Assembly: GCF_900188025.1 (NCBI RefSeq)
Contig: NZ_FZNO01000005.1
Span: forward strand, 1-64,000
Direction of reading: 5' to 3'
Source of the DNA: Blastococcus mobilis
Lineage (GTDB): Bacteria; Actinomycetota; Actinomycetes; Mycobacteriales; Geodermatophilaceae
Length of the DNA: 64,000 nucleotides
This document shows, one piece after another, positions 1-64,000 of the stretch (positions are counted from its first letter, which is position 1; every line of letters begins with the position of its first letter). Made by a program: the position numbers and the translations under genes. The notes below the pieces were generated by a model. It was given only the letters and a program-made list of their open reading frames with translations. It had not been told where the DNA came from and did not search any database.

Positions 1-117
1 TGCGTCGACGCCTATCTAGCCCTGGCCGCCGCCATCGTCACCGTCCGTGCGCTATGCCGGGCCGCGTGGCGCCTCTACCGCTGGGACACCCGCCCAAAAT
101 CACCACGCATCCGCTGA
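1..117 (+). CDS. C-terminal end of a transposase, IS5-like (cut by window start)
   Basis: An open frame enters from the left edge and stops with TGA at 115-117, leaving 38 residues. The tail has an Ala/Leu/Val-rich helix followed by a basic end containing YRWDTRP and closing KSPRIR. I associate the YRW-x-TRP type of tail with IS5-type DDE transposases of actinobacteria; this is from memory of the family. No catalytic residue is inside the window, so whether the element is intact cannot be judged. No inverted repeat could be confirmed after the stop. It could also be the end of another protein with an amphipathic basic tail. Confidence 0.4.
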   Translation, partial: CVDAYLALAAAIVTVRALCRAAWRLYRWDTRPKSPRIR

Positions 118-368
118 CCTACTGGCGGGAGCTCTTAGCGCGGTCGCGTCATGGCGGCCGGACTCCTTGGTCCGCGAGGAATGGAGCATGCACCTCAGCA
201 ACATGCTCACCGCCGCGCCCGACGATGACGACTGACATCAGACAGCGAGAACGCCAGACGAGCGCTTGGTGCCCCTTGGGGACGGGGAATGATCACCAGC
301 GCGACGGGAAAGGGTTTTCACCAGGCGCTTGCTGTCCTGGTCCACGGCTTGTGTCGGTAGCCCGCAGA
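118..368. other. Non-coding stretch between transposase end and kinase
   Basis: I see no credible gene here. Two overlapping frames of 60-145 codons exist in this region, but they have the Arg/Pro/Gly composition of shadow frames and no ribosome binding site. If the upstream frame is a transposase, its right inverted repeat should lie here. The sequence around 129-146 (gagctcttagcgc) is a possible place to look, but I could not pair it with a left end. Confidence 0.4.
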
Positions 369-424
369 GAACGACGGCGGGCGCCCGCCCGGGTCCCAGC
401 ACCCGGCGGGCGCGCCGTTCGTCG
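369..424 (-). terminator. GC-rich hairpin behind the kinase gene
   Basis: A long imperfect inverted repeat has arms around gaacgacggcgggcg and cgggcgcgccgttc, separated by a short loop near cccagc. It begins about ten bases after the stop codon of the leftward kinase gene. This placement fits a transcription terminator for the kinase operon. The U-tract is weak, as is usual in GC-rich actinobacteria. Confidence 0.5.
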
Positions 425-432
425 TCCGGCCG

Positions 433-2028
433 TCAGCCGACCGGATAGTCGCTGTCGAGGATCAGCTCGCCGTCCCGGACGAGGAACGTGAACTGGCGCC
501 GCGACGACTCGCTGCGGCCTCCGGGGGAGCGCAGCTCCATCGTGGCGGTGGCGGTGCTCCGCCCGTCCGCGGCCCGGATGTCGCTGAGCCGGACGTCCTC
601 GAACTGTCCCCAGTAGTCGATGTAGTTGCTCTCGCTGATCGCGCTGCGCAGGGTCGGTCCGGTCAGTGCGTAGGCCTGGGCGGGGTCGGTGAGCACGAGC
701 TCGTGGTAGCTCTCCAGGAACTGCTCGACGTTGTCCGCGGACAGCGCTTCCTGGGCCGCGGCCGGGGTCTCCGCCGGCTGCTCGGCAGGCGTGGTTTCCA
801 CGGGCGTGGTTTCCACGGGCGTGGTCGTCGCGGGCTCCTCGGTCTGCTCGGTGCTCGGAGCGGCTGCGGAGGAGCTGCTCGGCGACGGGGTCACCGCCTC
901 GTCGGACGCGTCGTCCGCGGGCCGCATCACCAGGAAGGCGATCAGGCCGGCCAGGGCGGTGGCGACCAGTGCGGCCGTGATCCAGAGCGCTCGGCCGCGA
1001 CGGCGCCTCGGCTCCGCACCCGGGCGGGCCGGTGGAGCGGGCGTCGGCACCGGCTCGGGGACCGGCGTCGGCGTTCCGCCGTCCGTCTCGAAGGGCGCCG
1101 CGAAGGCCGCCGTCCGGTTCCGCCCCGGGCCGGTCGCCCCGACGTCGGTCCGGGCCAGCAGGACGGTTGTCGTGTCGCCGTCCCGCCCGGCCGCGAGCCT
1201 GGCGAGCTCGTCGCGGACCTCCGTCATCTCCGGCCGGTCGGCGGGGTCGACGGCCAGCATCCGTAGCAGCGGCTCGGTCAGCGAACCGGCGCGCCGCGGC
1301 GGCACGATCTGGCCACCGGCGACCCGGTGCAGCATCGCGAGGGCGTTGTCCTCCATGCCGAACGGCGGCGTGCCCTCGACGCACGTGTACAGCGTCGCGC
1401 CGAGCGAGAAGACGTCGCTGGCCGCGGTCATCTCCCGGCCCTGCGCCACCTCCGGCGAGAGGAACGCCGGGGTGCCGGTGATCTGCCCGGTCTGGGTGAG
1501 CGTCACGTCGCCACTGGCGTGCGAGATGCCGAAGTCGGTGATCTTCACCAGACCCTCGATCCGGCCACCCTCGCCGATGAGGATGTTCGCCGGCTTCACG
1601 TCCCGGTGCACGATGCCCGCCGCGTGCGTGGCGGCCAGGGCGTCGGCCACCTGGGCGCCGATCTGCGCGACCTGGTCGGTCCGCAGGGTGCCGTCCTCGG
1701 CGAGAACCGCGGCGAGGCTGCGGGAGGGCAGGTACTCCATGACCAGCCACGGCTGTCCGGACTCCAGCGCCACGTCGTAGACCGAGATCGCATGGGGGTG
1801 GCTCAGTCGCGCGGCGATCCGGCCCTCGCGCAGAGCCCGCTGGCGCTGCTGGTCGGCCTCGGTCTCGCTGACGCCGGCCGGCGTCAGCACCTGTTTGACG
1901 GCGACCTGGCGGCCGAGCAGCTCGTCGCGGGCGAGCCACACGGTGCCCATGCCGCCGCCGCCCAGCTGGGACTGCAGCCGGTAACGCCCCGCCACCAGTC
2001 GTCCGGGCGTGGTCACGGGACGGGTCAT
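433..2028 (-). CDS. Transmembrane serine/threonine protein kinase (PknB type)
   Basis: 531 residues. The N-terminal cytoplasmic kinase domain (about residues 15-275) has the Gly-rich loop GGGGMG near residue 25, the ATP lysine in VAVKQ near 45, the catalytic loop HRDVKPAN and the metal-binding DFG in TDFGIS. A Pro/Ala-rich linker leads to one membrane helix (about residues 345-368, WITAALVATALAGLIAFLV). A Ser/Thr/Glu-rich extracellular stalk and a small C-terminal domain of about 100 residues follow. No PASTA repeats are visible, so this is not the cell-wall PknB itself but a related receptor-like kinase with an unknown external sensor. A small gene lies 36 bp upstream on the same strand and is probably cotranscribed. 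Confidence 0.9.
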   Translation of the reverse strand: MTRPVTTPGRLVAGRYRLQSQLGGGGMGTVWLARDELLGRQVAVKQVLTPAGVSETEADQQRQRALREGRIAARLSHPHAISVYDVALESGQPWLVMEYLPSRSLAAVLAEDGTLRTDQVAQIGAQVADALAATHAAGIVHRDVKPANILIGEGGRIEGLVKITDFGISHASGDVTLTQTGQITGTPAFLSPEVAQGREMTAASDVFSLGATLYTCVEGTPPFGMEDNALAMLHRVAGGQIVPPRRAGSLTEPLLRMLAVDPADRPEMTEVRDELARLAAGRDGDTTTVLLARTDVGATGPGRNRTAAFAAPFETDGGTPTPVPEPVPTPAPPARPGAEPRRRRGRALWITAALVATALAGLIAFLVMRPADDASDEAVTPSPSSSSAAAPSTEQTEEPATTTPVETTPVETTPAEQPAETPAAAQEALSADNVEQFLESYHELVLTDPAQAYALTGPTLRSAISESNYIDYWGQFEDVRLSDIRAADGRSTATATMELRSPGGRSESSRRQFTFLVRDGELILDSDYPVG

Positions 2029-2064
2029 GGATCGGCGGGGGCGACGGCGTCGACGGGGTGGGGA

Positions 2065-2412
2065 TCAGACGGCGGACGGGATGCCGAACCGGCGCGCGTA
2101 CTCCTCCTGGGCGCCGGCCGGGAGAGCGTCGTAGAGGTGACCGAGCTGGGCGTGCACGTCGGGGGAGAGGTCGTCGAAGATCTGCTGCCACGTGGGCGGC
2201 TCGTCGTAGCTGCGGGTCAGCAGCAGCTCCCACGCCTTCGACTGGCGATCGCGCTTGCCACGCTCGGCCAGGAACTCCGAGAGGTAGGAGTCCTTGGCCG
2301 CCGCCTTCTCCGCAGCCGTCGCACCCGGAGGCAGGTCCGCGGGGTCGCCGCCCCTGAGGACGCCGACGATCGCGTCGACCACTTCCGGCCGCACCTCGCC
2401 CGATTCGCTCAT
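2065..2412 (-). CDS. Conserved hypothetical protein, 115 aa
   Basis: I do not recognise the family. The ATG at 2412 is preferred over upstream starts because a strong GGGAGGAGG ribosome binding site lies just before it and the upstream extension is Arg/Pro-rich. The protein is soluble, acidic to neutral and helical, with no signal peptide or membrane segment. It starts MSESGEVRPEVVDAIVG and ends in a region with LSPDVHAQLGHLYDALP. It sits 36 bp before the Ser/Thr kinase on the same strand, so it may be cotranscribed with it and could be a partner or substrate; that is inference from position only. Confidence 0.7.
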   Translation of the reverse strand: MSESGEVRPEVVDAIVGVLRGGDPADLPPGATAAEKAAAKDSYLSEFLAERGKRDRQSKAWELLLTRSYDEPPTWQQIFDDLSPDVHAQLGHLYDALPAGAQEEYARRFGIPSAV

Positions 2413-2606
2413 GTCCCTGCCTCCTCCCAGCCCGCTCCGTACGCAGATCATGCCGTGCCGCAGAGCCTTCCCCGGCGGCTCGACGATCAACCGCCCGGGG
2501 TGCAGGATGCCGTACGCCGGACGGTCCGTCGCCCCCGGAGCACCGGTCCGTGACTTCCGGCAGCGCCTCGAGCGCACCGGGACGCGGGTCCGGGGGCAGC
2601 GCCCGG

Positions 2607-2612
2607 TAGCAT
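2607..2612 (+). promoter_or_regulatory. -10 box of the tRNA-Ser gene
   Basis: TAGCAT fits the actinobacterial TANNNT -10 pattern and ends 12 bases before the mature 5' end of the tRNA. No clear -35 box was seen. Confidence 0.45.
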
Positions 2613-2624
2613 CGCCGGTGCACT

Positions 2625-2709
2625 GGAGGATTCGCCTAGTGGCCTATGGCGCTCGCTTGGAAAGCGGGTTGGGGGCAACCCCTCGGGAGTTCGAATCTCC
2701 CATCCTCCG
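2625..2709 (+). tRNA. tRNA-Ser (anticodon GGA)
   Basis: The acceptor arms GGAGGAT and ATCCTCC pair perfectly over 7 bp and the discriminator is G. The anticodon loop is TTGGAAA, giving anticodon GGA, which reads UCC. A long variable arm (TTGGGGGCAACCCC) marks a class II serine tRNA. The T arm is GGGAGTTCGAATCTCCC. The CCA end is not encoded. The last 66 bases of the leftward EamA gene run antisense through this tRNA. Confidence 0.95.
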
Positions 2710-3672
2710 CAGATAGAGCCCCGCGACGGCGGCGAGCACGAGCAGTCCCCCGGCCAGGGCGCCGGGGGACAGCCGCTCGTCCAGGAACGCCGTCGCCAGC
2801 GCTGTCGCGGTGAGCGGCTCCAGCAACGTCACGATCGAGGCCACCGCGCCCGGGACGCTGCGCAACCCGCGGAAGAACATCCCGTAGGCGAGCGCACTCG
2901 GCACGGCGCCCAGGTAGAGCAGCACGCCCAGCGCCACGGGATCGGCGGTGAAGCGCAGACCGGTCAGGAGCGCGACCGGTGTCAGGATCAGCGCCCCGCC
3001 GGCGAATCCGGCGAGGGTCACCGGGATCCCGGCCGGCACCCCGGCCCCGGCCAGGGTGACGACGGCGTAGCCGAGTGCCGAGCCCACCGCCACGAGTGCG
3101 CCCAGGACGACCATCGATCCCGTGTCGGCGCCCGCGGAGATCCCCACGAGCAGGACCAGCCCGAGGAGGGCGACGAGGAGGGCGACGACCGTGGCCCGGT
3201 CGGGCCGCCCGTGCCCGAGCACCGTGGCGCCGACGGCGATGAGGAGCGGCGCGAGCCCGAGCGCCACGAGCGTGGCGATGCTGACTCCGGCCGTGGCCAC
3301 CGCGGCGAAGTAGGCCAGCTGGTAGGCGGCCAGTCCGGCGGCGACGAGGGCGAGCCTCGCGGCGGTGCCGCGCGTGGGCACGGTCGTCCCTCCGGTCCGG
3401 CGACGGCGGGTGAGGGCGAAGCCGGTCAGCAGCACGACCGCCCCGATGGCCATGCGGTGCCAGGCGATGTCGAGCGGTCCGAGGCCGGCGCGGTCGGCCA
3501 CGATCTGGCCGCTGACACCGGAGGTGCCCCAGCACAGCGCGGCGAGGACGACGAGCAGGAACCCGCGGCGAGACGCGGCGGGGAGGGCGGGGGAGGACCC
3601 GGCGGGGAGGGCGGGGGAGGACCCGGCGGGGAGGGCGGGGGAGGACCCGGTGGGGAGGGCGGGGGTGGACAT
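2644..3672 (-). CDS. EamA/DMT-family membrane transporter
   Basis: 342 residues with about ten hydrophobic helices in two similar halves, the plan of the drug/metabolite transporter superfamily (EamA repeats). The first helix region contains LAALCWGTSGVSG, a typical EamA motif. Members move small metabolites or amino acids; the substrate is not predictable. Two oddities are visible. The N-terminus carries 3.7 copies of an 8-residue repeat (SSPALPAG), and the last 22 or so codons are antisense to tRNA-Ser. The natural end of the conserved domain is probably at GLYLRR. The start at 3672 is the first one available, and translation might begin later, after the repeats. Confidence 0.82.
   Translation of the reverse strand: MSTPALPTGSSPALPAGSSPALPAGSSPALPAASRRGFLLVVLAALCWGTSGVSGQIVADRAGLGPLDIAWHRMAIGAVVLLTGFALTRRRRTGGTTVPTRGTAARLALVAAGLAAYQLAYFAAVATAGVSIATLVALGLAPLLIAVGATVLGHGRPDRATVVALLVALLGLVLLVGISAGADTGSMVVLGALVAVGSALGYAVVTLAGAGVPAGIPVTLAGFAGGALILTPVALLTGLRFTADPVALGVLLYLGAVPSALAYGMFFRGLRSVPGAVASIVTLLEPLTATALATAFLDERLSPGALAGGLLVLAAVAGLYLRRMGDSNSRGVAPNPLSKRAP
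3581..3668 (-). repeat. 24-bp tandem repeat in the EamA N-terminus, about 3.7 copies
   Basis: The unit gggagggcgggggaggaccc plus ggcg is repeated at 3581, 3605 and 3629, with a partial copy at 3653. The third copy has one change (ggtg). Being 24 bp long, each unit adds eight residues (SSPALPAG) in frame to the transporter's N-terminus. Copy number is likely to vary between strains. Confidence 0.85.
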
Positions 3673-3801
3673 GACGCTCCTGGATCGGTGCCGTGGTGGG
3701 GGACTCGGATCCGGAGCACGGTGATGCGGCAGGTCGAACCGGCCTGCGGGTGCGGGATCAGCCCGCGGTGCTCCGGGTCAGGAGCGGGGCGGGGGCAGTG
3801 G

Positions 3802-3857
3802 AAGGACCCCGTCCTCCTCACCCCTCGCGGGCTCGGGGCGAGCCTCGGGACGGGGCC
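3802..3857. repeat. Dispersed palindromic repeat, copy 1
   Basis: This copy has outer arms aaggaccccgtcc and gggacggggcc and inner arms around cccctcgcgggctcggggcgag. It lies between the divergent EamA gene and the SRP RNA gene, one of only two copies not next to a gene's 3' end. The rest of the 3673-3916 interval shows no gene. Confidence 0.75.
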
Positions 3858-3916
3858 TGGGCGTCATGGGCGCGAAGGGTAGCGGGAGGCGTCGTCGGCG
3901 CGCAGGTGCAGTCCTC

Positions 3917-3922
3917 TACAGT
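3917..3922 (+). promoter_or_regulatory. -10 box of the SRP RNA gene
   Basis: TACAGT fits the TANNNT pattern. A start 8-9 bases later coincides with the predicted 5' end of the SRP RNA at 3931. Confidence 0.5.
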
Positions 3923-3930
3923 GGACGCCA

Positions 3931-4017
3931 GACCCCTCGTGTGGCGTCATCCTGTGAACCTCCCCAGGGCCGGAAGGCAGCAAGGATAAGCGGGCTCTGG
4001 CGGGTGCGCGGGGGGTC
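3931..4017 (+). ncRNA. ffs: Signal recognition particle RNA, small bacterial type
   Basis: The conserved SRP54-binding hairpin is clear: ccagggccggaaggcagcaa, with the GGAA-type tetraloop context and the internal-loop bases CAGG and AGCA. The ends pair (gacccctcg with cgcggggggtc), closing the rod-like hairpin. The RNA joins Ffh and FtsY to target membrane proteins. Its place just upstream of dnaX is the usual arrangement in actinobacteria. Exact ends are estimated from the terminal stem. Confidence 0.9.
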
Positions 4018-4180
4018 CTTGCTATGTGATCTGTCGTCCTCCGGACGACACCGCCGCCAGGTGCCGTGCCCCGGGCGCGTGGAGCCGCTGCCCGTGTCCC
4101 CGTCGGGAGACCCACCGGGCCCCCGCGACGGGTCCACATACGAGGTCGCCCGTGTGCGCCGGCCTGTCGCAGCGGGCACG

Positions 4181-4186
4181 TAACCT
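4181..4186 (+). promoter_or_regulatory. -10 box just before dnaX (leaderless geometry)
   Basis: TAACCT ends 6 bases before the GTG start of dnaX. Transcription would begin at or next to the start codon, and no Shine-Dalgarno sequence is visible, so the mRNA is probably leaderless. Confidence 0.5.
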
Positions 4187-4192
4187 GCCCAC

Positions 4193-6418
4193 GTGGCTCT
4201 GGCGCTCTACCGCAAGTACCGTCCGGCGACCTTCGCCGAGGTGGTCGGGCAGGAGCACGTCACCGCCCCGCTGATGAACGCGGTGGACGGCGGCCGGATC
4301 AACCACGCCTATCTCTTCAGCGGCCCCCGCGGCTGCGGCAAGACGTCGTCGGCCCGCATCCTGGCGCGCTCCCTGAACTGCGAGCAGGGGCCGACCTCCA
4401 CCCCCTGCGGCGTCTGCGAGTCCTGCATCGCCCTCGCACCCGACGGCCCCGGCTCACTGGACGTCATGGAGATCGACGCGGCCAGCCACGGTGGTGTCGA
4501 CGACGCCCGCGACCTGCGCGAACGGGCCTTCTTCGCTCCGGTGAACAGCCGCTACAAGGTCTACATCGTCGACGAGGCGCACATGGTGACCACGCAGGGC
4601 TTCAACGCCCTGCTGAAGGTGGTGGAGGAGCCGCCGGACTTCCTGGTCTTCGTCTTCGCCACGACCGAGCCGGAGAAGGTCCTCCCGACCATCCGGTCGC
4701 GCACCCACCACTATCCGTTCCGCCTGGTTCCGCCGACGACGCTGCGCGGCCTGCTGGAGAAGACCTGCACGGCCGAGGGCGTGACCGTCGAGCCGACCGT
4801 CTACCCGCTGGTCGTCCGCGCCGGTGGCGGCTCGGTCCGCGACTCGCTGTCGATCCTCGACCAGCTCCTGGCCGGTGCCGGTCCCGAGGGAGTGACCTAC
4901 AAGGCCGCGGTCGGACTGCTCGGCGTCACCGACGACGCGCTCCTGGACGAGACGATCGACGCGCTGGCCGCCCACGACGCGCCGGCGGTGTTCCGCGCCG
5001 TCGACCGGGTCGTCGAGGCGGGGCACGATCCCCGCCGCTTCGCCACCGACCTGCTCGACCGGCTGCGCGACCTGATCGTGCTGGACGCCGTCCCCGACGC
5101 CGGCGGCAACGGCCTGCTCGACTGCCCGCCCGACCGGCTGGACCTGATGAACCAGCAGGCCTCGGCACTGGGGTCCGCGACGCTCTCTCGGATGGCCGAC
5201 ACCGTGCACGAGGGCCTGACCGAGATGCGGGGGACGACGGCGCCACGGCTGCTGCTCGAACTCGTCTGCGCCCGCATGCTGCTGCCGGCCACCGATGACT
5301 CGGCGGCCGCGACCCTGCAGCGCCTCGAGCGGCTCGAGCGGCGGATGTCCATCGCCGGCGAGCACGCCGGCCGCCCGGGCGCGGAGGCGCCCGTTCGACA
5401 GGCCGCACCCCGGGAGACCCAGATCCCCGAGGCTCCCGTCCGCGAGGCGGCTCCGCGTCCGGTGCCGGCAGCCGCCCCGACGCCGACGGCCCCACCCGCG
5501 GCGGCCGCGGGTGCGCGCAAGGAGTACGTCCGTCCCTCGCAGCGCAGCGCGGTCCCGGCTCCGGTGCCCGCCAGTTCTGCCCCGGCCGCCGCCCCGGTCG
5601 CCGACGACTGGCCCGAGACGGTGCAGCCGGGCACGGGCCGGAGCAAGGCGGCGACCCCGGCGGCTGCCGGACCCGCCGCACCGCCCGCACCGCCGGCCGA
5701 TCGGACGCCGGGCCGCGCGGTGACCGGCGAACCCGACATCCCGTTGCCGCCCGAGCCCACCGACGACGAGGACTGGCCGCACCCCGCCAGCTCCACCGCC
5801 GCCCGTGCCGCGGCCGCCCGCACCGAGGCCGCCGGCAGCGGGAGCGACGCGGCGAGCCCCCCGCCCCGCGCCGCGGCCGAGTCCGCACCGGCCCCGCGCG
5901 GCGGTGAGCCGACGCCGGTCGTCTCGGCCAACCCGGAGCCGGCTGCCGAGGACGGCGAACTCACCACCACCGACGTCCGCCGGATGTGGCCGGAACTGCT
6001 GTCGGTCGTCAAGAAGCACAAGCGCACCACCGAGGCGCTGCTCAAGAACGCCCAGGTGCACCAGCTGGCCAACGGCGTCCTCACCCTGGCGACGTCGTCA
6101 CCGGCACTGGCCCGCCGCCTCGGCGACGACCTGAACAAGGACGTCATCCGGGAGGCGCTCAACGAGCTGCTCGGCGTCCGCTGGCGGGTCGAGGCCGTCG
6201 TCGAAGGTGCCGCGGCAGCCGGGCCGGCCGTTCCGCCCGAGCAGGCGCGGGAGGCGGCGCGCGCCGCCGAGGCCGCCGAGGCCCGCGAGCTCATGGCCGA
6301 GCGGGCCGCCGACGTCTCCGCCGGCGGCGACCGTGCGCCGGAGCCCGTGGTCGACCCCGAACAGGCGGCCCTGTCGCTGCTCCGGGCTCAGCTCGGCGCC
6401 CGCCCGGTCGACAGCTGA
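4193..6418 (+). CDS. dnaX: DNA polymerase III subunits gamma/tau
   Basis: 741 residues. DnaX is the ATPase of the clamp loader that places the beta clamp on DNA and holds the replicase together. The N-terminal AAA+ module shows Walker A GPRGCGKTSS near residue 45, four zinc-binding cysteines (CEQ..., CGVCESC) around residues 64-82 and the DEAH-type Walker B VDEAHM. A clamp-loader collar domain follows (about 220-370), then a long Ala/Pro linker (about 380-590) and a C-terminal tau-like domain. I saw no slippery heptamer for a programmed frameshift. The GTG start lacks a ribosome binding site but has a -10 box 6 bases away. Its neighbours ffs, ybaB and recR are the conserved context. Confidence 0.96.
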   Translation: MALALYRKYRPATFAEVVGQEHVTAPLMNAVDGGRINHAYLFSGPRGCGKTSSARILARSLNCEQGPTSTPCGVCESCIALAPDGPGSLDVMEIDAASHGGVDDARDLRERAFFAPVNSRYKVYIVDEAHMVTTQGFNALLKVVEEPPDFLVFVFATTEPEKVLPTIRSRTHHYPFRLVPPTTLRGLLEKTCTAEGVTVEPTVYPLVVRAGGGSVRDSLSILDQLLAGAGPEGVTYKAAVGLLGVTDDALLDETIDALAAHDAPAVFRAVDRVVEAGHDPRRFATDLLDRLRDLIVLDAVPDAGGNGLLDCPPDRLDLMNQQASALGSATLSRMADTVHEGLTEMRGTTAPRLLLELVCARMLLPATDDSAAATLQRLERLERRMSIAGEHAGRPGAEAPVRQAAPRETQIPEAPVREAAPRPVPAAAPTPTAPPAAAAGARKEYVRPSQRSAVPAPVPASSAPAAAPVADDWPETVQPGTGRSKAATPAAAGPAAPPAPPADRTPGRAVTGEPDIPLPPEPTDDEDWPHPASSTAARAAAARTEAAGSGSDAASPPPRAAAESAPAPRGGEPTPVVSANPEPAAEDGELTTTDVRRMWPELLSVVKKHKRTTEALLKNAQVHQLANGVLTLATSSPALARRLGDDLNKDVIREALNELLGVRWRVEAVVEGAAAAGPAVPPEQAREAARAAEAAEARELMAERAADVSAGGDRAPEPVVDPEQAALSLLRAQLGARPVDS

Positions 6419-6422
6419 GCCG

Positions 6423-7592
6423 ATGCGCGCGCGGGACCTCCCCGAGGACGAGCAGGCGATCGTCGAAGCCGTCGCGCACTGGGTCGACCGCGAGGTGCGC
6501 CCGCACGCCGGCCGGCTCGAGCGGGCGCAGGAGTACCCCACCGCCCTGATCGACCAGATGAAGGAGATGGGGGTCTTCGGGCTCGCCGTCCCCGGCCGGT
6601 GGAGCGAGTCCGCCGTCTCCACCCGGTGCTTCGCGCTGGTCACCGAGGAGCTCGCCCGCGGCTGGATGAGCCTGGCCGGGGCGGTGGGCGGGCACAGCGT
6701 CGTCGCCCGGCTGCTCGCCGGGTACGGCACCCCGGAGCAGCAGGAGCGCTGGCTGCCGCGGATGGCGACCGGCGAGGTCCGCGCCGCCATGGCGCTCACC
6801 GAGCCCAGCGGCGGCTCCGACCTCCAGGACATCCGCACCCGGGCCGTCCGGGACGGGGACGGCTACGTCGTCGACGGCAGCAAGACCTGGATCACGAATG
6901 CCCGGCACGCGGGCCTGATCGCCACCCTGGTGAAGACCGACCCGGCGGCGCAGCCGCGGCACCGGGGCATCAGCATCCTGCTGGCCGAGCCGGGACAGGT
7001 CGAGGTGTCCCGCGACCTGCCCAAGCTCGGCTACCGGGGCGTGGAGTCCTGCGAGCTGTCCTTCGCGGGATCGCGTGTGCCGGTGGACGCGCTGCTGGGC
7101 GGGGAGGAGGGCCACGGCTTCGCCCAGTTCATGGCCGGCCTGGAGCTCGGCCGGGTGCAGGTGGCCGCACGCGCGGTCGGGGTGGGCCAGGCGGCGCTGG
7201 ACGACGCCCTCGCCTACGCCCAGCAGCGCGAGACCTTCGGCAAGCCGATCTGGGAGCACCAGTCGGTCGGCAACCTGCTGGCCGACATGGCCACCAAGGT
7301 GCACGCCGCCCGGCTGCTGGTGCTCGACGCGGCCGCCGGCATCGACGCCGGTCGGCGCAGCGATCTCGAGGCCGGGATGGCCAAGCTCTACGCGTCCGAG
7401 GCCTGCATGCAGGTGGCCCTGGACGCGATGCGCATCCACGGGGCCGCCGGGTACTCGGCCGAGATCGATGTCGAACGCTATTTCCGCGACGCCCCCCTGA
7501 TGATCGTCGGCGAGGGCACCAACGAGATCCAGCGCAACGTGATCGTCCGCCGCCTGGTGGAGCGCTCCCAGGAGCGCAGCACGCGGAACTGA
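6423..7592 (+). CDS. Acyl-CoA dehydrogenase family protein
   Basis: 389 residues, close to the usual family length. Acyl-CoA dehydrogenases are FAD enzymes that introduce a trans-2 double bond in acyl-CoA thioesters. The sequence has the N-terminal helical domain, a middle beta domain with MALTEPSGGSD (FAD/substrate loop) and KTWITNA, and a C-terminal helical domain with GKPIWEHQSV and the signature IVGEGTNEIQRNVI. In the last block the Glu just before GTNEIQ is the likely catalytic base, the position known for the short-chain members. The ATG is 4 bases after the dnaX stop, so translation is coupled. The link to dnaX is positional; the substrate is unknown. Confidence 0.9.
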   Translation: MRARDLPEDEQAIVEAVAHWVDREVRPHAGRLERAQEYPTALIDQMKEMGVFGLAVPGRWSESAVSTRCFALVTEELARGWMSLAGAVGGHSVVARLLAGYGTPEQQERWLPRMATGEVRAAMALTEPSGGSDLQDIRTRAVRDGDGYVVDGSKTWITNARHAGLIATLVKTDPAAQPRHRGISILLAEPGQVEVSRDLPKLGYRGVESCELSFAGSRVPVDALLGGEEGHGFAQFMAGLELGRVQVAARAVGVGQAALDDALAYAQQRETFGKPIWEHQSVGNLLADMATKVHAARLLVLDAAAGIDAGRRSDLEAGMAKLYASEACMQVALDAMRIHGAAGYSAEIDVERYFRDAPLMIVGEGTNEIQRNVIVRRLVERSQERSTRN

Positions 7593-7594
7593 CG

Positions 7595-7690
7595 TGGCCC
7601 CGTCCCGGGTCCCGCCCTGAGCCTGCGCAGGCAGATGGCCCCGTCCGGAGGCTCGCCGCGAGCTCGCGAGCGGGGAGAGGGACGGGGCCC
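7595..7690. repeat. Dispersed palindromic repeat, copy 2 (with a partial copy in front)
   Basis: A full copy at 7637-7690 reads ggccccgtccggaggctcgc at the left and gagagggacggggcc at the right; the outer arms pair perfectly. A shortened copy (7595-7636) precedes it. It lies directly behind the acyl-CoA dehydrogenase stop codon. Confidence 0.8.
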
Positions 7691-7731
7691 TGCCAGGGGT
7701 CCGCTTACCGCTGCTGGTCATATGCGCGGCC

Positions 7732-7737
7732 TACTCT
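7732..7737 (+). promoter_or_regulatory. -10 box just before ybaB (leaderless geometry)
   Basis: TACTCT ends 6 bases before the ATG of ybaB, the same spacing as at dnaX, with no ribosome binding site in between. Confidence 0.5.
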
Positions 7738-7743
7738 CGTGGC

Positions 7744-8088
7744 ATGTTCCCCGGTGGTCAGCCCGACATGGCGCAACTCCTCCAGCAGGCCCAGCAGATG
7801 CAGCAACAGCTGGTCGCCGCCCAGGAGGAGCTGGCGCGTACCGAGGTCACCGGCTCGGCCGGTGGTGGCCTGGTCACGGTCACGATGACCGGCAGCGGTG
7901 ACGTCACCGCCGTCACCATCGCGCCGGCCGCCGTCGACCCCGACGACCTCGAGACGCTGCAGGACCTCGTCGTCGCCGCCCTCCACGACGCCAAGCGCGC
8001 GGCCGACGAGCTGGCCGCGAGCACCATGGGCCCTCTCGCGGGCGGCCTGGGCGGTCCCGGTGGCGGTCTCGGCCTGCCTGGCCTCTGA
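7744..8088 (+). CDS. ybaB: YbaB/EbfC-family nucleoid-associated protein
   Basis: 114 residues. YbaB/EbfC proteins are small dimeric DNA-binding proteins with a tweezer shape. The N-terminal helix is Gln-rich ([15 protein letters not shown]), typical of the family. The central strands contain [15 protein letters not shown] and the second helix contains [17 protein letters not shown]. The last 20 residues are Gly/Pro-rich and probably disordered. It lies between dnaX and recR, a conserved grouping suggesting a role in DNA repair or replication. Confidence 0.93.
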
Positions 8089-8130
8089 CCGCCTTCGCGA
8101 GACCACAGCGACCGGAGACAGAGGACAACC

Positions 8131-8730
8131 GTGTACGAGGGTGCCGTCCAGGACCTGATCGACGAGCTGGGCCGGCTGCCCGGCGTCGGCCCCAAGAGCG
8201 CACAGCGCATCGCCTTCCACCTGCTCTCGGCCGAATCCGCCGACGTGGGACGCCTGGTGTCGGCGCTGACCCGCGTCCAGGAGGAGGTCCGCTTCTGCGT
8301 GACCTGCTACAACGTCGCCGAGGGCGAGCAGTGCCGGATCTGCCGTGACCCGCGTCGGAGCGACGAGGTCCTGTGCGTCGTCGAGGAGCCCAAGGACGTC
8401 GTGGCGATCGAGCGCACGCGTGAGTTCCGGGGGCGCTACCACGTGCTCGGCGGCGCGATCAGCCCGATCGAGGGCGTGGGGCCCGACGACCTCCGGGTCA
8501 AGGAGCTCATGACGCGGCTGATGAACGGCGCCGTCACCGAGCTGATCATCGCCACCGACCCCAACCTCGAGGGCGAGGCGACGGCGGCCTACCTGGCCCG
8601 GCTGGTGTCCCCGATGGGTCTGGCGGTCTCCCGGCTGGCCAGCGGGCTGCCCGTCGGCGGCGACCTGGAGTACGCCGACGAGGTCACGCTGGGCCGGGCA
8701 TTCGAGGGTCGCCGCCGCATCGACGCCTGA
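8131..8730 (+). CDS. recR: Recombination mediator protein RecR
   Basis: 199 residues, the standard length. RecR works with RecO and RecF to load RecA on gapped DNA. It has an N-terminal helix-hairpin-helix ([19 protein letters not shown]), a four-cysteine zinc finger at about residues 55-75 (CVTC and CRIC), and a Toprim domain with [12 protein letters not shown] and the acidic [11 protein letters not shown]. The start is GTG at 8131. It is the last gene of the ffs-dnaX-ybaB-recR group and is followed directly by a palindromic repeat. Confidence 0.96.
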
Positions 8731-8733
8731 GAA

Positions 8734-8810
8734 AGGACCCCACTGCCCCCCACCGGCCCCCTGCAGGGTCCCGCCGCTAGCTTGCGAGCGGTGGGGGGCA
8801 GGGGGTGTTT
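8734..8810. repeat. Dispersed palindromic repeat, copy 3
   Basis: It begins 3 bases after the recR stop. The outer arms are ccccactgccccccaccg and cggtggggggcaggggg, with the inner motif tagcttgcgagcggt. The arm sequence differs from the ccccgtcc type but remains complementary. Confidence 0.8.
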
Positions 8811-9143
8811 CATCCTGCAGCGGGGCCGCGCCATGGCGTCGCCTGGTGTCCGCCGCAGGGCCGCGGCCGATGGTTGAGGGTTCTCTCACATTCGGCGGTG
8901 CTCGGTGGCAGGCAGGCCGCGGTCCGGGGCATCCTCGACAGGTGCTGAGGGGGTTTGCGTTGACGCGTCGTCGCGCCATCGACCTCATGCGCACGGCCAG
9001 CCGGCTGTAGCTCCGGAGCCGCCGAGCCCGCACGGACCCTTCCCGCCGTCAGGTCCCCCGCCCGCGGCCGCCGCCTCCGACCGGGCTCGCCCTTCCCGCG
9101 TCACCGTCCCGTGCGCACCCCGCCAAGTCCTGCCGAGGCCCTC
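8811..9143 (+). other. Long leader region of metNIQ
   Basis: This 330-bp stretch before metN holds one candidate leader peptide (8960-9010) and a possible RNA stem, CGAGCCCG at 9023-9030 with CGGGCTCG at 9082-9089. I looked for a SAM riboswitch core and did not recognise one. No other gene is visible. Confidence 0.5.
8960..9010 (+). CDS. Candidate leader peptide upstream of metNIQ
   Basis: A 16-codon frame starts with TTG, reads LTRRRAIDLMRTASRL and stops at TAG. A good ribosome binding site (GAGGGGG, 8946-8952) lies 7 bases before the TTG; an in-frame GTG exists at 8942. The pattern RR-x-(H/I)-D-L-x-R-x-(A/S)-S resembles the short actinobacterial peptides annotated as putative leader peptides in front of sulfur-metabolism genes, as I remember them. 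Those usually end with cysteine, which is missing here. A regulatory role for the methionine importer is inferred from position. Confidence 0.5.
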   Translation: MTRRRAIDLMRTASRL

Positions 9144-10229
9144 GTGATCGAACTGTCCGACGTCCGCAAGGTCTTCCCCGCACGTCGCGGGGCGGCCGAG
9201 GTCGCCGCGGTCGACGGCGTCACGCTCTCGGTCGCCGCCGGCGAGTTCGCCGGCGTCGTCGGTCCCAGCGGGTCGGGCAAGAGCACCCTCGCCCGCCTGG
9301 TGAACCTGCTCGAGCGGCCGACCTCGGGCCGCGTCGCCGTCGACGGTCAGGTGCTGACCGATCTCGACGACGACGGCGTGCGCCGGGCACGCCGCTCCGT
9401 CGGCATGGTCTTCCAGCACTTCAACCTCCTCGACTCACGGACCGCGGCCGGCAACGTCGAGCACCCGCTCGAGCTGGCCGGGGTCGGCCGGGTCGAGCGC
9501 CGCCGCCGCGTCGCCGACCTCCTCGACCTGGTGGGCCTGGCCGATCGGCACGCCTCCCGCCCGGCCCAGCTCTCCGGTGGTCAGAAGCAGCGGGTGGCCA
9601 TCGCCCGGGCCCTGGCCGCACACCCCAAGGTGCTGCTCTGCGACGAGGCGACCAGCGCGCTGGACCCCGCCAGCACCACCGGGGTGCTGGACCTGCTGCG
9701 CCGGGTCCGTGCCGAGCTCGGCCTCACCGTCCTGCTGATCACCCACGAGATGGCGGTCGTCCGCGCGGTCTGCGACAGCGCTGTCCTGCTGGAGTCCGGT
9801 CGGGTCGTCGACGGCGGCCGGCTGACCGATGTGCTGGCTCGCCCGCACTCGCCGCTGGCCGCACAGTTGCTGCCCGCGCCCGCCGTCGCCGGTCGGGACG
9901 GCGATCTGGTCCGGGTCACCGTCACCGACAGCGCGCCGGAGGGCCGCGTCCTGCGGACCCTCGCCGGGGAGCTCGGCCTGGACGTCGAGGTGGCGGGCGG
10001 CTCGGTGGAGACCGTCGCCGGCCGCCGGTTCGGCCGTCTCCTCCTGTCGGTGACCGGCGACGACGGCCGGCTGGACGCGGCGCTGCAGCGACTCCGGGAC
10101 GGTGGATCGCTGGTCGAGCGGGCCGTGCCCGGAGACGAGCCGCCGGCGATCGGGGCACACGACGAACCGGCCACGGCCGAGCAGCCCTCGGCCCCCCGCC
10201 TCCTCGACGCCCCCGGGGTGCCGCTGTGA
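9144..10229 (+). CDS. metN: Methionine ABC transporter, ATP-binding protein
   Basis: 361 residues from the GTG at 9144, chosen because GAGG precedes it at good distance and the protein then begins MIELSDVRKVF like other MetN proteins; a GTG at 9111 would add 11 residues. The ABC domain has Walker A GPSGSGKST, the Q-loop in VFQHFNLL, the signature LSGGQ and Walker B VLLCDEATSALD, then the switch His in ITHEM. The last 100 residues (from about LVRVTVTDSAPEG) form the NIL domain, which in MetN binds methionine and inhibits transport when it is plentiful. It overlaps metI by 4 bp (GTGA). Confidence 0.92.
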   Translation: MIELSDVRKVFPARRGAAEVAAVDGVTLSVAAGEFAGVVGPSGSGKSTLARLVNLLERPTSGRVAVDGQVLTDLDDDGVRRARRSVGMVFQHFNLLDSRTAAGNVEHPLELAGVGRVERRRRVADLLDLVGLADRHASRPAQLSGGQKQRVAIARALAAHPKVLLCDEATSALDPASTTGVLDLLRRVRAELGLTVLLITHEMAVVRAVCDSAVLLESGRVVDGGRLTDVLARPHSPLAAQLLPAPAVAGRDGDLVRVTVTDSAPEGRVLRTLAGELGLDVEVAGGSVETVAGRRFGRLLLSVTGDDGRLDAALQRLRDGGSLVERAVPGDEPPAIGAHDEPATAEQPSAPRLLDAPGVPL

Positions 10230-10885
10230 ACGACTGGTCCCGCATCGCCCCGCAGCTGGCCGAGGCCACCGGAGACACGCTCTACATGGTCGGCGTCGCC
10301 ACGGTGCTCACGGTCCTGATCGGCGTCCCGCTGGGGGTGCTGCTCACCGTCACCGCCCCCGGGGCGCTGTCCCCGCGCCCGATGCTGCACCGCGTCCTCG
10401 GCCTGCTGGTCAACCTCGGCCGGTCGCTGCCCTTCATCATCCTGCTCGTGCTGGTCGCTCCGGTGACCCGCGCGATCGTCGGGACGACCATCGGCTCGAC
10501 GGCGACGATCGTCCCGCTGACCCTCGGCGCCGTCCCCTTCCTCGCCCGGCTGGTGGAGACCAGCCTGCGAGAGGTCAGCCCGGGCAAGGTCGAGGCCACC
10601 CTGGCCATGGGCGCCCGGCGCCGCGACGTCGTCCGGACCGTGCTGCTGCCCGAGGCGCTGCCCTCGCTGGTCGCCGGGGTGACCGTGACCGTCGTCGCGC
10701 TGATCAGCTACTCGGCGATGGCCGGCGCCATCGGTGGTGGTGGCCTCGGCGACTTCGCCATCCGCTACGGCTACCAGCAGTTCCGCACCGACATCACCGT
10801 GGTCACCGTCGTCCTGCTCCTGGCCGTCGTCCAGCTCCTGCAGTGGGCCGGCGACCGCTGGGCGCGCCGGCTGGCCCACGTCTGA
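10226..10885 (+). CDS. metI: Methionine ABC transporter, permease
   Basis: 219 residues with five or six membrane helices, the usual MetI size. The cytoplasmic coupling motif EVSPGKVEATLAMGA fits the EAA loop that contacts the ATPase. The GTG start overlaps the metN stop by 4 bp, so translation is coupled. With metN and metQ it forms a complete methionine (and probably methionine-derivative) importer in the cytoplasmic membrane. Confidence 0.92.
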   Translation: MNDWSRIAPQLAEATGDTLYMVGVATVLTVLIGVPLGVLLTVTAPGALSPRPMLHRVLGLLVNLGRSLPFIILLVLVAPVTRAIVGTTIGSTATIVPLTLGAVPFLARLVETSLREVSPGKVEATLAMGARRRDVVRTVLLPEALPSLVAGVTVTVVALISYSAMAGAIGGGGLGDFAIRYGYQQFRTDITVVTVVLLLAVVQLLQWAGDRWARRLAHV

Positions 10886-10927
10886 CTTCCCGCGCACGAC
10901 CCGCCACCACGAGGAGAGAACCCGCAC

Positions 10928-11749
10928 ATGCACCGCCCGAAGAAGTCCGTCCTGGCCGCCGTCGCCGCCGCCACCCTGCTCGGCCTCACCGCGTGCGGGG
11001 GCGACGCCGAACTCTCGGCCGCCGACGAGCCGTTGAAGGTCGGTGCCTCACCGGTGCCGCACGCGGAGATCCTCCGGTTCGTCCAGGAGGAGCTGGCCGA
11101 CGACGCCGGACTGGACCTCGAGATCGTCGAGTTCACCGACTACGTGCAGCCCAACGTCGCTCTCGACGACGGCTCGATCGACGCCAACTACTTCCAGACC
11201 GTGCCCTACCTGGAGGAGCAGGAGGCCAGCGCAGGCTACGACTTCGCCGCGCTGGACCCGGTGCACATCGAGCCGCTGGGCATCTACTCCGAGTCGCTCA
11301 CCGACCTCGCCGACATCCCCGACGGCGCGACGGTCGCGATCCCGAACGACCCGACCAACGCCGCCCGCGCGCTCCGCCTGCTCGAGGCCAACGACCTGCT
11401 CACCCTGGCCGACACCGGGGACGCCGCGCCGACCGCCCTCGACGTCGAGGCCAACCCGAAGAACCTGGAGATCCAGGAGATCGAGGCCGCCCAGCTGCCG
11501 CGCTCGCTGACCGACGTCGACCTCGCGGTGATCAACGGCAACTACGCCATCGACGCCGACCTCTCGCCGGCCGACGACGCACTGGCGCTGGAGGAGGCCG
11601 AGGGCAACCCCAACGCCAACCTGCTCGTCGTCCGCAGCGGCGACGAGGGCGACGAGCGGATCACTCAGCTGGAGGAGCTGCTGCACTCCTCGGAGGTCCG
11701 GCAGTTCATCGAGGACACCTACGCCGGCGCAGTCCTTCCGGCGTTCTGA
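10928..11749 (+). CDS. metQ: Methionine-binding lipoprotein
   Basis: 273 residues with a lipoprotein signal peptide and lipobox LTAC; the mature protein starts at Cys24 or so. The mature start DEPLKVGASPVPHAEIL and the block FTDYVQPNVAL are typical of the MetQ/NlpA family, which binds methionine outside the membrane and delivers it to MetI. A good ribosome binding site (GAGGAGAG) lies 8 bases before the ATG. It is the last gene of the metNIQ operon and is followed by a strong hairpin. Confidence 0.93.
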   Translation: MHRPKKSVLAAVAAATLLGLTACGGDAELSAADEPLKVGASPVPHAEILRFVQEELADDAGLDLEIVEFTDYVQPNVALDDGSIDANYFQTVPYLEEQEASAGYDFAALDPVHIEPLGIYSESLTDLADIPDGATVAIPNDPTNAARALRLLEANDLLTLADTGDAAPTALDVEANPKNLEIQEIEAAQLPRSLTDVDLAVINGNYAIDADLSPADDALALEEAEGNPNANLLVVRSGDEGDERITQLEELLHSSEVRQFIEDTYAGAVLPAF

Positions 11750-11765
11750 GCCCAGCAACGAACTC

Positions 11766-11802
11766 CGGCCCCGGGACCGTCGCACCGACGGCCCCGGGGC
11801 CG
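11766..11802 (+). terminator. Hairpin terminator of the metNIQ operon
   Basis: Two 17-base arms (cggccccgggaccgtcg and cgacggccccggggccg) pair with one mismatch around a 3-base loop. It lies 17 bases after the metQ stop. Confidence 0.75.
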
Positions 11803-11894
11803 TCTGCTGCCTGCCCGCCCGAGGCGCCAGGCACCAAGGTCACGAGATGGTGTCGATGACGACGACGGCCTCACCAGCATCGACGGCGGCGTCC

Positions 11895-11900
11895 TAGGGT
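11895..11900 (+). promoter_or_regulatory. Candidate -10 box of the dpp-like operon
   Basis: TAGGGT fits the TANNNT pattern and would give a 5' leader of about 85 bases before the substrate-binding protein. No clear -35 box is visible. Confidence 0.35.
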
Positions 11901-11990
11901 CCGCGTACGTCTGTGGACCGAATCACTTCCACGGCTGTCCCGCCCGGAGCACGTCCGGCCCGAGAGGGCCGAGAAGGCAGGTTTTCCGCG

Positions 11991-13691
11991 ATGACCCGTC
12001 GCCATACCCGAGCTGTCGCCGCGTCCGCGGCGGCCCTCGTCGCCGTGACCCTGTCCGCCTGCGCGTCCAGTGACCGGGACTCCGGTGAGGGGGGCGGCGG
12101 CGAGCAGACCGGCGGCACCCTCGTTTTCGGCGCCGCCGGCGACCCGGCGATGCTGGACCCCGCGTTCGGCAGCGACGGTGAGACCTTCCGCGTCTCGCGG
12201 CAGATCTTCGAGGGCCTGCTGGGCAACGAGCTCGGTGGCACCGAGGCGGTCCCCGAGCTGGCGGAGGACTGGGAGGTCAGCGAGGACGGCCTCGAGTACA
12301 CGTTCAACCTGCAGCAGGACGTCAAGTTCCACGACGGCACCGACTTCAACGCCGAGGCCGTCTGCTTCAACTTCGACCGCTGGCACAACTTCGAGGGCCT
12401 GGCCCAGAGCCCGAGCGCTTCGTACTACTACCAGGCGGTCTTCGGCGGCTTCGCCAGCACGCCGGACACCCCCAGCATCTACGAGAGCTGCGAGGCGACC
12501 GACGAGAACACCGCGGTGATCCGGCTGACCCAGGTCACCTCGAAGTTCCCCGCTGCCCTCGCGCTGCCCGCCTTCTCCATCCAGAGCCCAACGGCGCTGC
12601 AGGAGTACAACGCGGACGAGGTGTCGGGCAGCGAGGACGCGCTGACCTACTCCGAGTACGCCCTGGAGCACCCGGTCGGCACCGGCCCGTTTAAGTTCGA
12701 GAGCTGGGACCGGGGCAACGGCGAGGTCACCATCGTCCGCAACGACGACTACTGGGGTGAGCCGGCCAAGCTGGACGAGGTCATCTTCCGGACGATCTCC
12801 GACGGGAACACCCGCCGGCAGGAGCTCGAGGCCGGCTCGATCGACGGCTACGACTTCGTCTCCCCGGCCGACTACGAGACGCTCGAGGAGACCGGCGCCC
12901 AGGTCCTCGTCCGCGACCCGTTCAACATCCTGTACCTGGGCATGAACGGTGGGAACGTCCCCGGCTCGGGGGCCAACCCGGCACTGCAGGACCCGCGGGT
13001 CCGTCAGGCGATCGCCCACGCGATCGACCGGGAGACGATCGTCAACTCGCTCCTGCCCGAGGGCGCCGAGCAGGCCACCCAGTTCATGCCTCCGACCGTC
13101 GACGGCTGGGCCGACGACGTGACGACCTACGAGTACGACCCGGAGCGCTCGAAGGCCCTGCTGGCCGAGGCCGGGGCCACGGGGACGACGCTGCGGTTCT
13201 TCTACCCGACCGACGTCAGCCGGCCCTACCTGCCGGACCCGGCCGCGATGTTCCAGGTCATCAGCCAGAACCTGACCGACGCCGGCTTCACCATCCAGCC
13301 GACGGCGCTGCCGTGGAACCCGGACTACCTGAACGCCGTCCAGGCGGGTCAGGCCGACATCCACCTGCTGGGCTGGACCGGTGACTACAACGACGCCTAC
13401 AACTTCATCGGCACGTTCTTCGCCGAGGCGTCGAACAACCAGGCGTCGGCCGAGTTCGGTGCGTTCAGCGCGCCGGAGATCTTCGCCGCGCTGGCCGAGG
13501 CCGACTCCGAGCCCGACCCGGCCAACCGCACGGAGATGTACCAGGAGGCCAACCGGCTGATCATGGACTACCTGCCGGCCGTCCCGATCTCGCACTCCCC
13601 GCCGGCGCTGGTCGTCGCGGAGAACGTGCAGGGCCTCGAGCCCAGCCCGCTGACCGCCGAGGTCTTCTCTACGGTGTCCCTCAGCGACTGA
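11991..13691 (+). CDS. ABC transporter substrate-binding lipoprotein, family 5 (peptide/nickel type)
   Basis: 566 residues from the ATG at 11991, chosen because a classic lipoprotein signal follows (MTRRHTRAVAASAAALVAV, lipobox LSAC) and an AG-rich site (gagaaggcagg) precedes it. The mature part has the family 5 hallmarks: GGTLVFGAAGDPAMLDPAF, YTFNLQQDVKFHDGT and AIAHAIDRETIV. Such proteins bind oligopeptides, dipeptides, nickel chelates or sugars outside the membrane. The four genes downstream complete the importer. The ligand cannot be deduced; the acidic region after the lipobox is a spacer. Confidence 0.9.
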   Translation: MTRRHTRAVAASAAALVAVTLSACASSDRDSGEGGGGEQTGGTLVFGAAGDPAMLDPAFGSDGETFRVSRQIFEGLLGNELGGTEAVPELAEDWEVSEDGLEYTFNLQQDVKFHDGTDFNAEAVCFNFDRWHNFEGLAQSPSASYYYQAVFGGFASTPDTPSIYESCEATDENTAVIRLTQVTSKFPAALALPAFSIQSPTALQEYNADEVSGSEDALTYSEYALEHPVGTGPFKFESWDRGNGEVTIVRNDDYWGEPAKLDEVIFRTISDGNTRRQELEAGSIDGYDFVSPADYETLEETGAQVLVRDPFNILYLGMNGGNVPGSGANPALQDPRVRQAIAHAIDRETIVNSLLPEGAEQATQFMPPTVDGWADDVTTYEYDPERSKALLAEAGATGTTLRFFYPTDVSRPYLPDPAAMFQVISQNLTDAGFTIQPTALPWNPDYLNAVQAGQADIHLLGWTGDYNDAYNFIGTFFAEASNNQASAEFGAFSAPEIFAALAEADSEPDPANRTEMYQEANRLIMDYLPAVPISHSPPALVVAENVQGLEPSPLTAEVFSTVSLSD

Positions 13692-13692
13692 G

Positions 13693-13756
13693 AAAGGACC
13701 CCCTCGCCCCCCACCGCTCGCAGGCTCGCGGCGGGCCCCTGCAAGGGGTCCGCCGC
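13693..13756. repeat. Dispersed palindromic repeat, copy 4
   Basis: Begins 1-2 bases after the stop of the substrate-binding protein gene, inside the ABC operon. It has aaaggaccccctcgcccccc at the left, the inner motif caccgctcgcaggctcgcgg, and a rearranged right arm (cccctgcaaggggtcc). A hairpin here could lower expression of the permeases relative to the binding protein. Confidence 0.75.
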
Positions 13757-13799
13757 GAGTCTGTCGGTCCGGTCCGCTCAGTGAGAGGGAACCGAGCGC

Positions 13800-14804
13800 G
13801 TGCTCCGCTTCATCGTCCGGCGGCTCCTCCAACTGATCCCGATCCTGCTCGGGCTCTCGATCCTGCTGTTCGCCTGGCTGCGCGCGCTGCCCGGCGGGCC
13901 GGCTCAGGCCGCGCTGGGGGAGCGCGCCACCCCGGAGGCCATCGCCCGGTACAACGAGCTCTTCGGCCTCGACGAACCGCTCATCGTCCAGTACCTGCGG
14001 TTCCTGGGCCGCGCCGTCCGGCTGGACTTCGGCACGTCCGCGCGCACCGGTCGCCCGGTGACGACGGAGTTCCTCGAGCGGATGCCCGGCACCATCGAGC
14101 TCACGATCTTCGCGATGATCTTCGCGATCGGCGTCGGCATCCCGCTGGGCTACCTCGCCGCCCGCAAGCACGGCAGCTGGCTGGACTCCGCCTCCGTCAT
14201 CGGCTCGCTGCTGGGCGTCGCGATCCCGGTGTTCTTCCTCGCCTACCTGCTGCGCCTGGTGTTCGCCGTGGAGCTGGGCTGGCTGCCGGGCTCCGGCCGT
14301 CAGGACGTGCGGATCGACGCCACCCGCATCACCAACTTCTACGTCCTGGACGGCCTGCTGACGCGCGAGTGGGACGCCGCGTGGGACGCCGTCCTGCACC
14401 TGATCCTGCCCGCGATCGCGCTCGGCACCATCCCGCTGGCGATCATCGTGCGGATCACCCGCGCCTCGGTCCTCGACGTGGTCAACGAGGACTACGTCCG
14501 GACGGCGAACGCGAAGGGGCTGGCCACCTCGACCGTGCGGCGCCGGCACATCATCCGCAACGCCCTGCTGCCGGTGTCGACCACGATCGGTCTGCAGACC
14601 GGCCTGCTGCTGTCGGGCGCCGTCCTCACCGAGAGCGTGTTCTCCTTCGGCGGTGTGGGATCGGCGCTCTACGACGCGATCTTCGCCCGGGACTTCGCCG
14701 TCCTGCAGGGCTTCATCCTCATGCTCGCGGTGGTGTACGTGCTCGTGAACCTGCTGGTCGACATCTCCTACGGCCTGCTGGACCCGAGAGTGAGGGTCAG
14801 ATGA
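13800..14804 (+). CDS. ABC transporter permease, DppB/OppB type
   Basis: 334 residues with six membrane helices. The start MLRFIVRRLLQLIPILLGLS and the segment LDFGTSARTGRPV before the second helix are typical of DppB-type permeases, and the coupling loop reads VNEDYVRTANAKGL. GTG start; a weak GAGAGGG site lies upstream. It overlaps the next permease by 4 bp. It forms the channel together with the DppC-type protein. Confidence 0.92.
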   Translation: MLRFIVRRLLQLIPILLGLSILLFAWLRALPGGPAQAALGERATPEAIARYNELFGLDEPLIVQYLRFLGRAVRLDFGTSARTGRPVTTEFLERMPGTIELTIFAMIFAIGVGIPLGYLAARKHGSWLDSASVIGSLLGVAIPVFFLAYLLRLVFAVELGWLPGSGRQDVRIDATRITNFYVLDGLLTREWDAAWDAVLHLILPAIALGTIPLAIIVRITRASVLDVVNEDYVRTANAKGLATSTVRRRHIIRNALLPVSTTIGLQTGLLLSGAVLTESVFSFGGVGSALYDAIFARDFAVLQGFILMLAVVYVLVNLLVDISYGLLDPRVRVR

Positions 14805-15742
14805 GCGCGCTGGGCGAGCTCAAACGGGAACGGATCGACCAGCTCGCCGCCCGAGCCGGACAGGTGCCCGAGGGTGAGGGCGGGGTGTCGCTCACCCGCA
14901 GTGCCCTGCGGCGGCTGCGTCGGGACCCGGTGGCGATCATCGGGGCGGTCATCGTCGTGCTGTTCCTGTTCGTGGCCGCGTTCGCTCCGTTCCTGGCGCC
15001 CAGGGACCCGCTGGCCCAGAGCCTGCTGTCCGACATCCGGCCGGGTTTCATCCCCGGCAGCCAGGAGGGCTTCCCGCTCGGGGTGGACAACCTCGGTCGC
15101 GACCTGCTGTCCCGGCTGATCTACGGATCGCGGCAGTCACTGATGATCGGCGTCATCTCGACCGTGCTCGGCGTCATCGTCGGCATGGCGCTCGGCGTGC
15201 TGGCCGGTGCCTTCGGTGGCCGGGTCGACACGCTTCTGATGCGGTTCGTCGACATCCTGCTGTCGATCCCCAGCCTGCTGATGGCGATCAGCATCTCGGT
15301 GCTGCTGGGCCAGAACCAGTACGCGTTGATGATCGCCATCGCGGTCACCCAGGTGCCCATCTTCGCCCGGCTGCTGCGCGGGTCCATGCTCGCTCAGCGC
15401 GGCAGCGACTACGCCGTCGCGGCGCAGGCCCTGGGCATCCGCAAGAGCCGGATCGTCTTCGGGCACGTGCTCCCGAACTCGCTGAGCCCGGTCATCGTGC
15501 AGGCCACGCTGTCGCTGGCGACGGCCATCATCGAGGCGGCCGCGCTGTCGTTCCTCGGTCTCGGCGACCCCGACCTGGCCCGGCCGGAATGGGGCGCGAT
15601 GCTGGCCAACGCCCAGGCCTTCCTGTCGATCCGGCCGGAGCTCGCCATCTATCCGGCGTTGTGCATCATCGTGGTCGCCCTGGGGTTCACCCTGCTCGGT
15701 GAGTCGCTGCGTGAGGCCCTCGACCCGAAGTTCCGGAGGTGA
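14801..15742 (+). CDS. ABC transporter permease, DppC/OppC type
   Basis: 313 residues from the ATG overlapping the stop of the previous permease (ATGA). It has a long cytoplasmic N-terminus, a first helix around residues 45-65 (AIIGAVIVVLFLFVAAFAPF), the family motif LGVDNLGRDLLSRLIYGSR, and the coupling loop YAVAAQALGIRKSRI. Five further helices end with a C-terminal ESLREALDPKFR, the standard DppC ending. Confidence 0.92.
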   Translation: MSALGELKRERIDQLAARAGQVPEGEGGVSLTRSALRRLRRDPVAIIGAVIVVLFLFVAAFAPFLAPRDPLAQSLLSDIRPGFIPGSQEGFPLGVDNLGRDLLSRLIYGSRQSLMIGVISTVLGVIVGMALGVLAGAFGGRVDTLLMRFVDILLSIPSLLMAISISVLLGQNQYALMIAIAVTQVPIFARLLRGSMLAQRGSDYAVAAQALGIRKSRIVFGHVLPNSLSPVIVQATLSLATAIIEAAALSFLGLGDPDLARPEWGAMLANAQAFLSIRPELAIYPALCIIVVALGFTLLGESLREALDPKFRR

Positions 15743-15749
15743 GCCGCCG

Positions 15750-16805
15750 ATGAGCTCGGTGCCGGGCGGGCCGGCAGGCGCCCCTGTCCTGGAGGTCGAC
15801 GACCTCGCCGTCACCTTCGCCCGCCGCGGCGAGCAGGCCACCCGCGCGGTCGACGGGGTGAGCTTCGCCGTCGGCGCCAGTGAGACGGTCGGCCTCGTCG
15901 GGGAGTCGGGCTGCGGCAAGTCGGTGACCTCGCTGGCCATCATGGGGCTGCTGCCGCGTCGCGGGGTGACGGTCAGCGGTTCGGTCCGGCTCGAGGGACA
16001 GGAGCTGATCGGCGCGAGCGACAGCCGCCTGCGCACGCTGCGCGGCGCGCACATGGCAATGGTGTTCCAGGACCCGCTCTCCTCCCTCAACCCGACGGTG
16101 CAGATCGGCACCCAGGTGACCGAGGTGCTGCTCGAGCACCGGGACATGTCGAAGTCCGAGGCCGCCACCGAGGCCGCCGACCTCCTGGACCGGGTGGGGA
16201 TCCCCGACCCGTCCCGGCGGCTGAAGGAGTACCCGCACCAGCTGTCGGGCGGCATGCGCCAGCGCGCGCTCATCGCCATGGCGCTGGCCTGCTCGCCCCG
16301 GTTGCTCATCGCCGACGAGCCGACGACCGCGCTCGACGTTACCATCCAGGCCCAGATCCTGGAGCTTCTCAGAGAGCTCGTCGTCGACACCGGGACGGCG
16401 CTGGTGATGATCACCCACGACCTCGGCGTCGTCGCCGGACTGTGCGACCGCGTGCACGTGATGTACTCCGGGAAGATCATCGAGACGGCCGACCGGCACG
16501 AGCTCTTCGCCCGGCCGCGACAGCCCTACACCGGCGGCCTGCTGGCGTCCGTGCCGCGGCTGGACGCCGGGCGGGGCACGCCGCTCACGCCGATCCGGGG
16601 CTCGGCGCGCGACGCCATCCCGTGGGCCGAGGGCTGTGCCTTCGCGCCGCGCTGCGACAACGCGCAGGACGACTGCCTCACCGAGGTCTCCGGCAGCGTC
16701 GTGCCGCTGGAGTACGACGGGCCGGGCCGGGAGCTCCGCTGCCGGCACCCGCTCGAACACCCGCCGGCGCCGTCGGGCGCCACCGCCGCCGGAGCCGCCC
16801 GATGA
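15750..16805 (+). CDS. ABC transporter ATP-binding protein, DppD/OppD type
   Basis: 351 residues from the ATG at 15750, 7 bases after the previous stop, with a GGAGG site. The ABC domain shows Walker A GESGCGKS, the Q-loop [12 protein letters not shown], the signature LSGGMRQR and Walker [13 protein letters not shown]. The C-terminal oligopeptide-type domain carries cysteines ([11 protein letters not shown]) that in this family can hold an iron-sulfur cluster. It pairs with the DppF-type ATPase that overlaps it by 4 bp. Confidence 0.93.
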
Positions 16806-17938
16806 CCACGCCGGCCGCCGAGCCGCTCCTGCGGGTCCAGGGCCTGAAGGTGCACTTCCCGATCAAGAAGGGGGTCTTCTTCGACCGCACCGTCGGGCAC
16901 GTCCGGGCCGTCGACGGGGTGGACCTCGCCATCGAGCGCGGCTCCACCTACGGGCTGGTCGGGGAGTCCGGGTGCGGCAAGTCGACGCTCGGACGGGCCA
17001 TCCTGCGGCTGGTCGAGCCCACCGCCGGTGAGGTGCTCTTCGACGGCACGGACGTCGCCTCGCTGGAGAGGGAGCCCCTGCGGCAGATGCGCCAGCGCAT
17101 GCAGATGGTCTTCCAGGACCCCCTGGGGAGCCTGGACCCCAGGCAGAACGTCGAGTCGCTCCTGGCCGAGCCGCTGCGGGCACACGGTCTCGGCGGCGGG
17201 ACGAAGGGCATCGCGGACAAGATCCGTGGCCTGCTCGATGCCGTCGGTCTGCCCTCGGCCGCGCTGCGCCGTTACCCGCACGAGTTCTCCGGCGGGCAGC
17301 GGCAGCGCATCGGCATCGCCCGCGCGATCGCCCTGGAGCCGGACCTGCTGATCGCCGACGAGCCGGTGTCCGCGCTGGACGTCTCGGTGCAGGCGCAGGT
17401 GCTCAACCTGCTGGAGGAACTCCAGGAGCGGCTCCAGCTGACCTACCTGGTCATCGCCCACGACCTGGCGGTCGTCCGGCACATCAGTGACGTCGTCGGC
17501 GTCATGTACCTGGGCTCGCTGGTCGAGCAGGCGCCCGCCGACGCCCTGTACGAGCAGCCGCTGCATCCCTACACGCGGGCCCTGATGAGCGCCGTCCCCG
17601 TGCCGGACCCTGTCGTCGAGGAGACGCGCGAGCGGATCCTGCTGGCCGGGGACCTGCCGTCGCCGGCGAACCCGCCGAGCGGCTGCCGCTTCCACACCCG
17701 CTGCCCCTGGCGGCAGGAGACCCGGTGCGACGACGAGGTGCCGGTGCTGCGCGAGCTCGCGCCCGGACGGCTCGTGAGCTGTCACTGGGCCGAGGAGATC
17801 CGGGACGGCGTCCTCCACCCGAAGTCGGCCGAGGAGGTGGCGGCGGTCATGGGCGTCTCCGTCCGGGCGACCGGGGCGGAGGCGCAGGAGACCGACGCGC
17901 TGGTGCAGGGCGTCGACCAGCCGGTCGAGCGCACCTGA
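16802..17938 (+). CDS. ABC transporter ATP-binding protein, DppF/OppF type
   Basis: 378 residues. Walker [11 protein letters not shown]-loop [14 protein letters not shown], signature FSGGQRQR, Walker [13 protein letters not shown] and switch His in VIAHDLAVV are all present. The C-terminal domain has the cysteine pattern C-x5-C-x6-C ([16 protein letters not shown]) and a later CHW. About 40 residues of poorly conserved tail follow. It overlaps the DppD-type gene (ATGA) and is the last gene of the importer; a palindromic repeat starts at its stop codon. Confidence 0.93.
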
Positions 17939-17993
17939 GGCCCTGTCCGGAGGCTCGCCGCGAGCCTGCGAGCGGTGAGGGGGACGGGGTCCT
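17939..17993. repeat. Dispersed palindromic repeat, copy 5
   Basis: It starts right after the TGA of the DppF-type gene and ends at the stop codon of the converging Rieske gene. Left: ggccctgtccggaggctcgc; right: gagggggacggggtcct. It is positioned to end transcription in both directions. Confidence 0.85.
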
Positions 17994-18352
17994 CATTCCA
18001 GGACGACGTCGTCGCCGATGCGGGCCGCCCGGCGCACCCGCAGCCGGGCGATCCGGCCGAAGGCCTGGACCAGCTGGGAGTAGATCGGCGTCGGGCCGTG
18101 ATAGGCGAGGAAGCCGGTCGGCCCCTCGACCATCTCTCCGGTCCGTACGTCGTACCGGCTCTGGTGCCAGGGGCAGACCAGGCAGCCGTCGGCGTCGATG
18201 CTGCCCTCGGACAGGTCGGCGAGCTGGTGCCGGCACCGGCGGGACACCGCGAAGTACTTGTCGTCACCGCGGTTGCCCACGGCCCAGTCGCCGGAGCGGC
18301 GCACCGTTCCCGGCGGCAGGTCGGCGGCGGGCAGGCGGTCGGGCTCTGGCAC
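17993..18352 (-). CDS. Rieske [2Fe-2S] domain protein
   Basis: 119 residues forming a single Rieske fold. The cluster ligands are visible as C-R-H near residue 40 and C-P-W-H-Q-S-R-Y-D near residue 60. Small stand-alone proteins of this kind serve as electron carriers for oxygenases or in unknown redox roles. No signal peptide is present, so it is cytoplasmic. No oxygenase gene is next to it; it stands alone between the importer operon and the TPM-domain gene. Confidence 0.88.
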   Translation of the reverse strand: MPEPDRLPAADLPPGTVRRSGDWAVGNRGDDKYFAVSRRCRHQLADLSEGSIDADGCLVCPWHQSRYDVRTGEMVEGPTGFLAYHGPTPIYSQLVQAFGRIARLRVRRAARIGDDVVLE

Positions 18353-18426
18353 GGGGGCTCCTCGTCGGTGGGGACGGCGGATCCCGCCCTACCCCGCACG
18401 GCCCGGCCGGACGCCCCTCCCGTCGG

Positions 18427-18432
18427 TAGGGT
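18427..18432 (+). promoter_or_regulatory. Candidate -10 box of the TPM-domain gene
   Basis: TAGGGT, 36 bases before the GTG start; a GGAGG ribosome binding site follows at good distance, so this would be a conventional short-leader mRNA. Confidence 0.35.
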
Positions 18433-18468
18433 CGAAGATCTCGATCCGCGAACCGTCCAGGAGGTGCC

Positions 18469-20466
18469 GTGCGCCGGCTTCCCGTCGTCCTGGGCGCCAC
18501 CGCCCTGTTCCTGGGCAGCGGTGGCCCGGCCCTGGCCGAGGATCCGTTCCGCCTCGACGATCAGGTCGTCGACGAGGCAGGGGTGCTCGGCGACGCGTCC
18601 GGGATCGAGTCGGCCGTCGAGGAGCTGCGGACCGAGGACGGCATCCAGCTGTTCGTCGTCTTCGTCGACACCTTCGAGGGCATGTCGGCCGGGGACTGGC
18701 TCCAGGAGACCGGGGAGCTGTCCGGGCTCGGTGGCACCGACGCGCTGCTGGCCGTCGCCGTCGACGACGAGAGCTACACGTTCGCCCTGCCGGCGAGCGC
18801 CGACGTCTCGCTCGACGAGGCCGACCAGCTGGCCGCCGAGGCGGTCGAGCCGGAGTTCGCCGAGGGCGACTGGGCGACCGGTGCGGAGGTGTTCGCCGAC
18901 ATCGTCCGGACCGGGGACGCCCCGGGCGGAGCGGACTCCGGAGGAGGCGGGGCGCTGCTCGTCGTCGGAGCGATCGCGCTGGCCGGCGGCGGCGCCTACC
19001 TGGTCGCCCGCTCCCGGCGCCGCAAGCAGGAGGCGCAGCCGCCGCCGGTGCAGCGGCTGGAGCGGCCCGACCCCTACGCCGGGACGACGACCGAGCAGCT
19101 GCAGTTCCGCGCCAGCAGCGCGCTGCTCGAGCTCGACGAGGCGGTGAAGACCTCACAGCTGGACCTGGACTTCGCCCGCTCCCAGTACGGGGAGGAGGCC
19201 GTCACGGGGTTCGACAAGGCGCTCGCCACCTCCCGGGACGAGCTCTCCCGCGCGTTCACCATGCGCCAGCAGCTCGACGACGACGTCCCGGAGGACGAGC
19301 CGACCACGCGCCGGATGCTCGGCGAGATCCTCCGGCTCACCGAGGCCGCCGACGCCCGCCTGACCGCCCAGGCGGAGGCCTTCACCCGGTTGCGGGACCT
19401 GGAGCACACCGCGCCCCAGGTGCTGGAGGCCCTCGCCCCCCGGATCGCCGCGCTGCGGCAACGCATCCCGCAGGAGGAGCAGCGGCTGGGCGAACTCCGG
19501 CGTCGCTTCGCCGACTCCGCGGTGGCGCCGGTCCGGGACAACGTGACCGAGGCCCGGGCCCGCCTGGCGGCCGCGGAGCAGGAGGTCAACGAGGCCCTCG
19601 ACGCGCTCGGTGCCGGCCGCGCCGGTGAGGCGGTCGGCGACATCCGGGCCGCCGAGGACGCGGTCGCCCAGACCACGACGCTGCTGGACGCGGTCGGCCG
19701 ACTGGCCACCGACCTGGACGCCGCGGCCGGCCGGGTCGCGGCCGTGCGCGCGGAGACCGAGAAAGACATCGCCGAGGCCCGGTCGCTCGTGGCGGCCGGG
19801 AACCGCAGTGGCCTGGGGCCGCAGATCGCCCGCGCCGAGGCCGCCCTCACCTCCGCCGACGCGGCGCTCTCCGGCCCGCAGCCCGATCCGCTGGCCGCGC
19901 TGCGCCAGCTGGAGGAGGCCGACATCGCACTCGAGCAGGCCCTCTCGGTCGCCCGCGACGCCCAGACCCAGGCCCGTCGGGCGGCCGCCGGGCTCGATCA
20001 GGCGGTGCTCACCGCGCGATCGACCATCGCGGCGGCGAGCGACTTCATCAGCACCCGCCGTGGAGCGGTCGGCCCCGAGGCCCGCACCCGGCTGGCCGAG
20101 GCGCAGCGGCACCTCGACGTCGCCGTCGACCTCGGCCGTGACGACCCGATGACCGCACTGCGGGAGGCGCACCAGGCCACGACGCTCGCCCAATCGGCTC
20201 TCGACCGCGCGCAGGACGACGTCTCCACGTGGTCCGGTGGCTACGGCGGCGGGCCGGGCGGGTTCGGTGGGGGGTACGGAGGCGGGTACCGGCGCGGCGG
20301 CGTCGACCTCGGCAGCCTCGTGCTGGGCGGCATCCTGCTGGGCGGTGGCCGGGGCGGCGGCGGCTTCGGGGGCGGGTTCGGTGGTGGTGGCGGCTTCGGG
20401 GGAGGGGGGCGCCGCGGGGGCGGTGGAGGTTTCGGTGGTGGGGGCACGGGCGGCGGCCGGTTCTGA
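18469..20466 (+). CDS. TPM-domain exported membrane protein with coiled coil and Gly-rich tail
   Basis: 665 residues. A signal peptide (cleavage probably after GPALA) is followed by a TPM domain (about residues 28-145; family PF04536, reported in plants as a thylakoid phosphatase/assembly factor, unclear in bacteria). One membrane helix follows (about 162-182, ALLVVGAIALAGGGAYLVA). A long Ala/Arg/Glu-rich helical region (about 195-580) probably forms a coiled coil inside the cell. The last 75 residues are mostly Gly with Phe/Tyr (GGFGGGYGGG pattern) and low complexity. The substrate is unknown. It is monocistronic by position. Confidence 0.85.
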   Translation: MRRLPVVLGATALFLGSGGPALAEDPFRLDDQVVDEAGVLGDASGIESAVEELRTEDGIQLFVVFVDTFEGMSAGDWLQETGELSGLGGTDALLAVAVDDESYTFALPASADVSLDEADQLAAEAVEPEFAEGDWATGAEVFADIVRTGDAPGGADSGGGGALLVVGAIALAGGGAYLVARSRRRKQEAQPPPVQRLERPDPYAGTTTEQLQFRASSALLELDEAVKTSQLDLDFARSQYGEEAVTGFDKALATSRDELSRAFTMRQQLDDDVPEDEPTTRRMLGEILRLTEAADARLTAQAEAFTRLRDLEHTAPQVLEALAPRIAALRQRIPQEEQRLGELRRRFADSAVAPVRDNVTEARARLAAAEQEVNEALDALGAGRAGEAVGDIRAAEDAVAQTTTLLDAVGRLATDLDAAAGRVAAVRAETEKDIAEARSLVAAGNRSGLGPQIARAEAALTSADAALSGPQPDPLAALRQLEEADIALEQALSVARDAQTQARRAAAGLDQAVLTARSTIAAASDFISTRRGAVGPEARTRLAEAQRHLDVAVDLGRDDPMTALREAHQATTLAQSALDRAQDDVSTWSGGYGGGPGGFGGGYGGGYRRGGVDLGSLVLGGILLGGGRGGGGFGGGFGGGGGFGGGGRRGGGGGFGGGGTGGGRF

Positions 20467-20559
20467 GTCCCCTCCCGGCGGCGTCGTGGGTGCCGCGGGT
20501 CCGGGAACTGTCGGTCCCCGGTGGGACGGTTCTCCTCCCCGGAACGTGGAGGAGGAGCG

Positions 20560-21321
20560 ATGCCCAGACGGAACACCCCGTGGCCTGCCGGCACACCCTG
20601 CTGGGTCGACTACGGCGCGGCGGATCTCGATGCGGCCAAGGCGTTCTACGCCGAGGTCCTCGGCTGGAGCTACACCGGTGGCGAGCCGGAGTTCGGTGGC
20701 TATCTGACGGTCACCGTGGACGGCGAGCAGGCGGGCGGCATGGGGCCGCAGCAGGACCCGGACGACCCGCCGAAGTGGATGACCTACTTCGCGACCGATG
20801 ACGCGGCCGCGACCGCCGCGTGCATCAGGGAGGCCGGCGGCTCGGTGATCGTCGAGCCGATGGAGGTCGGCCCGATGGGCACCATGGTCATCGCGCGCGA
20901 TCCCCAGGGGAACCCGTTCGGCCTGTGGCAGTCCGGTCTCAACACCGGGATCCGCATCCACAACGAGCCGGGCGCGCTCGCCTGGAACGAGGCGATGGTC
21001 GCCGACACGGCCGGCGCGAAGCAGTTCTACACCGCCGTCTTCGGGTTCACCTTCGAGCAGATGGACCCCGAGACGGCCGGCGAGGGCATGGACTACGCCA
21101 CCTTCAACACCGGTGGGAATCCGCTGGGCGGTCTCGGAGCCTCCGATCCGAGCATGCCCTCGGGTTGGCTGACCTGCTTCTCGGTCGCCTCCGCCGACGA
21201 GGCGGTGGCCGCGGTCGAGGCCAGGGGCGGCACGGTGACGATGCAGCCGATGGACACGCCGTTCGGGCGGTTCGCCATCGTCGAGGACCCGTGGGGTGCG
21301 CCGTTCGAGGTCCTGCAGTAG
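20560..21321 (+). CDS. VOC-family protein, two glyoxalase-like domains
   Basis: 253 residues from the ATG at 20560, selected for the strong GGAGGAG site. Two tandem vicinal-oxygen-chelate modules are visible: the first begins CWVDYGAADLDAAKAFYAEV and the second EAMVADTAGAKQFYTAVF. Each ends with a strand containing DPWG/DPQGNPFGL. Family members act as glyoxalases, dioxygenases or drug-binding proteins. Many actinobacterial two-domain forms have no known substrate, and none is suggested here. A second VOC gene lies at 36459-37184. Confidence 0.88.
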   Translation: MPRRNTPWPAGTPCWVDYGAADLDAAKAFYAEVLGWSYTGGEPEFGGYLTVTVDGEQAGGMGPQQDPDDPPKWMTYFATDDAAATAACIREAGGSVIVEPMEVGPMGTMVIARDPQGNPFGLWQSGLNTGIRIHNEPGALAWNEAMVADTAGAKQFYTAVFGFTFEQMDPETAGEGMDYATFNTGGNPLGGLGASDPSMPSGWLTCFSVASADEAVAAVEARGGTVTMQPMDTPFGRFAIVEDPWGAPFEVLQ

Positions 21322-21428
21322 AAGGACCCCCAGAAGGGCCCCGTGCTCCTCACCGCTCGCCCGCTCGAAGCGAGCCCCTGGACGGGGTCTCCACTTCGCA
21401 AGCTCAGGGCGGGCCCCTGGACGGGGCC
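21322..21428. repeat. Dispersed palindromic repeat, copy 6 (two copies fused)
   Basis: Directly after the VOC stop codon. It contains gaaggaccccca, ggccccgtgctcctcaccgc, cgaagcgagcccctggacgg and then a second half cttcgcaagctcagggcggg ending in ggacggggcc. It looks like one copy inserted in or next to another. Confidence 0.75.
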
Positions 21429-21469
21429 GGACGGGCCGGCGTGAACGGGGCGCGCCGGCCGGACCGGCC

Positions 21470-21898
21470 TCAGCCGCGCAGCTGTCCGTACGCGTGCTCC
21501 GGCCGGAACCGGACGACGAGCCGCCGATCGGCCACCATCGCCGCCCGGTACTCGTCCCAGTTCTCGTGCTCGCCGCTGATGCTGCGGTAGTAGGTGATGA
21601 GCTCCTCGACCGTGGCGTCGTGCGGCTCGGCCGCCACCGGGGTGAGTTCGGCGGTGCCCTCGACGGCGACCCAGGTCCAGAAGTCCTTGGACGCCACGTG
21701 CAGCGTCACCCGTGGGTCGGCCTGCAGGTTGCGGGTCTTGGCCCGGTCGGCGGTCACCGAGACCCGGAACAGTTGTGACTCGGCGTCGTAGGAGTATCCG
21801 ACGTTGGACAGCTGCGGCCGTCCGTCGCGCTTGACGGTGGCGAGGACACCCCACCGGTGCTCCGCGACGAACGCCAGCATCCGGGCGTCAACGGTCAC
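21470..21898 (-). CDS. PPOX-class (pyridoxamine 5'-phosphate oxidase-like) flavin/F420-binding protein
   Basis: 142 residues from the GTG at 21898, preceded by GAAGAGG. The split-barrel fold is indicated by the opening WGVLATVKRDGRPQLSNVGY and the strand DPRVTLHVA, as in actinobacterial F420-dependent oxidoreductases of the PPOX class. These reduce quinones or other small substrates, or bind heme or biliverdin; the exact role is open. It is the last gene of a leftward group with two pirins, although a palindromic repeat separates it from the second pirin. Confidence 0.85.
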   Translation of the reverse strand: MTVDARMLAFVAEHRWGVLATVKRDGRPQLSNVGYSYDAESQLFRVSVTADRAKTRNLQADPRVTLHVASKDFWTWVAVEGTAELTPVAAEPHDATVEELITYYRSISGEHENWDEYRAAMVADRRLVVRFRPEHAYGQLRG

Positions 21899-21920
21899 GG
21901 GAGAACCTCTTCCGAGTCGG

Positions 21921-21979
21921 AGCGGGCCCCCTGCAGGGGCCCGCCGTGAGCGTGCGAGCGGTCGGGGGCAGGGGGTCCT
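21921..21979. repeat. Dispersed palindromic repeat, copy 7
   Basis: Left arm gcgggccccctgcagggg, inner motif gagcgtgcgagcggt, right arm cgggggcagggggtcctt. The outer arms are of the CCCCCTGC/GCAGGGGG type, different from the CCGTCC type yet still complementary. It begins at the start of the PPOX gene and ends 4 bases before the pirin stop codon. Confidence 0.8.
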
Positions 21980-21983
21980 TCTC

Positions 21984-22952
21984 TCACCGCTCGCGCCCGC
22001 GCGGCTTGAGCGGGATCGGCGGCAGCGGCGGGGCCTCGAGCCGGGCGCCGTCGTAGCCCGCGACGGTGCCGAACCGCTCCGACTCGCCGTTCCACTGCTC
22101 GGCGTAGTCGGCGATCTCCGCACCGGACCGCCCGACGAAGTTCCACCACATGACGAGGTGTTCCTCGAACGGCTCCCCGCCGAGCAGCAACAGCCGGCTC
22201 GCGTCGGCCGCCCGGAGCCTGACCGACCTCCGACCCGTGCCCAGATAGAGCATCGCGCCCCGGTCCAGCGGTGCGCCCTCGGCCGACGCCGTCCCGGAGG
22301 CAGCCAGGAGCCCGTACTCGAATTCCGGTTCCAGCGGGACCTCGACATCGGCCCCCGCGGCGAGGTCCAGGTCCACGCCCACCAGCGGGCTGTACGCCGT
22401 CCCGGGCGAGGTGGCCCCACCGAACGATCCGATCAGCACCGTTGCGGTGACGCCGTCCGACGTCCAGCCCGGCAGCGTCGCGTGGTGCTCGAACGCCGGG
22501 GCCGTCTCGCGGTGCGCGTCGGGCAGTGCCACCCACAGCTGGGCGCCGTGCAGGAACCGCGGATGGTTCGCCGGCGACTGCTCGGCATGGGAGATCCCGT
22601 GCCCTGCCGTCATCAGCGCCAGCTGACCAGGTCCGAACCGCACGTCGCTGCCCACGGAGTCCAGGTGGTGCACCTCGCCCTCCAGCAGCCACGACACTGT
22701 CTGCAGCCCGGTGTGCGGGTGCGGCGCGACCTGCATGCCGGCGGAGGTGGCGATGTCGTCGGGGCCGTAGTGGTCCACGAACGCCCAGGCGCCGATCATC
22801 CGGCGGCCCAGGGTGGGCAGCAGCCGGCGGACCCGGGTGCTCTCGCCGAGCAGCACCTCCTTGCCGGGCAGCAGGTCCAGCGCCGGGCCGGCCGAGGTCC
22901 CGTCGAGGCCGCCCAGCTCACGCGCGGCGGGGCGGCGATCGAGGTTGCTCAT
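21984..22952 (-). CDS. Pirin family protein (second of two)
   Basis: 322 residues with two cupin barrels. The N-terminal pirin domain has the metal-binding set FVDHYGPDD, HPHTGLQTVSWLLEGEV, and HAEQSP in place of the usual distal ligands. The C-terminal cupin ends with HLVMWWNFVGRS. Bacterial pirins bind iron or another metal; several have quercetin dioxygenase activity and others act as redox-sensitive regulators. A GAGAGGA site precedes the ATG. It lies 27 bp behind another pirin, so they form a pair in one operon. Confidence 0.9.
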   Translation of the reverse strand: MSNLDRRPAARELGGLDGTSAGPALDLLPGKEVLLGESTRVRRLLPTLGRRMIGAWAFVDHYGPDDIATSAGMQVAPHPHTGLQTVSWLLEGEVHHLDSVGSDVRFGPGQLALMTAGHGISHAEQSPANHPRFLHGAQLWVALPDAHRETAPAFEHHATLPGWTSDGVTATVLIGSFGGATSPGTAYSPLVGVDLDLAAGADVEVPLEPEFEYGLLAASGTASAEGAPLDRGAMLYLGTGRRSVRLRAADASRLLLLGGEPFEEHLVMWWNFVGRSGAEIADYAEQWNGESERFGTVAGYDGARLEAPPLPPIPLKPRGRER

Positions 22953-22979
22953 CTCTGTCCTCTCGAACCGACGGCGCCG

Positions 22980-23993
22980 TCAGGCGTCCGGCGTCTGCCC
23001 AGTCTCGCCCCGCACGTCGCCGTGCGGAACGTCCCGGCGGCCGTAGGTGGCCGGGATCGATCCCAGCCGGCCGGCCTGGAAGTCGGTGAAGGCGTCCATG
23101 ACCTCCTGCCGGGTGTTCATGACGAACGGCCCGTACATCGCGATCGGCTCGCGGATCGGCGCACCGCCGAGGATGACGACGTCCAGCGCCGGGGTCCGCG
23201 ACTCCTGATGGACCGCGCCGTTGATCGTCACGGTGTCGCCGGGGCCGAGGACGGCCAGCTGCCCGGTGCGGACCGGGGCGCCGTCGATGCCCACCGAACC
23301 GGCACCGGAGAGCACGTAGACCAGCGCGTTGAAGTCCGGCCGCCACGGCAGGTCGAGGGTGGCGCCCGGGGAGATGGTCGCGTGCACCATCGCCATGGGC
23401 GTGTAGGTCGAGCCCGGACCGACCTGCCCGGCGACGTCACCGGCGATCACCCGCAGGAAGGCGCCGGCATCGGGGCTGGCCAGCAGCACCGACTCGTCGG
23501 CGCGCAGATCCTGGTAGCGCGGCTCCACCCACTTCTGTGCCCGGGGCAGGTTCACCCACAGCTGCAGGCCGTGGAACAGTCCACCGCTCAGCACGAGGTG
23601 CTCCGGGGGCTTCTCGATGTGCAGGACGCCCCCGCCGGCGGTCATCCACTGGGTGTCGCCGTTGCTGATCGTGCCGCCACCGCCGTGGGAGTCGGCGTGC
23701 TCGAAGGTTCCGTCGATGATGTAGGTGACGGTTTCGAAGCCGCGGTGCGGGTGCCAGCTGGTGCCCTTGGGCTCGCCCGGCGCGTACTCGACCTCGCCCA
23801 TCTGATCCATGTGGATGAACGGGTCCAGGTCGCGCAGGTCGACGCCGGCGAACGCCCGGCGGACCGGGAATCCCTCGCCCTCGAAGCCCGACGGCGCCGT
23901 GGTGACCGAGCGGACCCGGCGGCGGACCGTCCCGGGAGCGGGCACGGGCACTCGGGCGAGCGTGGTGGTGTCCTCGACGGTCACGGCAGGCAT
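22980..23993 (-). CDS. Pirin family protein (first of two)
   Basis: 337 residues, a two-domain cupin protein. The metal site is suggested by FIHMDQMGEVEY, HPHRGFETVTYIIDG, and the later HADSHGGGG...GVLHIEKP region (His and Glu ligands). It shares only the fold and motifs with the neighbouring pirin, so the two are not a recent duplication. An AGGAGG site lies 7 bases before the ATG. The perfect palindrome TTGAGATCTCAA starts just upstream of that site, suggesting control by a MarR-type repressor. Confidence 0.92.
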   Translation of the reverse strand: MPAVTVEDTTTLARVPVPAPGTVRRRVRSVTTAPSGFEGEGFPVRRAFAGVDLRDLDPFIHMDQMGEVEYAPGEPKGTSWHPHRGFETVTYIIDGTFEHADSHGGGGTISNGDTQWMTAGGGVLHIEKPPEHLVLSGGLFHGLQLWVNLPRAQKWVEPRYQDLRADESVLLASPDAGAFLRVIAGDVAGQVGPGSTYTPMAMVHATISPGATLDLPWRPDFNALVYVLSGAGSVGIDGAPVRTGQLAVLGPGDTVTINGAVHQESRTPALDVVILGGAPIREPIAMYGPFVMNTRQEVMDAFTDFQAGRLGSIPATYGRRDVPHGDVRGETGQTPDA

Positions 23994-24006
23994 GCCGGCC
24001 TCCTGA

Positions 24007-24018
24007 TTGAGATCTCAA
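24007..24018. promoter_or_regulatory. Perfect 12-bp palindrome, candidate operator between pirin and MTHFR-like genes
   Basis: TTGAGATCTCAA is a perfect dyad located between divergent genes, 13 bases from the pirin start. It also contains TTGAGA, which could serve as a -35 box for the rightward gene with TGTAAC (24031) as -10. The shape and length are those of MarR-family operators. No MarR gene is in the neighbourhood. Confidence 0.5.
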
Positions 24019-24064
24019 CTAGCGTGGCACTGTAACCCCCACTGCCGGCGATGTCTTCCCTCTC

Positions 24065-25144
24065 GTGGTCCGCGCGAGGGGTTTCGAGCGGCGCTCCACC
24101 GGTCAGCCCTCCAGGGTGCAACCCGAGTCCGCGACCGCCGGGCGGCTGGGCTGCCCCAAGCGGATGGTGTTCGGCCCCTGCGGTGGGGTCCGGGAGGACG
24201 AGCGGTGCGAGCTCGCCCAGCACCGCTGCGTGTTCCTCGGCGAGCCCCTGGTCGGCTGGCCCGACCCGCCCGTCGCGCCGCCCGACCCCGCCCCGGACGG
24301 GCTGCTCGCCCGCGCGGCGCGGGCGCCGGTCGTGCTGGCCGACCTCTCCGCACCGGCCTTCGACACCGCGGCGGTGCGGCGGGTGGTCGACATCCTCGGG
24401 CCCGTGTCCGACGCGCTCCTGCTCGGCGAGCATGCCAACCGCCCCGATTTCCCGCCGACGATGCTGGCCGCGGAGGCCCTCGGCGCGGGTGCGCGACTGT
24501 GGGCCACGCTGGCCTGCCGGGATCGCAATCGCGTCGTCCTCGAGCAGGAGCTGGCCGGCCTGGCCGCACTCGGCGTGGACGGCGTCCTGTGCGTGACCGG
24601 TGACGGGCGTGGACCCGGTGTGCGGCCCGGTGCGAGTCAGGTCTTCGACCTCGACGGCGTGCGGCTGGCCGCGCTCGCCGCCGCGCAGGGTCTGCAGATC
24701 GCCGTTCCAGAGGCGCCGGAGGCGCCGCCGGTCGACCTCCGCCCCGCGCGAGTGGCCGAGAAGCAGCGGGCCGGCGCGCAGCTGTGCGTGCTCAACCACG
24801 TGAGCACCCCGGCCCGTGTGGCCGCGTTCGTCTCCGCTGCCCGGGCCGCCGGCGCGACCCTGCCGTTCATCGCCGGCGTCGCGGTCTACACCGACGAGCG
24901 CTCGGCGCGGGTGCTGCAGCGGTTCCCCGGCCTGCACCTGGACGACGCCGTCGTGGAGCGGGTGCTCACCGCGCCCGATCCGCGCGACGCCGGCATCGCG
25001 GCCGCGGTCGCGGAGGCCCGCGCGTTGCTGGCCGTGCCCGGCGTCGTCGGGGTCAACCTGTCCGGCATGGGTTCCGCCCGGGACGCGGACGACGGCGCGC
25101 GGATCAAGGCGGAGGTCGCCGCAGAAGTGCGAGGTATGGCGTGA
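24065..25144 (+). CDS. MTHFR-like protein with fused N-terminal MTHFR_C cysteine domain
   Basis: 359 residues from a GTG; the start is uncertain because no clear ribosome binding site is visible (a GTG at 24116 would remove 17 residues). Residues 29-57 form a cysteine cluster (Cys30, 39, 48, 55) in GCPKRMVFGPCGGVR, the hallmark of the MTHFR_C domain normally seen as a separate protein or at the end of MetF/MetV proteins. The rest (about 85-355) resembles a methylenetetrahydrofolate reductase TIM barrel, with TGDGRG and the late NLSGMGS segment. It may catalyse or support reduction of C1-folates, perhaps with F420 or a partner. A methyltransferase gene overlaps it by 4 bp. Confidence 0.72.
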   Translation: MVRARGFERRSTGQPSRVQPESATAGRLGCPKRMVFGPCGGVREDERCELAQHRCVFLGEPLVGWPDPPVAPPDPAPDGLLARAARAPVVLADLSAPAFDTAAVRRVVDILGPVSDALLLGEHANRPDFPPTMLAAEALGAGARLWATLACRDRNRVVLEQELAGLAALGVDGVLCVTGDGRGPGVRPGASQVFDLDGVRLAALAAAQGLQIAVPEAPEAPPVDLRPARVAEKQRAGAQLCVLNHVSTPARVAAFVSAARAAGATLPFIAGVAVYTDERSARVLQRFPGLHLDDAVVERVLTAPDPRDAGIAAAVAEARALLAVPGVVGVNLSGMGSARDADDGARIKAEVAAEVRGMA

Positions 25145-25911
25145 GCGAACTCGAGAGCGAAGCGATGGAGGCCGAGTTCGACACCGTCGCCGGGTGGACG
25201 GAGGAGGCGGTGCGCGCGCTCGGGCCCGAGTACGCCATCCCCGCCGGGTGCCGGGGGAGCGGCAGCGAGGGGGCGCTGCGCTGGCTGGCCGACCGGCTGG
25301 ACCTGCGTCCGGACACCCGGCTGCTCGACTCCGGAGCGGGTGTGGGTGGGCCGGCGGGGTGGCTGGCGGCGCAGCGGGGGCTGCGGCCGGTCTGCGCCGA
25401 GCCGATGGCCGCCGCCGTCCGGGCCGGGCGACGGTTGTTCGGCCTGCCGTCGGTCGTGGCGGTGTCCCAGTACCTGCCGTTCGCCGACGCCTCCTTCGAC
25501 GCCGCCTGGTGCCTCGGCGTCCTCTGCACGACGTCGGACAAGGCGGGCCTGCTCGCCGAGCTGCGCCGGGTCCTCGTGCCCGGCGCCCGGCTCGGCCTGC
25601 TGGTGTTCGTGGCCGACGGACCGCTACCCCCACCCCTGCCGGAGGGCAACGAGTTCCCGTCCGAGGGCGAGCTCCGGCGGCTGCTCGCGGACGCCGGTTT
25701 CCGGCTGGAGGCGAGCGCGGGCGCCGACCTGGGCGACAGCCCGGAGGAGTGGACCCGGCGCGCCGACGCCGTGGAGGCGGAGGTGGAGCGCCGGCACGGA
25801 GCTGACCCGGCGTTCGGGCAGGCGCAGGAGCAGTCCCGACGGGTCGGTCGTCTGCTGTCCGACGACGCGCTGCGGGGCTGGCTCGGCGTGGCGGTGGCCA
25901 CCGGCGGCTGA
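25141..25911 (+). CDS. Class I SAM-dependent methyltransferase
   Basis: 256 residues. The GTG overlaps the stop of the MTHFR-like gene (GTGA), so translation is coupled. The Rossmann core shows motif I as LLDSGAGVGGPAGWLA (residues about 60-75), a following acidic CAEPM, and FADASFDAAWCLGVL as motif IV. Motif I has Ser in place of the usual second acidic/Val residue but keeps GxGxG. The acceptor substrate is unknown. Coupling to a C1-folate enzyme suggests a joint role in methyl transfer, which is inference. Confidence 0.85.
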   Translation: MSELESEAMEAEFDTVAGWTEEAVRALGPEYAIPAGCRGSGSEGALRWLADRLDLRPDTRLLDSGAGVGGPAGWLAAQRGLRPVCAEPMAAAVRAGRRLFGLPSVVAVSQYLPFADASFDAAWCLGVLCTTSDKAGLLAELRRVLVPGARLGLLVFVADGPLPPPLPEGNEFPSEGELRRLLADAGFRLEASAGADLGDSPEEWTRRADAVEAEVERRHGADPAFGQAQEQSRRVGRLLSDDALRGWLGVAVATGG

Positions 25912-25925
25912 CCGCAAAGAAACAC

Positions 25926-25943
25926 TGCAAAGCATTCTCTGCA
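25926..25943. promoter_or_regulatory. Operator-like palindrome before the ArsR-type gene
   Basis: TGCAAAGCATTCTCTGCA is an 18-bp imperfect dyad (7 of 9 base pairs match). A second half-site, GCAAAG, lies just upstream at 25914-25919. It ends 18 bases before the start of the regulator, as expected for autoregulation of the regulator-exporter pair. CATTCT inside it could be the -10 box. Confidence 0.6.
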
Positions 25944-25961
25944 CCTTCTGTCGTCCGGCAC

Positions 25962-26560
25962 GTGGCCACCGACGAGACCCCGCTGGAACCCGCCGTCCAG
26001 GTGACCGACGTGCGCGCCCTCCGCGCGCTGTCGCACCGCTGCGCAACCGGCTGCTCGGGCTGCTGCGGCTGAACGGCCCGGCGACGGCCAGCCGGCTCGG
26101 CCGGGCGGTCGGTGAGAGCAGCGGCTCGACCAGCTACCACCTGCGCCAGCTCGCGGCCTACGGCTTCGTCGAGGAGGTCGAAGGCCACGGCAACGCGCGG
26201 GAGCGGTGGTGGCGAGCCCGCCACCGCATGACCAGCTGGGAGGCCGCGGACGTCATCGCCCAGGAGGGCGGCGCCGAGGTGCAGGACGAGCTGACCCGCC
26301 AGGAACTCGCCGGTCACGCTCGGGTCCTCAACGCCTGGCAGAGCCAGAAGGCGGACCTCGATCCCGCCTGGACCGCCGGTGCGTCGCTCAGCGACTACGG
26401 ACTGCGGCTGCGGCCCGACGAGGCCAGGGCGCTCGCCGCGGAGCTGCACGCGGTGATGATGCGCTGGCTCGACGCCCATCCGGCCGAGGAACCGTCCGAG
26501 GGGACCGACCTGGTCGCCGTCCTCATCGACGTGGTCCCCCTGAAGGAGTGGCCCACGTGA
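25962..26560 (+). pseudogene. ArsR-type winged-helix regulator, frameshifted
   Basis: The N-terminal part reads from GTG 25962 as VATDETPLEPAVQVTDVRA and RALSH, then the frame is lost. In the -1 frame the expected continuation follows at once (PLRNRLLGLLRL, then the recognition helix SSGSTSYHLRQL and wing region). One missing C near 26036-26038 (cac-ccg-ctg expected, cac-cgctg present) explains it. No slippery heptamer is present, so programmed slippage is unlikely. The full protein would be about 199 residues. It is either a real mutation, leaving the exporter unregulated, or a base-calling error in a C-rich run. Its stop overlaps the MFS start. Confidence 0.78.
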
Positions 26561-27873
26561 GTGGGCCGACGACCGTCCGGGCGGCCACCCGCCGGCTGGT
26601 GGGGCTCACCGCGCTGCGGTGGCTGCCCGTAGGGCTCACCACGCCGATCACCGTCCTGCTGGCCCAGGCTCGCGGGCTGTCGCTGGGCGAGATCGGCGTG
26701 TTGTTCACCGTCCAGGGCCTGGTGGTGATCGCGCTCGAGCTACCCACCGGCGGGCTGGCCGACGTCCTCGGCCGCCGCCCGGTCGTGGTGCTCGGAGCCG
26801 TGTTGCACCTGCTGTCCTGCCTCGCCTTCGCGGCGGCGACCAGCTTTCCGGGCTTCCTGGCCGGCGTCCTCCTCATGGGGATCGGGCGTGCCCTGGACTC
26901 CGGCCCCGTCGAGGCCTGGTACGTCGACACCGTCCACCGGATCGACCCGGCCGCAGACGTGGCGCCCGGACTGGCCCGCCACTCCGCCGCGGACGGCGGG
27001 GGTCTCGCCGTGGGCGCAGTCATCGGAGGACTGCTGCCCGGGCTCCTCGGCGGTGGCGGCGCAACCGCGCTCGCGGTGCCGTTCCTCGCCGCGGCCGCGC
27101 TCGACGTCGTCTTCGTGGGTGCCGTCCTCCGGCTGCTGACCGAGAACCGGCCGCCGCGGCAGGGCAGCATCCGGGCCGCGCTGACCGCCGGTGCCAGGCA
27201 GGTGCCGGCCACGGTCGCGGGCGCCGTGCGGCTGTCGGTCAGCGATGGTCCGATGCGCCTGGTCCTCCTGCTCACCGCCGTCGGTGGAGTGGGGCTCGTG
27301 GCGTGCGAGCTGCTGGGGCCCCTGCGGTTCACGGAGTTGGCGGGAGGCCGGGACGACGGCGCCGCGGTGTACGGCACGGTGCTGGGCCTGTCCTTCGCCG
27401 CGGCGGCGGTGGGCGCAATGATCACGCCCAGGCTCAGGCGGCTGCTCCGCGGCTCCACCCGGCTGACGTGCGCCCTCCTGTCGACGCTGGGTGCGGGAGC
27501 CATGGCGGTGCTGGCCGGACCGGACGTCCTCGTCGTCGCGGCGATCGCCTTCGCCGCGTACTACGTCGCCCATGGCTCGTCGTGGCCCCTGTTGAGCGCC
27601 GTCCTGCACGGACGGGTCAGCGCGGCGAACCGGGCGACGGTCGTGTCCGCCATGTCACTGGCGATGGCGCTCGGCGGCATCGGCGGCAACCTGTTCATCC
27701 CGGTGCTCGCCACCGCGGTGAGCGTGGAGGCGGTGTTCGGCGTCGTGGCGGTCGTCGTCCTGCTGAGCGCGGCCTCCTGCCTGCGGCTCCCACGGGCGAC
27801 GGTGGCGGAGCCGGTCGAACCCGCCGCCGACTCGCTGGCGACATCTGCTCAGTCGCCACCATCAGTGCCCTGA
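26557..27873 (+). CDS. MFS transporter
   Basis: 438 residues with about 12 membrane helices. The loop between helices 2 and 3 has the MFS signature in the form GGLADVLGRRPVVVLG, the A motif. The GTG overlaps the stop of the upstream ArsR-type gene (GTGA), so the two were a regulator-exporter unit. By analogy with similar pairs it probably exports a drug or other toxic compound. The last 35 residues are Pro/Ser-rich and likely disordered. Confidence 0.88.
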   Translation: MSGPTTVRAATRRLVGLTALRWLPVGLTTPITVLLAQARGLSLGEIGVLFTVQGLVVIALELPTGGLADVLGRRPVVVLGAVLHLLSCLAFAAATSFPGFLAGVLLMGIGRALDSGPVEAWYVDTVHRIDPAADVAPGLARHSAADGGGLAVGAVIGGLLPGLLGGGGATALAVPFLAAAALDVVFVGAVLRLLTENRPPRQGSIRAALTAGARQVPATVAGAVRLSVSDGPMRLVLLLTAVGGVGLVACELLGPLRFTELAGGRDDGAAVYGTVLGLSFAAAAVGAMITPRLRRLLRGSTRLTCALLSTLGAGAMAVLAGPDVLVVAAIAFAAYYVAHGSSWPLLSAVLHGRVSAANRATVVSAMSLAMALGGIGGNLFIPVLATAVSVEAVFGVVAVVVLLSAASCLRLPRATVAEPVEPAADSLATSAQSPPSVP

Positions 27874-27952
27874 AGCGGGCGACGACCCGGGATGGCTCGT
27901 CCCGAGGCCGGCCGGGTGGGCATCGTGAGGGCTGCGGGGATACTGGGCAGCG

Positions 27953-29773
27953 ATGAGCGCACCCCTGAACCTGGTCAACCTCGAACGGGTGCACAAGGCA
28001 CACGGCACGACCGTGATCCTCGACGACGTCTCCCTCGGCGTCGCCGCGGGTGAGCGGATCGGTGTCGTCGGGCGCAACGGCGGCGGCAAGAGCACCCTCC
28101 TGTCGCTGCTGACCGGAGCCGACGAGCCCGACTCGGGCCGGGTCACCCGCCGCGGCGACCTCGCCATGGGCGTGCTGGACCAGTCCGGCACGCTGCCGGA
28201 GGGCACGACGGTCCGCGACGTCGTCCTGCCGCCGTCGATGTTCGCCGCCGAGCACGAGTGGGCCGGCGACCCCGCCGTCCGCTCGGTGCTGACCGGCCTG
28301 GAGCTCGACCGGCTGGGCCTGGACGCGCCGGTCGCCCCGATGTCCGGCGGGGAGCGGCGCCGCGTCGCGCTCGCCGCCCAGCTGATCCGGCCGCTGGACC
28401 TGCTCGTCCTCGACGAGCCCACCAACCACCTGGACGTCGAGGGCGTGGCCTGGCTGGCCGAGTACGTGCGCGCCCGGGCCGGCGGGCTGGTCGTCGTCAC
28501 CCACGACCGGTGGTTCCTCGACGAGGTGTGCACGACCACGTGGGAGGTGGCCGACGGCAACGTGCACTCCTACGACGGTGGGTACTCGGCGTACACGCTG
28601 GCCCGGGCGGAACGGGCACGGATCTCGGCGGTCACCGAGGAGCGCCGGCTCAACCTGGTTCGCAAGGAGCTGGCCTGGCTGCGCCGTGGCCCGCCGGCCC
28701 GCACCAGCAAGCCGAAGTTCCGGATCGAGGCGGCGCAGGCGCTGATCGCCGACGAGCCACCGGCCCGCGACTCCATGGCGCTCAAGGGCTTCGCCGCCCG
28801 GCGGCTCGGCAAGAGCGTCTACGACGTCGAGGACGTCGACTACGCCGTCCCCACCGAGGACGGACCGCGCACGCTGTTCAAGGACCTCACCTGGCACGTC
28901 GGCCCGGGCGACCGGATCGGCATCGTCGGGGTGAACGGCGCCGGGAAGACGTCGCTGCTCAAGCTGCTGGTGGGGGAGACGCAGCCGGACGCCGGGAAGG
29001 TGGCCGTCGGGCAGACGGTGGCGGTGGCCTACCTGTCCCAGCACGTCACCGAGCTGCCGCCGCGTGCCCGGGTGCTGGAGGCGGTGCAGGACGTCGCCCG
29101 GGTCGCCCGCATCGGCAACCAGGAGATCTCGGCGTCGTCCCTGGCCGAGCGGTTCGGATTCGCGGCGAACCGGCAGTGGACGCCGGTCGGGGATCTCTCG
29201 GGCGGTGAGCGCCGGCGGCTGCAGCTGCTGCGGCTGCTCATGGCCGAGCCCAACGTGCTGGTGCTCGACGAGCCCACCAACGACCTGGACATCGACACCC
29301 TGACGGCGCTCGAGGACCTGCTCGACGGCTTTCCCGGGACCGTCCTGGTGGTCAGCCACGACCGGTACTTCGTCGACCGGGTGTGCGACAAGGTCGTCGC
29401 GCTGCTCGGTGACGGCTCGCTGGCCGAGCTGCCGGGCGGGGTGGAGGAGTACCTGCGCCGCCGGGCGGCGGGCGGTGCCCCGTTGACGACGGCGGCCGGT
29501 GACGGCGGGCCCCGTCCGGTCGGCGCCCCCTCGACGTCGGCGCCGGCGGTGTCGGCGGCCGAGGCGCGGGCGGCGAAGAAGGAGGCCAGCCGGCTGGAGC
29601 GCCGCATGCTCAAGCTGGACGCCGACGAGAAGAGGCTGCACGAGCAGCTCGCCGTGGCCGCCGCCGACTACGCGAAGGCGGCCGCACTGGATGCCGAGCT
29701 GAAAGCGCTGCACGCCGAGAAGGAACGGGTGGAGAACGACTGGCTGGCGGCCACGGAGATCGCCGAGGGCTGA
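27953..29773 (+). CDS. ABC-F family ATPase (Uup-like)
   Basis: 606 residues with two ABC domains and no membrane segment. Domain 1: Walker A GRNGGGKST, signature MSGGERRR, Walker B LLVLDEPTNHLD. Domain 2: Walker A GVNGAGKTS, signature LSGGERRR, Walker B VLVLDEPTNDLD. Between them lies the linker of about 80 residues (ERRLNLVRKELAWLRRGP). A C-terminal helical hairpin (about 535-600, AKKEASRLERRMLKLDADE) resembles the DNA/RNA-binding coiled coil of Uup. ABC-F proteins act on ribosomes or on DNA repair intermediates. GATACT sits 8 bases before the ATG, so the mRNA may be leaderless. Confidence 0.92.
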   Translation: MSAPLNLVNLERVHKAHGTTVILDDVSLGVAAGERIGVVGRNGGGKSTLLSLLTGADEPDSGRVTRRGDLAMGVLDQSGTLPEGTTVRDVVLPPSMFAAEHEWAGDPAVRSVLTGLELDRLGLDAPVAPMSGGERRRVALAAQLIRPLDLLVLDEPTNHLDVEGVAWLAEYVRARAGGLVVVTHDRWFLDEVCTTTWEVADGNVHSYDGGYSAYTLARAERARISAVTEERRLNLVRKELAWLRRGPPARTSKPKFRIEAAQALIADEPPARDSMALKGFAARRLGKSVYDVEDVDYAVPTEDGPRTLFKDLTWHVGPGDRIGIVGVNGAGKTSLLKLLVGETQPDAGKVAVGQTVAVAYLSQHVTELPPRARVLEAVQDVARVARIGNQEISASSLAERFGFAANRQWTPVGDLSGGERRRLQLLRLLMAEPNVLVLDEPTNDLDIDTLTALEDLLDGFPGTVLVVSHDRYFVDRVCDKVVALLGDGSLAELPGGVEEYLRRRAAGGAPLTTAAGDGGPRPVGAPSTSAPAVSAAEARAAKKEASRLERRMLKLDADEKRLHEQLAVAAADYAKAAALDAELKALHAEKERVENDWLAATEIAEG

Positions 29774-29802
29774 GTGGGAGAGCCGGGAGGACGGCGGGCA
29801 GG

Positions 29803-29808
29803 TAACCT
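29803..29808 (+). promoter_or_regulatory. Candidate -10 box of the mrp operon
   Basis: TAACCT, identical to the box in front of dnaX, lies 71 bases before the first codon of the antiporter operon and would give a 5' leader of about 65 bases. Confidence 0.4.
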
Positions 29809-29879
29809 GAGGTCACCGCCGCCGGTGTCCCCGCGACGTCTGTGGTCGTCCCCGAGCCCTTCATGACTCCCGGAGACCC

Positions 29880-32765
29880 GTGCTAGCTGTTCTGCTGCTG
29901 CACTCGCTGGCCGCCGTGCTGGCGCCCGCCCTCGTGCGGTGGTGGGGCAGGCAGGCGTTCCTCGTCCTCGCGCTGGTCCCCGCGGTCGGCTTCGGCTGGC
30001 TGCTCGCCCAGCTGGGCACGGTGACCGGGGGCGGCGAGGTCCTCGAGAGCGTTCCGTGGGTGCCTGCGCTGGACCTCGACATCGCGCTGCGGCTGGACGC
30101 GCTCTCGCTCATCTTCGCGCTGATCGTCACCGGCGTCGGCGCGCTGGTGCTGGTGTACTGCGCGCGCTACTTCGAGCCCGATGACGAGGGAACGGGCCGG
30201 TTCGCGGGAAACCTGACCGCCTTCGCCGGGTCGATGCTCGGGCTGGTGCTCGCCGACGACCTGCTGATGCTCTACGTGTTCTGGGAGCTCACGACCGTCT
30301 TCTCCTACCTGCTCATCGGCGGATCGGGGACGAAGCTGGCCGCGCGGCGGGCGGCCAGTCAGGCGCTGATCCTCACCACGGCCGGCGGGCTGGCGATGCT
30401 GGTCGGGCTGATCATGATCGGCGAGACCAGCGGCAGCTACCTGCTGTCGGAGGTGGTCGCCGACCCGGGCGACGGGCCGTTCCTGGTCGCCGGGACGGTG
30501 CTCGTGCTGGTCGGGGCGATCACCAAGTCCGCGATGATCCCGTTCCACTTCTGGCTGCCTGCCGCCATGGAGGCACCGACACCGGTCAGCGCCTACCTCC
30601 ACGCGGCGGCGATGGTGAAGGCCGGCATCTACCTCGTCGCCCGGCTGGCACCCGGCTTCGCCGAGGTTCCGGGCTGGCGGCCGATCGTGCTGGGGCTCGG
30701 CGTGGCCACCATGCTCGTGGGTGGTTACCGGGCCCTGCGGCAGAAGGACCTCAAGCTGTTGCTGGCCTTCGGCACCGTCAGCCAACTCGGCTTCCTCATG
30801 GTGCTGGTCGGCGGCGGCAGCCGGGAGCTCGCCGCCGCCGGGCTGGTGATGACCCTCGCCCACGCGCTGTTCAAGTCCACCCTGTTCCTCACCGTCGGTG
30901 TCATCGACCACGCCACCGGCGTTCGTGACCTCCGCAGGCTCTCCGGGTTGGGGCGCCGGCTGCCGGCCCTCGCGATCATCGGCACACTGGCCGCGGCGTC
31001 CATGGCCGGGATCCCGCCTCTCCTGGGGTTCGTCGGCAAGGAGGCGGCGTTCACCGCGCTGTGGGACGGCGGGCTGCCCGACCGCACCGGCGCCGTCGTC
31101 GTCCTCACCGGACTGGTTCTCGGGTCGGTGCTCACCGCCGCCTACACCGCCCGGTTCCTGTGGGGCGCGTTCGCGCGGAAGCCGGGCCTGGACCCGATCG
31201 AGCCCGCGGAGCTCATCCACCCGCCCCGTGCGCTCTTCCTCGCCGCCCCCGCGGCACTCGCGCTCACCGGCCTGCTCGCGGGGCCGTTCAGCCCGCTGCT
31301 GGAGCCGCTGGTCGCCGGCTACGCCGACGACCTGCCGCTGATCGCGCCGGAGGCGGAGAAGCTGGCGCTGTGGCACGGCTGGCAGCCGGCCCTGCTGCTG
31401 TCCGCGCTCACCGTGCTCGGCGGTGCCGCCCTGTTCGCCGCCCGGACGGTGGTGTTCCGGACCCAGCGGCGGCTGGCCGTCCGGGCCTCGGCCGACGAGG
31501 GCTACTGGAACACGCTGCAGGCCCTCGATCGACTCGCCGTCCTGGTCACGGGGACGACCCAGCGGGGTTCGCTCCCGGCGTATCTCGGCACGATCCTGGT
31601 CGTCGTCCTGGCCCTCCCGGGGTCGGTCCTCCTGTTCCGTGCCCCGTGGCCCGGGGAATGGCGGGCCTGGGACAGCCCCGTCCAGGCGCTGGTCGGCGCG
31701 GTCGTGCTCATCGCCGCCGTGCTGGCGCTGCGGATCCGGCAGCGGCTGTCCGCCGTCCTGGTCGTGGGCGTCACCGGTTACGGCCTGGCGGTCCTGTTCG
31801 CACTGCAGGGCGCCCCGGACCTCGCGCTCACCCAGTTCCTCGTCGAGACGCTGACCCTCGTCGTCTTCGTCCTGGTGCTGCGCAAGCTCCCCAAGGACAT
31901 CGCCGAGCGGCACAAGCCCCACGAGCGGGCCGCCCGGGGAGTGATCGCCGTCGCGGTCGGGGCGCTGATGGCGGCGGCCGGAGCCGTCGCGATGAGCGTG
32001 CGCACCGCCACGCCGGTCTCCGTGGACTACCCGGAGGCGGCCTACGACTTCGGCGGTGGCCAGAACATCGTCAACGTGACGCTGGTCGACATCCGCGCCT
32101 GGGACACCCTCGGGGAGATCTCGCTGCTGGTCGTCGCCGCCACCGGCGTCGCCAGCCTGGTGTTCCTGCGCCGGCGGACCGGCTCCGTGGACCGTCTGGA
32201 CCCCGTGCAGCTGGCGCGGGACGAGCGCACGTCCTGGCGGGCCCCTCGAGGTCAATGGCTGTCCGCCTCGGCCGCCCTCGCCCCGGAACGGCGGTCGGTG
32301 ATCCTCGAGGTGATCACCCGGATCCTGTTCCACACGATCGTGGTGTTCTCCCTCTTCCTGCTCTTCAGCGGCCACAACGAGCCCGGTGGCGGGTTCGCCG
32401 GGGGGCTGGTCGCCGGGCTCGCGCTGGTCCTCCGCTATCTGGCCGGGGGGCGGTACGAGCTGGGTGAGGCGGCACCCGTCGATCCCGGGCTGCTGCTGGG
32501 CGTCGGGCTGCTGTTCGCCGGCGGCACCGGCGTGGTCGGCCTCGTGCTGGGCGCCGAGGTCCTGCAGACGGCCATCCTCGAGACCACGCTGCCGGTGCTC
32601 GGGGACGTCAAGCTCGTCACGTCGCTGTTCTTCGACATGGGCGTCTACCTGATCGTCGTGGGCCTCGTGCTCGACATCCTCCGCAGCCTGGGAGCCGAGC
32701 TCGACCGGCAGGTGGACGAGGACGACCCGATCGACGTGGCCCCCGACGAGGTGATCCTCCGATGA
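29880..32765 (+). CDS. mnhA: Mrp Na+/H+ antiporter subunit A with fused subunit B domain
   Basis: 961 residues from a GTG with a CGGAGA site. The N-terminal 500 residues are NuoL-like, with conserved charged residues in membrane helices (for example LYVFWELTTVFSYLLIG and KSAMIPFHFWLPAAMEAPTPVS). A middle MrpA-specific region follows (about 510-790). The C-terminal 150 residues match MnhB (FHTIVVFSLFLLFSGHNEPGGGFAGGLVA). It is the first of six subunits that exchange Na+ for H+ across the membrane, supporting pH and salt tolerance. It overlaps mnhC by 4 bp. Confidence 0.93.
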   Translation: MLAVLLLHSLAAVLAPALVRWWGRQAFLVLALVPAVGFGWLLAQLGTVTGGGEVLESVPWVPALDLDIALRLDALSLIFALIVTGVGALVLVYCARYFEPDDEGTGRFAGNLTAFAGSMLGLVLADDLLMLYVFWELTTVFSYLLIGGSGTKLAARRAASQALILTTAGGLAMLVGLIMIGETSGSYLLSEVVADPGDGPFLVAGTVLVLVGAITKSAMIPFHFWLPAAMEAPTPVSAYLHAAAMVKAGIYLVARLAPGFAEVPGWRPIVLGLGVATMLVGGYRALRQKDLKLLLAFGTVSQLGFLMVLVGGGSRELAAAGLVMTLAHALFKSTLFLTVGVIDHATGVRDLRRLSGLGRRLPALAIIGTLAAASMAGIPPLLGFVGKEAAFTALWDGGLPDRTGAVVVLTGLVLGSVLTAAYTARFLWGAFARKPGLDPIEPAELIHPPRALFLAAPAALALTGLLAGPFSPLLEPLVAGYADDLPLIAPEAEKLALWHGWQPALLLSALTVLGGAALFAARTVVFRTQRRLAVRASADEGYWNTLQALDRLAVLVTGTTQRGSLPAYLGTILVVVLALPGSVLLFRAPWPGEWRAWDSPVQALVGAVVLIAAVLALRIRQRLSAVLVVGVTGYGLAVLFALQGAPDLALTQFLVETLTLVVFVLVLRKLPKDIAERHKPHERAARGVIAVAVGALMAAAGAVAMSVRTATPVSVDYPEAAYDFGGGQNIVNVTLVDIRAWDTLGEISLLVVAATGVASLVFLRRRTGSVDRLDPVQLARDERTSWRAPRGQWLSASAALAPERRSVILEVITRILFHTIVVFSLFLLFSGHNEPGGGFAGGLVAGLALVLRYLAGGRYELGEAAPVDPGLLLGVGLLFAGGTGVVGLVLGAEVLQTAILETTLPVLGDVKLVTSLFFDMGVYLIVVGLVLDILRSLGAELDRQVDEDDPIDVAPDEVILR

Positions 32766-33286
32766 CCCCCACCGTCGTCCTGCCGGTGATCATCGGCGGT
32801 CTCTACGCCGCCGGGGTGTACCTGCTGCTCGACCGCAGCCTCACCCGGGTTCTCCTGGGCTTCCTGCTGCTGGGCAACGCGACCAACCTGCTGCTGCTCT
32901 CCAGCGGCGGCGCGGCGGGGTCGGCCCCGATCCTGGGCTACGGCGACCCCGAGGAGATGAGCGATCCGCTCCCTCAGGCGCTGATCCTCACCGCCATCGT
33001 GATCACCTTCGGGATCGCGGCGTTCGTGCTGGCGCTCATCTACCGCTCCTGGCGGTTGGTCCGCCAGGAGGTCGTCGGAGTGGACGAGGAGGACCGCCGG
33101 GTCGCCCGCCGGTCGGGCATGGACGCCGACGAGATCGACCCCGACGACCTGGCGCCCGAGGACCGGCCGGCCATGCACGCCGACACCCTGGCCGCCGACG
33201 ACGACGCCGAGCGCGGCTTGGCGCGGCACTACTCAGGCATCGCCTCCGACGACGTCGACCTGCCGACCCCGCGGAGCAACCCGTGA
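32762..33286 (+). CDS. mnhC: Mrp antiporter subunit C
   Basis: 174 residues. The NuoK-like core of three helices spans about residues 1-100 (GVYLLLDRSLTRVLLGFLLL, then LPQALILTAIVITFGIAAF). A 75-residue acidic cytoplasmic tail (VDEEDRRVARRSGMDADE...) is longer than in typical MrpC proteins. It starts inside the stop of mnhA (ATGA overlap). Confidence 0.92.
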   Translation: MTPTVVLPVIIGGLYAAGVYLLLDRSLTRVLLGFLLLGNATNLLLLSSGGAAGSAPILGYGDPEEMSDPLPQALILTAIVITFGIAAFVLALIYRSWRLVRQEVVGVDEEDRRVARRSGMDADEIDPDDLAPEDRPAMHADTLAADDDAERGLARHYSGIASDDVDLPTPRSNP

Positions 33287-35043
33287 TCAGCGTCCTCACC
33301 CCGCTGCCCGTGCTGCTGCCGCTGCTGGGGGCGGCCGCCGCGCTGCTGGTGGGTGGCCGGCATCCGGGGATCCAGCGGACCCTGAGCATCCTCGTGCTCT
33401 CTGCGGTGCTGGCTGTCTCGGTCGCACTGCTCCTGCTCGCGGACGCCGACGGGGCGCACGCGGTGTCGGTCGGGGGATGGACGGTGCCACTCGGCATCGT
33501 CCTGGTGGTCGACCGGCTGTCGGCGCTGATGCTGGTGGTGGCCGCGACGGTCGCCCTCGGGGTGCTCGTCTTCGCCGTGGGCCAGGGTGCGGCCGACGGC
33601 GACGAGGAGACGCCGATCTCGATCTTCCACCCGACGTTCCTCGTGCTCATCGCGGGCGTGGCCAACGCCTTCCTGGCCGGTGACCTGTTCAACCTCTACG
33701 TCGGCTTCGAGATCCTGCTGACCGCCAGCTACGTGCTGCTGACCCTCGGTGGCTCGGCGCCCCGCATCCGGGCGGGGATCACCTACATCATCGTGAGCCT
33801 GCTCAGCTCGCTGATCTTCCTCGCGGCCATCGGCCTGGTGTACGCCTCGACCGGCACGGTGAACATGGCGCAGCTGGCCGTGCGGCTGGCGGAGCTGCCC
33901 GACGGGACCCAGCTGCTGCTGCAGTCCATGCTGCTGATCGCGTTCTCGATCAAGGCCGCCGTCTTCCCGCTGTCCGCGTGGCTGCCCGACAGCTACCCGA
34001 CCGCCCCGGCGCCGGTCACCGCCGTCTTCGCCGGCCTCCTGACCAAGGTGGGCGTCTACGCGATCATCCGGACGCAGACCCTGCTGTTCCCCGGTGGTGC
34101 GCTCGACCAGGTGCTCATGTGGGCGGCGCTGGCGACCATGGTCATCGGCATCCTCGGGGCGGTCGCCCAGACCGACATCCGCCGCATCCTGTCCTTCACC
34201 CTGGTGAGTCACATCGGCTACATGGTGTTCGGGATCGCCCTCGCCTCCACTGCCGGGCTGGCCGGGGCGATCTTCTACGTCGTCCACCACATCGCGATCC
34301 AGACCACGCTGTTCCTGGTCGCCGGCCTGGTCGAGCGGCAGGGAGGCTCGACCAGCGTCGACCGGCTCGGAGGGTTGGCGAAGGCATCGCCGCTGCTGGC
34401 CGTCCTGTACTTCGTGCCGGCCATGAACCTCGCGGGCATCCCGCCGTTCTCCGGCTTCATCGGGAAGCTGGGGCTGCTGGAGGCGGGGGTGGCCGACGGC
34501 GGCTCGCTCCCGATCGTGCTGGTCGGCGGCGGCGCCCTCACCAGCCTGCTGACCCTGCTGGCGATCTCCCGCGTCTGGAACCGCGCATTCTGGCGGCCGC
34601 CGGCACAGTCGCCGGCGGACGACACCTTCCGCGCCGCGGCGGAGGCCGCCGGGCCCCAGCTCGCACCCGGGCCGATGCCGGGTCCGGCCGACGAGCAGCA
34701 ACCTGCAAGTGAGAAGCAGCCGGCGGGCGCCGGCACCGCCACCGGTAACGGCAGCGGCAGCCGTGCCGAGGCCCGGCGGGCGGCCTGGGAGCGGCACACC
34801 GCCGTGGCCACGGCGACCGCTCCGGTCAGCGACGGGCTGGATGCAGGGGACGGCTCGCGCGAGCGACCGCTGCGACCCCTGCCACAGGTGATGGTGGCGT
34901 CCACGGCTGCGATGGTGGTGCTGACCGTCGGCCTGACCGCACTGGCAGGACCGCTCTACGCGGTGGCGGAACGCGGGGCCGAGGACCTCATGGACCGGAC
35001 CCCGTACATCTCGTCGGTGTTCGGCGGGGAGGACGTGCCGTGA
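33283..35043 (+). CDS. mnhD: Mrp antiporter subunit D
   Basis: 586 residues with about 14 membrane helices of the NuoM/NuoN type. Motifs include NLYVGFEILLTASYVLLTLG, SIKAAVFPLSAWLPDSYPTA and HIGYMVFGIALA. A long Ala/Gly-rich, charged insertion (about residues 440-530) separates the last helix from the rest, which is unusual. Overlaps at both ends (4 bp) tie it to mnhC and mnhE. Confidence 0.93.
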   Translation: MISVLTPLPVLLPLLGAAAALLVGGRHPGIQRTLSILVLSAVLAVSVALLLLADADGAHAVSVGGWTVPLGIVLVVDRLSALMLVVAATVALGVLVFAVGQGAADGDEETPISIFHPTFLVLIAGVANAFLAGDLFNLYVGFEILLTASYVLLTLGGSAPRIRAGITYIIVSLLSSLIFLAAIGLVYASTGTVNMAQLAVRLAELPDGTQLLLQSMLLIAFSIKAAVFPLSAWLPDSYPTAPAPVTAVFAGLLTKVGVYAIIRTQTLLFPGGALDQVLMWAALATMVIGILGAVAQTDIRRILSFTLVSHIGYMVFGIALASTAGLAGAIFYVVHHIAIQTTLFLVAGLVERQGGSTSVDRLGGLAKASPLLAVLYFVPAMNLAGIPPFSGFIGKLGLLEAGVADGGSLPIVLVGGGALTSLLTLLAISRVWNRAFWRPPAQSPADDTFRAAAEAAGPQLAPGPMPGPADEQQPASEKQPAGAGTATGNGSGSRAEARRAAWERHTAVATATAPVSDGLDAGDGSRERPLRPLPQVMVASTAAMVVLTVGLTALAGPLYAVAERGAEDLMDRTPYISSVFGGEDVP

Positions 35044-35633
35044 CCGTCGAACCCGCGCGCTCCGCGCTCGGGCATCAGCTGCGGCACCAGCTGCCCCTGC
35101 TGGTCTGGCTCGTGCTGGTGTGGAACCTGCTGTGGGGCACCTGGTCGTGGGCGAACCTGCTCAGCGGGATCGTCGTCGCGCTCGCCGTGACCCTGCTGCT
35201 GCCCCTTCCGCCGGTGGTCGGCGGCACTCACCTGCACCCGGTGGGCCTGGTGGTCTTCCTCGGCTACTTCTTCCTCGACCTGGTGCGGTCGGCCGCCCTC
35301 GTGGCGTGGCAGACCATCCGGCCCGGTGGGATCGGGCGCAGCGCGATCATCCGCGTGCAGCTGCGCACCGACTCCGACCTGCTGCTGACCATCGTCGCCG
35401 AGTCGCTGACCCTGGTGCCCGGATCGGTGGTCATCGACATGGACCGGGAGCGGCGGACGCTGTCGATCCACGTCCTGCACGTGCGGAACCTGGAGGACGT
35501 CGAACGGCGACGGGCGGCGGTCCTCGCCGAGGAGGAGCGGGTGGTCCGGGCGTTCGGCTCAGCGGACGAGATCGCCGCGCTGGCGCACGCGCCCGGGGAA
35601 GCGCCTACCGGAACCGGGAGGAGGACGCCGTGA
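35040..35633 (+). CDS. mnhE: Mrp antiporter subunit E
   Basis: 197 residues. Two membrane helices near the N-terminus (LLVWLVLVWNLLWGTWSW, then GLVVFLGYFFLDLVRS) are followed by a cytoplasmic domain with TLVPGSVVIDMD, the MrpE hallmark. GTG start overlaps the mnhD stop. Confidence 0.92.
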   Translation: MTVEPARSALGHQLRHQLPLLVWLVLVWNLLWGTWSWANLLSGIVVALAVTLLLPLPPVVGGTHLHPVGLVVFLGYFFLDLVRSAALVAWQTIRPGGIGRSAIIRVQLRTDSDLLLTIVAESLTLVPGSVVIDMDRERRTLSIHVLHVRNLEDVERRRAAVLAEEERVVRAFGSADEIAALAHAPGEAPTGTGRRTP

Positions 35634-35929
35634 CCGCGGTCTACTGGGCTGCCTACGCCATGCTCGGTGGCGGGGCGTTGCTCACCCTGGTCCGGTTGGC
35701 CCTGGGACCCTCGCTGCTCGACCGGGTGGTCGCCACCGACGTGCTGCTGGTCATCATCTCGGCGGGACTGGCGGTCTACGCGGCGCTGGCGCGCGACCCG
35801 ACCGTCGTGCCGGTACTGGTCGTGGTGTCGTTGCTGGCCTTCGTCGGTTCGGTGTCGGTGGCCCGGTACATCGGCGGCATGCTCGTCCACGCGCCGGCCG
35901 CCGATGACCGGGGGGAGGAGGGGCGGTGA
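35630..35929 (+). CDS. mnhF: Mrp antiporter subunit F
   Basis: 99 residues with three membrane helices. The segment LGPSLLDRVVATDVLLV is the typical MrpF signature. The GTG at 35630 overlaps the mnhE stop by 4 bp; longer frames upstream run through mnhE and are not real. Confidence 0.92.
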   Translation: MTAVYWAAYAMLGGGALLTLVRLALGPSLLDRVVATDVLLVIISAGLAVYAALARDPTVVPVLVVVSLLAFVGSVSVARYIGGMLVHAPAADDRGEEGR

Positions 35930-36393
35930 ACGAGATCGCCACGGTGCGGGACGTCGTCGCCATCGTGCTGGTGCTGGCCGGGGCGTTCCTGTGCCTGACG
36001 GCCGGGCTGGGCCTGCTGCGCTTCCACGACGTCCTCACCCGGATGCACGCCGGCACCAAGCCCCAGGTGCTGGGCATCCTGCTGATCATGGTCGCCGGGG
36101 CCATCCGGCTGCAGGGCTGGTCGGCCATCTGGATGCTGCTGCTGGTGGCGGCCTTCCAGATGCTGACCGCGCCGGTCAGCGCCCACATGATCAGCCGGGT
36201 CGCCTACCGGCGCCGGCACGTACGCCGCGACCTGCTGCTGGTCGACGAGATCCGCAGCGGCGAGAGCGTGGACAGGGTGTACCGCGGCGACGAGCCGGCC
36301 GACGCCCCACCGGAGCAGCCGGCGGCCTCGCTCCGGGCCAGCCGCCGGGAGGATCAGGCCCCGTCCGGAGGCTCGCCCCGAGCTGGCGAGTAG
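35926..36393 (+). CDS. mnhG: Mrp antiporter subunit G
   Basis: 155 residues. The three-helix MrpG core covers about residues 1-95, with the signature LGLLRFHDVLTRMHAGTKPQ. The rest is a charged tail. The last 12 residues ([12 protein letters not shown]) are encoded by a copy of the dispersed palindromic repeat that starts at 36358, so the repeat has extended or replaced the natural C-terminus. It is the last gene of the operon. Confidence 0.9.
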   Translation: MNEIATVRDVVAIVLVLAGAFLCLTAGLGLLRFHDVLTRMHAGTKPQVLGILLIMVAGAIRLQGWSAIWMLLLVAAFQMLTAPVSAHMISRVAYRRRHVRRDLLLVDEIRSGESVDRVYRGDEPADAPPEQPAASLRASRREDQAPSGGSPRAGE

Positions 36394-36455
36394 GAGGACC
36401 TCCTCCTCCCCTCGCACGCTCGGGGCGGGACCCGGGGGGCCTGGGACGGGGTCCT
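36358..36455. repeat. Dispersed palindromic repeat, copies 8 and 9 (head to head)
   Basis: The first copy (ggccccgtccggaggctcgc..., 36358-36405) lies inside the end of mnhG. The second, in opposite orientation (aggacctcctcctcccctcg... to gggacggggtccttcttc), fills the gap to the stop codon of the converging VOC gene. Confidence 0.8.
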
Positions 36456-36458
36456 TCT

Positions 36459-37184
36459 TCAGTCGAGCTGACCCAGCCAGAAGCGCAATCCCTGGTCGTC
36501 GCGGCAGGGCACCGACAGGCCGAAGGACTGTCGCTCGATCTCACCGGCCTCCCCGCCGGCGGTGCGGACGGCGGCGACGGCGACCTCGATGTCGTCGACG
36601 GCGTACATCGGAACGGTGCCCGGCTCGCTGCTGCCTCCGCCGATGCCCACCATGGGCGTCGGACCCTCGACCTGCCAGCCGTCGGGCACCCTGCCCGGGA
36701 CGGCGGTCCAGCCGAGGACCGCCCCGTAGAAGTCCAGCGCCCGGGCGCCGTCGGGCACGTTCACCGTCAGGTAGACCGTGTCGCCCGGCCGCGGGGCGCT
36801 CGTGGCCGGGGCCGCGGGGGACTGCAGCATCCAGCGGTGGCCGTAGGGGTCGACGACCACACCCGTCCGTCCGTACGGGGTGTCGCCGGCGGGGCGCTCG
36901 AGGGTGGCCCCGGCCATGACCGCGCGGTCCATCGCCGCGTCGACGTCGCCCACCGAGAGGTGCAGGCTGACGGCCACCCGGCCGTCGTCCGGCCCGGTCA
37001 GGCCGAGCTCGGGGTAGGGGTCGGCGAGGTAGACCGTCGCGCCGGCGATCTCCACCTCGGCGTGGCCGATCCGGTCACCGTCCAGGTAGGGGTCGCCGAC
37101 GGTGTGGGCACCGAAGGCGTCGGCGTACCAGCTGATGGCCGCGCGGGCGTCACGGACGACGAGGTACGGCACGAGTGCGGACAC
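36459..37184 (-). CDS. VOC-family protein, two glyoxalase-like domains
   Basis: 241 residues. The first module begins MSALVPYLVVRDARAAISWY and ends VVDPYGHRWML; the second starts VYLTVNVPDGARALDFYGAV. The first half resembles the PhnB/YdcJ-like VOC proteins with the AISWY...FGA and GHRW features. The function is unknown. It is convergent with mnhG and lies 123 bp before the end of leuA on the same strand; the two are probably separate units. Confidence 0.85.
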   Translation of the reverse strand: MSALVPYLVVRDARAAISWYADAFGAHTVGDPYLDGDRIGHAEVEIAGATVYLADPYPELGLTGPDDGRVAVSLHLSVGDVDAAMDRAVMAGATLERPAGDTPYGRTGVVVDPYGHRWMLQSPAAPATSAPRPGDTVYLTVNVPDGARALDFYGAVLGWTAVPGRVPDGWQVEGPTPMVGIGGGSSEPGTVPMYAVDDIEVAVAAVRTAGGEAGEIERQSFGLSVPCRDDQGLRFWLGQLD

Positions 37185-37307
37185 GGCGCTGCTCCCTCTG
37201 TGTGGCAGAGGCGGGACGGTACTGCAGCGGCAGGCGATCCAGCCGCTCCCGGAGCGCGGTCCCGGAGCGGGCTGGTCATGCCTGTTCGTCGCCCGGACGC
37301 CCTTCTA

Positions 37308-39458
<2,151 letters not shown>

Positions 39459-39460
39459 TC

Positions 39461-40234
39461 ATGACTGGGTCCCTCGCGCGCCGATGTGGCGCCGAACTCG
39501 TCGGCACGGCACTGCTGATCGTGTTCGGCCCGGGCGCGGTCGTGGCAGCCCTCACCGTGGGGGACGGCACCCTGGACTACGCCGGCCTGGGCATGATCGC
39601 GTTGTCCTTCGGGCTGGTGGTCGCGTTGGTCATCTACGCCTTCGGCAGCACCTCGGGAGCACACATCAATCCCGCGGTGACGCTGGCGTTGGCCACCACC
39701 GGCCGCTTCCCCTGGCGTGATGTCGGCCCGTACGTGCTCGCCCAGCTCGCGGGCTCGGTCCTGGGTGGCCTGCTCGTCGTCGGCGCCTTCGGAACGGGCG
39801 CGGTCGACCTCGGGAACGTCGGTGGGGTCGCCTTCGGCGACGGTGTCGGCTATCCCCAGGCCATCCTCGCCGAGGCGCTGGGGACCTTCCTCCTCATGAT
39901 CACGATCATGGCCCTCGCGGTGGACCGTCGGGCGCCGGTGGGTTGGTCGGGTTGGCTGATCGGCTTGTCGGTCACCGGGCTCGTCCTGGTCTTCGGGCCG
40001 CTCACCGGCGCCGCCGTCAACCCGGCCCGCGCCTTCGGGCCCAACGCGACGGCCGCCCTCTTCGGTGGCGACGTGGACTGGACCCAGTACCCGGCCTACG
40101 TGATCGGTCCGCTCCTCGGGGCGCTCGCCGCCTCGCTCGTCTACGACGTCCTGGCCCGGCCCGGTGATGCCGAGCCGGGTCCGGGGCCGGATGTGCAGGG
40201 CACCCAGGGCGAGGTCACCGGCTCGCGGACCTGA
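39461..40234 (+). CDS. MIP-family channel (aquaporin/glycerol facilitator)
   Basis: 257 residues from the ATG at 39461, preceded by GGAAGG; a GTG at 39410 would add 17 residues. Six membrane helices with the two NPA boxes in SGAHINPAVTL and GAAVNPARAFGP. It conducts water, glycerol or small neutral solutes. The selectivity filter cannot be judged reliably by eye, so aquaporin and glycerol facilitator remain open. No glycerol kinase gene is adjacent; the next gene is a formaldehyde dehydrogenase, 137 bp away. Confidence 0.88.
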   Translation: MTGSLARRCGAELVGTALLIVFGPGAVVAALTVGDGTLDYAGLGMIALSFGLVVALVIYAFGSTSGAHINPAVTLALATTGRFPWRDVGPYVLAQLAGSVLGGLLVVGAFGTGAVDLGNVGGVAFGDGVGYPQAILAEALGTFLLMITIMALAVDRRAPVGWSGWLIGLSVTGLVLVFGPLTGAAVNPARAFGPNATAALFGGDVDWTQYPAYVIGPLLGALAASLVYDVLARPGDAEPGPGPDVQGTQGEVTGSRT

Positions 40235-40371
40235 CGTCGCAGAACGCGTCATCAGCCACAGGCGGAATTCGACACGGGCCAGGAGGTGACGCGCGCAGCA
40301 GTCCCCTGAGGGCGCTGGACGGTCGCCACGGGCGGCAACAGGAGATACGGCTCACTGGAGGGAAAAGGCAC

Positions 40372-41586
40372 ATGGCAGGCAACAAGGGCGTCGCCTACAT
40401 CGGACCAGGCAAGGTCGAGGTCCAGGACATCCCCTATCCGAAGCTGGAACTGCAGGACGGCCCGGGGGTCAACCCGGCCAACATCGGGCGCAAGACCGAG
40501 CACGGCGTCATCCTCAAGGTCGTCACCAGCAACATCTGCGGCAGCGACCAGCACATGGTGCGTGGCCGTACGACCGCTCCGGAGAACCTCGTCCTGGGCC
40601 ACGAGATCACCGGTGAGGTGATCGAGTGCGGACGCGACGTCGAGTTCATCAAGGTCGGTGACGTGTGCTCGGTGCCGTTCAACATCGCCTGCGGACGGTG
40701 CCGGAACTGCAAGGAGGGCAAGACCGGCATCTGCCTCAACGTCAACCCCGCCCGGCCGGGTGCTGCCTACGGGTACGTGGACATGGGCGGCTGGGTCGGT
40801 GGTCAGGCGGAGTACGTGATGGTGCCCTACGCCGACTGGAACCTGCTCAAGTTCCCCGACCGCGACCAGGCGATGGAGAAGATCCGGGACCTGACCATGC
40901 TGTCGGACATCTTCCCGACCGGTTTCCACGGCTGCGTCACGGCGGGGGTCAAGCCGGGCTCGACCGTCTACATCGCGGGCGCCGGGCCGGTCGGCATCGC
41001 CGCCGCGGTCGGAGCGCAGCTGCTCGGCGCGGCCGTCGTCATCGTCGCCGACCTGGTCGAGTCCCGGCTGGCCCAGGCCCGCAGCTTCGGCTGCGAGACC
41101 GTGGACATCTCCAAGGGTGACCCCAAGGACCAGATCGAGCAGATCCTCGGCGTACCGGAGGTGGACTGCGGCGTCGACGCCGTCGGCTTCGAGGCGCGCG
41201 GACACGGTGAGGGATCGGGCAAGGAGGCTCCGGCCACGGTCCTCAACTCGCTGATGGAGATCACCGCGGCCGGCGGCGCGGTCGGCATCCCGGGGCTCTA
41301 CGTCACCGGCGACCCCGGCGGGATCGACGAGGCGGCCAAGGTCGGGGCGCTGTCGCTGAGCCTGGGCACCGGCTGGGCCAAGTCGCTGTCCTTCACCACC
41401 GGGCAGTGCCCGGTGATGAAGTACAACCGGGGCCTGATGATGGCGATCCTGCACGACAAGGTGCAGATCGCGAAGGCGGTCAACGCCACGGTCATCCCGC
41501 TCGACCAGGCCCCCCAGGGCTACGCGGACTTCGACAGCGGAGCGGCGAAGAAGTACGTCCTCGACCCGCACGGCATGGTCGCCTGA
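40372..41586 (+). CDS. fdhA: Glutathione-independent formaldehyde dehydrogenase (FdhA-like)
   Basis: 404 residues, the length of Pseudomonas putida FdhA. It is a zinc-dependent medium-chain dehydrogenase using tightly bound NAD. Catalytic-zinc ligands are in NICGSDQHM and GHEITGEVIE; the structural-zinc cysteines are in CGRCRNCKEGKTGIC. The nucleotide fold has AGAGPVGIAAAVGAQLLG. A GGAGG site precedes the ATG. It oxidises formaldehyde to formate, or disproportionates aldehydes. It is followed by a perfect terminator. Confidence 0.92.
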   Translation: MAGNKGVAYIGPGKVEVQDIPYPKLELQDGPGVNPANIGRKTEHGVILKVVTSNICGSDQHMVRGRTTAPENLVLGHEITGEVIECGRDVEFIKVGDVCSVPFNIACGRCRNCKEGKTGICLNVNPARPGAAYGYVDMGGWVGGQAEYVMVPYADWNLLKFPDRDQAMEKIRDLTMLSDIFPTGFHGCVTAGVKPGSTVYIAGAGPVGIAAAVGAQLLGAAVVIVADLVESRLAQARSFGCETVDISKGDPKDQIEQILGVPEVDCGVDAVGFEARGHGEGSGKEAPATVLNSLMEITAAGGAVGIPGLYVTGDPGGIDEAAKVGALSLSLGTGWAKSLSFTTGQCPVMKYNRGLMMAILHDKVQIAKAVNATVIPLDQAPQGYADFDSGAAKKYVLDPHGMVA

Positions 41587-41590
41587 ATTC

Positions 41591-41632
41591 CGGTCGGGGC
41601 GGCGGCACGCGATCCGGCCGCCGCCCCGACCG
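41591..41632. terminator. Bidirectional terminator between fdhA and the PLD-like gene
   Basis: Two 16-base arms (cggtcggggcggcggc and gccgccgccccgaccg) are exactly complementary with a 10-base loop. It lies 4 bases after the fdhA stop, between converging genes. Confidence 0.85.
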
Positions 41633-41679
41633 ACGCGCCGGCGCAGCGGGAACAGGCGGTGCCGCTATGGAGGTGCCGG

Positions 41680-43272
41680 TCAGAACTTTCTCCCGAGCCG
41701 CATGCGCAGCGGGCGGCCGTCGGGGTCGTCGAGCAGCCGGTAGACCGGCGTCGCCCACAGCCGGGTGAACAGCGGCAGCCGTTCGGCGCGGTGCTCGCGC
41801 AGCCGGCCGGGCGGGCGAGTCCCCTTCCGGCCGCCCTCGTGCCACGCGTCCAGCGCCGCCGCCCGCTCGTTCAGGACGTCGACGAAGCGGGCCGTGTCGA
41901 GCACCTCGTCGTCCTCGCTGCCGTCCGCGGCGAGGTCCAGGTGCTCGCGGGCCAGGGCCAACCGCAGGTCGCGGGCGAAGGTCCGGGCCCCGTCCCCGTT
42001 CCCGCCCGGGTCCCGCGGCTCCCGCGGATCACGTGTGGTGTCCAGGACCGTGCTGGAGAGCTCGCTGTCATGGGTCCACGAGCGACGGTTGAAGTTGTCG
42101 CTGCCCACGCTGGCCCAGGTGTCGTCGACGACGCAGACCTTCGCGTGGACGTAGACCGGCGTGCCGGCGTGGTTCTCCACGTCGAACACGTGCACCCGTC
42201 CCTCGCCGGCCTTCCGGCACATCTCGATCGCCTGCCAGCGGCCGACGTACTGCGGCCGTTCGGCGAAGGCGCCGTCCTGGTCGGGGACCCGGGGGACGAC
42301 GACCACCAGATGCAGCTCCGGGTGGTCGGAGAGCGCCTCGGCGAACAGCTGGGCGACCTCGGCCGACCACATGTACTGGTCCTCGAGATAGATCAGCCGC
42401 CGCGCTCGCTTGATCGCCTTGGTGTAGCCGCGGGCCACCGATCGCTCACCGTCGGGCGCGAAGTTGTACGGCGGGCGGATCGCCGGATACGTCCGCAGGT
42501 TCTGCACGAAGTGCGGGCCGCACTCCGGTGGCGGCGGCAGCTGCGGTGGCAGCGGATCGGCATGCAGCCGCGCGTGGTGCAGCTTGTCGTGGATCCAGGC
42601 GAGGGGGTGGTCCTCGTCGGGGCTGTTGGGGTCGTCCCACCGCTCCCGGAAGACGGTGTCGAGCACGTGCACGGCCGGACCGCGGATCTGCAGCTGCACG
42701 TCGTGCCACGGCGGGTTCTTCCCGTAGGCGGCGGCCATGGGCAGCGGCTGCGGGTCGCCGCCGTGGTCGGCGTCGTCGCGCCGGCCGTAGCAGAGGTCGA
42801 TCCCGCCGACGAACGCGATGTCCCGGGACGGGTCCTCGTCGTGCCGCAGCACCACCAGCTTCTGGTGATGGCTGCCCATCCGCCGGATCCGCTGGTCGAG
42901 GATCACCTCCCCGCCGCCGTGCTCGATCTCACGGTCCAGTGACCGGTTGGATTCCTTGTTCAGCGACAGCCGCGACATGTGCGACCGCCAGACCAGGCCC
43001 CGGACGCAGACGCCACGCTTCACCGCCTCGGTGAACAGCTCGGCGACGGTCGGCCCCTCGTCACGCAGGAGCTCGTCCGGATCGCCGCGCCAGTCGGTGA
43101 AGAACAGCTGGTCGCCGGCATTCAGCGACCGGACCTCCTCGACGAGCCGGTCGAAGTAGGTGCTGCCGTGCAGCAGCGGCTCGGCGAGGTTGCCGGCTGT
43201 CCAGCCGGGCAGCGTGGTGGCGGGGTTGCCGCGCTCCTCGGCGCGGAGCAGCCACTGCTCCGGTGAGTCCAT
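41680..43272 (-). CDS. Phospholipase D-like protein
   Basis: 530 residues from the ATG at 43272 (an upstream GTG would add 13). Two HKD motifs mark the PLD superfamily: [13 protein letters not shown] in the first half and [19 protein letters not shown] in the second. The region around [12 protein letters not shown] is typical of the actinobacterial phospholipase D/cardiolipin synthase-like group. No signal peptide or membrane helix is seen, so it is probably cytoplasmic or peripheral. It hydrolyses or transfers phosphodiester groups of lipids; the specific substrate is open. Confidence 0.88.
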
Positions 43273-43332
43273 CCCATGATCACAACGCGCGTGTGACGGG
43301 GACGCAACCACCGGTCGCCCGGTGGACGTCGG

Positions 43333-43338
43333 TAGCCT
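43333..43338 (+). promoter_or_regulatory. -10 box just before lysC (leaderless geometry)
   Basis: TAGCCT ends 8 bases before the GTG of lysC, and no ribosome binding site is present between them. Confidence 0.45.
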
Positions 43339-43342
43339 GTGA

Positions 43343-45670
<2,328 letters not shown>

Positions 45671-45682
45671 CACCGCATCCAG

Positions 45683-45745
45683 TAGAAGGGCCTCGTCCCT
45701 CCCCACCCTTCGCGAGCTCAGGGCGGGGAGGGACGAGGCCGTTCC
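45683..45745. repeat. Dispersed palindromic repeat, copy 10
   Basis: agaagggcctcgtccctccc at the left and ggagggacgaggcc at the right, with ttcgcgagctcagggcgg between. The outer arms are CCTCGTCCCTCC/GGAGGGACGAGG, a compensated variant of the consensus. It lies between asd and the converging peptidase gene. Confidence 0.85.
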
Positions 45746-45752
45746 AGCCCGC

Positions 45753-47564
45753 TCAGGGCTTCACGTGTCGTAAGGCGAAGGCGAGCGCGACCTCGACCTG
45801 GCGGATGGTCTCCTCGATGACCAGGGAGCCGTGGCCGGCGTCGAACCGGTACACCTCGTGGTCCTTGCCCAGCTTCTCCAGCTGCTCCAGGTAGTTGTCG
45901 ATCTGCCGGATCGGGCAGCGCGGGTCGTTGGCGCCCGCGACCACCAGCACGGGTGCGGCGACCGCGTCGACGTAGGTGATGGGCGAGGAGCGCACGTACA
46001 CGTCGTGCACCTCTTCCGGTGAGCCGCCGAACAGCGCGCGGTCGTAGGCGCGCAGGCCCTCCATCTCGTCCTCGTAGGCGGCCAGGTAGTCGGCGACCGG
46101 CACCTCGGCGATGCCCGCCGTCCAGCGCTCCGGCTGCGTCCCGAGCCCGAGCAGGGTGAGGAACCCGCCCCAGGAGCCACCCGTCAGGAGCACCCGCTCC
46201 CGGTCGAGGAAACCCTCGGCCAGCAGTGCGTCGTACACGGCAGCGATGTCCTCGAGCTCGGTCAGGCCCGGCCGCCCGGTGAGCGCGTCGCGCCAAGCGC
46301 TGCCGTAGCCGCTGGAGCCGCGGTAGTTCACGTGCACGACCGCGTAGCCGGCGTCCACGTAGGCCGCCCGGCGGGCGCGGTAGGAGTCGTCGTCGGCGGA
46401 CTCCGGCCCGCCGTGGACGAGGAACGCCGTCGCGTACGGAGCCGGCCCGTCCGGGCGGACCACCAGGGCGTGCACGTCGCCACCGGGACCGGCCACCCAG
46501 CGGTCCTCCACCGGGTAGGCGGCGGGCGGCTCCTCGTCCGCGACCGACAGCACCACGGGGCCGTCGGCCCGGCGGATCACCGGTGGCAGCTGCGACGACG
46601 ACCAGGCCAGCTCGACGGTGCCGTCGGGCCGGGCGGTCGCGCCGCGGACGACGCCGGGCGGGGTGTCCAGCTTCTCCAGGGCGCCGGTCGCCAGGTCGTA
46701 GCGGTAGATCTCGCTGCGGGCAGCGTGGTCGTGTCCGACCAGCAGGGCCGAGCCGTCGGGGTAGAAGCCGGCGGTCACGTCGCCGGGCAGGTCCAGCACG
46801 ATCTCGGTCTCGGTGTCGGCCTCGACGTCCCAGATCAGCAGCTCCTCGCGGCCGCGCCGCTCGTGGCTCACCAGCAGCCGCCGATCGTCGGGCAGCGGCC
46901 CGAACTCCAGGGCGTGCAGGCCCAGGCCCTCGCCGTCCCACTTCTCCGCGACGACGGCCGGGGCGTCCTCGGTCGTGTCGGCGGTCCGCAGCACCCGCAG
47001 GGCGGGGTAACGCGGATCGCCGGGCTCGGAGTGGGAGATGACCAGGAGCTGGTCGTCCTGGGTGAGCGCATCCACCGATGCGGGATCGGTGTGCCGGTAG
47101 ATCACCCGCGGCGTCCCGCCGTGGGGGGCCAGCCACAGCTCGCTGCCGTCGTCGGTGGACCGGCCGATGGCCACCAGCGTGCGCCCGACCTCCAGGCCGG
47201 CCGGGTAGGCCGGACCGACCTCCGGGACGGCGACCGCATCGGGGCCGCCGGGGAACGGCTGGGTCATCCAGATGCCGAACTCGTCGCCGTCGGTGTCCGC
47301 GAACCACCAGATCGTCTCGCCGTCGGGGCTGAGGGTGCCGATCAGCGTGCCGTTGGGCCGGTCGGTCACCTGGCGGTGGACGTCGGTCTCCCGGTCCCAG
47401 GCGTACTGCTCCACCACGCCGCTGACGTCGGAGGCGTAGAGGTTCCGGTGCGGGGCGTCCTGCGCCCAGTCGGGCAGCGACACCCGCGGCGCCCGGAAGC
47501 GGGCCTGCCAGCGGGCGGTGACCTCGGGGGAGAGAGCGGGGGAAGCGGTCGGCTCGGCAGTCAC
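45753..47564 (-). CDS. Prolyl oligopeptidase-family (S9) serine peptidase
   Basis: 603 residues from the GTG at 47564; longer frames run into the tRNA-Pro gene and are not real. The N-terminal 340 residues form a beta-propeller with WD-like repeats (for example LSPDGETIWWFADTDGDE). The alpha/beta hydrolase domain carries Ser in GGSWGGFLTLLG, Asp in GANDPRCPI and His in AGHGSLV. S9 peptidases cleave small peptides or acyl-amino acids. No signal peptide is seen, so it is cytoplasmic. Confidence 0.9.
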   Translation of the reverse strand: MTAEPTASPALSPEVTARWQARFRAPRVSLPDWAQDAPHRNLYASDVSGVVEQYAWDRETDVHRQVTDRPNGTLIGTLSPDGETIWWFADTDGDEFGIWMTQPFPGGPDAVAVPEVGPAYPAGLEVGRTLVAIGRSTDDGSELWLAPHGGTPRVIYRHTDPASVDALTQDDQLLVISHSEPGDPRYPALRVLRTADTTEDAPAVVAEKWDGEGLGLHALEFGPLPDDRRLLVSHERRGREELLIWDVEADTETEIVLDLPGDVTAGFYPDGSALLVGHDHAARSEIYRYDLATGALEKLDTPPGVVRGATARPDGTVELAWSSSQLPPVIRRADGPVVLSVADEEPPAAYPVEDRWVAGPGGDVHALVVRPDGPAPYATAFLVHGGPESADDDSYRARRAAYVDAGYAVVHVNYRGSSGYGSAWRDALTGRPGLTELEDIAAVYDALLAEGFLDRERVLLTGGSWGGFLTLLGLGTQPERWTAGIAEVPVADYLAAYEDEMEGLRAYDRALFGGSPEEVHDVYVRSSPITYVDAVAAPVLVVAGANDPRCPIRQIDNYLEQLEKLGKDHEVYRFDAGHGSLVIEETIRQVEVALAFALRHVKP

Positions 47565-47616
47565 CGGACCATCTTCCCCCGGCCGGAGCGGCGCACCGTC
47601 CGCGGCCCGGGAACGA

Positions 47617-47645
47617 CTCAGGGGCCGCCGGTGGCGGCCCCTGAG
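47617..47645 (-). terminator. Terminator behind tRNA-Pro
   Basis: Arms ctcaggggccgcc and ggcggcccctgag are exactly complementary with a 3-base loop, 5 bases beyond the encoded CCA end of tRNA-Pro. Confidence 0.8.
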
Positions 47646-47649
47646 CTGG

Positions 47650-47726
47650 TGGTCGGGGTGACAGGATTTGAACCTGCGGCCTCGTCGTCCCGAACGACGC
47701 GCGCTACCAAGCTGCGCCACACCCCG
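47650..47726 (-). tRNA. tRNA-Pro (anticodon CGG)
   Basis: On the minus strand the acceptor arms CGGGGTG and CACCCCG pair fully, with A as discriminator and an encoded CCA end (47650-47652). The anticodon loop is TTCGGGA on a 5-bp stem, giving CGG, which reads CCG. The T arm is GCAGGTTCAAATCCTGT. Confidence 0.95.
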
Positions 47727-47742
47727 AGGTCCGCCGACGAGT

Positions 47743-48720
47743 CTAGCGCCCGGTTTCTGTCGGCCCCTCTGCAGGGTCCCGCTGCGAGCGTGCGAGCGGT
47801 GGGCGGCAGAGGGGTCCTCTCTCGGTGAACGTGAGCAGGGTCGCCTCGGGCGGACACGCGAAGCGCGCCGGCGCGTACGGGCTGGTCCCCAGACCCGCCG
47901 ACACGTGCAGCCAGGTACCGCTCGGGTGGGCCGGCGTCGGCTCGGCCCAGCGGTGCAGCCAGCGCGCGCGGTCCCGGTCGATGCCGCAGTTGGTCACCAG
48001 TGCCCCGTAGAACGGCACCCGCAGCTGGCCGCCGTGCGTGTGCCCGCAGAGGAGCACGTCGTAGTCGTCGGCGGCGAACCGGTCGAGCACCCGCGGCTCG
48101 GGGGAGTGGGCCAGGCCGATCCGTACGTCGGCGGTCGGGTCGGCCGGGCCTGCGACGTCGTCGTAGCGGTCCCGCTCGAGGTGGGAGTCGTCGACGCCGG
48201 CGAAGACGATCCGCCGTCCGCCCACGGTCAGCTCGCCGGTGGCGTTGGTCAGGTCCAGCCAGCCGCGGGCCAGCATCCCGTCGCGGAGATCCCGCCAGGG
48301 CAGCTCCGTGCCGTGGACCCGCTTGTGGTTCGGCCGGAAGTACTTCAGCGGGTTCTTCGGCCGGGGTGCGTAGTAGTCGTTGCTGGCGAGCACGAAGGCG
48401 CCCGGGCGGTCCATCAGGGGGTCCAGTGCGGCGAGCGTCGCGGGGACGGCGTCGAAGCCGGCCAGGTTGTCGCCGGTGTTGATCACCAGGTCCGGCTCGA
48501 GGTCGGCCAGCCCGGCGACCCACTCCTGCTTGGAGCGCTGACCGGCGGTCATGTGCAGGTCGGAGATCTGCAGCACCGTCAGCGGGGCGGAGCCGGGGGC
48601 GAGCACCGGCACGTCGAAGCGGCGCAGCGTCCACCGGGTGCGTTCGTAGAGGCTCGCGTAGGCCGTCACCGCCGCACCGGAGGCGACGGTGGCTGCGGGG
48701 AGGGCGGTGTACCAGCGCAC
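47743..48720 (-). CDS. Metallophosphoesterase
   Basis: 325 residues. An N-terminal hydrophobic helix is followed by the calcineurin-like fold with its metal motifs: ISDLHM, NTGDN, ASNDYY (the usual N-H replaced by N-D) and GHTHGGQ. The Mycobacterium orthologue lies next to ponA2 in the same way. The last 27 or so residues (from TERGPLCRP to the stop) are read from a copy of the dispersed palindromic repeat at 47761-47819, so the natural domain probably ends near ATLLTFTER. The Asn-Asp substitution in the third motif deserves checking. Confidence 0.88.
   Translation of the reverse strand: MRWYTALPAATVASGAAVTAYASLYERTRWTLRRFDVPVLAPGSAPLTVLQISDLHMTAGQRSKQEWVAGLADLEPDLVINTGDNLAGFDAVPATLAALDPLMDRPGAFVLASNDYYAPRPKNPLKYFRPNHKRVHGTELPWRDLRDGMLARGWLDLTNATGELTVGGRRIVFAGVDDSHLERDRYDDVAGPADPTADVRIGLAHSPEPRVLDRFAADDYDVLLCGHTHGGQLRVPFYGALVTNCGIDRDRARWLHRWAEPTPAHPSGTWLHVSAGLGTSPYAPARFACPPEATLLTFTERGPLCRPPLARSQRDPAEGPTETGR
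47761..47819. repeat. Dispersed palindromic repeat, copy 11 (inside a coding end)
   Basis: ggcccctctgcagggtcccg, inner gagcgtgcgagcggt, and gggcggcagaggggtcct. Outer arms are CCCCTCTGC/GCAGAGGGG, another compensated variant. It lies within the 3' end of the metallophosphoesterase gene. Confidence 0.85.
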
Positions 48721-48773
48721 GGGCGCAGAGCCTACGTGCGCGATCCCGGGAGGCGCCGTGCCAGGCTGGAGAG

Positions 48774-49226
48774 GTGCCCGAGCTGAAGAACCGCCTGCGC
48801 GAGGACCTGACCACCGCCATGAAGAACCGGGACGAGCTGCGGACGGCGACCCTTCGCATGGTGCTCGCCGCCGTCAGCGCCGAGGAGGTGTCGGGGCGGG
48901 AGGCCCGCGAGCTCTCCGACGACGAGGTCATGGGTGTGCTGCGCCGGGAGGCGAAGAAGCGCCGGGAGGCCGCCGAGGCGTTCGCCGGGGCCGGGCGGGC
49001 GGAGCAGGCTGAGCGGGAGGAGGCCGAGGGCGGGGTGCTCGCCGGCTACCTGCCGGCCCAGCTCGAGGACGCCGATCTCGCCGCGCTGGTCGCCGACGTC
49101 GTCACCCGCACCGGGGCGTCGGGCATGAAGGACATGGGGAAGGTCATGGGCGCGGTGCAGGGTGCCGTCGCCGGCCGGGCAGAGGGCGGCCGGGTCGCCG
49201 CGGAGGTGCGCCGCCAGCTCGGCTGA
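48774..49226 (+). CDS. yqeY: YqeY/GatB-like domain protein
   Basis: 150 residues, fully helical. It starts with GTG and a GGAGAGG site a few bases before. Motifs LKNRLREDLTTAMKNRDE and LPAQLEDADL are those of the YqeY family, which resembles the tail domain of the GatB amidotransferase subunit. The function is unsettled; a role in tRNA-dependent amidation is not shown. It is divergent from the metallophosphoesterase and convergent with the PBP gene. Confidence 0.9.
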   Translation: MPELKNRLREDLTTAMKNRDELRTATLRMVLAAVSAEEVSGREARELSDDEVMGVLRREAKKRREAAEAFAGAGRAEQAEREEAEGGVLAGYLPAQLEDADLAALVADVVTRTGASGMKDMGKVMGAVQGAVAGRAEGGRVAAEVRRQLG

Positions 49227-49228
49227 TA

Positions 49229-49287
49229 CGGCCTCGTCCAGGGGCTCACCGCAAGCGTGCGAGCGGTGAGGAGGACGAGGTCCTTCT
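49229..49287. repeat. Dispersed palindromic repeat, copy 12
   Basis: Starts 2 bases after the yqeY stop: ggcctcgtccaggggctcac, inner gcaagcgtgcgagcggtgag, right gaggacgaggtccttctc. Outer arms CCTCGTCC/GGACGAGG. It ends at the stop codon of the converging PBP gene. Confidence 0.85.
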
Positions 49288-51608
49288 CAGTCGGGGTCGC
49301 GCTCCGGATCGCCCGGGCCGTTGCCGGGTTCGCCCGCGGCCGCAGGTTCAGCCGGCTCCTCGGTCGTCTCCGGCTCGGCCGGCGTCTCCGCGGCAGCCGA
49401 CCCGTTGCTGACCTGGATGGTGACCAGGTCGTCGACGTTCGCCCGGGTACCCGCGGCCGGGCTCGTGCCCAGGAACGCGCCGTCCGGCTGGTCGCTGTCG
49501 ACCTGCCGGACGCTGGACCGGAACCCGGCGTCCTCGAGGGCGGCCTCGCACGCGCTCACCGAGGAGCAGCTGGGCACGGTCCGCATGTCGCCGTTCGCCA
49601 CGGTCGGGTCCTCCGGCGGGAACGGCGTCACCGGCTGGCCGGTGAGGATCGGTGCCATGGCGTCGTGCCAGATGGTCGCGCCCTTGCCGCCACCGAAGCC
49701 GCCGACGCTCTTGTCGGCCGCCGAGTTGAACACGAGGACGCTGGCCGCGTACTGCGGCGTGTAGCCGACGAACGTCACCGAGGCGTTGTTGTTGATCGTC
49801 CCGGTCTTGCCGGCGATCTCGTGGCCCGGTACGTAGGCGCGCGATGCGGTCTGGCCGCTGTAGCCAGGCTCGACATCCTTGCGCAGCATCTGGTTGAGCG
49901 TGTTCGCGACGCCGGCCGGGACGGCCTCGGGCGTGCAGCTGTTGCCGGCGTACACCGGCTTGCCCTCGTCGTTCTTCACGGGGGCGCCGTTGCGATCCAG
50001 GATCCCGGTGATCGGCGTGGGATCGCACTGGGTGCCGCTGGCGGCCAGCGTGGAGAACGCGCTGGCGAGATCCAGCGGACTCACCGCGTCGGTGCCGAAC
50101 GTGAACGAGCCACGGTTCTCGGCGATGATCGTGTCAGCCGGGTACTGGTTCGGGGCGTCGAAGTGCATGCCCATGCGCTGGGCCATGCGCACCGGCCCCT
50201 CGACGCTGCCGAGCTTGTCCTCCAGAGCGAGGAAGTACGTGTTCGAGGACATGTAGAGAGCCTTCTCCATGTCCAGCGTGTTCGGGTAGTTGCTGCCGAC
50301 GTTCGGGACGTCGTAGGGGCCGGCGCCGTCCTTGTAGACCCGGGACACGTAGGGGTTCGCGGTGGTCAGCGTGTAGTGCTTCGAGTACCCCTGCTCCAGC
50401 GCCGCGGCGGCGGTGAACACCTTGAACGTCGATCCCGAGCCGCGGCTGGGGACGACGTTGAGGTTGACCGACTCGCACTCGGGCGCGTCGCAGCCGTAGC
50501 GGCGGTTGTTGGCCATCGCCAGCACGTGCCCCGTCCCGGGCTCGACCGCCGTGTAGGTGCCGACCAGCTCGTCACCCATGGCGAGCGTGTTGAGCACGGC
50601 CTGCTCGCCGGCCGCCTGCATGTCCGGCCGCAGCGTCGTCTGGATGGTGAGGCCACCGTCGGCGATCTCGCGCGGGTCCAGTCCCAGCGTGCCCGTGAGG
50701 TACTGCAGCACGTATGCGCAGAAGAACCCCCCGGTCGTCGCGTCGATGCAGCCGTTGGGCGGGTCCTGTCCCTGGGCCACCGCGACCGGCTGCGCCGAGA
50801 TCTCGGTGAACTCCTGCTCGGTGATGTGCTTCAGGTCGTACATCCGCTGCAGCACCTGGTTGCGCCGCACCTGGGCGTTCTCGGGGTTGGTGATCGGGTC
50901 GTCGTTGGCCGGGCTCTGCACGAGGCCCGCGAGCATCGCCGCCTGAGGGAGGGTGAGGTCCGCGGCGTTCACGCTGAAGTACTTCTGCGCGGCGGCCTGG
51001 ATGCCGTAGGCACCCTGCCCGAAGTACACGGCGTTCAGGTACCGGGTGAGGATCTCGTCCTTGGAGTAGGTCTCCTCCAGAGCCATCGCCAGCCGCGCCT
51101 CGCGGAGCTTGCGCCCCACGCTCTGCTCGGTGGCCGCCTGCCGGTCCTCCGGGGTGGTCGCCGTCTGCAGCAGCGTCTGCTTGACCAGCTGCTGGGTCAG
51201 CGTCGAGCCGCCCTCCTGGACCGAGCCCGCCGCCACGTTCGTGACGAGCGCGCGCATGGTGCCCTGGACGTCCAGGCCGTTGTGGTCGTAGAAGCGGGAG
51301 TCCTCGATGTCGACCAGCGCCTGCTTCATCACCGGCGCGATCTGGTCCGCCGTCACCGGCGTGCGGTTGTTGTCGTAGACGTAGGTGATCAGCGAGCCGT
51401 CCGCGGCCAGCACCTTGGTGTTGCCGGCCGGGGTCCGGTCGGTCAGCTCGACCGGCAGGGCGTCCAGCAGCGTCGCGGAGTTCCGTGCCACCAGCCCCGT
51501 GCCCCCGACCCAGGGGAACAGGAAACCGGCCATGAGCGCACCGGCGACGACGATCGTCGCGGCGAGCTTGGCGAGGGTGTGGGACCGAGACTGCGCGTTC
51601 TCCGACAT
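49287..51608 (-). CDS. Bifunctional penicillin-binding protein with PASTA domain (PonA2-like)
   Basis: 773 residues. A single membrane helix (about 14-38) anchors it. The glycosyltransferase domain (about 65-240) has EDSRFYDHNG and the GGSTLTQQLVKQ motif. The transpeptidase domain (about 330-640) shows STFK, SSN and KTGT, the three penicillin-binding motifs. One PASTA repeat follows near residues 665-735 (PAAGTRANVDDLVTIQVSNG), then an acidic Glu/Pro tail. It polymerises and cross-links peptidoglycan outside the membrane. Placement beside a metallophosphoesterase and two ArsA-like ATPases matches ponA2 of Mycobacterium. Confidence 0.93.
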   Translation of the reverse strand: MSENAQSRSHTLAKLAATIVVAGALMAGFLFPWVGGTGLVARNSATLLDALPVELTDRTPAGNTKVLAADGSLITYVYDNNRTPVTADQIAPVMKQALVDIEDSRFYDHNGLDVQGTMRALVTNVAAGSVQEGGSTLTQQLVKQTLLQTATTPEDRQAATEQSVGRKLREARLAMALEETYSKDEILTRYLNAVYFGQGAYGIQAAAQKYFSVNAADLTLPQAAMLAGLVQSPANDDPITNPENAQVRRNQVLQRMYDLKHITEQEFTEISAQPVAVAQGQDPPNGCIDATTGGFFCAYVLQYLTGTLGLDPREIADGGLTIQTTLRPDMQAAGEQAVLNTLAMGDELVGTYTAVEPGTGHVLAMANNRRYGCDAPECESVNLNVVPSRGSGSTFKVFTAAAALEQGYSKHYTLTTANPYVSRVYKDGAGPYDVPNVGSNYPNTLDMEKALYMSSNTYFLALEDKLGSVEGPVRMAQRMGMHFDAPNQYPADTIIAENRGSFTFGTDAVSPLDLASAFSTLAASGTQCDPTPITGILDRNGAPVKNDEGKPVYAGNSCTPEAVPAGVANTLNQMLRKDVEPGYSGQTASRAYVPGHEIAGKTGTINNNASVTFVGYTPQYAASVLVFNSAADKSVGGFGGGKGATIWHDAMAPILTGQPVTPFPPEDPTVANGDMRTVPSCSSVSACEAALEDAGFRSSVRQVDSDQPDGAFLGTSPAAGTRANVDDLVTIQVSNGSAAAETPAEPETTEEPAEPAAAGEPGNGPGDPERDPD

Positions 51609-51649
51609 CGGCGTCGAGGGTACGTGGCCCGGAGAACGGAACGCCGTCG

Positions 51650-52909
51650 TCAGCGGCGGCGCGCTGGCAGCACTCGGCTACGGGGGGTACCGGTCGGCGT
51701 GTCACCGTCCGGGCCCGTCAGCTCCTCGCCCATGCTCCGCAGACCGTCCAGGTCGTGCACGTCCCCCGCGGCCGCCGGCACGGTCCGGACGGCGACCTCC
51801 GGGTGAGCGCTGGTGAACCGGTCGGCCAGGTGCTGCTCGCGGGCGGCCAGCTGCATCCGTTCGGCGTGCACCCGCAGGGCCGCGGCTGCCAGCTCGGCAC
51901 CCGGGCCGCCGGCCTCGAGGACCTCCTCGGCCGCGCCGTCGGCACGGGTGGCCGACAGCGCCGTCGTCGCCGGCGGGTGGGTGCGGTTGAGCACCAGCCC
52001 GGCCAGCGGCATCCCCTCCGCCGACAGCCGGTCGACGAAGTAGGAGGCCTCACGCAGGGCATCGGGCTCCGGCGTCGCGACGACGACGAACCAGGTGCCG
52101 GGACGGCGGAGCAGCTCGTAGGTCGCCGTCGCGCGTTCCCGGAAGCCGCCGAACATGGTGTCCAGCGCGGCGACGAACGCGGAGATGTCGCGCAGCAGCT
52201 GACCGCCGAGGATCTTGCTGACGATCCGGCTGAAGAGCAGGAATCCGGCGCTGGCGAACTTGAACCCGGCCCGGCTGGGCGCCATGAGCAGCCGGATCAT
52301 CGTGCCGTCGAGGAACCGGCTCATCCGGTTCGGCGCGTCGAGGAAGTCCAGCGCCGACCGGGACGGCGGGGTGTCGACGACGATCAGGTCCCACTGCTCG
52401 CTGGCCCGCAGCTGGCCCAGCTTCTCCATGGCCATGTACTCCTGCGTTCCCGCGAACGAGGAGGAGAGCGCCTGGTAGAAGGGGTTCTCCAGGATCTGCT
52501 GCGCCCGCTCGGGCGTGGAGTGAGCGGCGACGATGTCGTCGAAGGTCCGCTTCATGTCCAGCATCATCGCGTGCAGCTGCCCGGTCGCCCCCGTGGCCGC
52601 GCCACCAGGGATATCGACCCGCCGCGGTTCGTTGTCCAGCTCCACCAGCCCCAGCGACTGCGCCAGCCGGCGGGCCGGGTCGATGGTGAGGACGACGACC
52701 GTCCGGCCGGCCTCGGCGGCGGCGAGTGCCAGCGCGGCCGACGTCGTCGTCTTGCCCACGCCACCGGCGCCGCAGCAGACGACGATCCTGGTCTCCGGGT
52801 CGGCGATGAGCGCGTCGAGATCCATGGGTGGCGCGACCGGCCCCGGGCGCGGCTGGCGGGGAGCGCGGGCCGGCCGCTGGGTGGGCTCCGGCTGCGGGGC
52901 GGCGGTCAC
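51650..52909 (-). CDS. ArsA/GET3-family ATPase, second subunit (Rv3680-like)
   Basis: 419 residues from a GTG overlapping the stop of the other ATPase (GTGA). The P-loop reads [13 protein letters not shown]; the signature lysine before the GG in the deviant Walker A is replaced by Ala. The switch regions [14 protein letters not shown] and a C-terminal DEL-rich segment follow. A Pro-rich stretch of about 30 residues precedes the domain. It pairs with the next gene; in Mycobacterium such a pair was linked to redox and glycerol tolerance. No arsenical or anion substrate is implied. Confidence 0.88.
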
Positions 52910-53898
52910 GCGGCCACCTCGGTCTGCAGGTGCTCCTCGAGCCGGGCGGCCAGCTCGAACAGCGAGCCCAGATCCATCGGCCCGGTCATCAGGGGCAGCT
53001 CCACCACCGGCCTGCTCAGCGCCTCCACCTCGTCGCGGAGCGCGTCCTGGCCGGCCCACCGCTGCGCGTGCTCGGTGACCTCCGCGGCCAGGGCACCGGC
53101 GAGCTCGGGACCGCCGTGCAGATGGGCGGCGGCCAGTGCCGGAGCGAGGTCCTCGCCGGTGAGCCTGCCGCGGGCCGCGAGCGCCAGGCCGTCGGCCGGC
53201 AGGACCGGCTCGGTGGCCATGTTGACGATCACCGAGCCGACCGGCAGGTCGGCCTTGGTCAGCTCGCTGATGGCATCCGCGGTCTCCTGCACGGGCATGT
53301 CCTCGAGCAGGGTCACCAGGTGCACCGCGGTCTGCGGCGAGCGCAGCACGGCCATGACTCCGTCGCTCTGCGTCTTGATCGGGCCGGAGCGGGCCAGCTG
53401 CGACATCTCGGCGGTGACCCCGAGGAAGCGGGTGATCCGGCCGGTCGGCGGGGCGTCGACGACGACGGCGTCGTAGACCGGCCGCCCGTCGTGCCGGCGG
53501 GTCACCGCCTCCTTGATCTTGCCGGTGAGGAGCACGTCGCGCAGGCCCGGCGCGATGGCCGTGGCGAAGTCGATCGCACCCATCTTCCGCAGGGCCCGGC
53601 CGGCCCGGCGCAGGTTGTAGAACATGTCGAGGTAGTCGAGCAGGGCCTCCTCGGCGTCGATCGCCAGCGCCTTGACCTCGCCGCCACCGCGGGTGACCGC
53701 CACCCGGCGTTCCTCGTAGGGGAGCGGTGGGGTGTCGAAGAGCTGGGCGATGCCCTGCCGGCCCTCGGTCTCCACGAGCAGCACCGATCGGCCGTCGGCG
53801 GCGAGGGCGAGGGCCAGCGCGGCAGCGACGGTGGTCTTGCCGGTCCCGCCCTTCCCGGTGACGACGTGCAGGCGCACGGGATCGGGGCTCACCCGCAC
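52906..53898 (-). CDS. ArsA/GET3-family ATPase, first subunit (Rv3679-like)
   Basis: 330 residues; GTG at 53898, though a GTG at 53892 is also possible. The P-loop [12 protein letters not shown] keeps the signature lysine, and [15 protein letters not shown] forms the switch II region. Thus only this subunit has the complete deviant Walker A. It probably forms a heterodimer with the overlapping second ATPase. Divergent from the DUF4177-like gene, with a palindromic repeat in between. Confidence 0.88.
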
Positions 53899-53908
53899 CA
53901 GCGTAGGA

Positions 53909-53968
53909 GAAGGACCCCGTGCCCCCCACTCCTCGCAGGCTCGGGGCGGGGCCCTGCACGGAGCCGCC
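53909..53968. repeat. Dispersed palindromic repeat, copy 13 (between divergent genes)
   Basis: gagaaggaccccgtgcccccc at the left, cactcctcgcaggctcgggg in the middle and a degenerate right arm gggccctgcacggagcc. It lies 10 bases upstream of the ArsA-like gene start, so it cannot act as a simple terminator for that gene. Confidence 0.75.
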
Positions 53969-53988
53969 GGTCAGGTCACCTGCTGCGC

Positions 53989-53994
53989 TAGCGT
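53989..53994 (+). promoter_or_regulatory. -10 box just before the DUF4177-like gene (leaderless geometry)
   Basis: TAGCGT ends 7 bases before the ATG and no ribosome binding site lies between. Confidence 0.45.
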
Positions 53995-54001
53995 CCACGT
54001 C

Positions 54002-54172
54002 ATGACCGAATCGGCGCGCCGCAGGTGGGAGTACGCCACCATCCCCCTGCTGATCCACAACACCAAGGCGATCCTCGACTCCTGGGGCGTCGACGGGTGG
54101 GAGCTGGTGACCGTCCTGCCGGGCCCCGGGGGCTCCGACCAGCTGGTCGCCTACCTCAAGCGCCCGGCATGA
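54002..54172 (+). CDS. Small DUF4177-like protein
   Basis: 56 residues. The pattern [14 protein letters not shown]...[16 protein letters not shown] matches the short DUF4177 proteins, with the WE-Y and GW-E-LV signature. The function is unknown. A protein of this size sits at the same place in Mycobacterium (Rv3678A). It overlaps the RidA gene by 4 bp and begins a three-gene operon. Confidence 0.85.
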
Positions 54173-54648
54173 CCAGCCCCTCCGCGCCCGCGACGAGCTG
54201 GCACGCGCGGCTGGCCGAGCTCGGCATCCGGCTGCCCCCCGTCGCTGCGCCGGTCGCCGCCTACGTGCCCGCCGTCCGCACCGGTTCCCTGGTCTTCACG
54301 TCCGGGCAGCTGCCGTTCGTCGACGGTGGGCTGCGCCGCACGGGCAAGGTCGGCGGCTCGGTCGACGTCGAGGCGGCGGCGGCCGACGCGAAGGTGTGCG
54401 CGCTCAACGCGCTGGCCGCCATCGACGACCTCGTCGGCCTGGACTCGGTGGCCCGCATCGTGCGGGTCGTCGGCTACGTCGCCAGCGCCGAGGGCTTCAC
54501 CGGGCAGCCGCGCGTGGTCAACGGCGCGAGCGAGCTGCTGGGCAAGATCTTCGGCGACGCCGGACAGCACGCCCGCAGCGCCGTCGGTGTCGCCGAGCTC
54601 CCGCTGGGCGCCCCTGTCGAGGTCGAGCTCACCGTCGAACTGAGATGA
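54169..54648 (+). CDS. RidA family protein
   Basis: 159 residues from the ATG overlapping the DUF4177 stop. The fold is indicated by [20 protein letters not shown], the helix with [21 protein letters not shown], and the ending [20 protein letters not shown]. The conserved Arg of the active site is in ARSAVGV. RidA enzymes hydrolyse reactive enamine/imine intermediates. It overlaps the NUDIX gene downstream by 4 bp. Confidence 0.92.
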
Positions 54649-55445
54649 CCGCGCCGGCCGAGCCGCGGCAGGCAGCCACGGTGCTGTTGCTGCGCGACGG
54701 GGAGCCGGGGCTCGAGGTCTACCTGCTGCGACGCACCAGGGGCATGCCGTTCGCCGGCGGGATGACCGCCTATCCCGGCGGCGGGGTGGATCCGCGGGAC
54801 GGTGACATCGAGACCGCCTGGTTCGGGCCACCGCCCGCGCAGTGGGCCACCGCCTTCGGCTGCGACGAGCGCACCGCGCGCGAACTGGTCTGTGCCGCCG
54901 TCCGGGAGACGTTCGAGGAGGCCGGCGTGCTGCTGGCCGGTGACCCCGAGGGTGGCCGGGTCGTGCCGGACGTCTCCGGCGACGACTGGGAGGACCAGCG
55001 GCAGGCGCTGCTGTCCCGGGAGCTGTCACTGGCCGAGCTGCTGGCCGGTCGTGGCCTGGCGCTGCGGTCGGACCTGTTGCGGCCCTTCGCGCACTGGATC
55101 ACCCCGCCGGTCGAGCCGCGGCGCTACGACACCAAGTTCTTCGCTGCCGCGCTGCCGGTGGGGCAGGAGGCGCGGCACGTCTCCGGGGAGGCCGACGAGG
55201 CCTCCTGGCTGACGCCCACCGCCGCGCTCGCGGAGCTGGCCACCGGCGACCGGCCGATGATGCCGCCGACCACCCACACCCTCGGCCAGCTGGCCCCGTT
55301 CCCGGACGTGGCGGCGGCGCTGGCCGGCTCGCCGCCGGAGCCGTTGCATCCGATCAGCCCGACGTTCGAGGAGACGCCCGACGGCCGGTGGGCGGTGCTC
55401 CCCGACGGCACCCGCATCCGTCTCGTGATCCCGCTTCCGCACTGA
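54645..55445 (+). CDS. NUDIX hydrolase
   Basis: 266 residues; ATG overlaps the RidA stop. The NUDIX box is extended: GGGVDPRD near residue 42, then, after a 30-residue insertion, RELVCAAVRETFEEAGVLL. The REx2EE core is intact. This split form resembles the human NUDT19-like group that acts on acyl-CoA. In Mycobacterium a metallo-beta-lactamase gene occupies the place next to RidA; it is absent here. A strong terminator follows. Confidence 0.85.
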   Translation: MTAPAEPRQAATVLLLRDGEPGLEVYLLRRTRGMPFAGGMTAYPGGGVDPRDGDIETAWFGPPPAQWATAFGCDERTARELVCAAVRETFEEAGVLLAGDPEGGRVVPDVSGDDWEDQRQALLSRELSLAELLAGRGLALRSDLLRPFAHWITPPVEPRRYDTKFFAAALPVGQEARHVSGEADEASWLTPTAALAELATGDRPMMPPTTHTLGQLAPFPDVAAALAGSPPEPLHPISPTFEETPDGRWAVLPDGTRIRLVIPLPH

Positions 55446-55450
55446 GCTCT

Positions 55451-55497
55451 GAACCAGAGAGGCCCAGAACCGTGATGGTTCTGGGCCTTCCTGGTTC
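55451..55497 (+). terminator. Terminator of the DUF4177-RidA-NUDIX operon
   Basis: Inner arms aggcccagaacc and ggttctgggcctt are fully complementary with a 5-base loop. Outer arms gaaccag and ctggttc pair as well. It lies 6 bases after the NUDIX stop. Confidence 0.9.
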
Positions 55498-55613
55498 AAC
55501 AGTCGTGCCGAGTGGGCCCCGCAGGGGTCCGCGCAGGCGCGAAGCAGCGGCTCAACGTGGGGCGGGGACGGCTCGTGGCCGCGGTGCGATCCGGAGGATC
55601 GCAGTGTCATGGC

Positions 55614-56288
55614 TCATCGCGCGCGGCGGCGCAGGCGCTCCTCGTCGAGGACGACGACCGACTTGCCCTGCAGCTGGATCCAGCCGCGGTGCACGAAGTC
55701 GGCCAGAGCCTTGTTCACCGTCTCGCGTGAGGCGCCGACGAGCTGGGCCAGCTCCTCCTGCGTCAGGTCGTGCTTGACGCGGAGACCGTCGCTCTCGCGG
55801 CTGCCGAACCGGTCGGCCATCTGCAGCAGCGCCTTGGCCACCCGACCGGGCACGTCGGTGAAGATCAGGTCGGCGACGGAGTCGTTGGTGCGACGCAGCC
55901 GGCGGGCGAGAACCCGCAGCAGCTGCTCGCCGATCTCCGGGTGCGCGTCGATCCAGGGACGCAGCACGGACTGGGGCATGCGCGCGAGCTTCACGTCGGT
56001 CACGGCCGTCGCGGTCGCGGTGCGCGGGCCGGGGTCGAACACCGAGAGCTCGCCGAACTGGTCGGAGGGGCCCATGACGGCCAGCACGTTCTCCCGGCCG
56101 TCGGGCGACCGGCGGGACAGCTTGATCTTGCCGGACACGACGATGTAGAGGCTGTCGCCGGGCTCGCCCTCGTTGAAGACCACTCGACCGCGCGGCAGCG
56201 TGATCATCTCCAAGCGACTGGCGACCGGGTCCACCGCGTCTTCCGAAAGCCCCTGGAAGAGCCCGGACTGGGCCAGTACCTCGTCCAC
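55614..56288 (-). CDS. crp: Crp/Fnr-family transcription regulator
   Basis: 224 residues. The cyclic-nucleotide-binding domain spans about residues 10-125, with [16 protein letters not shown] and [18 protein letters not shown] holding the phosphate-binding cassette (GELS...RTA). A dimer helix follows, then a winged HTH at about 165-215 with [21 protein letters not shown]. This matches Crp (Rv3676) of Mycobacterium by position and size. Start GTG with an AGAGGA site. It probably binds cAMP and controls many genes. Confidence 0.93.
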
Positions 56289-56306
56289 TGCACGTCCTCT
56301 CGCAAC

Positions 56307-56320
56307 CGTTCGTACGGACG
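56307..56320. promoter_or_regulatory. Imperfect dyad upstream of crp
   Basis: CGTTCGTACGGACG is a 14-bp near palindrome, 19 bases before the crp start. An adjacent small hairpin GGACGC-accg-GCGTCC shares its end. It does not fit the usual TGTGA-N6-TCACA site, so if it is an operator the binding protein is unknown. Confidence 0.25.
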
Positions 56321-56434
56321 CACCGGCGTCCGTGTCCGGAGCGAGTGTAGGCGGCTGTGCCTCCGGTCACCCGTTCGGTGGGCGGACGCGTCCCCCCTCC
56401 GAGCGAGTGGCCTGGAGCACACCCGCCGGACCGC

Positions 56435-56674
56435 TCAGACCAGCGGTGGGTTCGTCGTGGCGCCGCGCCTACCGCGACGACGGCGCCAGCGGGACAGGGC
56501 ACGTCGGATACCCGACGAGGCAAGGGTGTCCACCTCGCCGGGCGTGGCCGTGTTCAGGAACTCCGTCACCTCGCGCGGACTGGCCGGTCGGCGCAGCGGC
56601 TCCTCGACGCGTTCCATCACCAGCAGGAACGCGATGAGCAGCGGTGGAAAGAGGATGACGCTCAGCGCGACCAC
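56435..56674 (-). CDS. Small membrane protein, 79 aa
   Basis: I do not recognise a named family. The GTG at 56674 has a very good GGAGGAGG site. The protein has one N-terminal membrane helix (residues about 2-19, [20 protein letters not shown]), a middle part with [22 protein letters not shown] resembling a short folded segment, and a strongly basic tail ([10 protein letters not shown]). It lies between crp and nth on the minus strand; the 5' end faces nth. Confidence 0.65.
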
Positions 56675-56763
56675 TGCCACCTCCTCCTGCGATCCGGCCG
56701 GGACCGCCCCGGCACACGGCTGTCGATGATGACACGGACCGGTTACCCGTCGGACCGGCCGCC

Positions 56764-56769
56764 TACCCT
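56764..56769 (+). promoter_or_regulatory. -10 box just before nth (leaderless geometry)
   Basis: TACCCT ends 7 bases before the GTG of nth, with no ribosome binding site between. Confidence 0.45.
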
Positions 56770-56776
56770 CGACGAC

Positions 56777-57610
56777 GTGTCGATGCCCGCGTCCGAGTCC
56801 GTGAGCGCGCCCGTGGCGGCGTCCGGGGCGCCCGGTTACGCCCGTCCTGCCCGCCTCCGGCGGCCCACCCGCGCCGCGCGGACCGGTGCCTCGCCCTACG
56901 ACCCGGAGGAGACGCCTCTCGGCCGGACCAGGCGTGCCCGGCGGATGGCCCGGGAGCTCGCTGTGATCCACCCCGACGCACACTGCGAGCTCGACTTCAC
57001 CAACGCCTTCGAGCTGCTGGTCGCCACGGTGCTGTCGGCGCAGACCACCGACAAGATGGTGAACAAGGTCACGCCGACGCTGTTCGCGAAGTACCCGGAC
57101 GCCGTCGCGCTCGCCGCCGCCGACCGCGAGGAGCTCGAGGCGATCCTCAAGCCGACCGGCTTCTTCCGGGCGAAGGCGAACTCGGTCCTCGGGCTCAGCC
57201 AGGCGCTGGTCGAGCGCTTCCACGGCGAGGTGCCCGGCCGGATGGCCGATCTGGTCACCCTGCCCGGGGTGGGCCGCAAGACCGCGAACGTCGTCCTGGG
57301 CAACGCCTTCGGGGTGCCGGGCCTGACCGTCGACACGCACTTCGGCCGCCTGGTGCGCCGGTTCGGGTGGACGGCAGAGGAGGACCCGGTGAAGGTCGAG
57401 GCGGAGATCGCCGAGCTGATCCCGAAGAAGGAATGGACCGACTTCAGCCACCGCGTGATCTGCCACGGTCGCCGGGTCTGCCACGCCAAGAAGGCCGCCT
57501 GCGGAGCCTGCGGTCTGGCGCAGTGGTGCCCCTCGTTCGGTATCGGGCCCGTGGACCCGGAGGTCGCCCTGAAGCTGGTCCGGTCGCCGGCCGCCTCGGA
57601 CACCGAGTGA
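56777..57610 (+). CDS. nth: Endonuclease III
   Basis: 277 residues from the GTG at 56777 (ATG at 56783 is also possible). Nth removes oxidised pyrimidines and cuts the abasic strand. The helix-hairpin-helix [18 protein letters not shown] carries the catalytic lysine, and the Asp lies in [11 protein letters not shown]. The C-terminal iron-sulfur cysteines are present (C-x6-C-x2-C-x5-C, from [17 protein letters not shown]). About 50 extra N-terminal residues are basic and probably disordered. Its stop shares one base with the next gene's ATG. Confidence 0.95.
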
Positions 57611-58170
57611 TGCGGCGACTCCTCGCCGGGCTCACGGCGGCGGTCCTGCTGTCGGCGTGCGCGGCCGACACGGAGAACCCGGACGGTCCCGTGCAGATGG
57701 AGAGCACCCTCTCGGCCTGTCCCGAGCAGCCCGGCGAACCGGCGCGGGGCGCCGCGCTGATGCCCGCGCTGGCCTTCGACTGCCCCGGCGGCGGAACGCT
57801 GGACCTCTCCCGGGCACCGGGCGTGCCGACGGTGGTCAACCTGTGGGGAAGCTGGTGCGCGCCCTGCCGCGAGGAGCTGCCGATGTTCCAGGAGCTGGCG
57901 AACAGCGCGGGGGAGCAGGTCCACGTGATCGGGGTGATCAGCAAGGACGGCGTCCCCCAGGCGGAGTCCTTCGCCTCGGATGCCGGGGTCGTGTTTCCCA
58001 GCGCGTTCGACGGGGAGGGGGAGCTCATGGCCGAGCTGGGCATCAACGTGCTGCCCCACACCTACTTCCTCGACGCCGGGGGTGCCCTCGTCCACACCCA
58101 GGTGGGGCCGGTCGCGTCGGCGGACGAGCTGCGCGGCCTGGTCGCCGAGCACCTCGGCGTGCAGTTGTGA
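57610..58170 (+). CDS. Thioredoxin-like lipoprotein (TlpA type)
   Basis: 186 residues. A lipoprotein signal (lipobox LLSAC) is followed by a spacer with two further cysteines (SAC, FDC) and the thioredoxin fold with the redox motif WCAPCREELP and the cis-Pro in VLPHTYFLD. It is anchored outside the membrane and probably reduces or oxidises thiols of exported proteins. The Mycobacterium equivalent is Rv3673c. It overlaps nth by 1 bp and the NUDIX gene by 4 bp. Confidence 0.92.
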   Translation: MRRLLAGLTAAVLLSACAADTENPDGPVQMESTLSACPEQPGEPARGAALMPALAFDCPGGGTLDLSRAPGVPTVVNLWGSWCAPCREELPMFQELANSAGEQVHVIGVISKDGVPQAESFASDAGVVFPSAFDGEGELMAELGINVLPHTYFLDAGGALVHTQVGPVASADELRGLVAEHLGVQL

Positions 58171-58943
58171 GCGCCGGCGACGCGGCGCGGGAGTCGGCGG
58201 CCGATGGGCTGCCCGACTACCTCCTGCGGCTGCTCGACGCCGCCGTCGACCTCCCGCTCCGCCACCGCATGCCCAAGGCGACGGCCACGGCCCGGCGCTC
58301 CGCTGTGCTCATCCTCTTCGGTGAGGGACCGGGCGGGCCGGACGTGCTGCTGATCGAGAAGTCCGCACACCTGCGCAGCCACGCCGGTCAGCCGGCCTTC
58401 CCGGGTGGCCAGGCCGATCCCGGTGACGACTACCCGGTCGGGACGGCGCTGCGCGAGGCCCAGGAGGAGGCCGGCATCGACCCGGCCGGTGTCCGGATCC
58501 TGGCCACCTTGCAGGAGCTCTTCCTCGGCCCCTCCGACAACCTCGTCGTGCCGGTGGTGGGCTGGTGGGACGACCCGCGGGACGTGACGGTGGGCGATCC
58601 GCGCGAGGTCGCGCGGGTCGCGCGCGTGCCGTTGGCCGACCTCGCGAACCCGGCCAACCGCTTCCGGGTGGGGCACCCGTCCGGCTACATCGGACCGGCC
58701 TTCGCCGTCGCCGACATGGTGGTGTGGGGCTTCACCGCGGGCTTGCTGGAGGCGATCCTCGAGGCGGCCGGGCTCGCCGAGCCGTGGAACGAGCGCGACG
58801 TGCGTCAGCTCCCGGCCTCCGCCGTACGGCCGTATCGGCTGCCGGGATCGGGCGACGACGAGCCCGACGGCGACGCCGCCGCGCCGACGGTGGCCGATCC
58901 CGCGCCGGACGGGCCTCCGACGCGTACGGTTCCGCCCCGATGA
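58167..58943 (+). CDS. NUDIX hydrolase, CoA pyrophosphatase type
   Basis: 258 residues from a GTG overlapping the thioredoxin-like gene. The NUDIX box GGQADPGD...ALREAQEEAGI is complete, preceded by LIEKSAHLRSHAGQPAFPGG, the typical UPF0035/NudL extension for CoA pyrophosphatases. The C-terminal 40 residues are Asp/Pro-rich and variable. Equivalent in position to Rv3672c. It overlaps the following cupredoxin gene by 4 bp. Confidence 0.9.
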   Translation: MSAGDAARESAADGLPDYLLRLLDAAVDLPLRHRMPKATATARRSAVLILFGEGPGGPDVLLIEKSAHLRSHAGQPAFPGGQADPGDDYPVGTALREAQEEAGIDPAGVRILATLQELFLGPSDNLVVPVVGWWDDPRDVTVGDPREVARVARVPLADLANPANRFRVGHPSGYIGPAFAVADMVVWGFTAGLLEAILEAAGLAEPWNERDVRQLPASAVRPYRLPGSGDDEPDGDAAAPTVADPAPDGPPTRTVPPR

Positions 58944-59401
58944 ACGGGGGACGGCGGACGACCGTACGGCGCGGCGCTGGGGCGCTGCTGGGCCTGCTGA
59001 TGCTGCCCGGCGTGCTCGCCGGTTGCAGCGGCGAGGACCTGCCGGAGTCCGGTGCCGCACCGCTGGCACCCGGGGTGGGCGAGGTGACGACGGCGCCCGA
59101 CGGCGTCCAGGAGATCACCCTGCAGACCCAGGACGACTACGTCTTCACGCCCGATCACTTCACCGTCGACCCGGGCCCCGTGCGCCTGACGGTGGTGAAC
59201 GTGGCCGAGGAGATGACCCACGACTTCCGGTTCACGCCGGGCACCGGACCTGCCGCGATCGAGTCGGTGATCGACTTCCTCGCGCCGGGCGAGGAGATGA
59301 CCATCGATTTCGAGGCGACCGCGCCCGGCGACTATCCGTTCGAGTGCAGCTTCCACGTCCAGCTCGACCAGGTCGGCACCATGACGGTGCGCGACCGATG
59401 A
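58940..59401 (+). CDS. Cupredoxin-domain lipoprotein
   Basis: 153 residues. A lipoprotein signal (lipobox LAGC) precedes a single cupredoxin fold. Probable copper ligands are His in EEMTHDFRF and Cys, His and Met in CSFHVQLDQVGTM, the usual H...C-x2-H-x(n)-M set. It would carry electrons or bind copper outside the membrane. This gene is not part of the mycobacterial order as I remember it and appears inserted between NUDIX and marP; the 4-bp overlap with NUDIX keeps the operon intact. Confidence 0.85.
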   Translation: MNGGRRTTVRRGAGALLGLLMLPGVLAGCSGEDLPESGAAPLAPGVGEVTTAPDGVQEITLQTQDDYVFTPDHFTVDPGPVRLTVVNVAEEMTHDFRFTPGTGPAAIESVIDFLAPGEEMTIDFEATAPGDYPFECSFHVQLDQVGTMTVRDR

Positions 59402-59478
59402 CGAGCGGGTCAGGAGCATCGCAGGGAGCGCCGGCGACGGAGGAGCGGACCGGCTCCGGGGTCGAGCGGGGTAACTGA
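59398..59478 (+). CDS. Tiny ORF linking the cupredoxin and marP genes
   Basis: 26 residues (MTSGSGASQGAPATEERTGS... ) from an ATG that overlaps the cupredoxin stop (ATGA); the TGA ends 2 bases before the marP GTG. The composition is Gly/Ser/Ala-rich, so no fold is expected. It may only keep ribosomes moving to marP. Whether a peptide accumulates is unknown. Confidence 0.3.
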   Translation: MTSGSGASQGAPATEERTGSGVERGN

Positions 59479-59480
59479 CC

Positions 59481-60662
59481 GTGTCCGTCGTCGACGTGGT
59501 GCTGATCGCACTCGCCCTCGTGTTCGCGCTGTCGGGTTTCCGGCAGGGCCTGCTGGTCTCCTCCACCTCCATCTTCGGCTTCCTGGGCGGCGCCGTCCTC
59601 GGGGCGCAGCTGTCCGGACCGGTCGCCGATCGGATCGACGGTTCCAGCGTCACGCGGGTGTTCGCCGCGCTGGTGGTGGTGCTCGCCGGGGCGTTGCTCG
59701 GCCAGATCCTGGCCGGGGCGGCCGGCCGCGCGCTGCGCGGGCGGGTCACCTGGGAGCCGGCGAAGATGATCGATTCGGTGGCCGGAGCGGTGGTCTCGGC
59801 GGTCGCCGTGCTGCTGGTCGCCTGGATGGTCGCTTCTCCGCTGGCCAGCTCGCCGTTCCCGACGGTGGCCGGTCAGGTGCGTCAGTCCGGGCTCGTGCAG
59901 GCCGTCGACCGGGCGATCCCCGACGAGGTCCGGACCGTCTACGACAACCTCCGCGACGCGATCGACCGCCGCGGGCTGCCCGACGTCCTCGACCCGCTCA
60001 CCCCGACCGAGGTCCGCGAGGTCCCGGCGCCCGACCCGGCGCTGCTGTCCAGCCCGGTGGTGAACTCGGTGCAGGGGTCGGTCGTGAAGATCACCGGTAT
60101 CGCGCCGTCCTGCTCCCGGCAGATCGACGGATCCGGATTCGTCTACGCACCCGAGCGGGTGATGACCAACGCGCACGTGCTCGCGGGCGTCACCGACCCG
60201 GTCGTGCTGGCCGAGGGGGAGGAGTACGACGCCACGCCGGTCTACGTGGACGAGGCGACCGACGTCGCGGTGCTCGCCGTGCCCGGGATGGAGACGCTCC
60301 CGCTGTCGTTCAGCGCGGACCTCGCCGAGGCCGGCGACGACGCGATCATCATGGGCTACCCCGGCGGCGGACCCTTCTACGTCGGGCCGGCGCGGGTGCG
60401 CGACCGCGTGGAGATCAGCGGCCCGGACTTCCGGAACACCGAGACCGTCGTCCGCGAGGTCTACGCGCTGTTCGGGACCGTCCGGTCCGGTAACTCCGGC
60501 GGTCCGCTGTTCGCCACCGACGGCAGCGTCCTGGGCGTGGTCTTCGCCTCCGCGATCGACGACCCCGACACCGGCTACGCCCTGACCGGGCCGGAGGTCG
60601 CCGAGGCGGCGACCGTCGGCAGCACCGCGCGGGCCGAGGTCGGCACCGGTCCCTGCGAGTAG
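59481..60662 (+). CDS. marP: Membrane-anchored serine protease, MarP-like
   Basis: 393 residues. The N-terminal 165 residues contain four membrane helices (CvpA-like: VVDVVLIALALVFALSGF onwards). The external trypsin-like domain has the triad His in MTNAHVLAG, Asp in TDVAVLAV and Ser in GNSGGPLF. A Cys in APSCSRQ and one in the last residues (PCE) may form the redox-sensitive disulfide known in MarP. The Mycobacterium protein is needed for acid resistance; that role here is by analogy. A frame stop at 59472-59474 fixes the start at GTG 59481. Confidence 0.9.
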   Translation: MSVVDVVLIALALVFALSGFRQGLLVSSTSIFGFLGGAVLGAQLSGPVADRIDGSSVTRVFAALVVVLAGALLGQILAGAAGRALRGRVTWEPAKMIDSVAGAVVSAVAVLLVAWMVASPLASSPFPTVAGQVRQSGLVQAVDRAIPDEVRTVYDNLRDAIDRRGLPDVLDPLTPTEVREVPAPDPALLSSPVVNSVQGSVVKITGIAPSCSRQIDGSGFVYAPERVMTNAHVLAGVTDPVVLAEGEEYDATPVYVDEATDVAVLAVPGMETLPLSFSADLAEAGDDAIIMGYPGGGPFYVGPARVRDRVEISGPDFRNTETVVREVYALFGTVRSGNSGGPLFATDGSVLGVVFASAIDDPDTGYALTGPEVAEAATVGSTARAEVGTGPCE

Positions 60663-60757
60663 GCCCCGTCCGGAGGCTCGCCGCGAGCGTGCGAGCGGTG
60701 AGAGGGACGGGGTCCTTTCTGCTTCGCAGGCTCAGCGCGGGACCCTGAACGGGGCCG
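60663..60757. repeat. Dispersed palindromic repeat, copy 14 (with a partial second copy)
   Basis: Begins at the marP stop codon: ggccccgtccggaggctcgc, inner gagcgtgcgagcggtgag, right agagggacggggtcctttct, followed by a half copy cttcgcaggctcagcgcggg...gaacggggcc. It is between marP and the converging hydrolase gene. The remaining bases to 60824 show no gene. Confidence 0.85.
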
Positions 60758-60824
60758 TTTCAGTGGGTCGCCGGGCCCTGAAGGGTGGCCGCTCCATTAC
60801 GTCACCCGGGGCCGTTCCATACCG

Positions 60825-61751
60825 TCAGGTGGCCCACTCGGCGATGGCCCGGCTGACCTCGGCCGGTGCCTCCTCGTGCGGGAAGTGGCCGATGCCCGGC
60901 AGCTCCCGCCACTCGTAGGCGCCGGCGACGTAGCGACCCGAGCCGCGCGCGGTGTCGACGAGCACGCAGGGGTCCAGCGTGCCGTGCAGCTGCAGCGTGG
61001 GCGCGCTGATGGGGGCGGCCATCCGCCGCGCGTAGCGGAGACCGTCGGGGCGCAGCTGCGACCGGGCCGCCCAGCGGTGGTACTCCATGGCGCCGTAGGC
61101 GGCCTGGGGGATCCGCGCGGCCGAGCGGTAGCGCTCCACCGCCTCGGCGAACCCCGGGGTGCGTGCCCACGCCGGGCCGGCCCACCGTTGCATCAGGTCG
61201 GCGACGGGGTCGTCGTCGGCCCGGGTCAGCCGGCGCTCGGGCAGGCGGGGCAGCTGGAAGCCCAGGGCATACCGGGAGGCCCGCCGCTGCGCGGGGTCGG
61301 TCATGCCCGCCCGCAGCCGCCGGGGGTGGGCCATCGAGAGGACGACGAGCCGGCGCACGGTGCGCGGGTGCAGCGCCGCCATGGTCCAGCCCAGGAGACC
61401 ACCCCAGTCGTGGCCGACCACCACCGCGTCCTGCTCGCCGAGCGCGCGCACCAGGGCCGCCACGTCCGCGGAGAGCGAGGGCAGGTCGTAGCCGCGGGGC
61501 GGCTTGTCGCTGGCCCCGTAGCCGCGCAGGTCCGGGGCGACCACGTGGAAGCCCGCCGCGGCCAGGTCGGTCAACTGTGCGCGCCAGGCCCACCAGAACT
61601 GCGGAAAGCCGTGCAGCAGGAGGACCAGTGGCCCCTCGCCGGCTTCGGCGGCGTGCAGTCGCACGCCGTTGGCCGAGATGTCGCGGTGGGTCCACGGGCC
61701 CGGGAGCAGGACGCTGGTCGCGTCGGGTGGGCCCTCGACGCGGACCGTCAC
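60825..61751 (-). CDS. Alpha/beta hydrolase, epoxide hydrolase-like
   Basis: 308 residues from GTG 61751; a GTG at 61766 would add five residues and neither has a strong site. The fold shows LVLLLHGFPQFWWAW (oxyanion loop HGFP), DLRGYGASDKPP, the nucleophile Asp in VVVGHDWGG, an acidic residue in LDPCVLVDTARG and the catalytic His in GIGHFPHEEAP. The HDWG nucleophile elbow is that of epoxide hydrolases and haloalkane dehalogenases. Position equals EphE (Rv3670) of Mycobacterium. Confidence 0.88.
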   Translation of the reverse strand: MTVRVEGPPDATSVLLPGPWTHRDISANGVRLHAAEAGEGPLVLLLHGFPQFWWAWRAQLTDLAAAGFHVVAPDLRGYGASDKPPRGYDLPSLSADVAALVRALGEQDAVVVGHDWGGLLGWTMAALHPRTVRRLVVLSMAHPRRLRAGMTDPAQRRASRYALGFQLPRLPERRLTRADDDPVADLMQRWAGPAWARTPGFAEAVERYRSAARIPQAAYGAMEYHRWAARSQLRPDGLRYARRMAAPISAPTLQLHGTLDPCVLVDTARGSGRYVAGAYEWRELPGIGHFPHEEAPAEVSRAIAEWAT

Positions 61752-61786
61752 GGGGCTGGAGGCCACTCCGTCGCTCGGTGTGGCGG

Positions 61787-62287
61787 TCAGAGCGTGTAGG
61801 ACTGCGTGCCCGCCCGCTTGACCTGGCCGTTGCTGACCTCCGGGATGGCGCGGTGACGCTGACCCGGAGCCTCCCGGTGCAGCACGTCGGGCAGGTCGGA
61901 GAGGGTCTCCAGCGTCCGCTCGGGCTTCTCGACCCTCCGGAGCATCCGGCGCCCGATCAGCGCCAGGATGCCGGCGAGGACGAGCAGGAAGAGCGTGACG
62001 ATCCCGTAGGACACCCAGCGGGGCAGGCCCAGGGCGGTCAGCGCCTCCGCGATGGTGACGAAGAGGTAGATCCCGGCGAACGCTGCGAGCACGCCGGCGG
62101 CGCCGAACAGCGCGACGCTGATCCCCGCCTTCTTCGCCGACCGGCCGATCTCCGCCTTGGCCAGCTCGATCTCGCTGCGCACCAGCGTCGACATGTCGGC
62201 CATGGCGCTCTGGACGAGCGTCCCGACCGAGGGCTCGGCGGCTGCCGCCGTCGCGTCGAGGCGGGCCGGCGACACACTGTGGGCCAC
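61787..62287 (-). CDS. Holin-like membrane protein (phage holin family, Rv3669-like)
   Basis: 166 residues from the GTG at 62287 with an AAGGAGGAG site; a longer frame upstream is not supported. A helical N-terminus with SAMADMSTLVRSEIELAKAE is followed by two membrane helices (about 68-92 and 98-122). This is the layout of PF07332-type proteins of actinobacteria, which have the name holin but no lysis role is shown. A charged tail follows. Between acs and the hydrolase gene, as in Mycobacterium. Confidence 0.85.
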   Translation of the reverse strand: MAHSVSPARLDATAAAAEPSVGTLVQSAMADMSTLVRSEIELAKAEIGRSAKKAGISVALFGAAGVLAAFAGIYLFVTIAEALTALGLPRWVSYGIVTLFLLVLAGILALIGRRMLRRVEKPERTLETLSDLPDVLHREAPGQRHRAIPEVSNGQVKRAGTQSYTL

Positions 62288-62441
62288 GGGGGCTCCTCCT
62301 TCGGATGGCTGTGCCTGATCGATGCGGGCCTGGTCCAGGCCCGCCGGATCGATCGGCCGGACAGGAGAATGGTGCCGCACGACGAACGACGCCGCGCTCC
62401 CGCATCCCGGAAAGGGTTCGCCGGAGTGCCGGTACCGAGGC

Positions 62442-62470
62442 CCCCTGGTGGCCGACGTGGCCACCAGGGG
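62442..62470 (-). terminator. Terminator behind acs
   Basis: Arms cccctggtggcc and ggccaccagggg are exactly complementary over 12 bp, with loop gacgt, 9 bases after the acs stop. Confidence 0.8.
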
Positions 62471-62479
62471 AGCGCCGGC

Positions 62480-64000
62480 TCAGTCCTCGGACGACGTCGC
62501 GGGGAGCTTGTCCTTGATCAGGTTCATCACCGACGAGTCGGTCAGCGTGGTCACGTCGCCGAGCTCGCGGTTCTCCGCGATGTCCCGCAGCAGCCGGCGC
62601 ATGATCTTCCCGGAGCGGGTCTTGGGCAGCTCCTGGACAACCATGATCTGGCGGGGTTTGGCGATCGGGCCGATGTCCTTGGCCACGTGGGTGCGCAGCT
62701 GCTGGACCAGGTCGTCCCCGGAGTCCTCGGCGCTCCCGCGGAGGATGACGAAGGCGACGATGCCCTGCCCGGTGGTCGGATCGTTCGCGCCGACCACCGC
62801 GGCCTCGGCGACCGACGGGTGGGCGACGAGCGAGGACTCCACCTCGGTGGTGGAGATGCGGTGGCCGGACACGTTCATGACGTCGTCCACCCGGCCGAGC
62901 AGCCAGATGTTGCCGTCGGCGTCCTTCTTCGCGCCGTCCCCGGCGAAGTAGACGTTCTTCCCGAACCGTGACCAGTAGGTGTCGACGTAGCGTTCGTCGG
63001 CGCCCCAGATGGTGCGCAGCATGGCCGGCCACGGCTCGGTGAGCACGAGCAGCCCGGTGGAGTCGTTGGTCAGCTCGTTCCCCTCGTCGTCGACGATCTT
63101 GGCCGCGATGCCCGGGAAGGGGTGTTGTGCCGAGCCGGGCACCAGAGTGGTCACACCGGGCAGCGGCGTGATCATGTGGGCGCCGGTCTCGGTCTGCCAC
63201 CAGGTGTCCATGATCGGGCAGCGGCCACCGCCGATGTGCTCGTGGTACCACAGCCAGGCCTCCGGGTTGATCGGCTCACCGACCGAGCCGAGCAGCCGCA
63301 GCGACGACAGGTCGAAGCCGGCGGGGATGTCCTCGCCCCACTTCATGAAGGTCCGGATCACCGTCGGCGCCGTGTAGAGGATCGTGACGCCGTACTTCTG
63401 GATCAGCTCGAACCAGCGCCCGCGGTGCGGGGTCTCCGGCGTCCCCTCGTACATGACCGACGTCGCCCGATTGGCCAGCGGCCCGTACACGATGTAGCTG
63501 TGGCCGGTCACCCAGCCGACGTCGGCACTGGTCCAGAAGACGTCGTCGTCGGGCTTGAGGTCGAAGGTCGCCCAGTGCGTGTAGGCGACCTGGGTCAGGT
63601 AGCCCCCGCTGGTGTGCAGGATGCCCTTCGGGGAAGCCGTGGTCCCCGAGGTGTACATGATGTAGAGCGGGTGCTCGGCGTCGAACGATGCGGCCTCGTG
63701 CTCGGTGGACTGCCGGTCGACGACGTCCTCCCACCACAGGTCGCGCCCCTCGGTCCACTCGACGTCCTGGCCGGTGCGCTTGACGACCACGACGTTGCGG
63801 ACGCCCGGGCTCCGGTCGACCGCGTCGTCGACGGCCGGCTTGAGTGCGCTCGGCGACCCGCGGCGGTAGCCGCCGTCGGCAGTGATGACCAGGACGGCGC
63901 CGGAGTCCTCGAGGCGGCTGGCGAGCGCGTCGGCGGAGAACCCGCCGAACACGACCATGTGGACGGCGCCGATGCGGGCGCACGCCAACATCGCGAAGAT
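62480..64000 (-). CDS. acs: Acetyl-CoA synthetase (5' end outside the window)
   Basis: The frame is open to the right edge; 506 residues of about 650 are present and the N-terminus is missing. Acs makes acetyl-CoA from acetate and ATP through acetyl-AMP. Motifs: [13 protein letters not shown], the ATP-binding loop [21 protein letters not shown], and the hinge/adenylation lysine region [12 protein letters not shown], where acetylation of the lysine is known to switch the enzyme off. The last residues show the usual ending of the family. No frameshift is seen in the visible part. Confidence 0.95.

Follow-up and report, generated by a model that had tools for sequence, protein, structure and literature searches.

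Introduction

The closest known kind of repeat to the palindromes described here is the REP/CGTC-REP kind, which has the same gene-end pattern. As set out in the account of Di Nocera et al. (2013; PMC3733652), members of the CGTC-REP superfamily are short, dispersed and mostly intergenic palindromes found beside the 3′ ends of upstream or converging ORFs, and are said there to lack a dedicated transposase; the GTAG REPs of the same account are high-copy palindromes close to ORF ends that often supply the stop codon TAG. The hypothesis for REPs is that RAYT enzymes move them, and RAYT-less families such as the CGTC-REPs are acknowledged in that source as an open question (PMC3733652). The REPs of Escherichia coli are described there as targets of DNA gyrase (PMC3733652), and those lying within 15 nt of a stop codon are reported to cause ribosome stalling and lowered expression (PMC12306157, citing its reference 17).

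Most sampled genomes of the Geodermatophilaceae, a family of bacteria from deserts and stone, carry a high-copy, mostly intergenic palindrome family with covarying stems, a near-invariant loop, a tail that lies flush with stop codons, and sites that differ between species. We consider it probable that this is a new REP-like dispersed family, a RAYT-less hairpin that spreads by non-autonomous dispersal. Literature searches by taxon and by type gave no description of it, the string 'Actinobacter' is absent from the main text of PMC3733652, and a search of the window against Rfam at the gathering score matched only the SRP RNA and two tRNAs, leaving the palindrome unmatched. The author of an earlier note, made from this DNA alone, knew of no described family with this consensus, and the searches agree with it, although the stop-adjacent REP kind had already been described (PMC3733652).

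Palindrome copies in the window

The window, by which we mean the whole 64-kb stretch of DNA analysed, contains 12 well-formed copies and one composite. The earlier note had listed 14 palindromes, and the sequence at all 14 places is as it described, but its entries 36358 and 36394 are a single composite of two fused copies, and 8734 is a reversed-copy fragment fused to the full copy at 8755. A covariance model was built from the 12 window copies, the recovery of which is thus by construction. All gene calls are from our own codon-usage caller and not from annotation. The features are as follows.

3797..3857, − strand, full copy (80.3 bits), between divergent genes
7637..7697, + strand, full copy (69.4 bits), between tandem genes, 44 nt past a stop
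8731..8754, − strand, reversed-copy fragment adjoining the stop at 8730 and fused to copy 8755; boundaries set by eye
8755..8815, + strand, full copy (75.1 bits)
13690..13750, − strand, full copy (77.0 bits), tail flush with the stop of the + gene ending at 13691
17939..17999, + strand, full copy (79.0 bits), exactly between converging stops at 17938 and 17993
21329..21389, − strand, full copy (68.8 bits), with an additional tail fragment beside the stop at 21321
21394..21429, − strand, partial copy, family D4
21925..21985, + strand, full copy (76.8 bits), tail flush with the stop of the − gene 21984-22952
36357..36461, + strand, composite of two fused copies (39.1 bits as a whole; 35.7 bits for 36389-36441 on the − strand)
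45681..45740, − strand, full copy (65.1 bits), between converging genes (asd end 45670, − gene end 45753)
47763..47823, + strand, full copy (73.2 bits), within the 3′ end of the − ORF 47743-48720
49230..49290, + strand, full copy (81.0 bits), exactly between two converging stops
53905..53965, − strand, full copy (78.5 bits), in a divergent promoter region, tail adjoining a −10-like TACGCT
60662..60722, + strand, full copy (81.6 bits), head flush with the stop at 60662
60722..60757, − strand, partial copy, family D4, coming after the full copy 60662..60722

The composite includes the 3′ end and stop of a + ORF ending at 36393 and adjoins the stop of a − ORF at 36459. The − ORF 47743-48720 encodes 325 residues, and 13 of 19 orthologue alignments stop at residue 292-301. 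Loci orthologous to 49230..49290 are occupied in two relatives, hold a variant hairpin in a third and lack the element in ten; orthologous copies of 53905..53965 are present in three relatives.

The view that nearly all copies touch a stop codon was overstated for the window, where 8 of the 13 copies lie within about 12 nt of one. Six of the 13 are between converging genes, two are between divergent genes and one is inside the 3′ end of a called gene.

Distribution of the family

From 1.25 Mb sampled of the window's own genome 154 copies were retained, which extrapolates to roughly 400 per genome. The consensus head half, with up to 3 mismatches, gave 51 own-genome matches and its reversed control 0, and the palindrome family is therefore not a product of chance. 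Genes take up about 88.6% of the 0.85 Mb examined, yet 145 of the 154 copies are outside called genes, and placement at gene 3′ ends, as proposed earlier, is far commoner than uniform placement predicts. Full copies seldom lie close together in pairs (5 such pairs among the 154 copies).

The family is present in 29 of 38 Geodermatophilaceae genomes, and a shallow search of 295 other genomes of the phylum gave no strong match. Across many genomes of the family there are tens to at least 149 of these REP-like hairpins, and within one genus the number ranges from 1 to at least 143, one genus mate giving a single weak match. The own genome, G010, G019 and G045 are copy-rich, and G015, G018, G063 and the g6 and g9 genomes are copy-poor; G009 and G017 have 113 and 66 matches, both below the 150 candidates scored. 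Orthologous sites are patchily occupied, different species having different sites filled, a pattern that could also reflect loss. We note that one exact match to the palindrome was found among viral contigs, and that a plasmid search with the asd region found no near relative.

Structure and covariation

The unit is about 58 nt long. An outer stem, GGCCCCGTCC/GGACGGGG-T-CC, is followed by an internal loop of 5 nt on one side and 2 nt on the other, an inner stem, CTCGCCGC/GCGGTGAG, with frequent G.U pairs, the conserved loop GAGCNTGCGA of 10 nt and a tail of pyrimidines, TTCT; the two parts of the stem total 18 pairs. Compensatory change in the arms, which had been proposed from the window copies, is evident both there (23 doubly changed cells vs 8.3 after shuffling, 0 of 500 shuffles as high) and in the full set, where it affects 13 of the 18 pairs (156 doubly changed cells vs 55, again 0 of 500 as high). 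Conservation falls to 49-68% in the covarying stem columns, but stem columns 10, 18, 39 and 41 are 96-99% conserved, like the loop, in which eight of ten columns reach 95-99%, a T is held at 77% and one position is free. The four-base motif CGTC within the outer stem changes together with its pairing partner and so is not an unpaired tag. The palindromes are thus dispersed genome-wide and common to relatives, their arms covary beyond expectation and their placement is not random; the three opposite outcomes, set beforehand as refuting the family (no excess of covariation, random placement, copies restricted to the window), did not come about.

The inner stem is asymmetric between strands, with 43 G.U to 10 A.C on the element's top strand. 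A structure that follows the host transcript was considered and rejected, since the ratio has the same direction where a gene would transcribe the bottom strand (13:4) as in the other class. Outside the inner stem the G.U excess is weak (43:28, p about 0.1, the copies not being independent) and is absent between converging genes (10:11); the figure for divergent regions is 4:3.

Orientation and placement

The earlier note missed the polarity of the element, one end of which faces the stop. The tail end, GGTCCTTC, is flush with the facing stop codon in 65 of 102 own-genome copies (in tandem gene cases 35 of 55, vs 4.6 expected) and in 15 of 16 cases from other genomes; of head-facing cases, 29 of 77 are flush. 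The bias in orientation is 55 with the tail towards the stop vs 29. Among 33 tail-facing copies lying 1-110 nt from the stop, 26 have an extra tail-like motif before it (7.2 expected), which suggests nested copies. This fixed polarity towards stops yields a precise and testable rule on site choice or site retention by such repeats.

That the element supplies the stop codon as a general rule was not supported. Genes flush with it end mostly in TGA (26 of 34, the other 8 in TAG or TAA), not far from the baseline of 716 of 817, and at site C the relative L017, which has no element, keeps the right-hand stop and the C-terminus (judged by eye).

A TANNNT motif directly follows the tail in 7 of the 13 copies lying 0-30 nt before a start, compared with 5% of 1106 control genes and 2 of 31 copies farther from a start, and the −10 association is absent in the other 6 start-proximal copies; in a first set restricted to copies of at least 50 bits the tail was beside a −10 box in 7 of 7, and the full-set 7 of 13 is the figure we report. 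Tail positions 2-9 contain a TNA or CTA triplet in 105 of 154 copies; for tails not flush with a stop the figure is 40 of 86, vs 12.4% of background intergenic 8-mers, an enrichment to be read with the caveat that the T/A triplet may be part of the tail consensus itself.

Proposed dispersal of the element

We suggest that the hairpin spreads as a non-autonomous element, and that a factor other than a Y1/RAYT transposase would recognise the top-strand hairpin in single-stranded form. Insertion or retention would take place at the T- and A-containing triplets that DNA of about 73% GC offers in its −10 boxes and stop codons, and the gene-end pattern would follow from this. In its most specific form, which we put forward only tentatively and hold to be possible but doubtful, a Geodermatophilaceae factor would read the top-strand hairpin with its near-fixed GAGCNTGCGA loop and insert copies with fixed polarity beside stops, and often −10 boxes, these being rare T/A triplets at such a base composition, so that gene ends throughout the Geodermatophilaceae would be repeatedly re-shaped.

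Mobilisation by RAYT was rejected on searches with PF01797 (Y1_Tnp), which found none in the own genome and none in 25 family genomes (0/25), while 5 of 14 control genomes were positive. With no Y1 in those 25 genomes despite many hairpins, a search for the mobiliser by comparative genomics is directly possible. In the flanks inspected, no target-site duplication was noticed. The replication-strand bias expected of lagging-strand single-strand transposition was also considered and set aside: with strands assigned from dnaA-based origins, the bias is weak (47 leading vs 66 lagging in G009, p 0.09; 23 vs 43 in G017, p 0.02) and is confounded by the tail-to-stop orientation bias.

Once a copy has arrived, the hairpin would sit a few nucleotides past a stop, where it might plausibly influence nearby 3′ ends, or ribosomes that have reached the stop codon, as a secondary effect. 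Translational control as the explanation of the family, in which the hairpin would stall ribosomes and lower expression by analogy with the E. coli REPs, we regard as rather unlikely; the spacing fits, given how often both tail-facing and head-facing copies are flush with a stop, but it leaves the divergent copies, the conserved loop and the spread itself unexplained.

Bidirectional transcription terminators, or protectors of mRNA 3′ ends, were the role favoured in the earlier note, and such a role, kept by selection after spreading, is possible but unlikely as the main driver. Strong hairpins do stand immediately past stops, several relatives have a different hairpin at the same place in the asd junction, and in 854 kb, part of which was chosen for its hits, 27 of 111 convergent pairs hold a copy vs 43 of 590 tandem pairs and 10 of 112 divergent ones. 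In an unselected 400 kb, however, the counts are 7 of 51 convergent pairs vs 16 of 264 tandem pairs (p 0.07) and 4 of 51 divergent ones. The element is missing from many relatives at junctions A and C, some of which have only 3 bases separating the stops (by eye); 12 of the 145 intergenic copies are in divergent gaps, and among the 35 flush tandem cases are 8 in which the element lies only 21-32 nt before the start of the next gene. Read headward, the hairpin is followed by no U-rich run: the equivalent of T on that side (A on the top strand) is at 8-22%, whereas tailward T occupies the first five positions at 79, 88, 27, 45 and 19% (86 copies not flush with a stop). The excess of G.U over A.C, strong only in the inner stem, tracks the element's top strand, also beside genes that would transcribe the opposite one.

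Template-switch correction of quasi-palindromes is a known mutational process, and arm complementarity could stem from it and not from selection. That it accounts for the covariation entirely, the element being inert, seems to us decidedly improbable. The arms match very well (93.6% of cells), as correction would have them, but two features that correction should erase have survived: in 106 of 154 copies the fourth inner pair is a G.T mismatch, and almost every aligned row retains the asymmetric internal loop. Both might also persist through recent common descent. That selection spread the palindrome as a DNA-level site bound by a nucleoid, gyrase-like or repair protein is very unlikely. The conserved loop, the stem symmetry, the copies in divergent regions and the gyrase targeting of E. 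coli REPs would suit it, but the strand-asymmetric G.U is unexpected of a duplex site and no such protein is known.

Comparison with known repeat classes

Dispersal of a RAYT-less, REP-like hairpin, the reading we prefer, places the family beside several described classes. Intrinsic terminators share the GC-rich stem-loop just past the stop, but the present elements form a repeated homologous family with a conserved loop, occur in divergent regions too and lack a U-run in one direction. Like MITEs they are small, dispersed and non-coding, with inverted ends that form hairpins; MITEs, however, are given as 70-300 bp in the account cited above (PMC3733652), and the Geodermatophilaceae element is about 58 nt and essentially one hairpin. 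With the GTAG/RAYT REPs it has in common a high-copy, dispersed, mostly extragenic palindrome close to ORF ends, but it has no conserved GTAG (23 of 154 copies have its reverse complement, CTAC, within the first 10 bases of the tail, and the tail columns are variable), its unit is longer, close pairs of full copies are few, and no Y1_Tnp match was found in 25 of 25 family genomes. The CGTC-REPs are alike in that the palindromes adjoin ORF 3′ ends and no Y1 transposase was found, the Y1 family being the only one compared here. They are unlike in that CGTC is there an unpaired terminal tag, whereas here one subfamily has it within the paired outer stem and in the other a different sequence takes its place, and in that the stems described for them are 8-9 bp with loops of 4-5 nt (PMC3733652), whereas the Geodermatophilaceae element has its 18 pairs divided between two stem parts, with a loop of 10 nt.

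Abundance and structure of the palindromic element

The palindromes that an earlier note had described in the window (72.7 mol% G+C) are borne out by repeat analysis and by the printed sequence at their coordinates. A pattern search of the whole genome (5.09 Mb, 88 contigs) allowing up to three mismatches gave 51 matches against none in the control, and a covariance model built from 12 window copies gave at least 152. A 400 kb sample taken irrespective of matches (C57:1-280000 and C51:1-120000) holds 31 matches between genes, and a single tandem array accounts for five of these; extrapolation gives roughly 400 copies per genome, a rough figure because the copies are clustered. With two further sets of stretches picked for holding matches, 1.254 Mb contained 164 matches at E 1e-5, from which 154 copies were retained; of the ten set aside, eight belong to arrays (five partial units in L179 and three in L101), and the other two are an incomplete match at L180:10669 and the composite in the window.

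Head-to-tail tandem arrays of the element
L179:16403-16764, spacing about 60 bp
C57:257051-257377 (= L101:17051-17377), spacing about 54 bp

The aligned unit is about 58 nt long and comprises a 10-pair outer stem, a 5/2 internal loop, an 8-pair inner stem, a 10 nt loop and a pyrimidine tail. Across the 12 copies of the window 96.3 % of stem cells are paired, and the proposal that the arms change in a compensatory manner holds, with 23 doubly changed cells versus 8.3 after shuffling. In a free MAFFT alignment of 72 copies from this genome (at least 55 bits, drawn from 95, one overlapping copy being left out), 93.6 % of cells are paired and double changes occur at 13 of the 18 pairs; there are 156 doubly changed cells versus 55.0 (SD 5.2) when shuffled, none of 500 shuffles being as high, and slid controls reach a maximum of 21. 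RNAalifold, unaided, predicts 13 pairs, 11 with compensatory changes. Two subfamilies, a GTCC type and a TGC type, are distinguished by the outer stem. Within the loop, GAGCNTGCGA, eight of ten columns are 95–99 % conserved, the T is 77 % conserved and the N is free; conservation of the covarying stem columns falls to 49–68 %, and that of other stem columns (10, 18, 39 and 41) is 96–99 %.

Inner pair 4 is G.U in 106 of the 154 copies. With this pair excluded, the top strand (the element's own orientation) has 43 G.U and 10 A.C wobbles in the inner stem and 43 and 28 in the outer. The G.U:A.C counts are 13:4 (inner) and 22:11 (outer) where the neighbouring gene would transcribe the bottom strand only, 10:3 and 7:3 where it would transcribe the top strand only, 9:1 and 10:11 between converging genes, and 4:3 for both stems together in divergent regions. 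We read these counts as showing that, at least for the inner hairpin, it is the top strand of the element itself that is constrained and not the host mRNA, with the caveat that two pairs supply 39 of the 86 G.U cells and that the copies share ancestry, so the counts are not independent.

Location relative to genes

Genes were called by a codon-usage script rather than taken from annotation (57 genes and 90 % coverage in the window). Nine copies lie within called genes and 145 between genes (84 tandem, 47 convergent, 12 divergent and two at edges). In 854 kb that were partly match-chosen, a copy is present in 27 of the 111 convergent gene pairs, in 43 of the 590 tandem ones and in 10 of the 112 divergent ones; in the unselected 400 kb the corresponding counts are 7 of 51, 16 of 264 and 4 of 51, and the convergent excess there is not significant (P=0.07).

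The sharp placement result is the polarity toward stop codons. Where the tail faces a stop, the 61 nt match to the model reaches 1–7 nt into that gene as called in 65 of 102 copies; stops facing the head are −1 to 5 nt away in 29 of 77. In tandem pairs the tail is flush with the stop in 35 of 55 copies versus 4.6 expected, and the head in 9 of 29 versus 3.6, expectation being uniform placement anywhere up to the following start; the orientation itself is biased (55 tail-to-stop versus 29 head-to-stop, P=0.006). Both ends are flush in 13 of 47 convergent copies. Among tail-facing copies standing 1–110 nt off, 26 of 33 have an extra tail-like motif before the stop, where 995 control stops would predict 7.2, a pattern suggestive of nested copies. 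Relatives were represented by 25 of 26 matches (the remaining one, truncated at the end of its contig, was excluded; genome G017 contributes its seven top-scoring matches): 22 of the 25 lie outside called genes, and among these 15 of 16 tail-facing stops are flush. A TANNNT box directly follows the tail in 7 of 13 copies whose tail ends 0–30 nt before a start codon, compared with 5 % of the 1106 control genes and with 2 of the 31 copies that lie farther from a start.

We note several other features of the window. The C-terminus of the ORF at 47743-48720 (− strand) passes through a palindrome, and 13 of the 19 alignments with orthologues extend no farther than residues 292–301 of its 325. At 35926-36461 the last part of a short ORF, stop included, lies in a composite of two fused copies; this ORF is the last of six consecutive + strand genes (29880-36393). 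A 24 bp tandem G-rich repeat of about four units (3572-3667) lies within the called − strand ORF 2644-3672.

RNA genes in the window (Rfam search)
3928-4023, SRP RNA
2625-2709, tRNA
47653-47726, tRNA

Orthologous sites in relatives

The composite at 36357 has a counterpart in G003 alone among eight relatives compared. Geodermatophilus, Blastococcus and Modestobacter are the best named relatives for the asd locus. At the asd junction hairpins other than this element are present in many relatives, and the termination reading therefore stays alive for this site. Genome G003 and stretch L017 have short gaps only at this junction. This species series of different hairpins offers a good natural series for termination tests.

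Differing hairpins at the asd/convergent junction
L149, L150, L151, L154, L158, L160 and L161, folded
L009 and L014, identified by eye

In several species the end of asd is formed by a second short repeat, around GTCACGCTCCGCGTGACACCGC (window 45640-45680), which in the window includes the asd stop; it also follows asd in L013, L035, L016, L149 and L161. Allowing up to four mismatches, it has 10 matches in 1.25 Mb of this genome, of which about two look like true copies.

Occupied sites
49226-49287, between converging genes; this genome, G008 and G010
53905, divergent; this genome, G012, G002 and G011

At 49226-49287 B. capsensis (L035) has a variant hairpin, and inspection by eye showed no element in ten other sequences, in some of which just three bases separate the stops. 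No copy was found at 53905 in G015, G005, G009 or G013; the left junction there is common to G012 and G011, whose arms, compared by eye, show double changes that are mostly compensated. Since the presence patterns of both sites are scattered on a four-protein tree, several nodes of which have little support, gains or losses have probably been repeated.

Distribution and relationship to REP sequences

Matches occur in 29 of 38 genomes of the family Geodermatophilaceae, from one to at least 149 per genome; a member of the genus, G015, has one weak match, and the nine matchless genomes (genera g6, g9 and g27) are all fragmented assemblies of 2.4–3.7 Mb. None of 16 genomes from other families of the order has a match, and in the rest of the phylum, with the best 18 candidates per genome scored, 3 of 295 genomes have a single marginal one (36.7–41.3 bits). 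The loop-centred pattern is matched exactly in one contig of a viral collection (L189:3475-3495).

The RAYT transposase domain (Y1_Tnp, PF01797) was not found in any of the 25 family genomes examined. A 2013 REP survey describes palindromes that adjoin upstream or converging ORFs at their 3′ ends; it also reports that GTAG ends can provide the stop codon and that no dedicated transposase goes with the CGTC repeats (PMC3733652). In nature and location the element resembles this REP pattern, but it departs from it in its tags and in RAYT, and we therefore file it as REP-like rather than as REP proper. We infer that it is spread by a factor with single-strand recognition. Termination, mRNA protection and ribosome stalling are all candidate roles at gene ends; E. 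coli REPs no more than 15 nt from a stop are said to stall ribosomes (PMC12306157), and the spacing of the element after stops fits such stalling.
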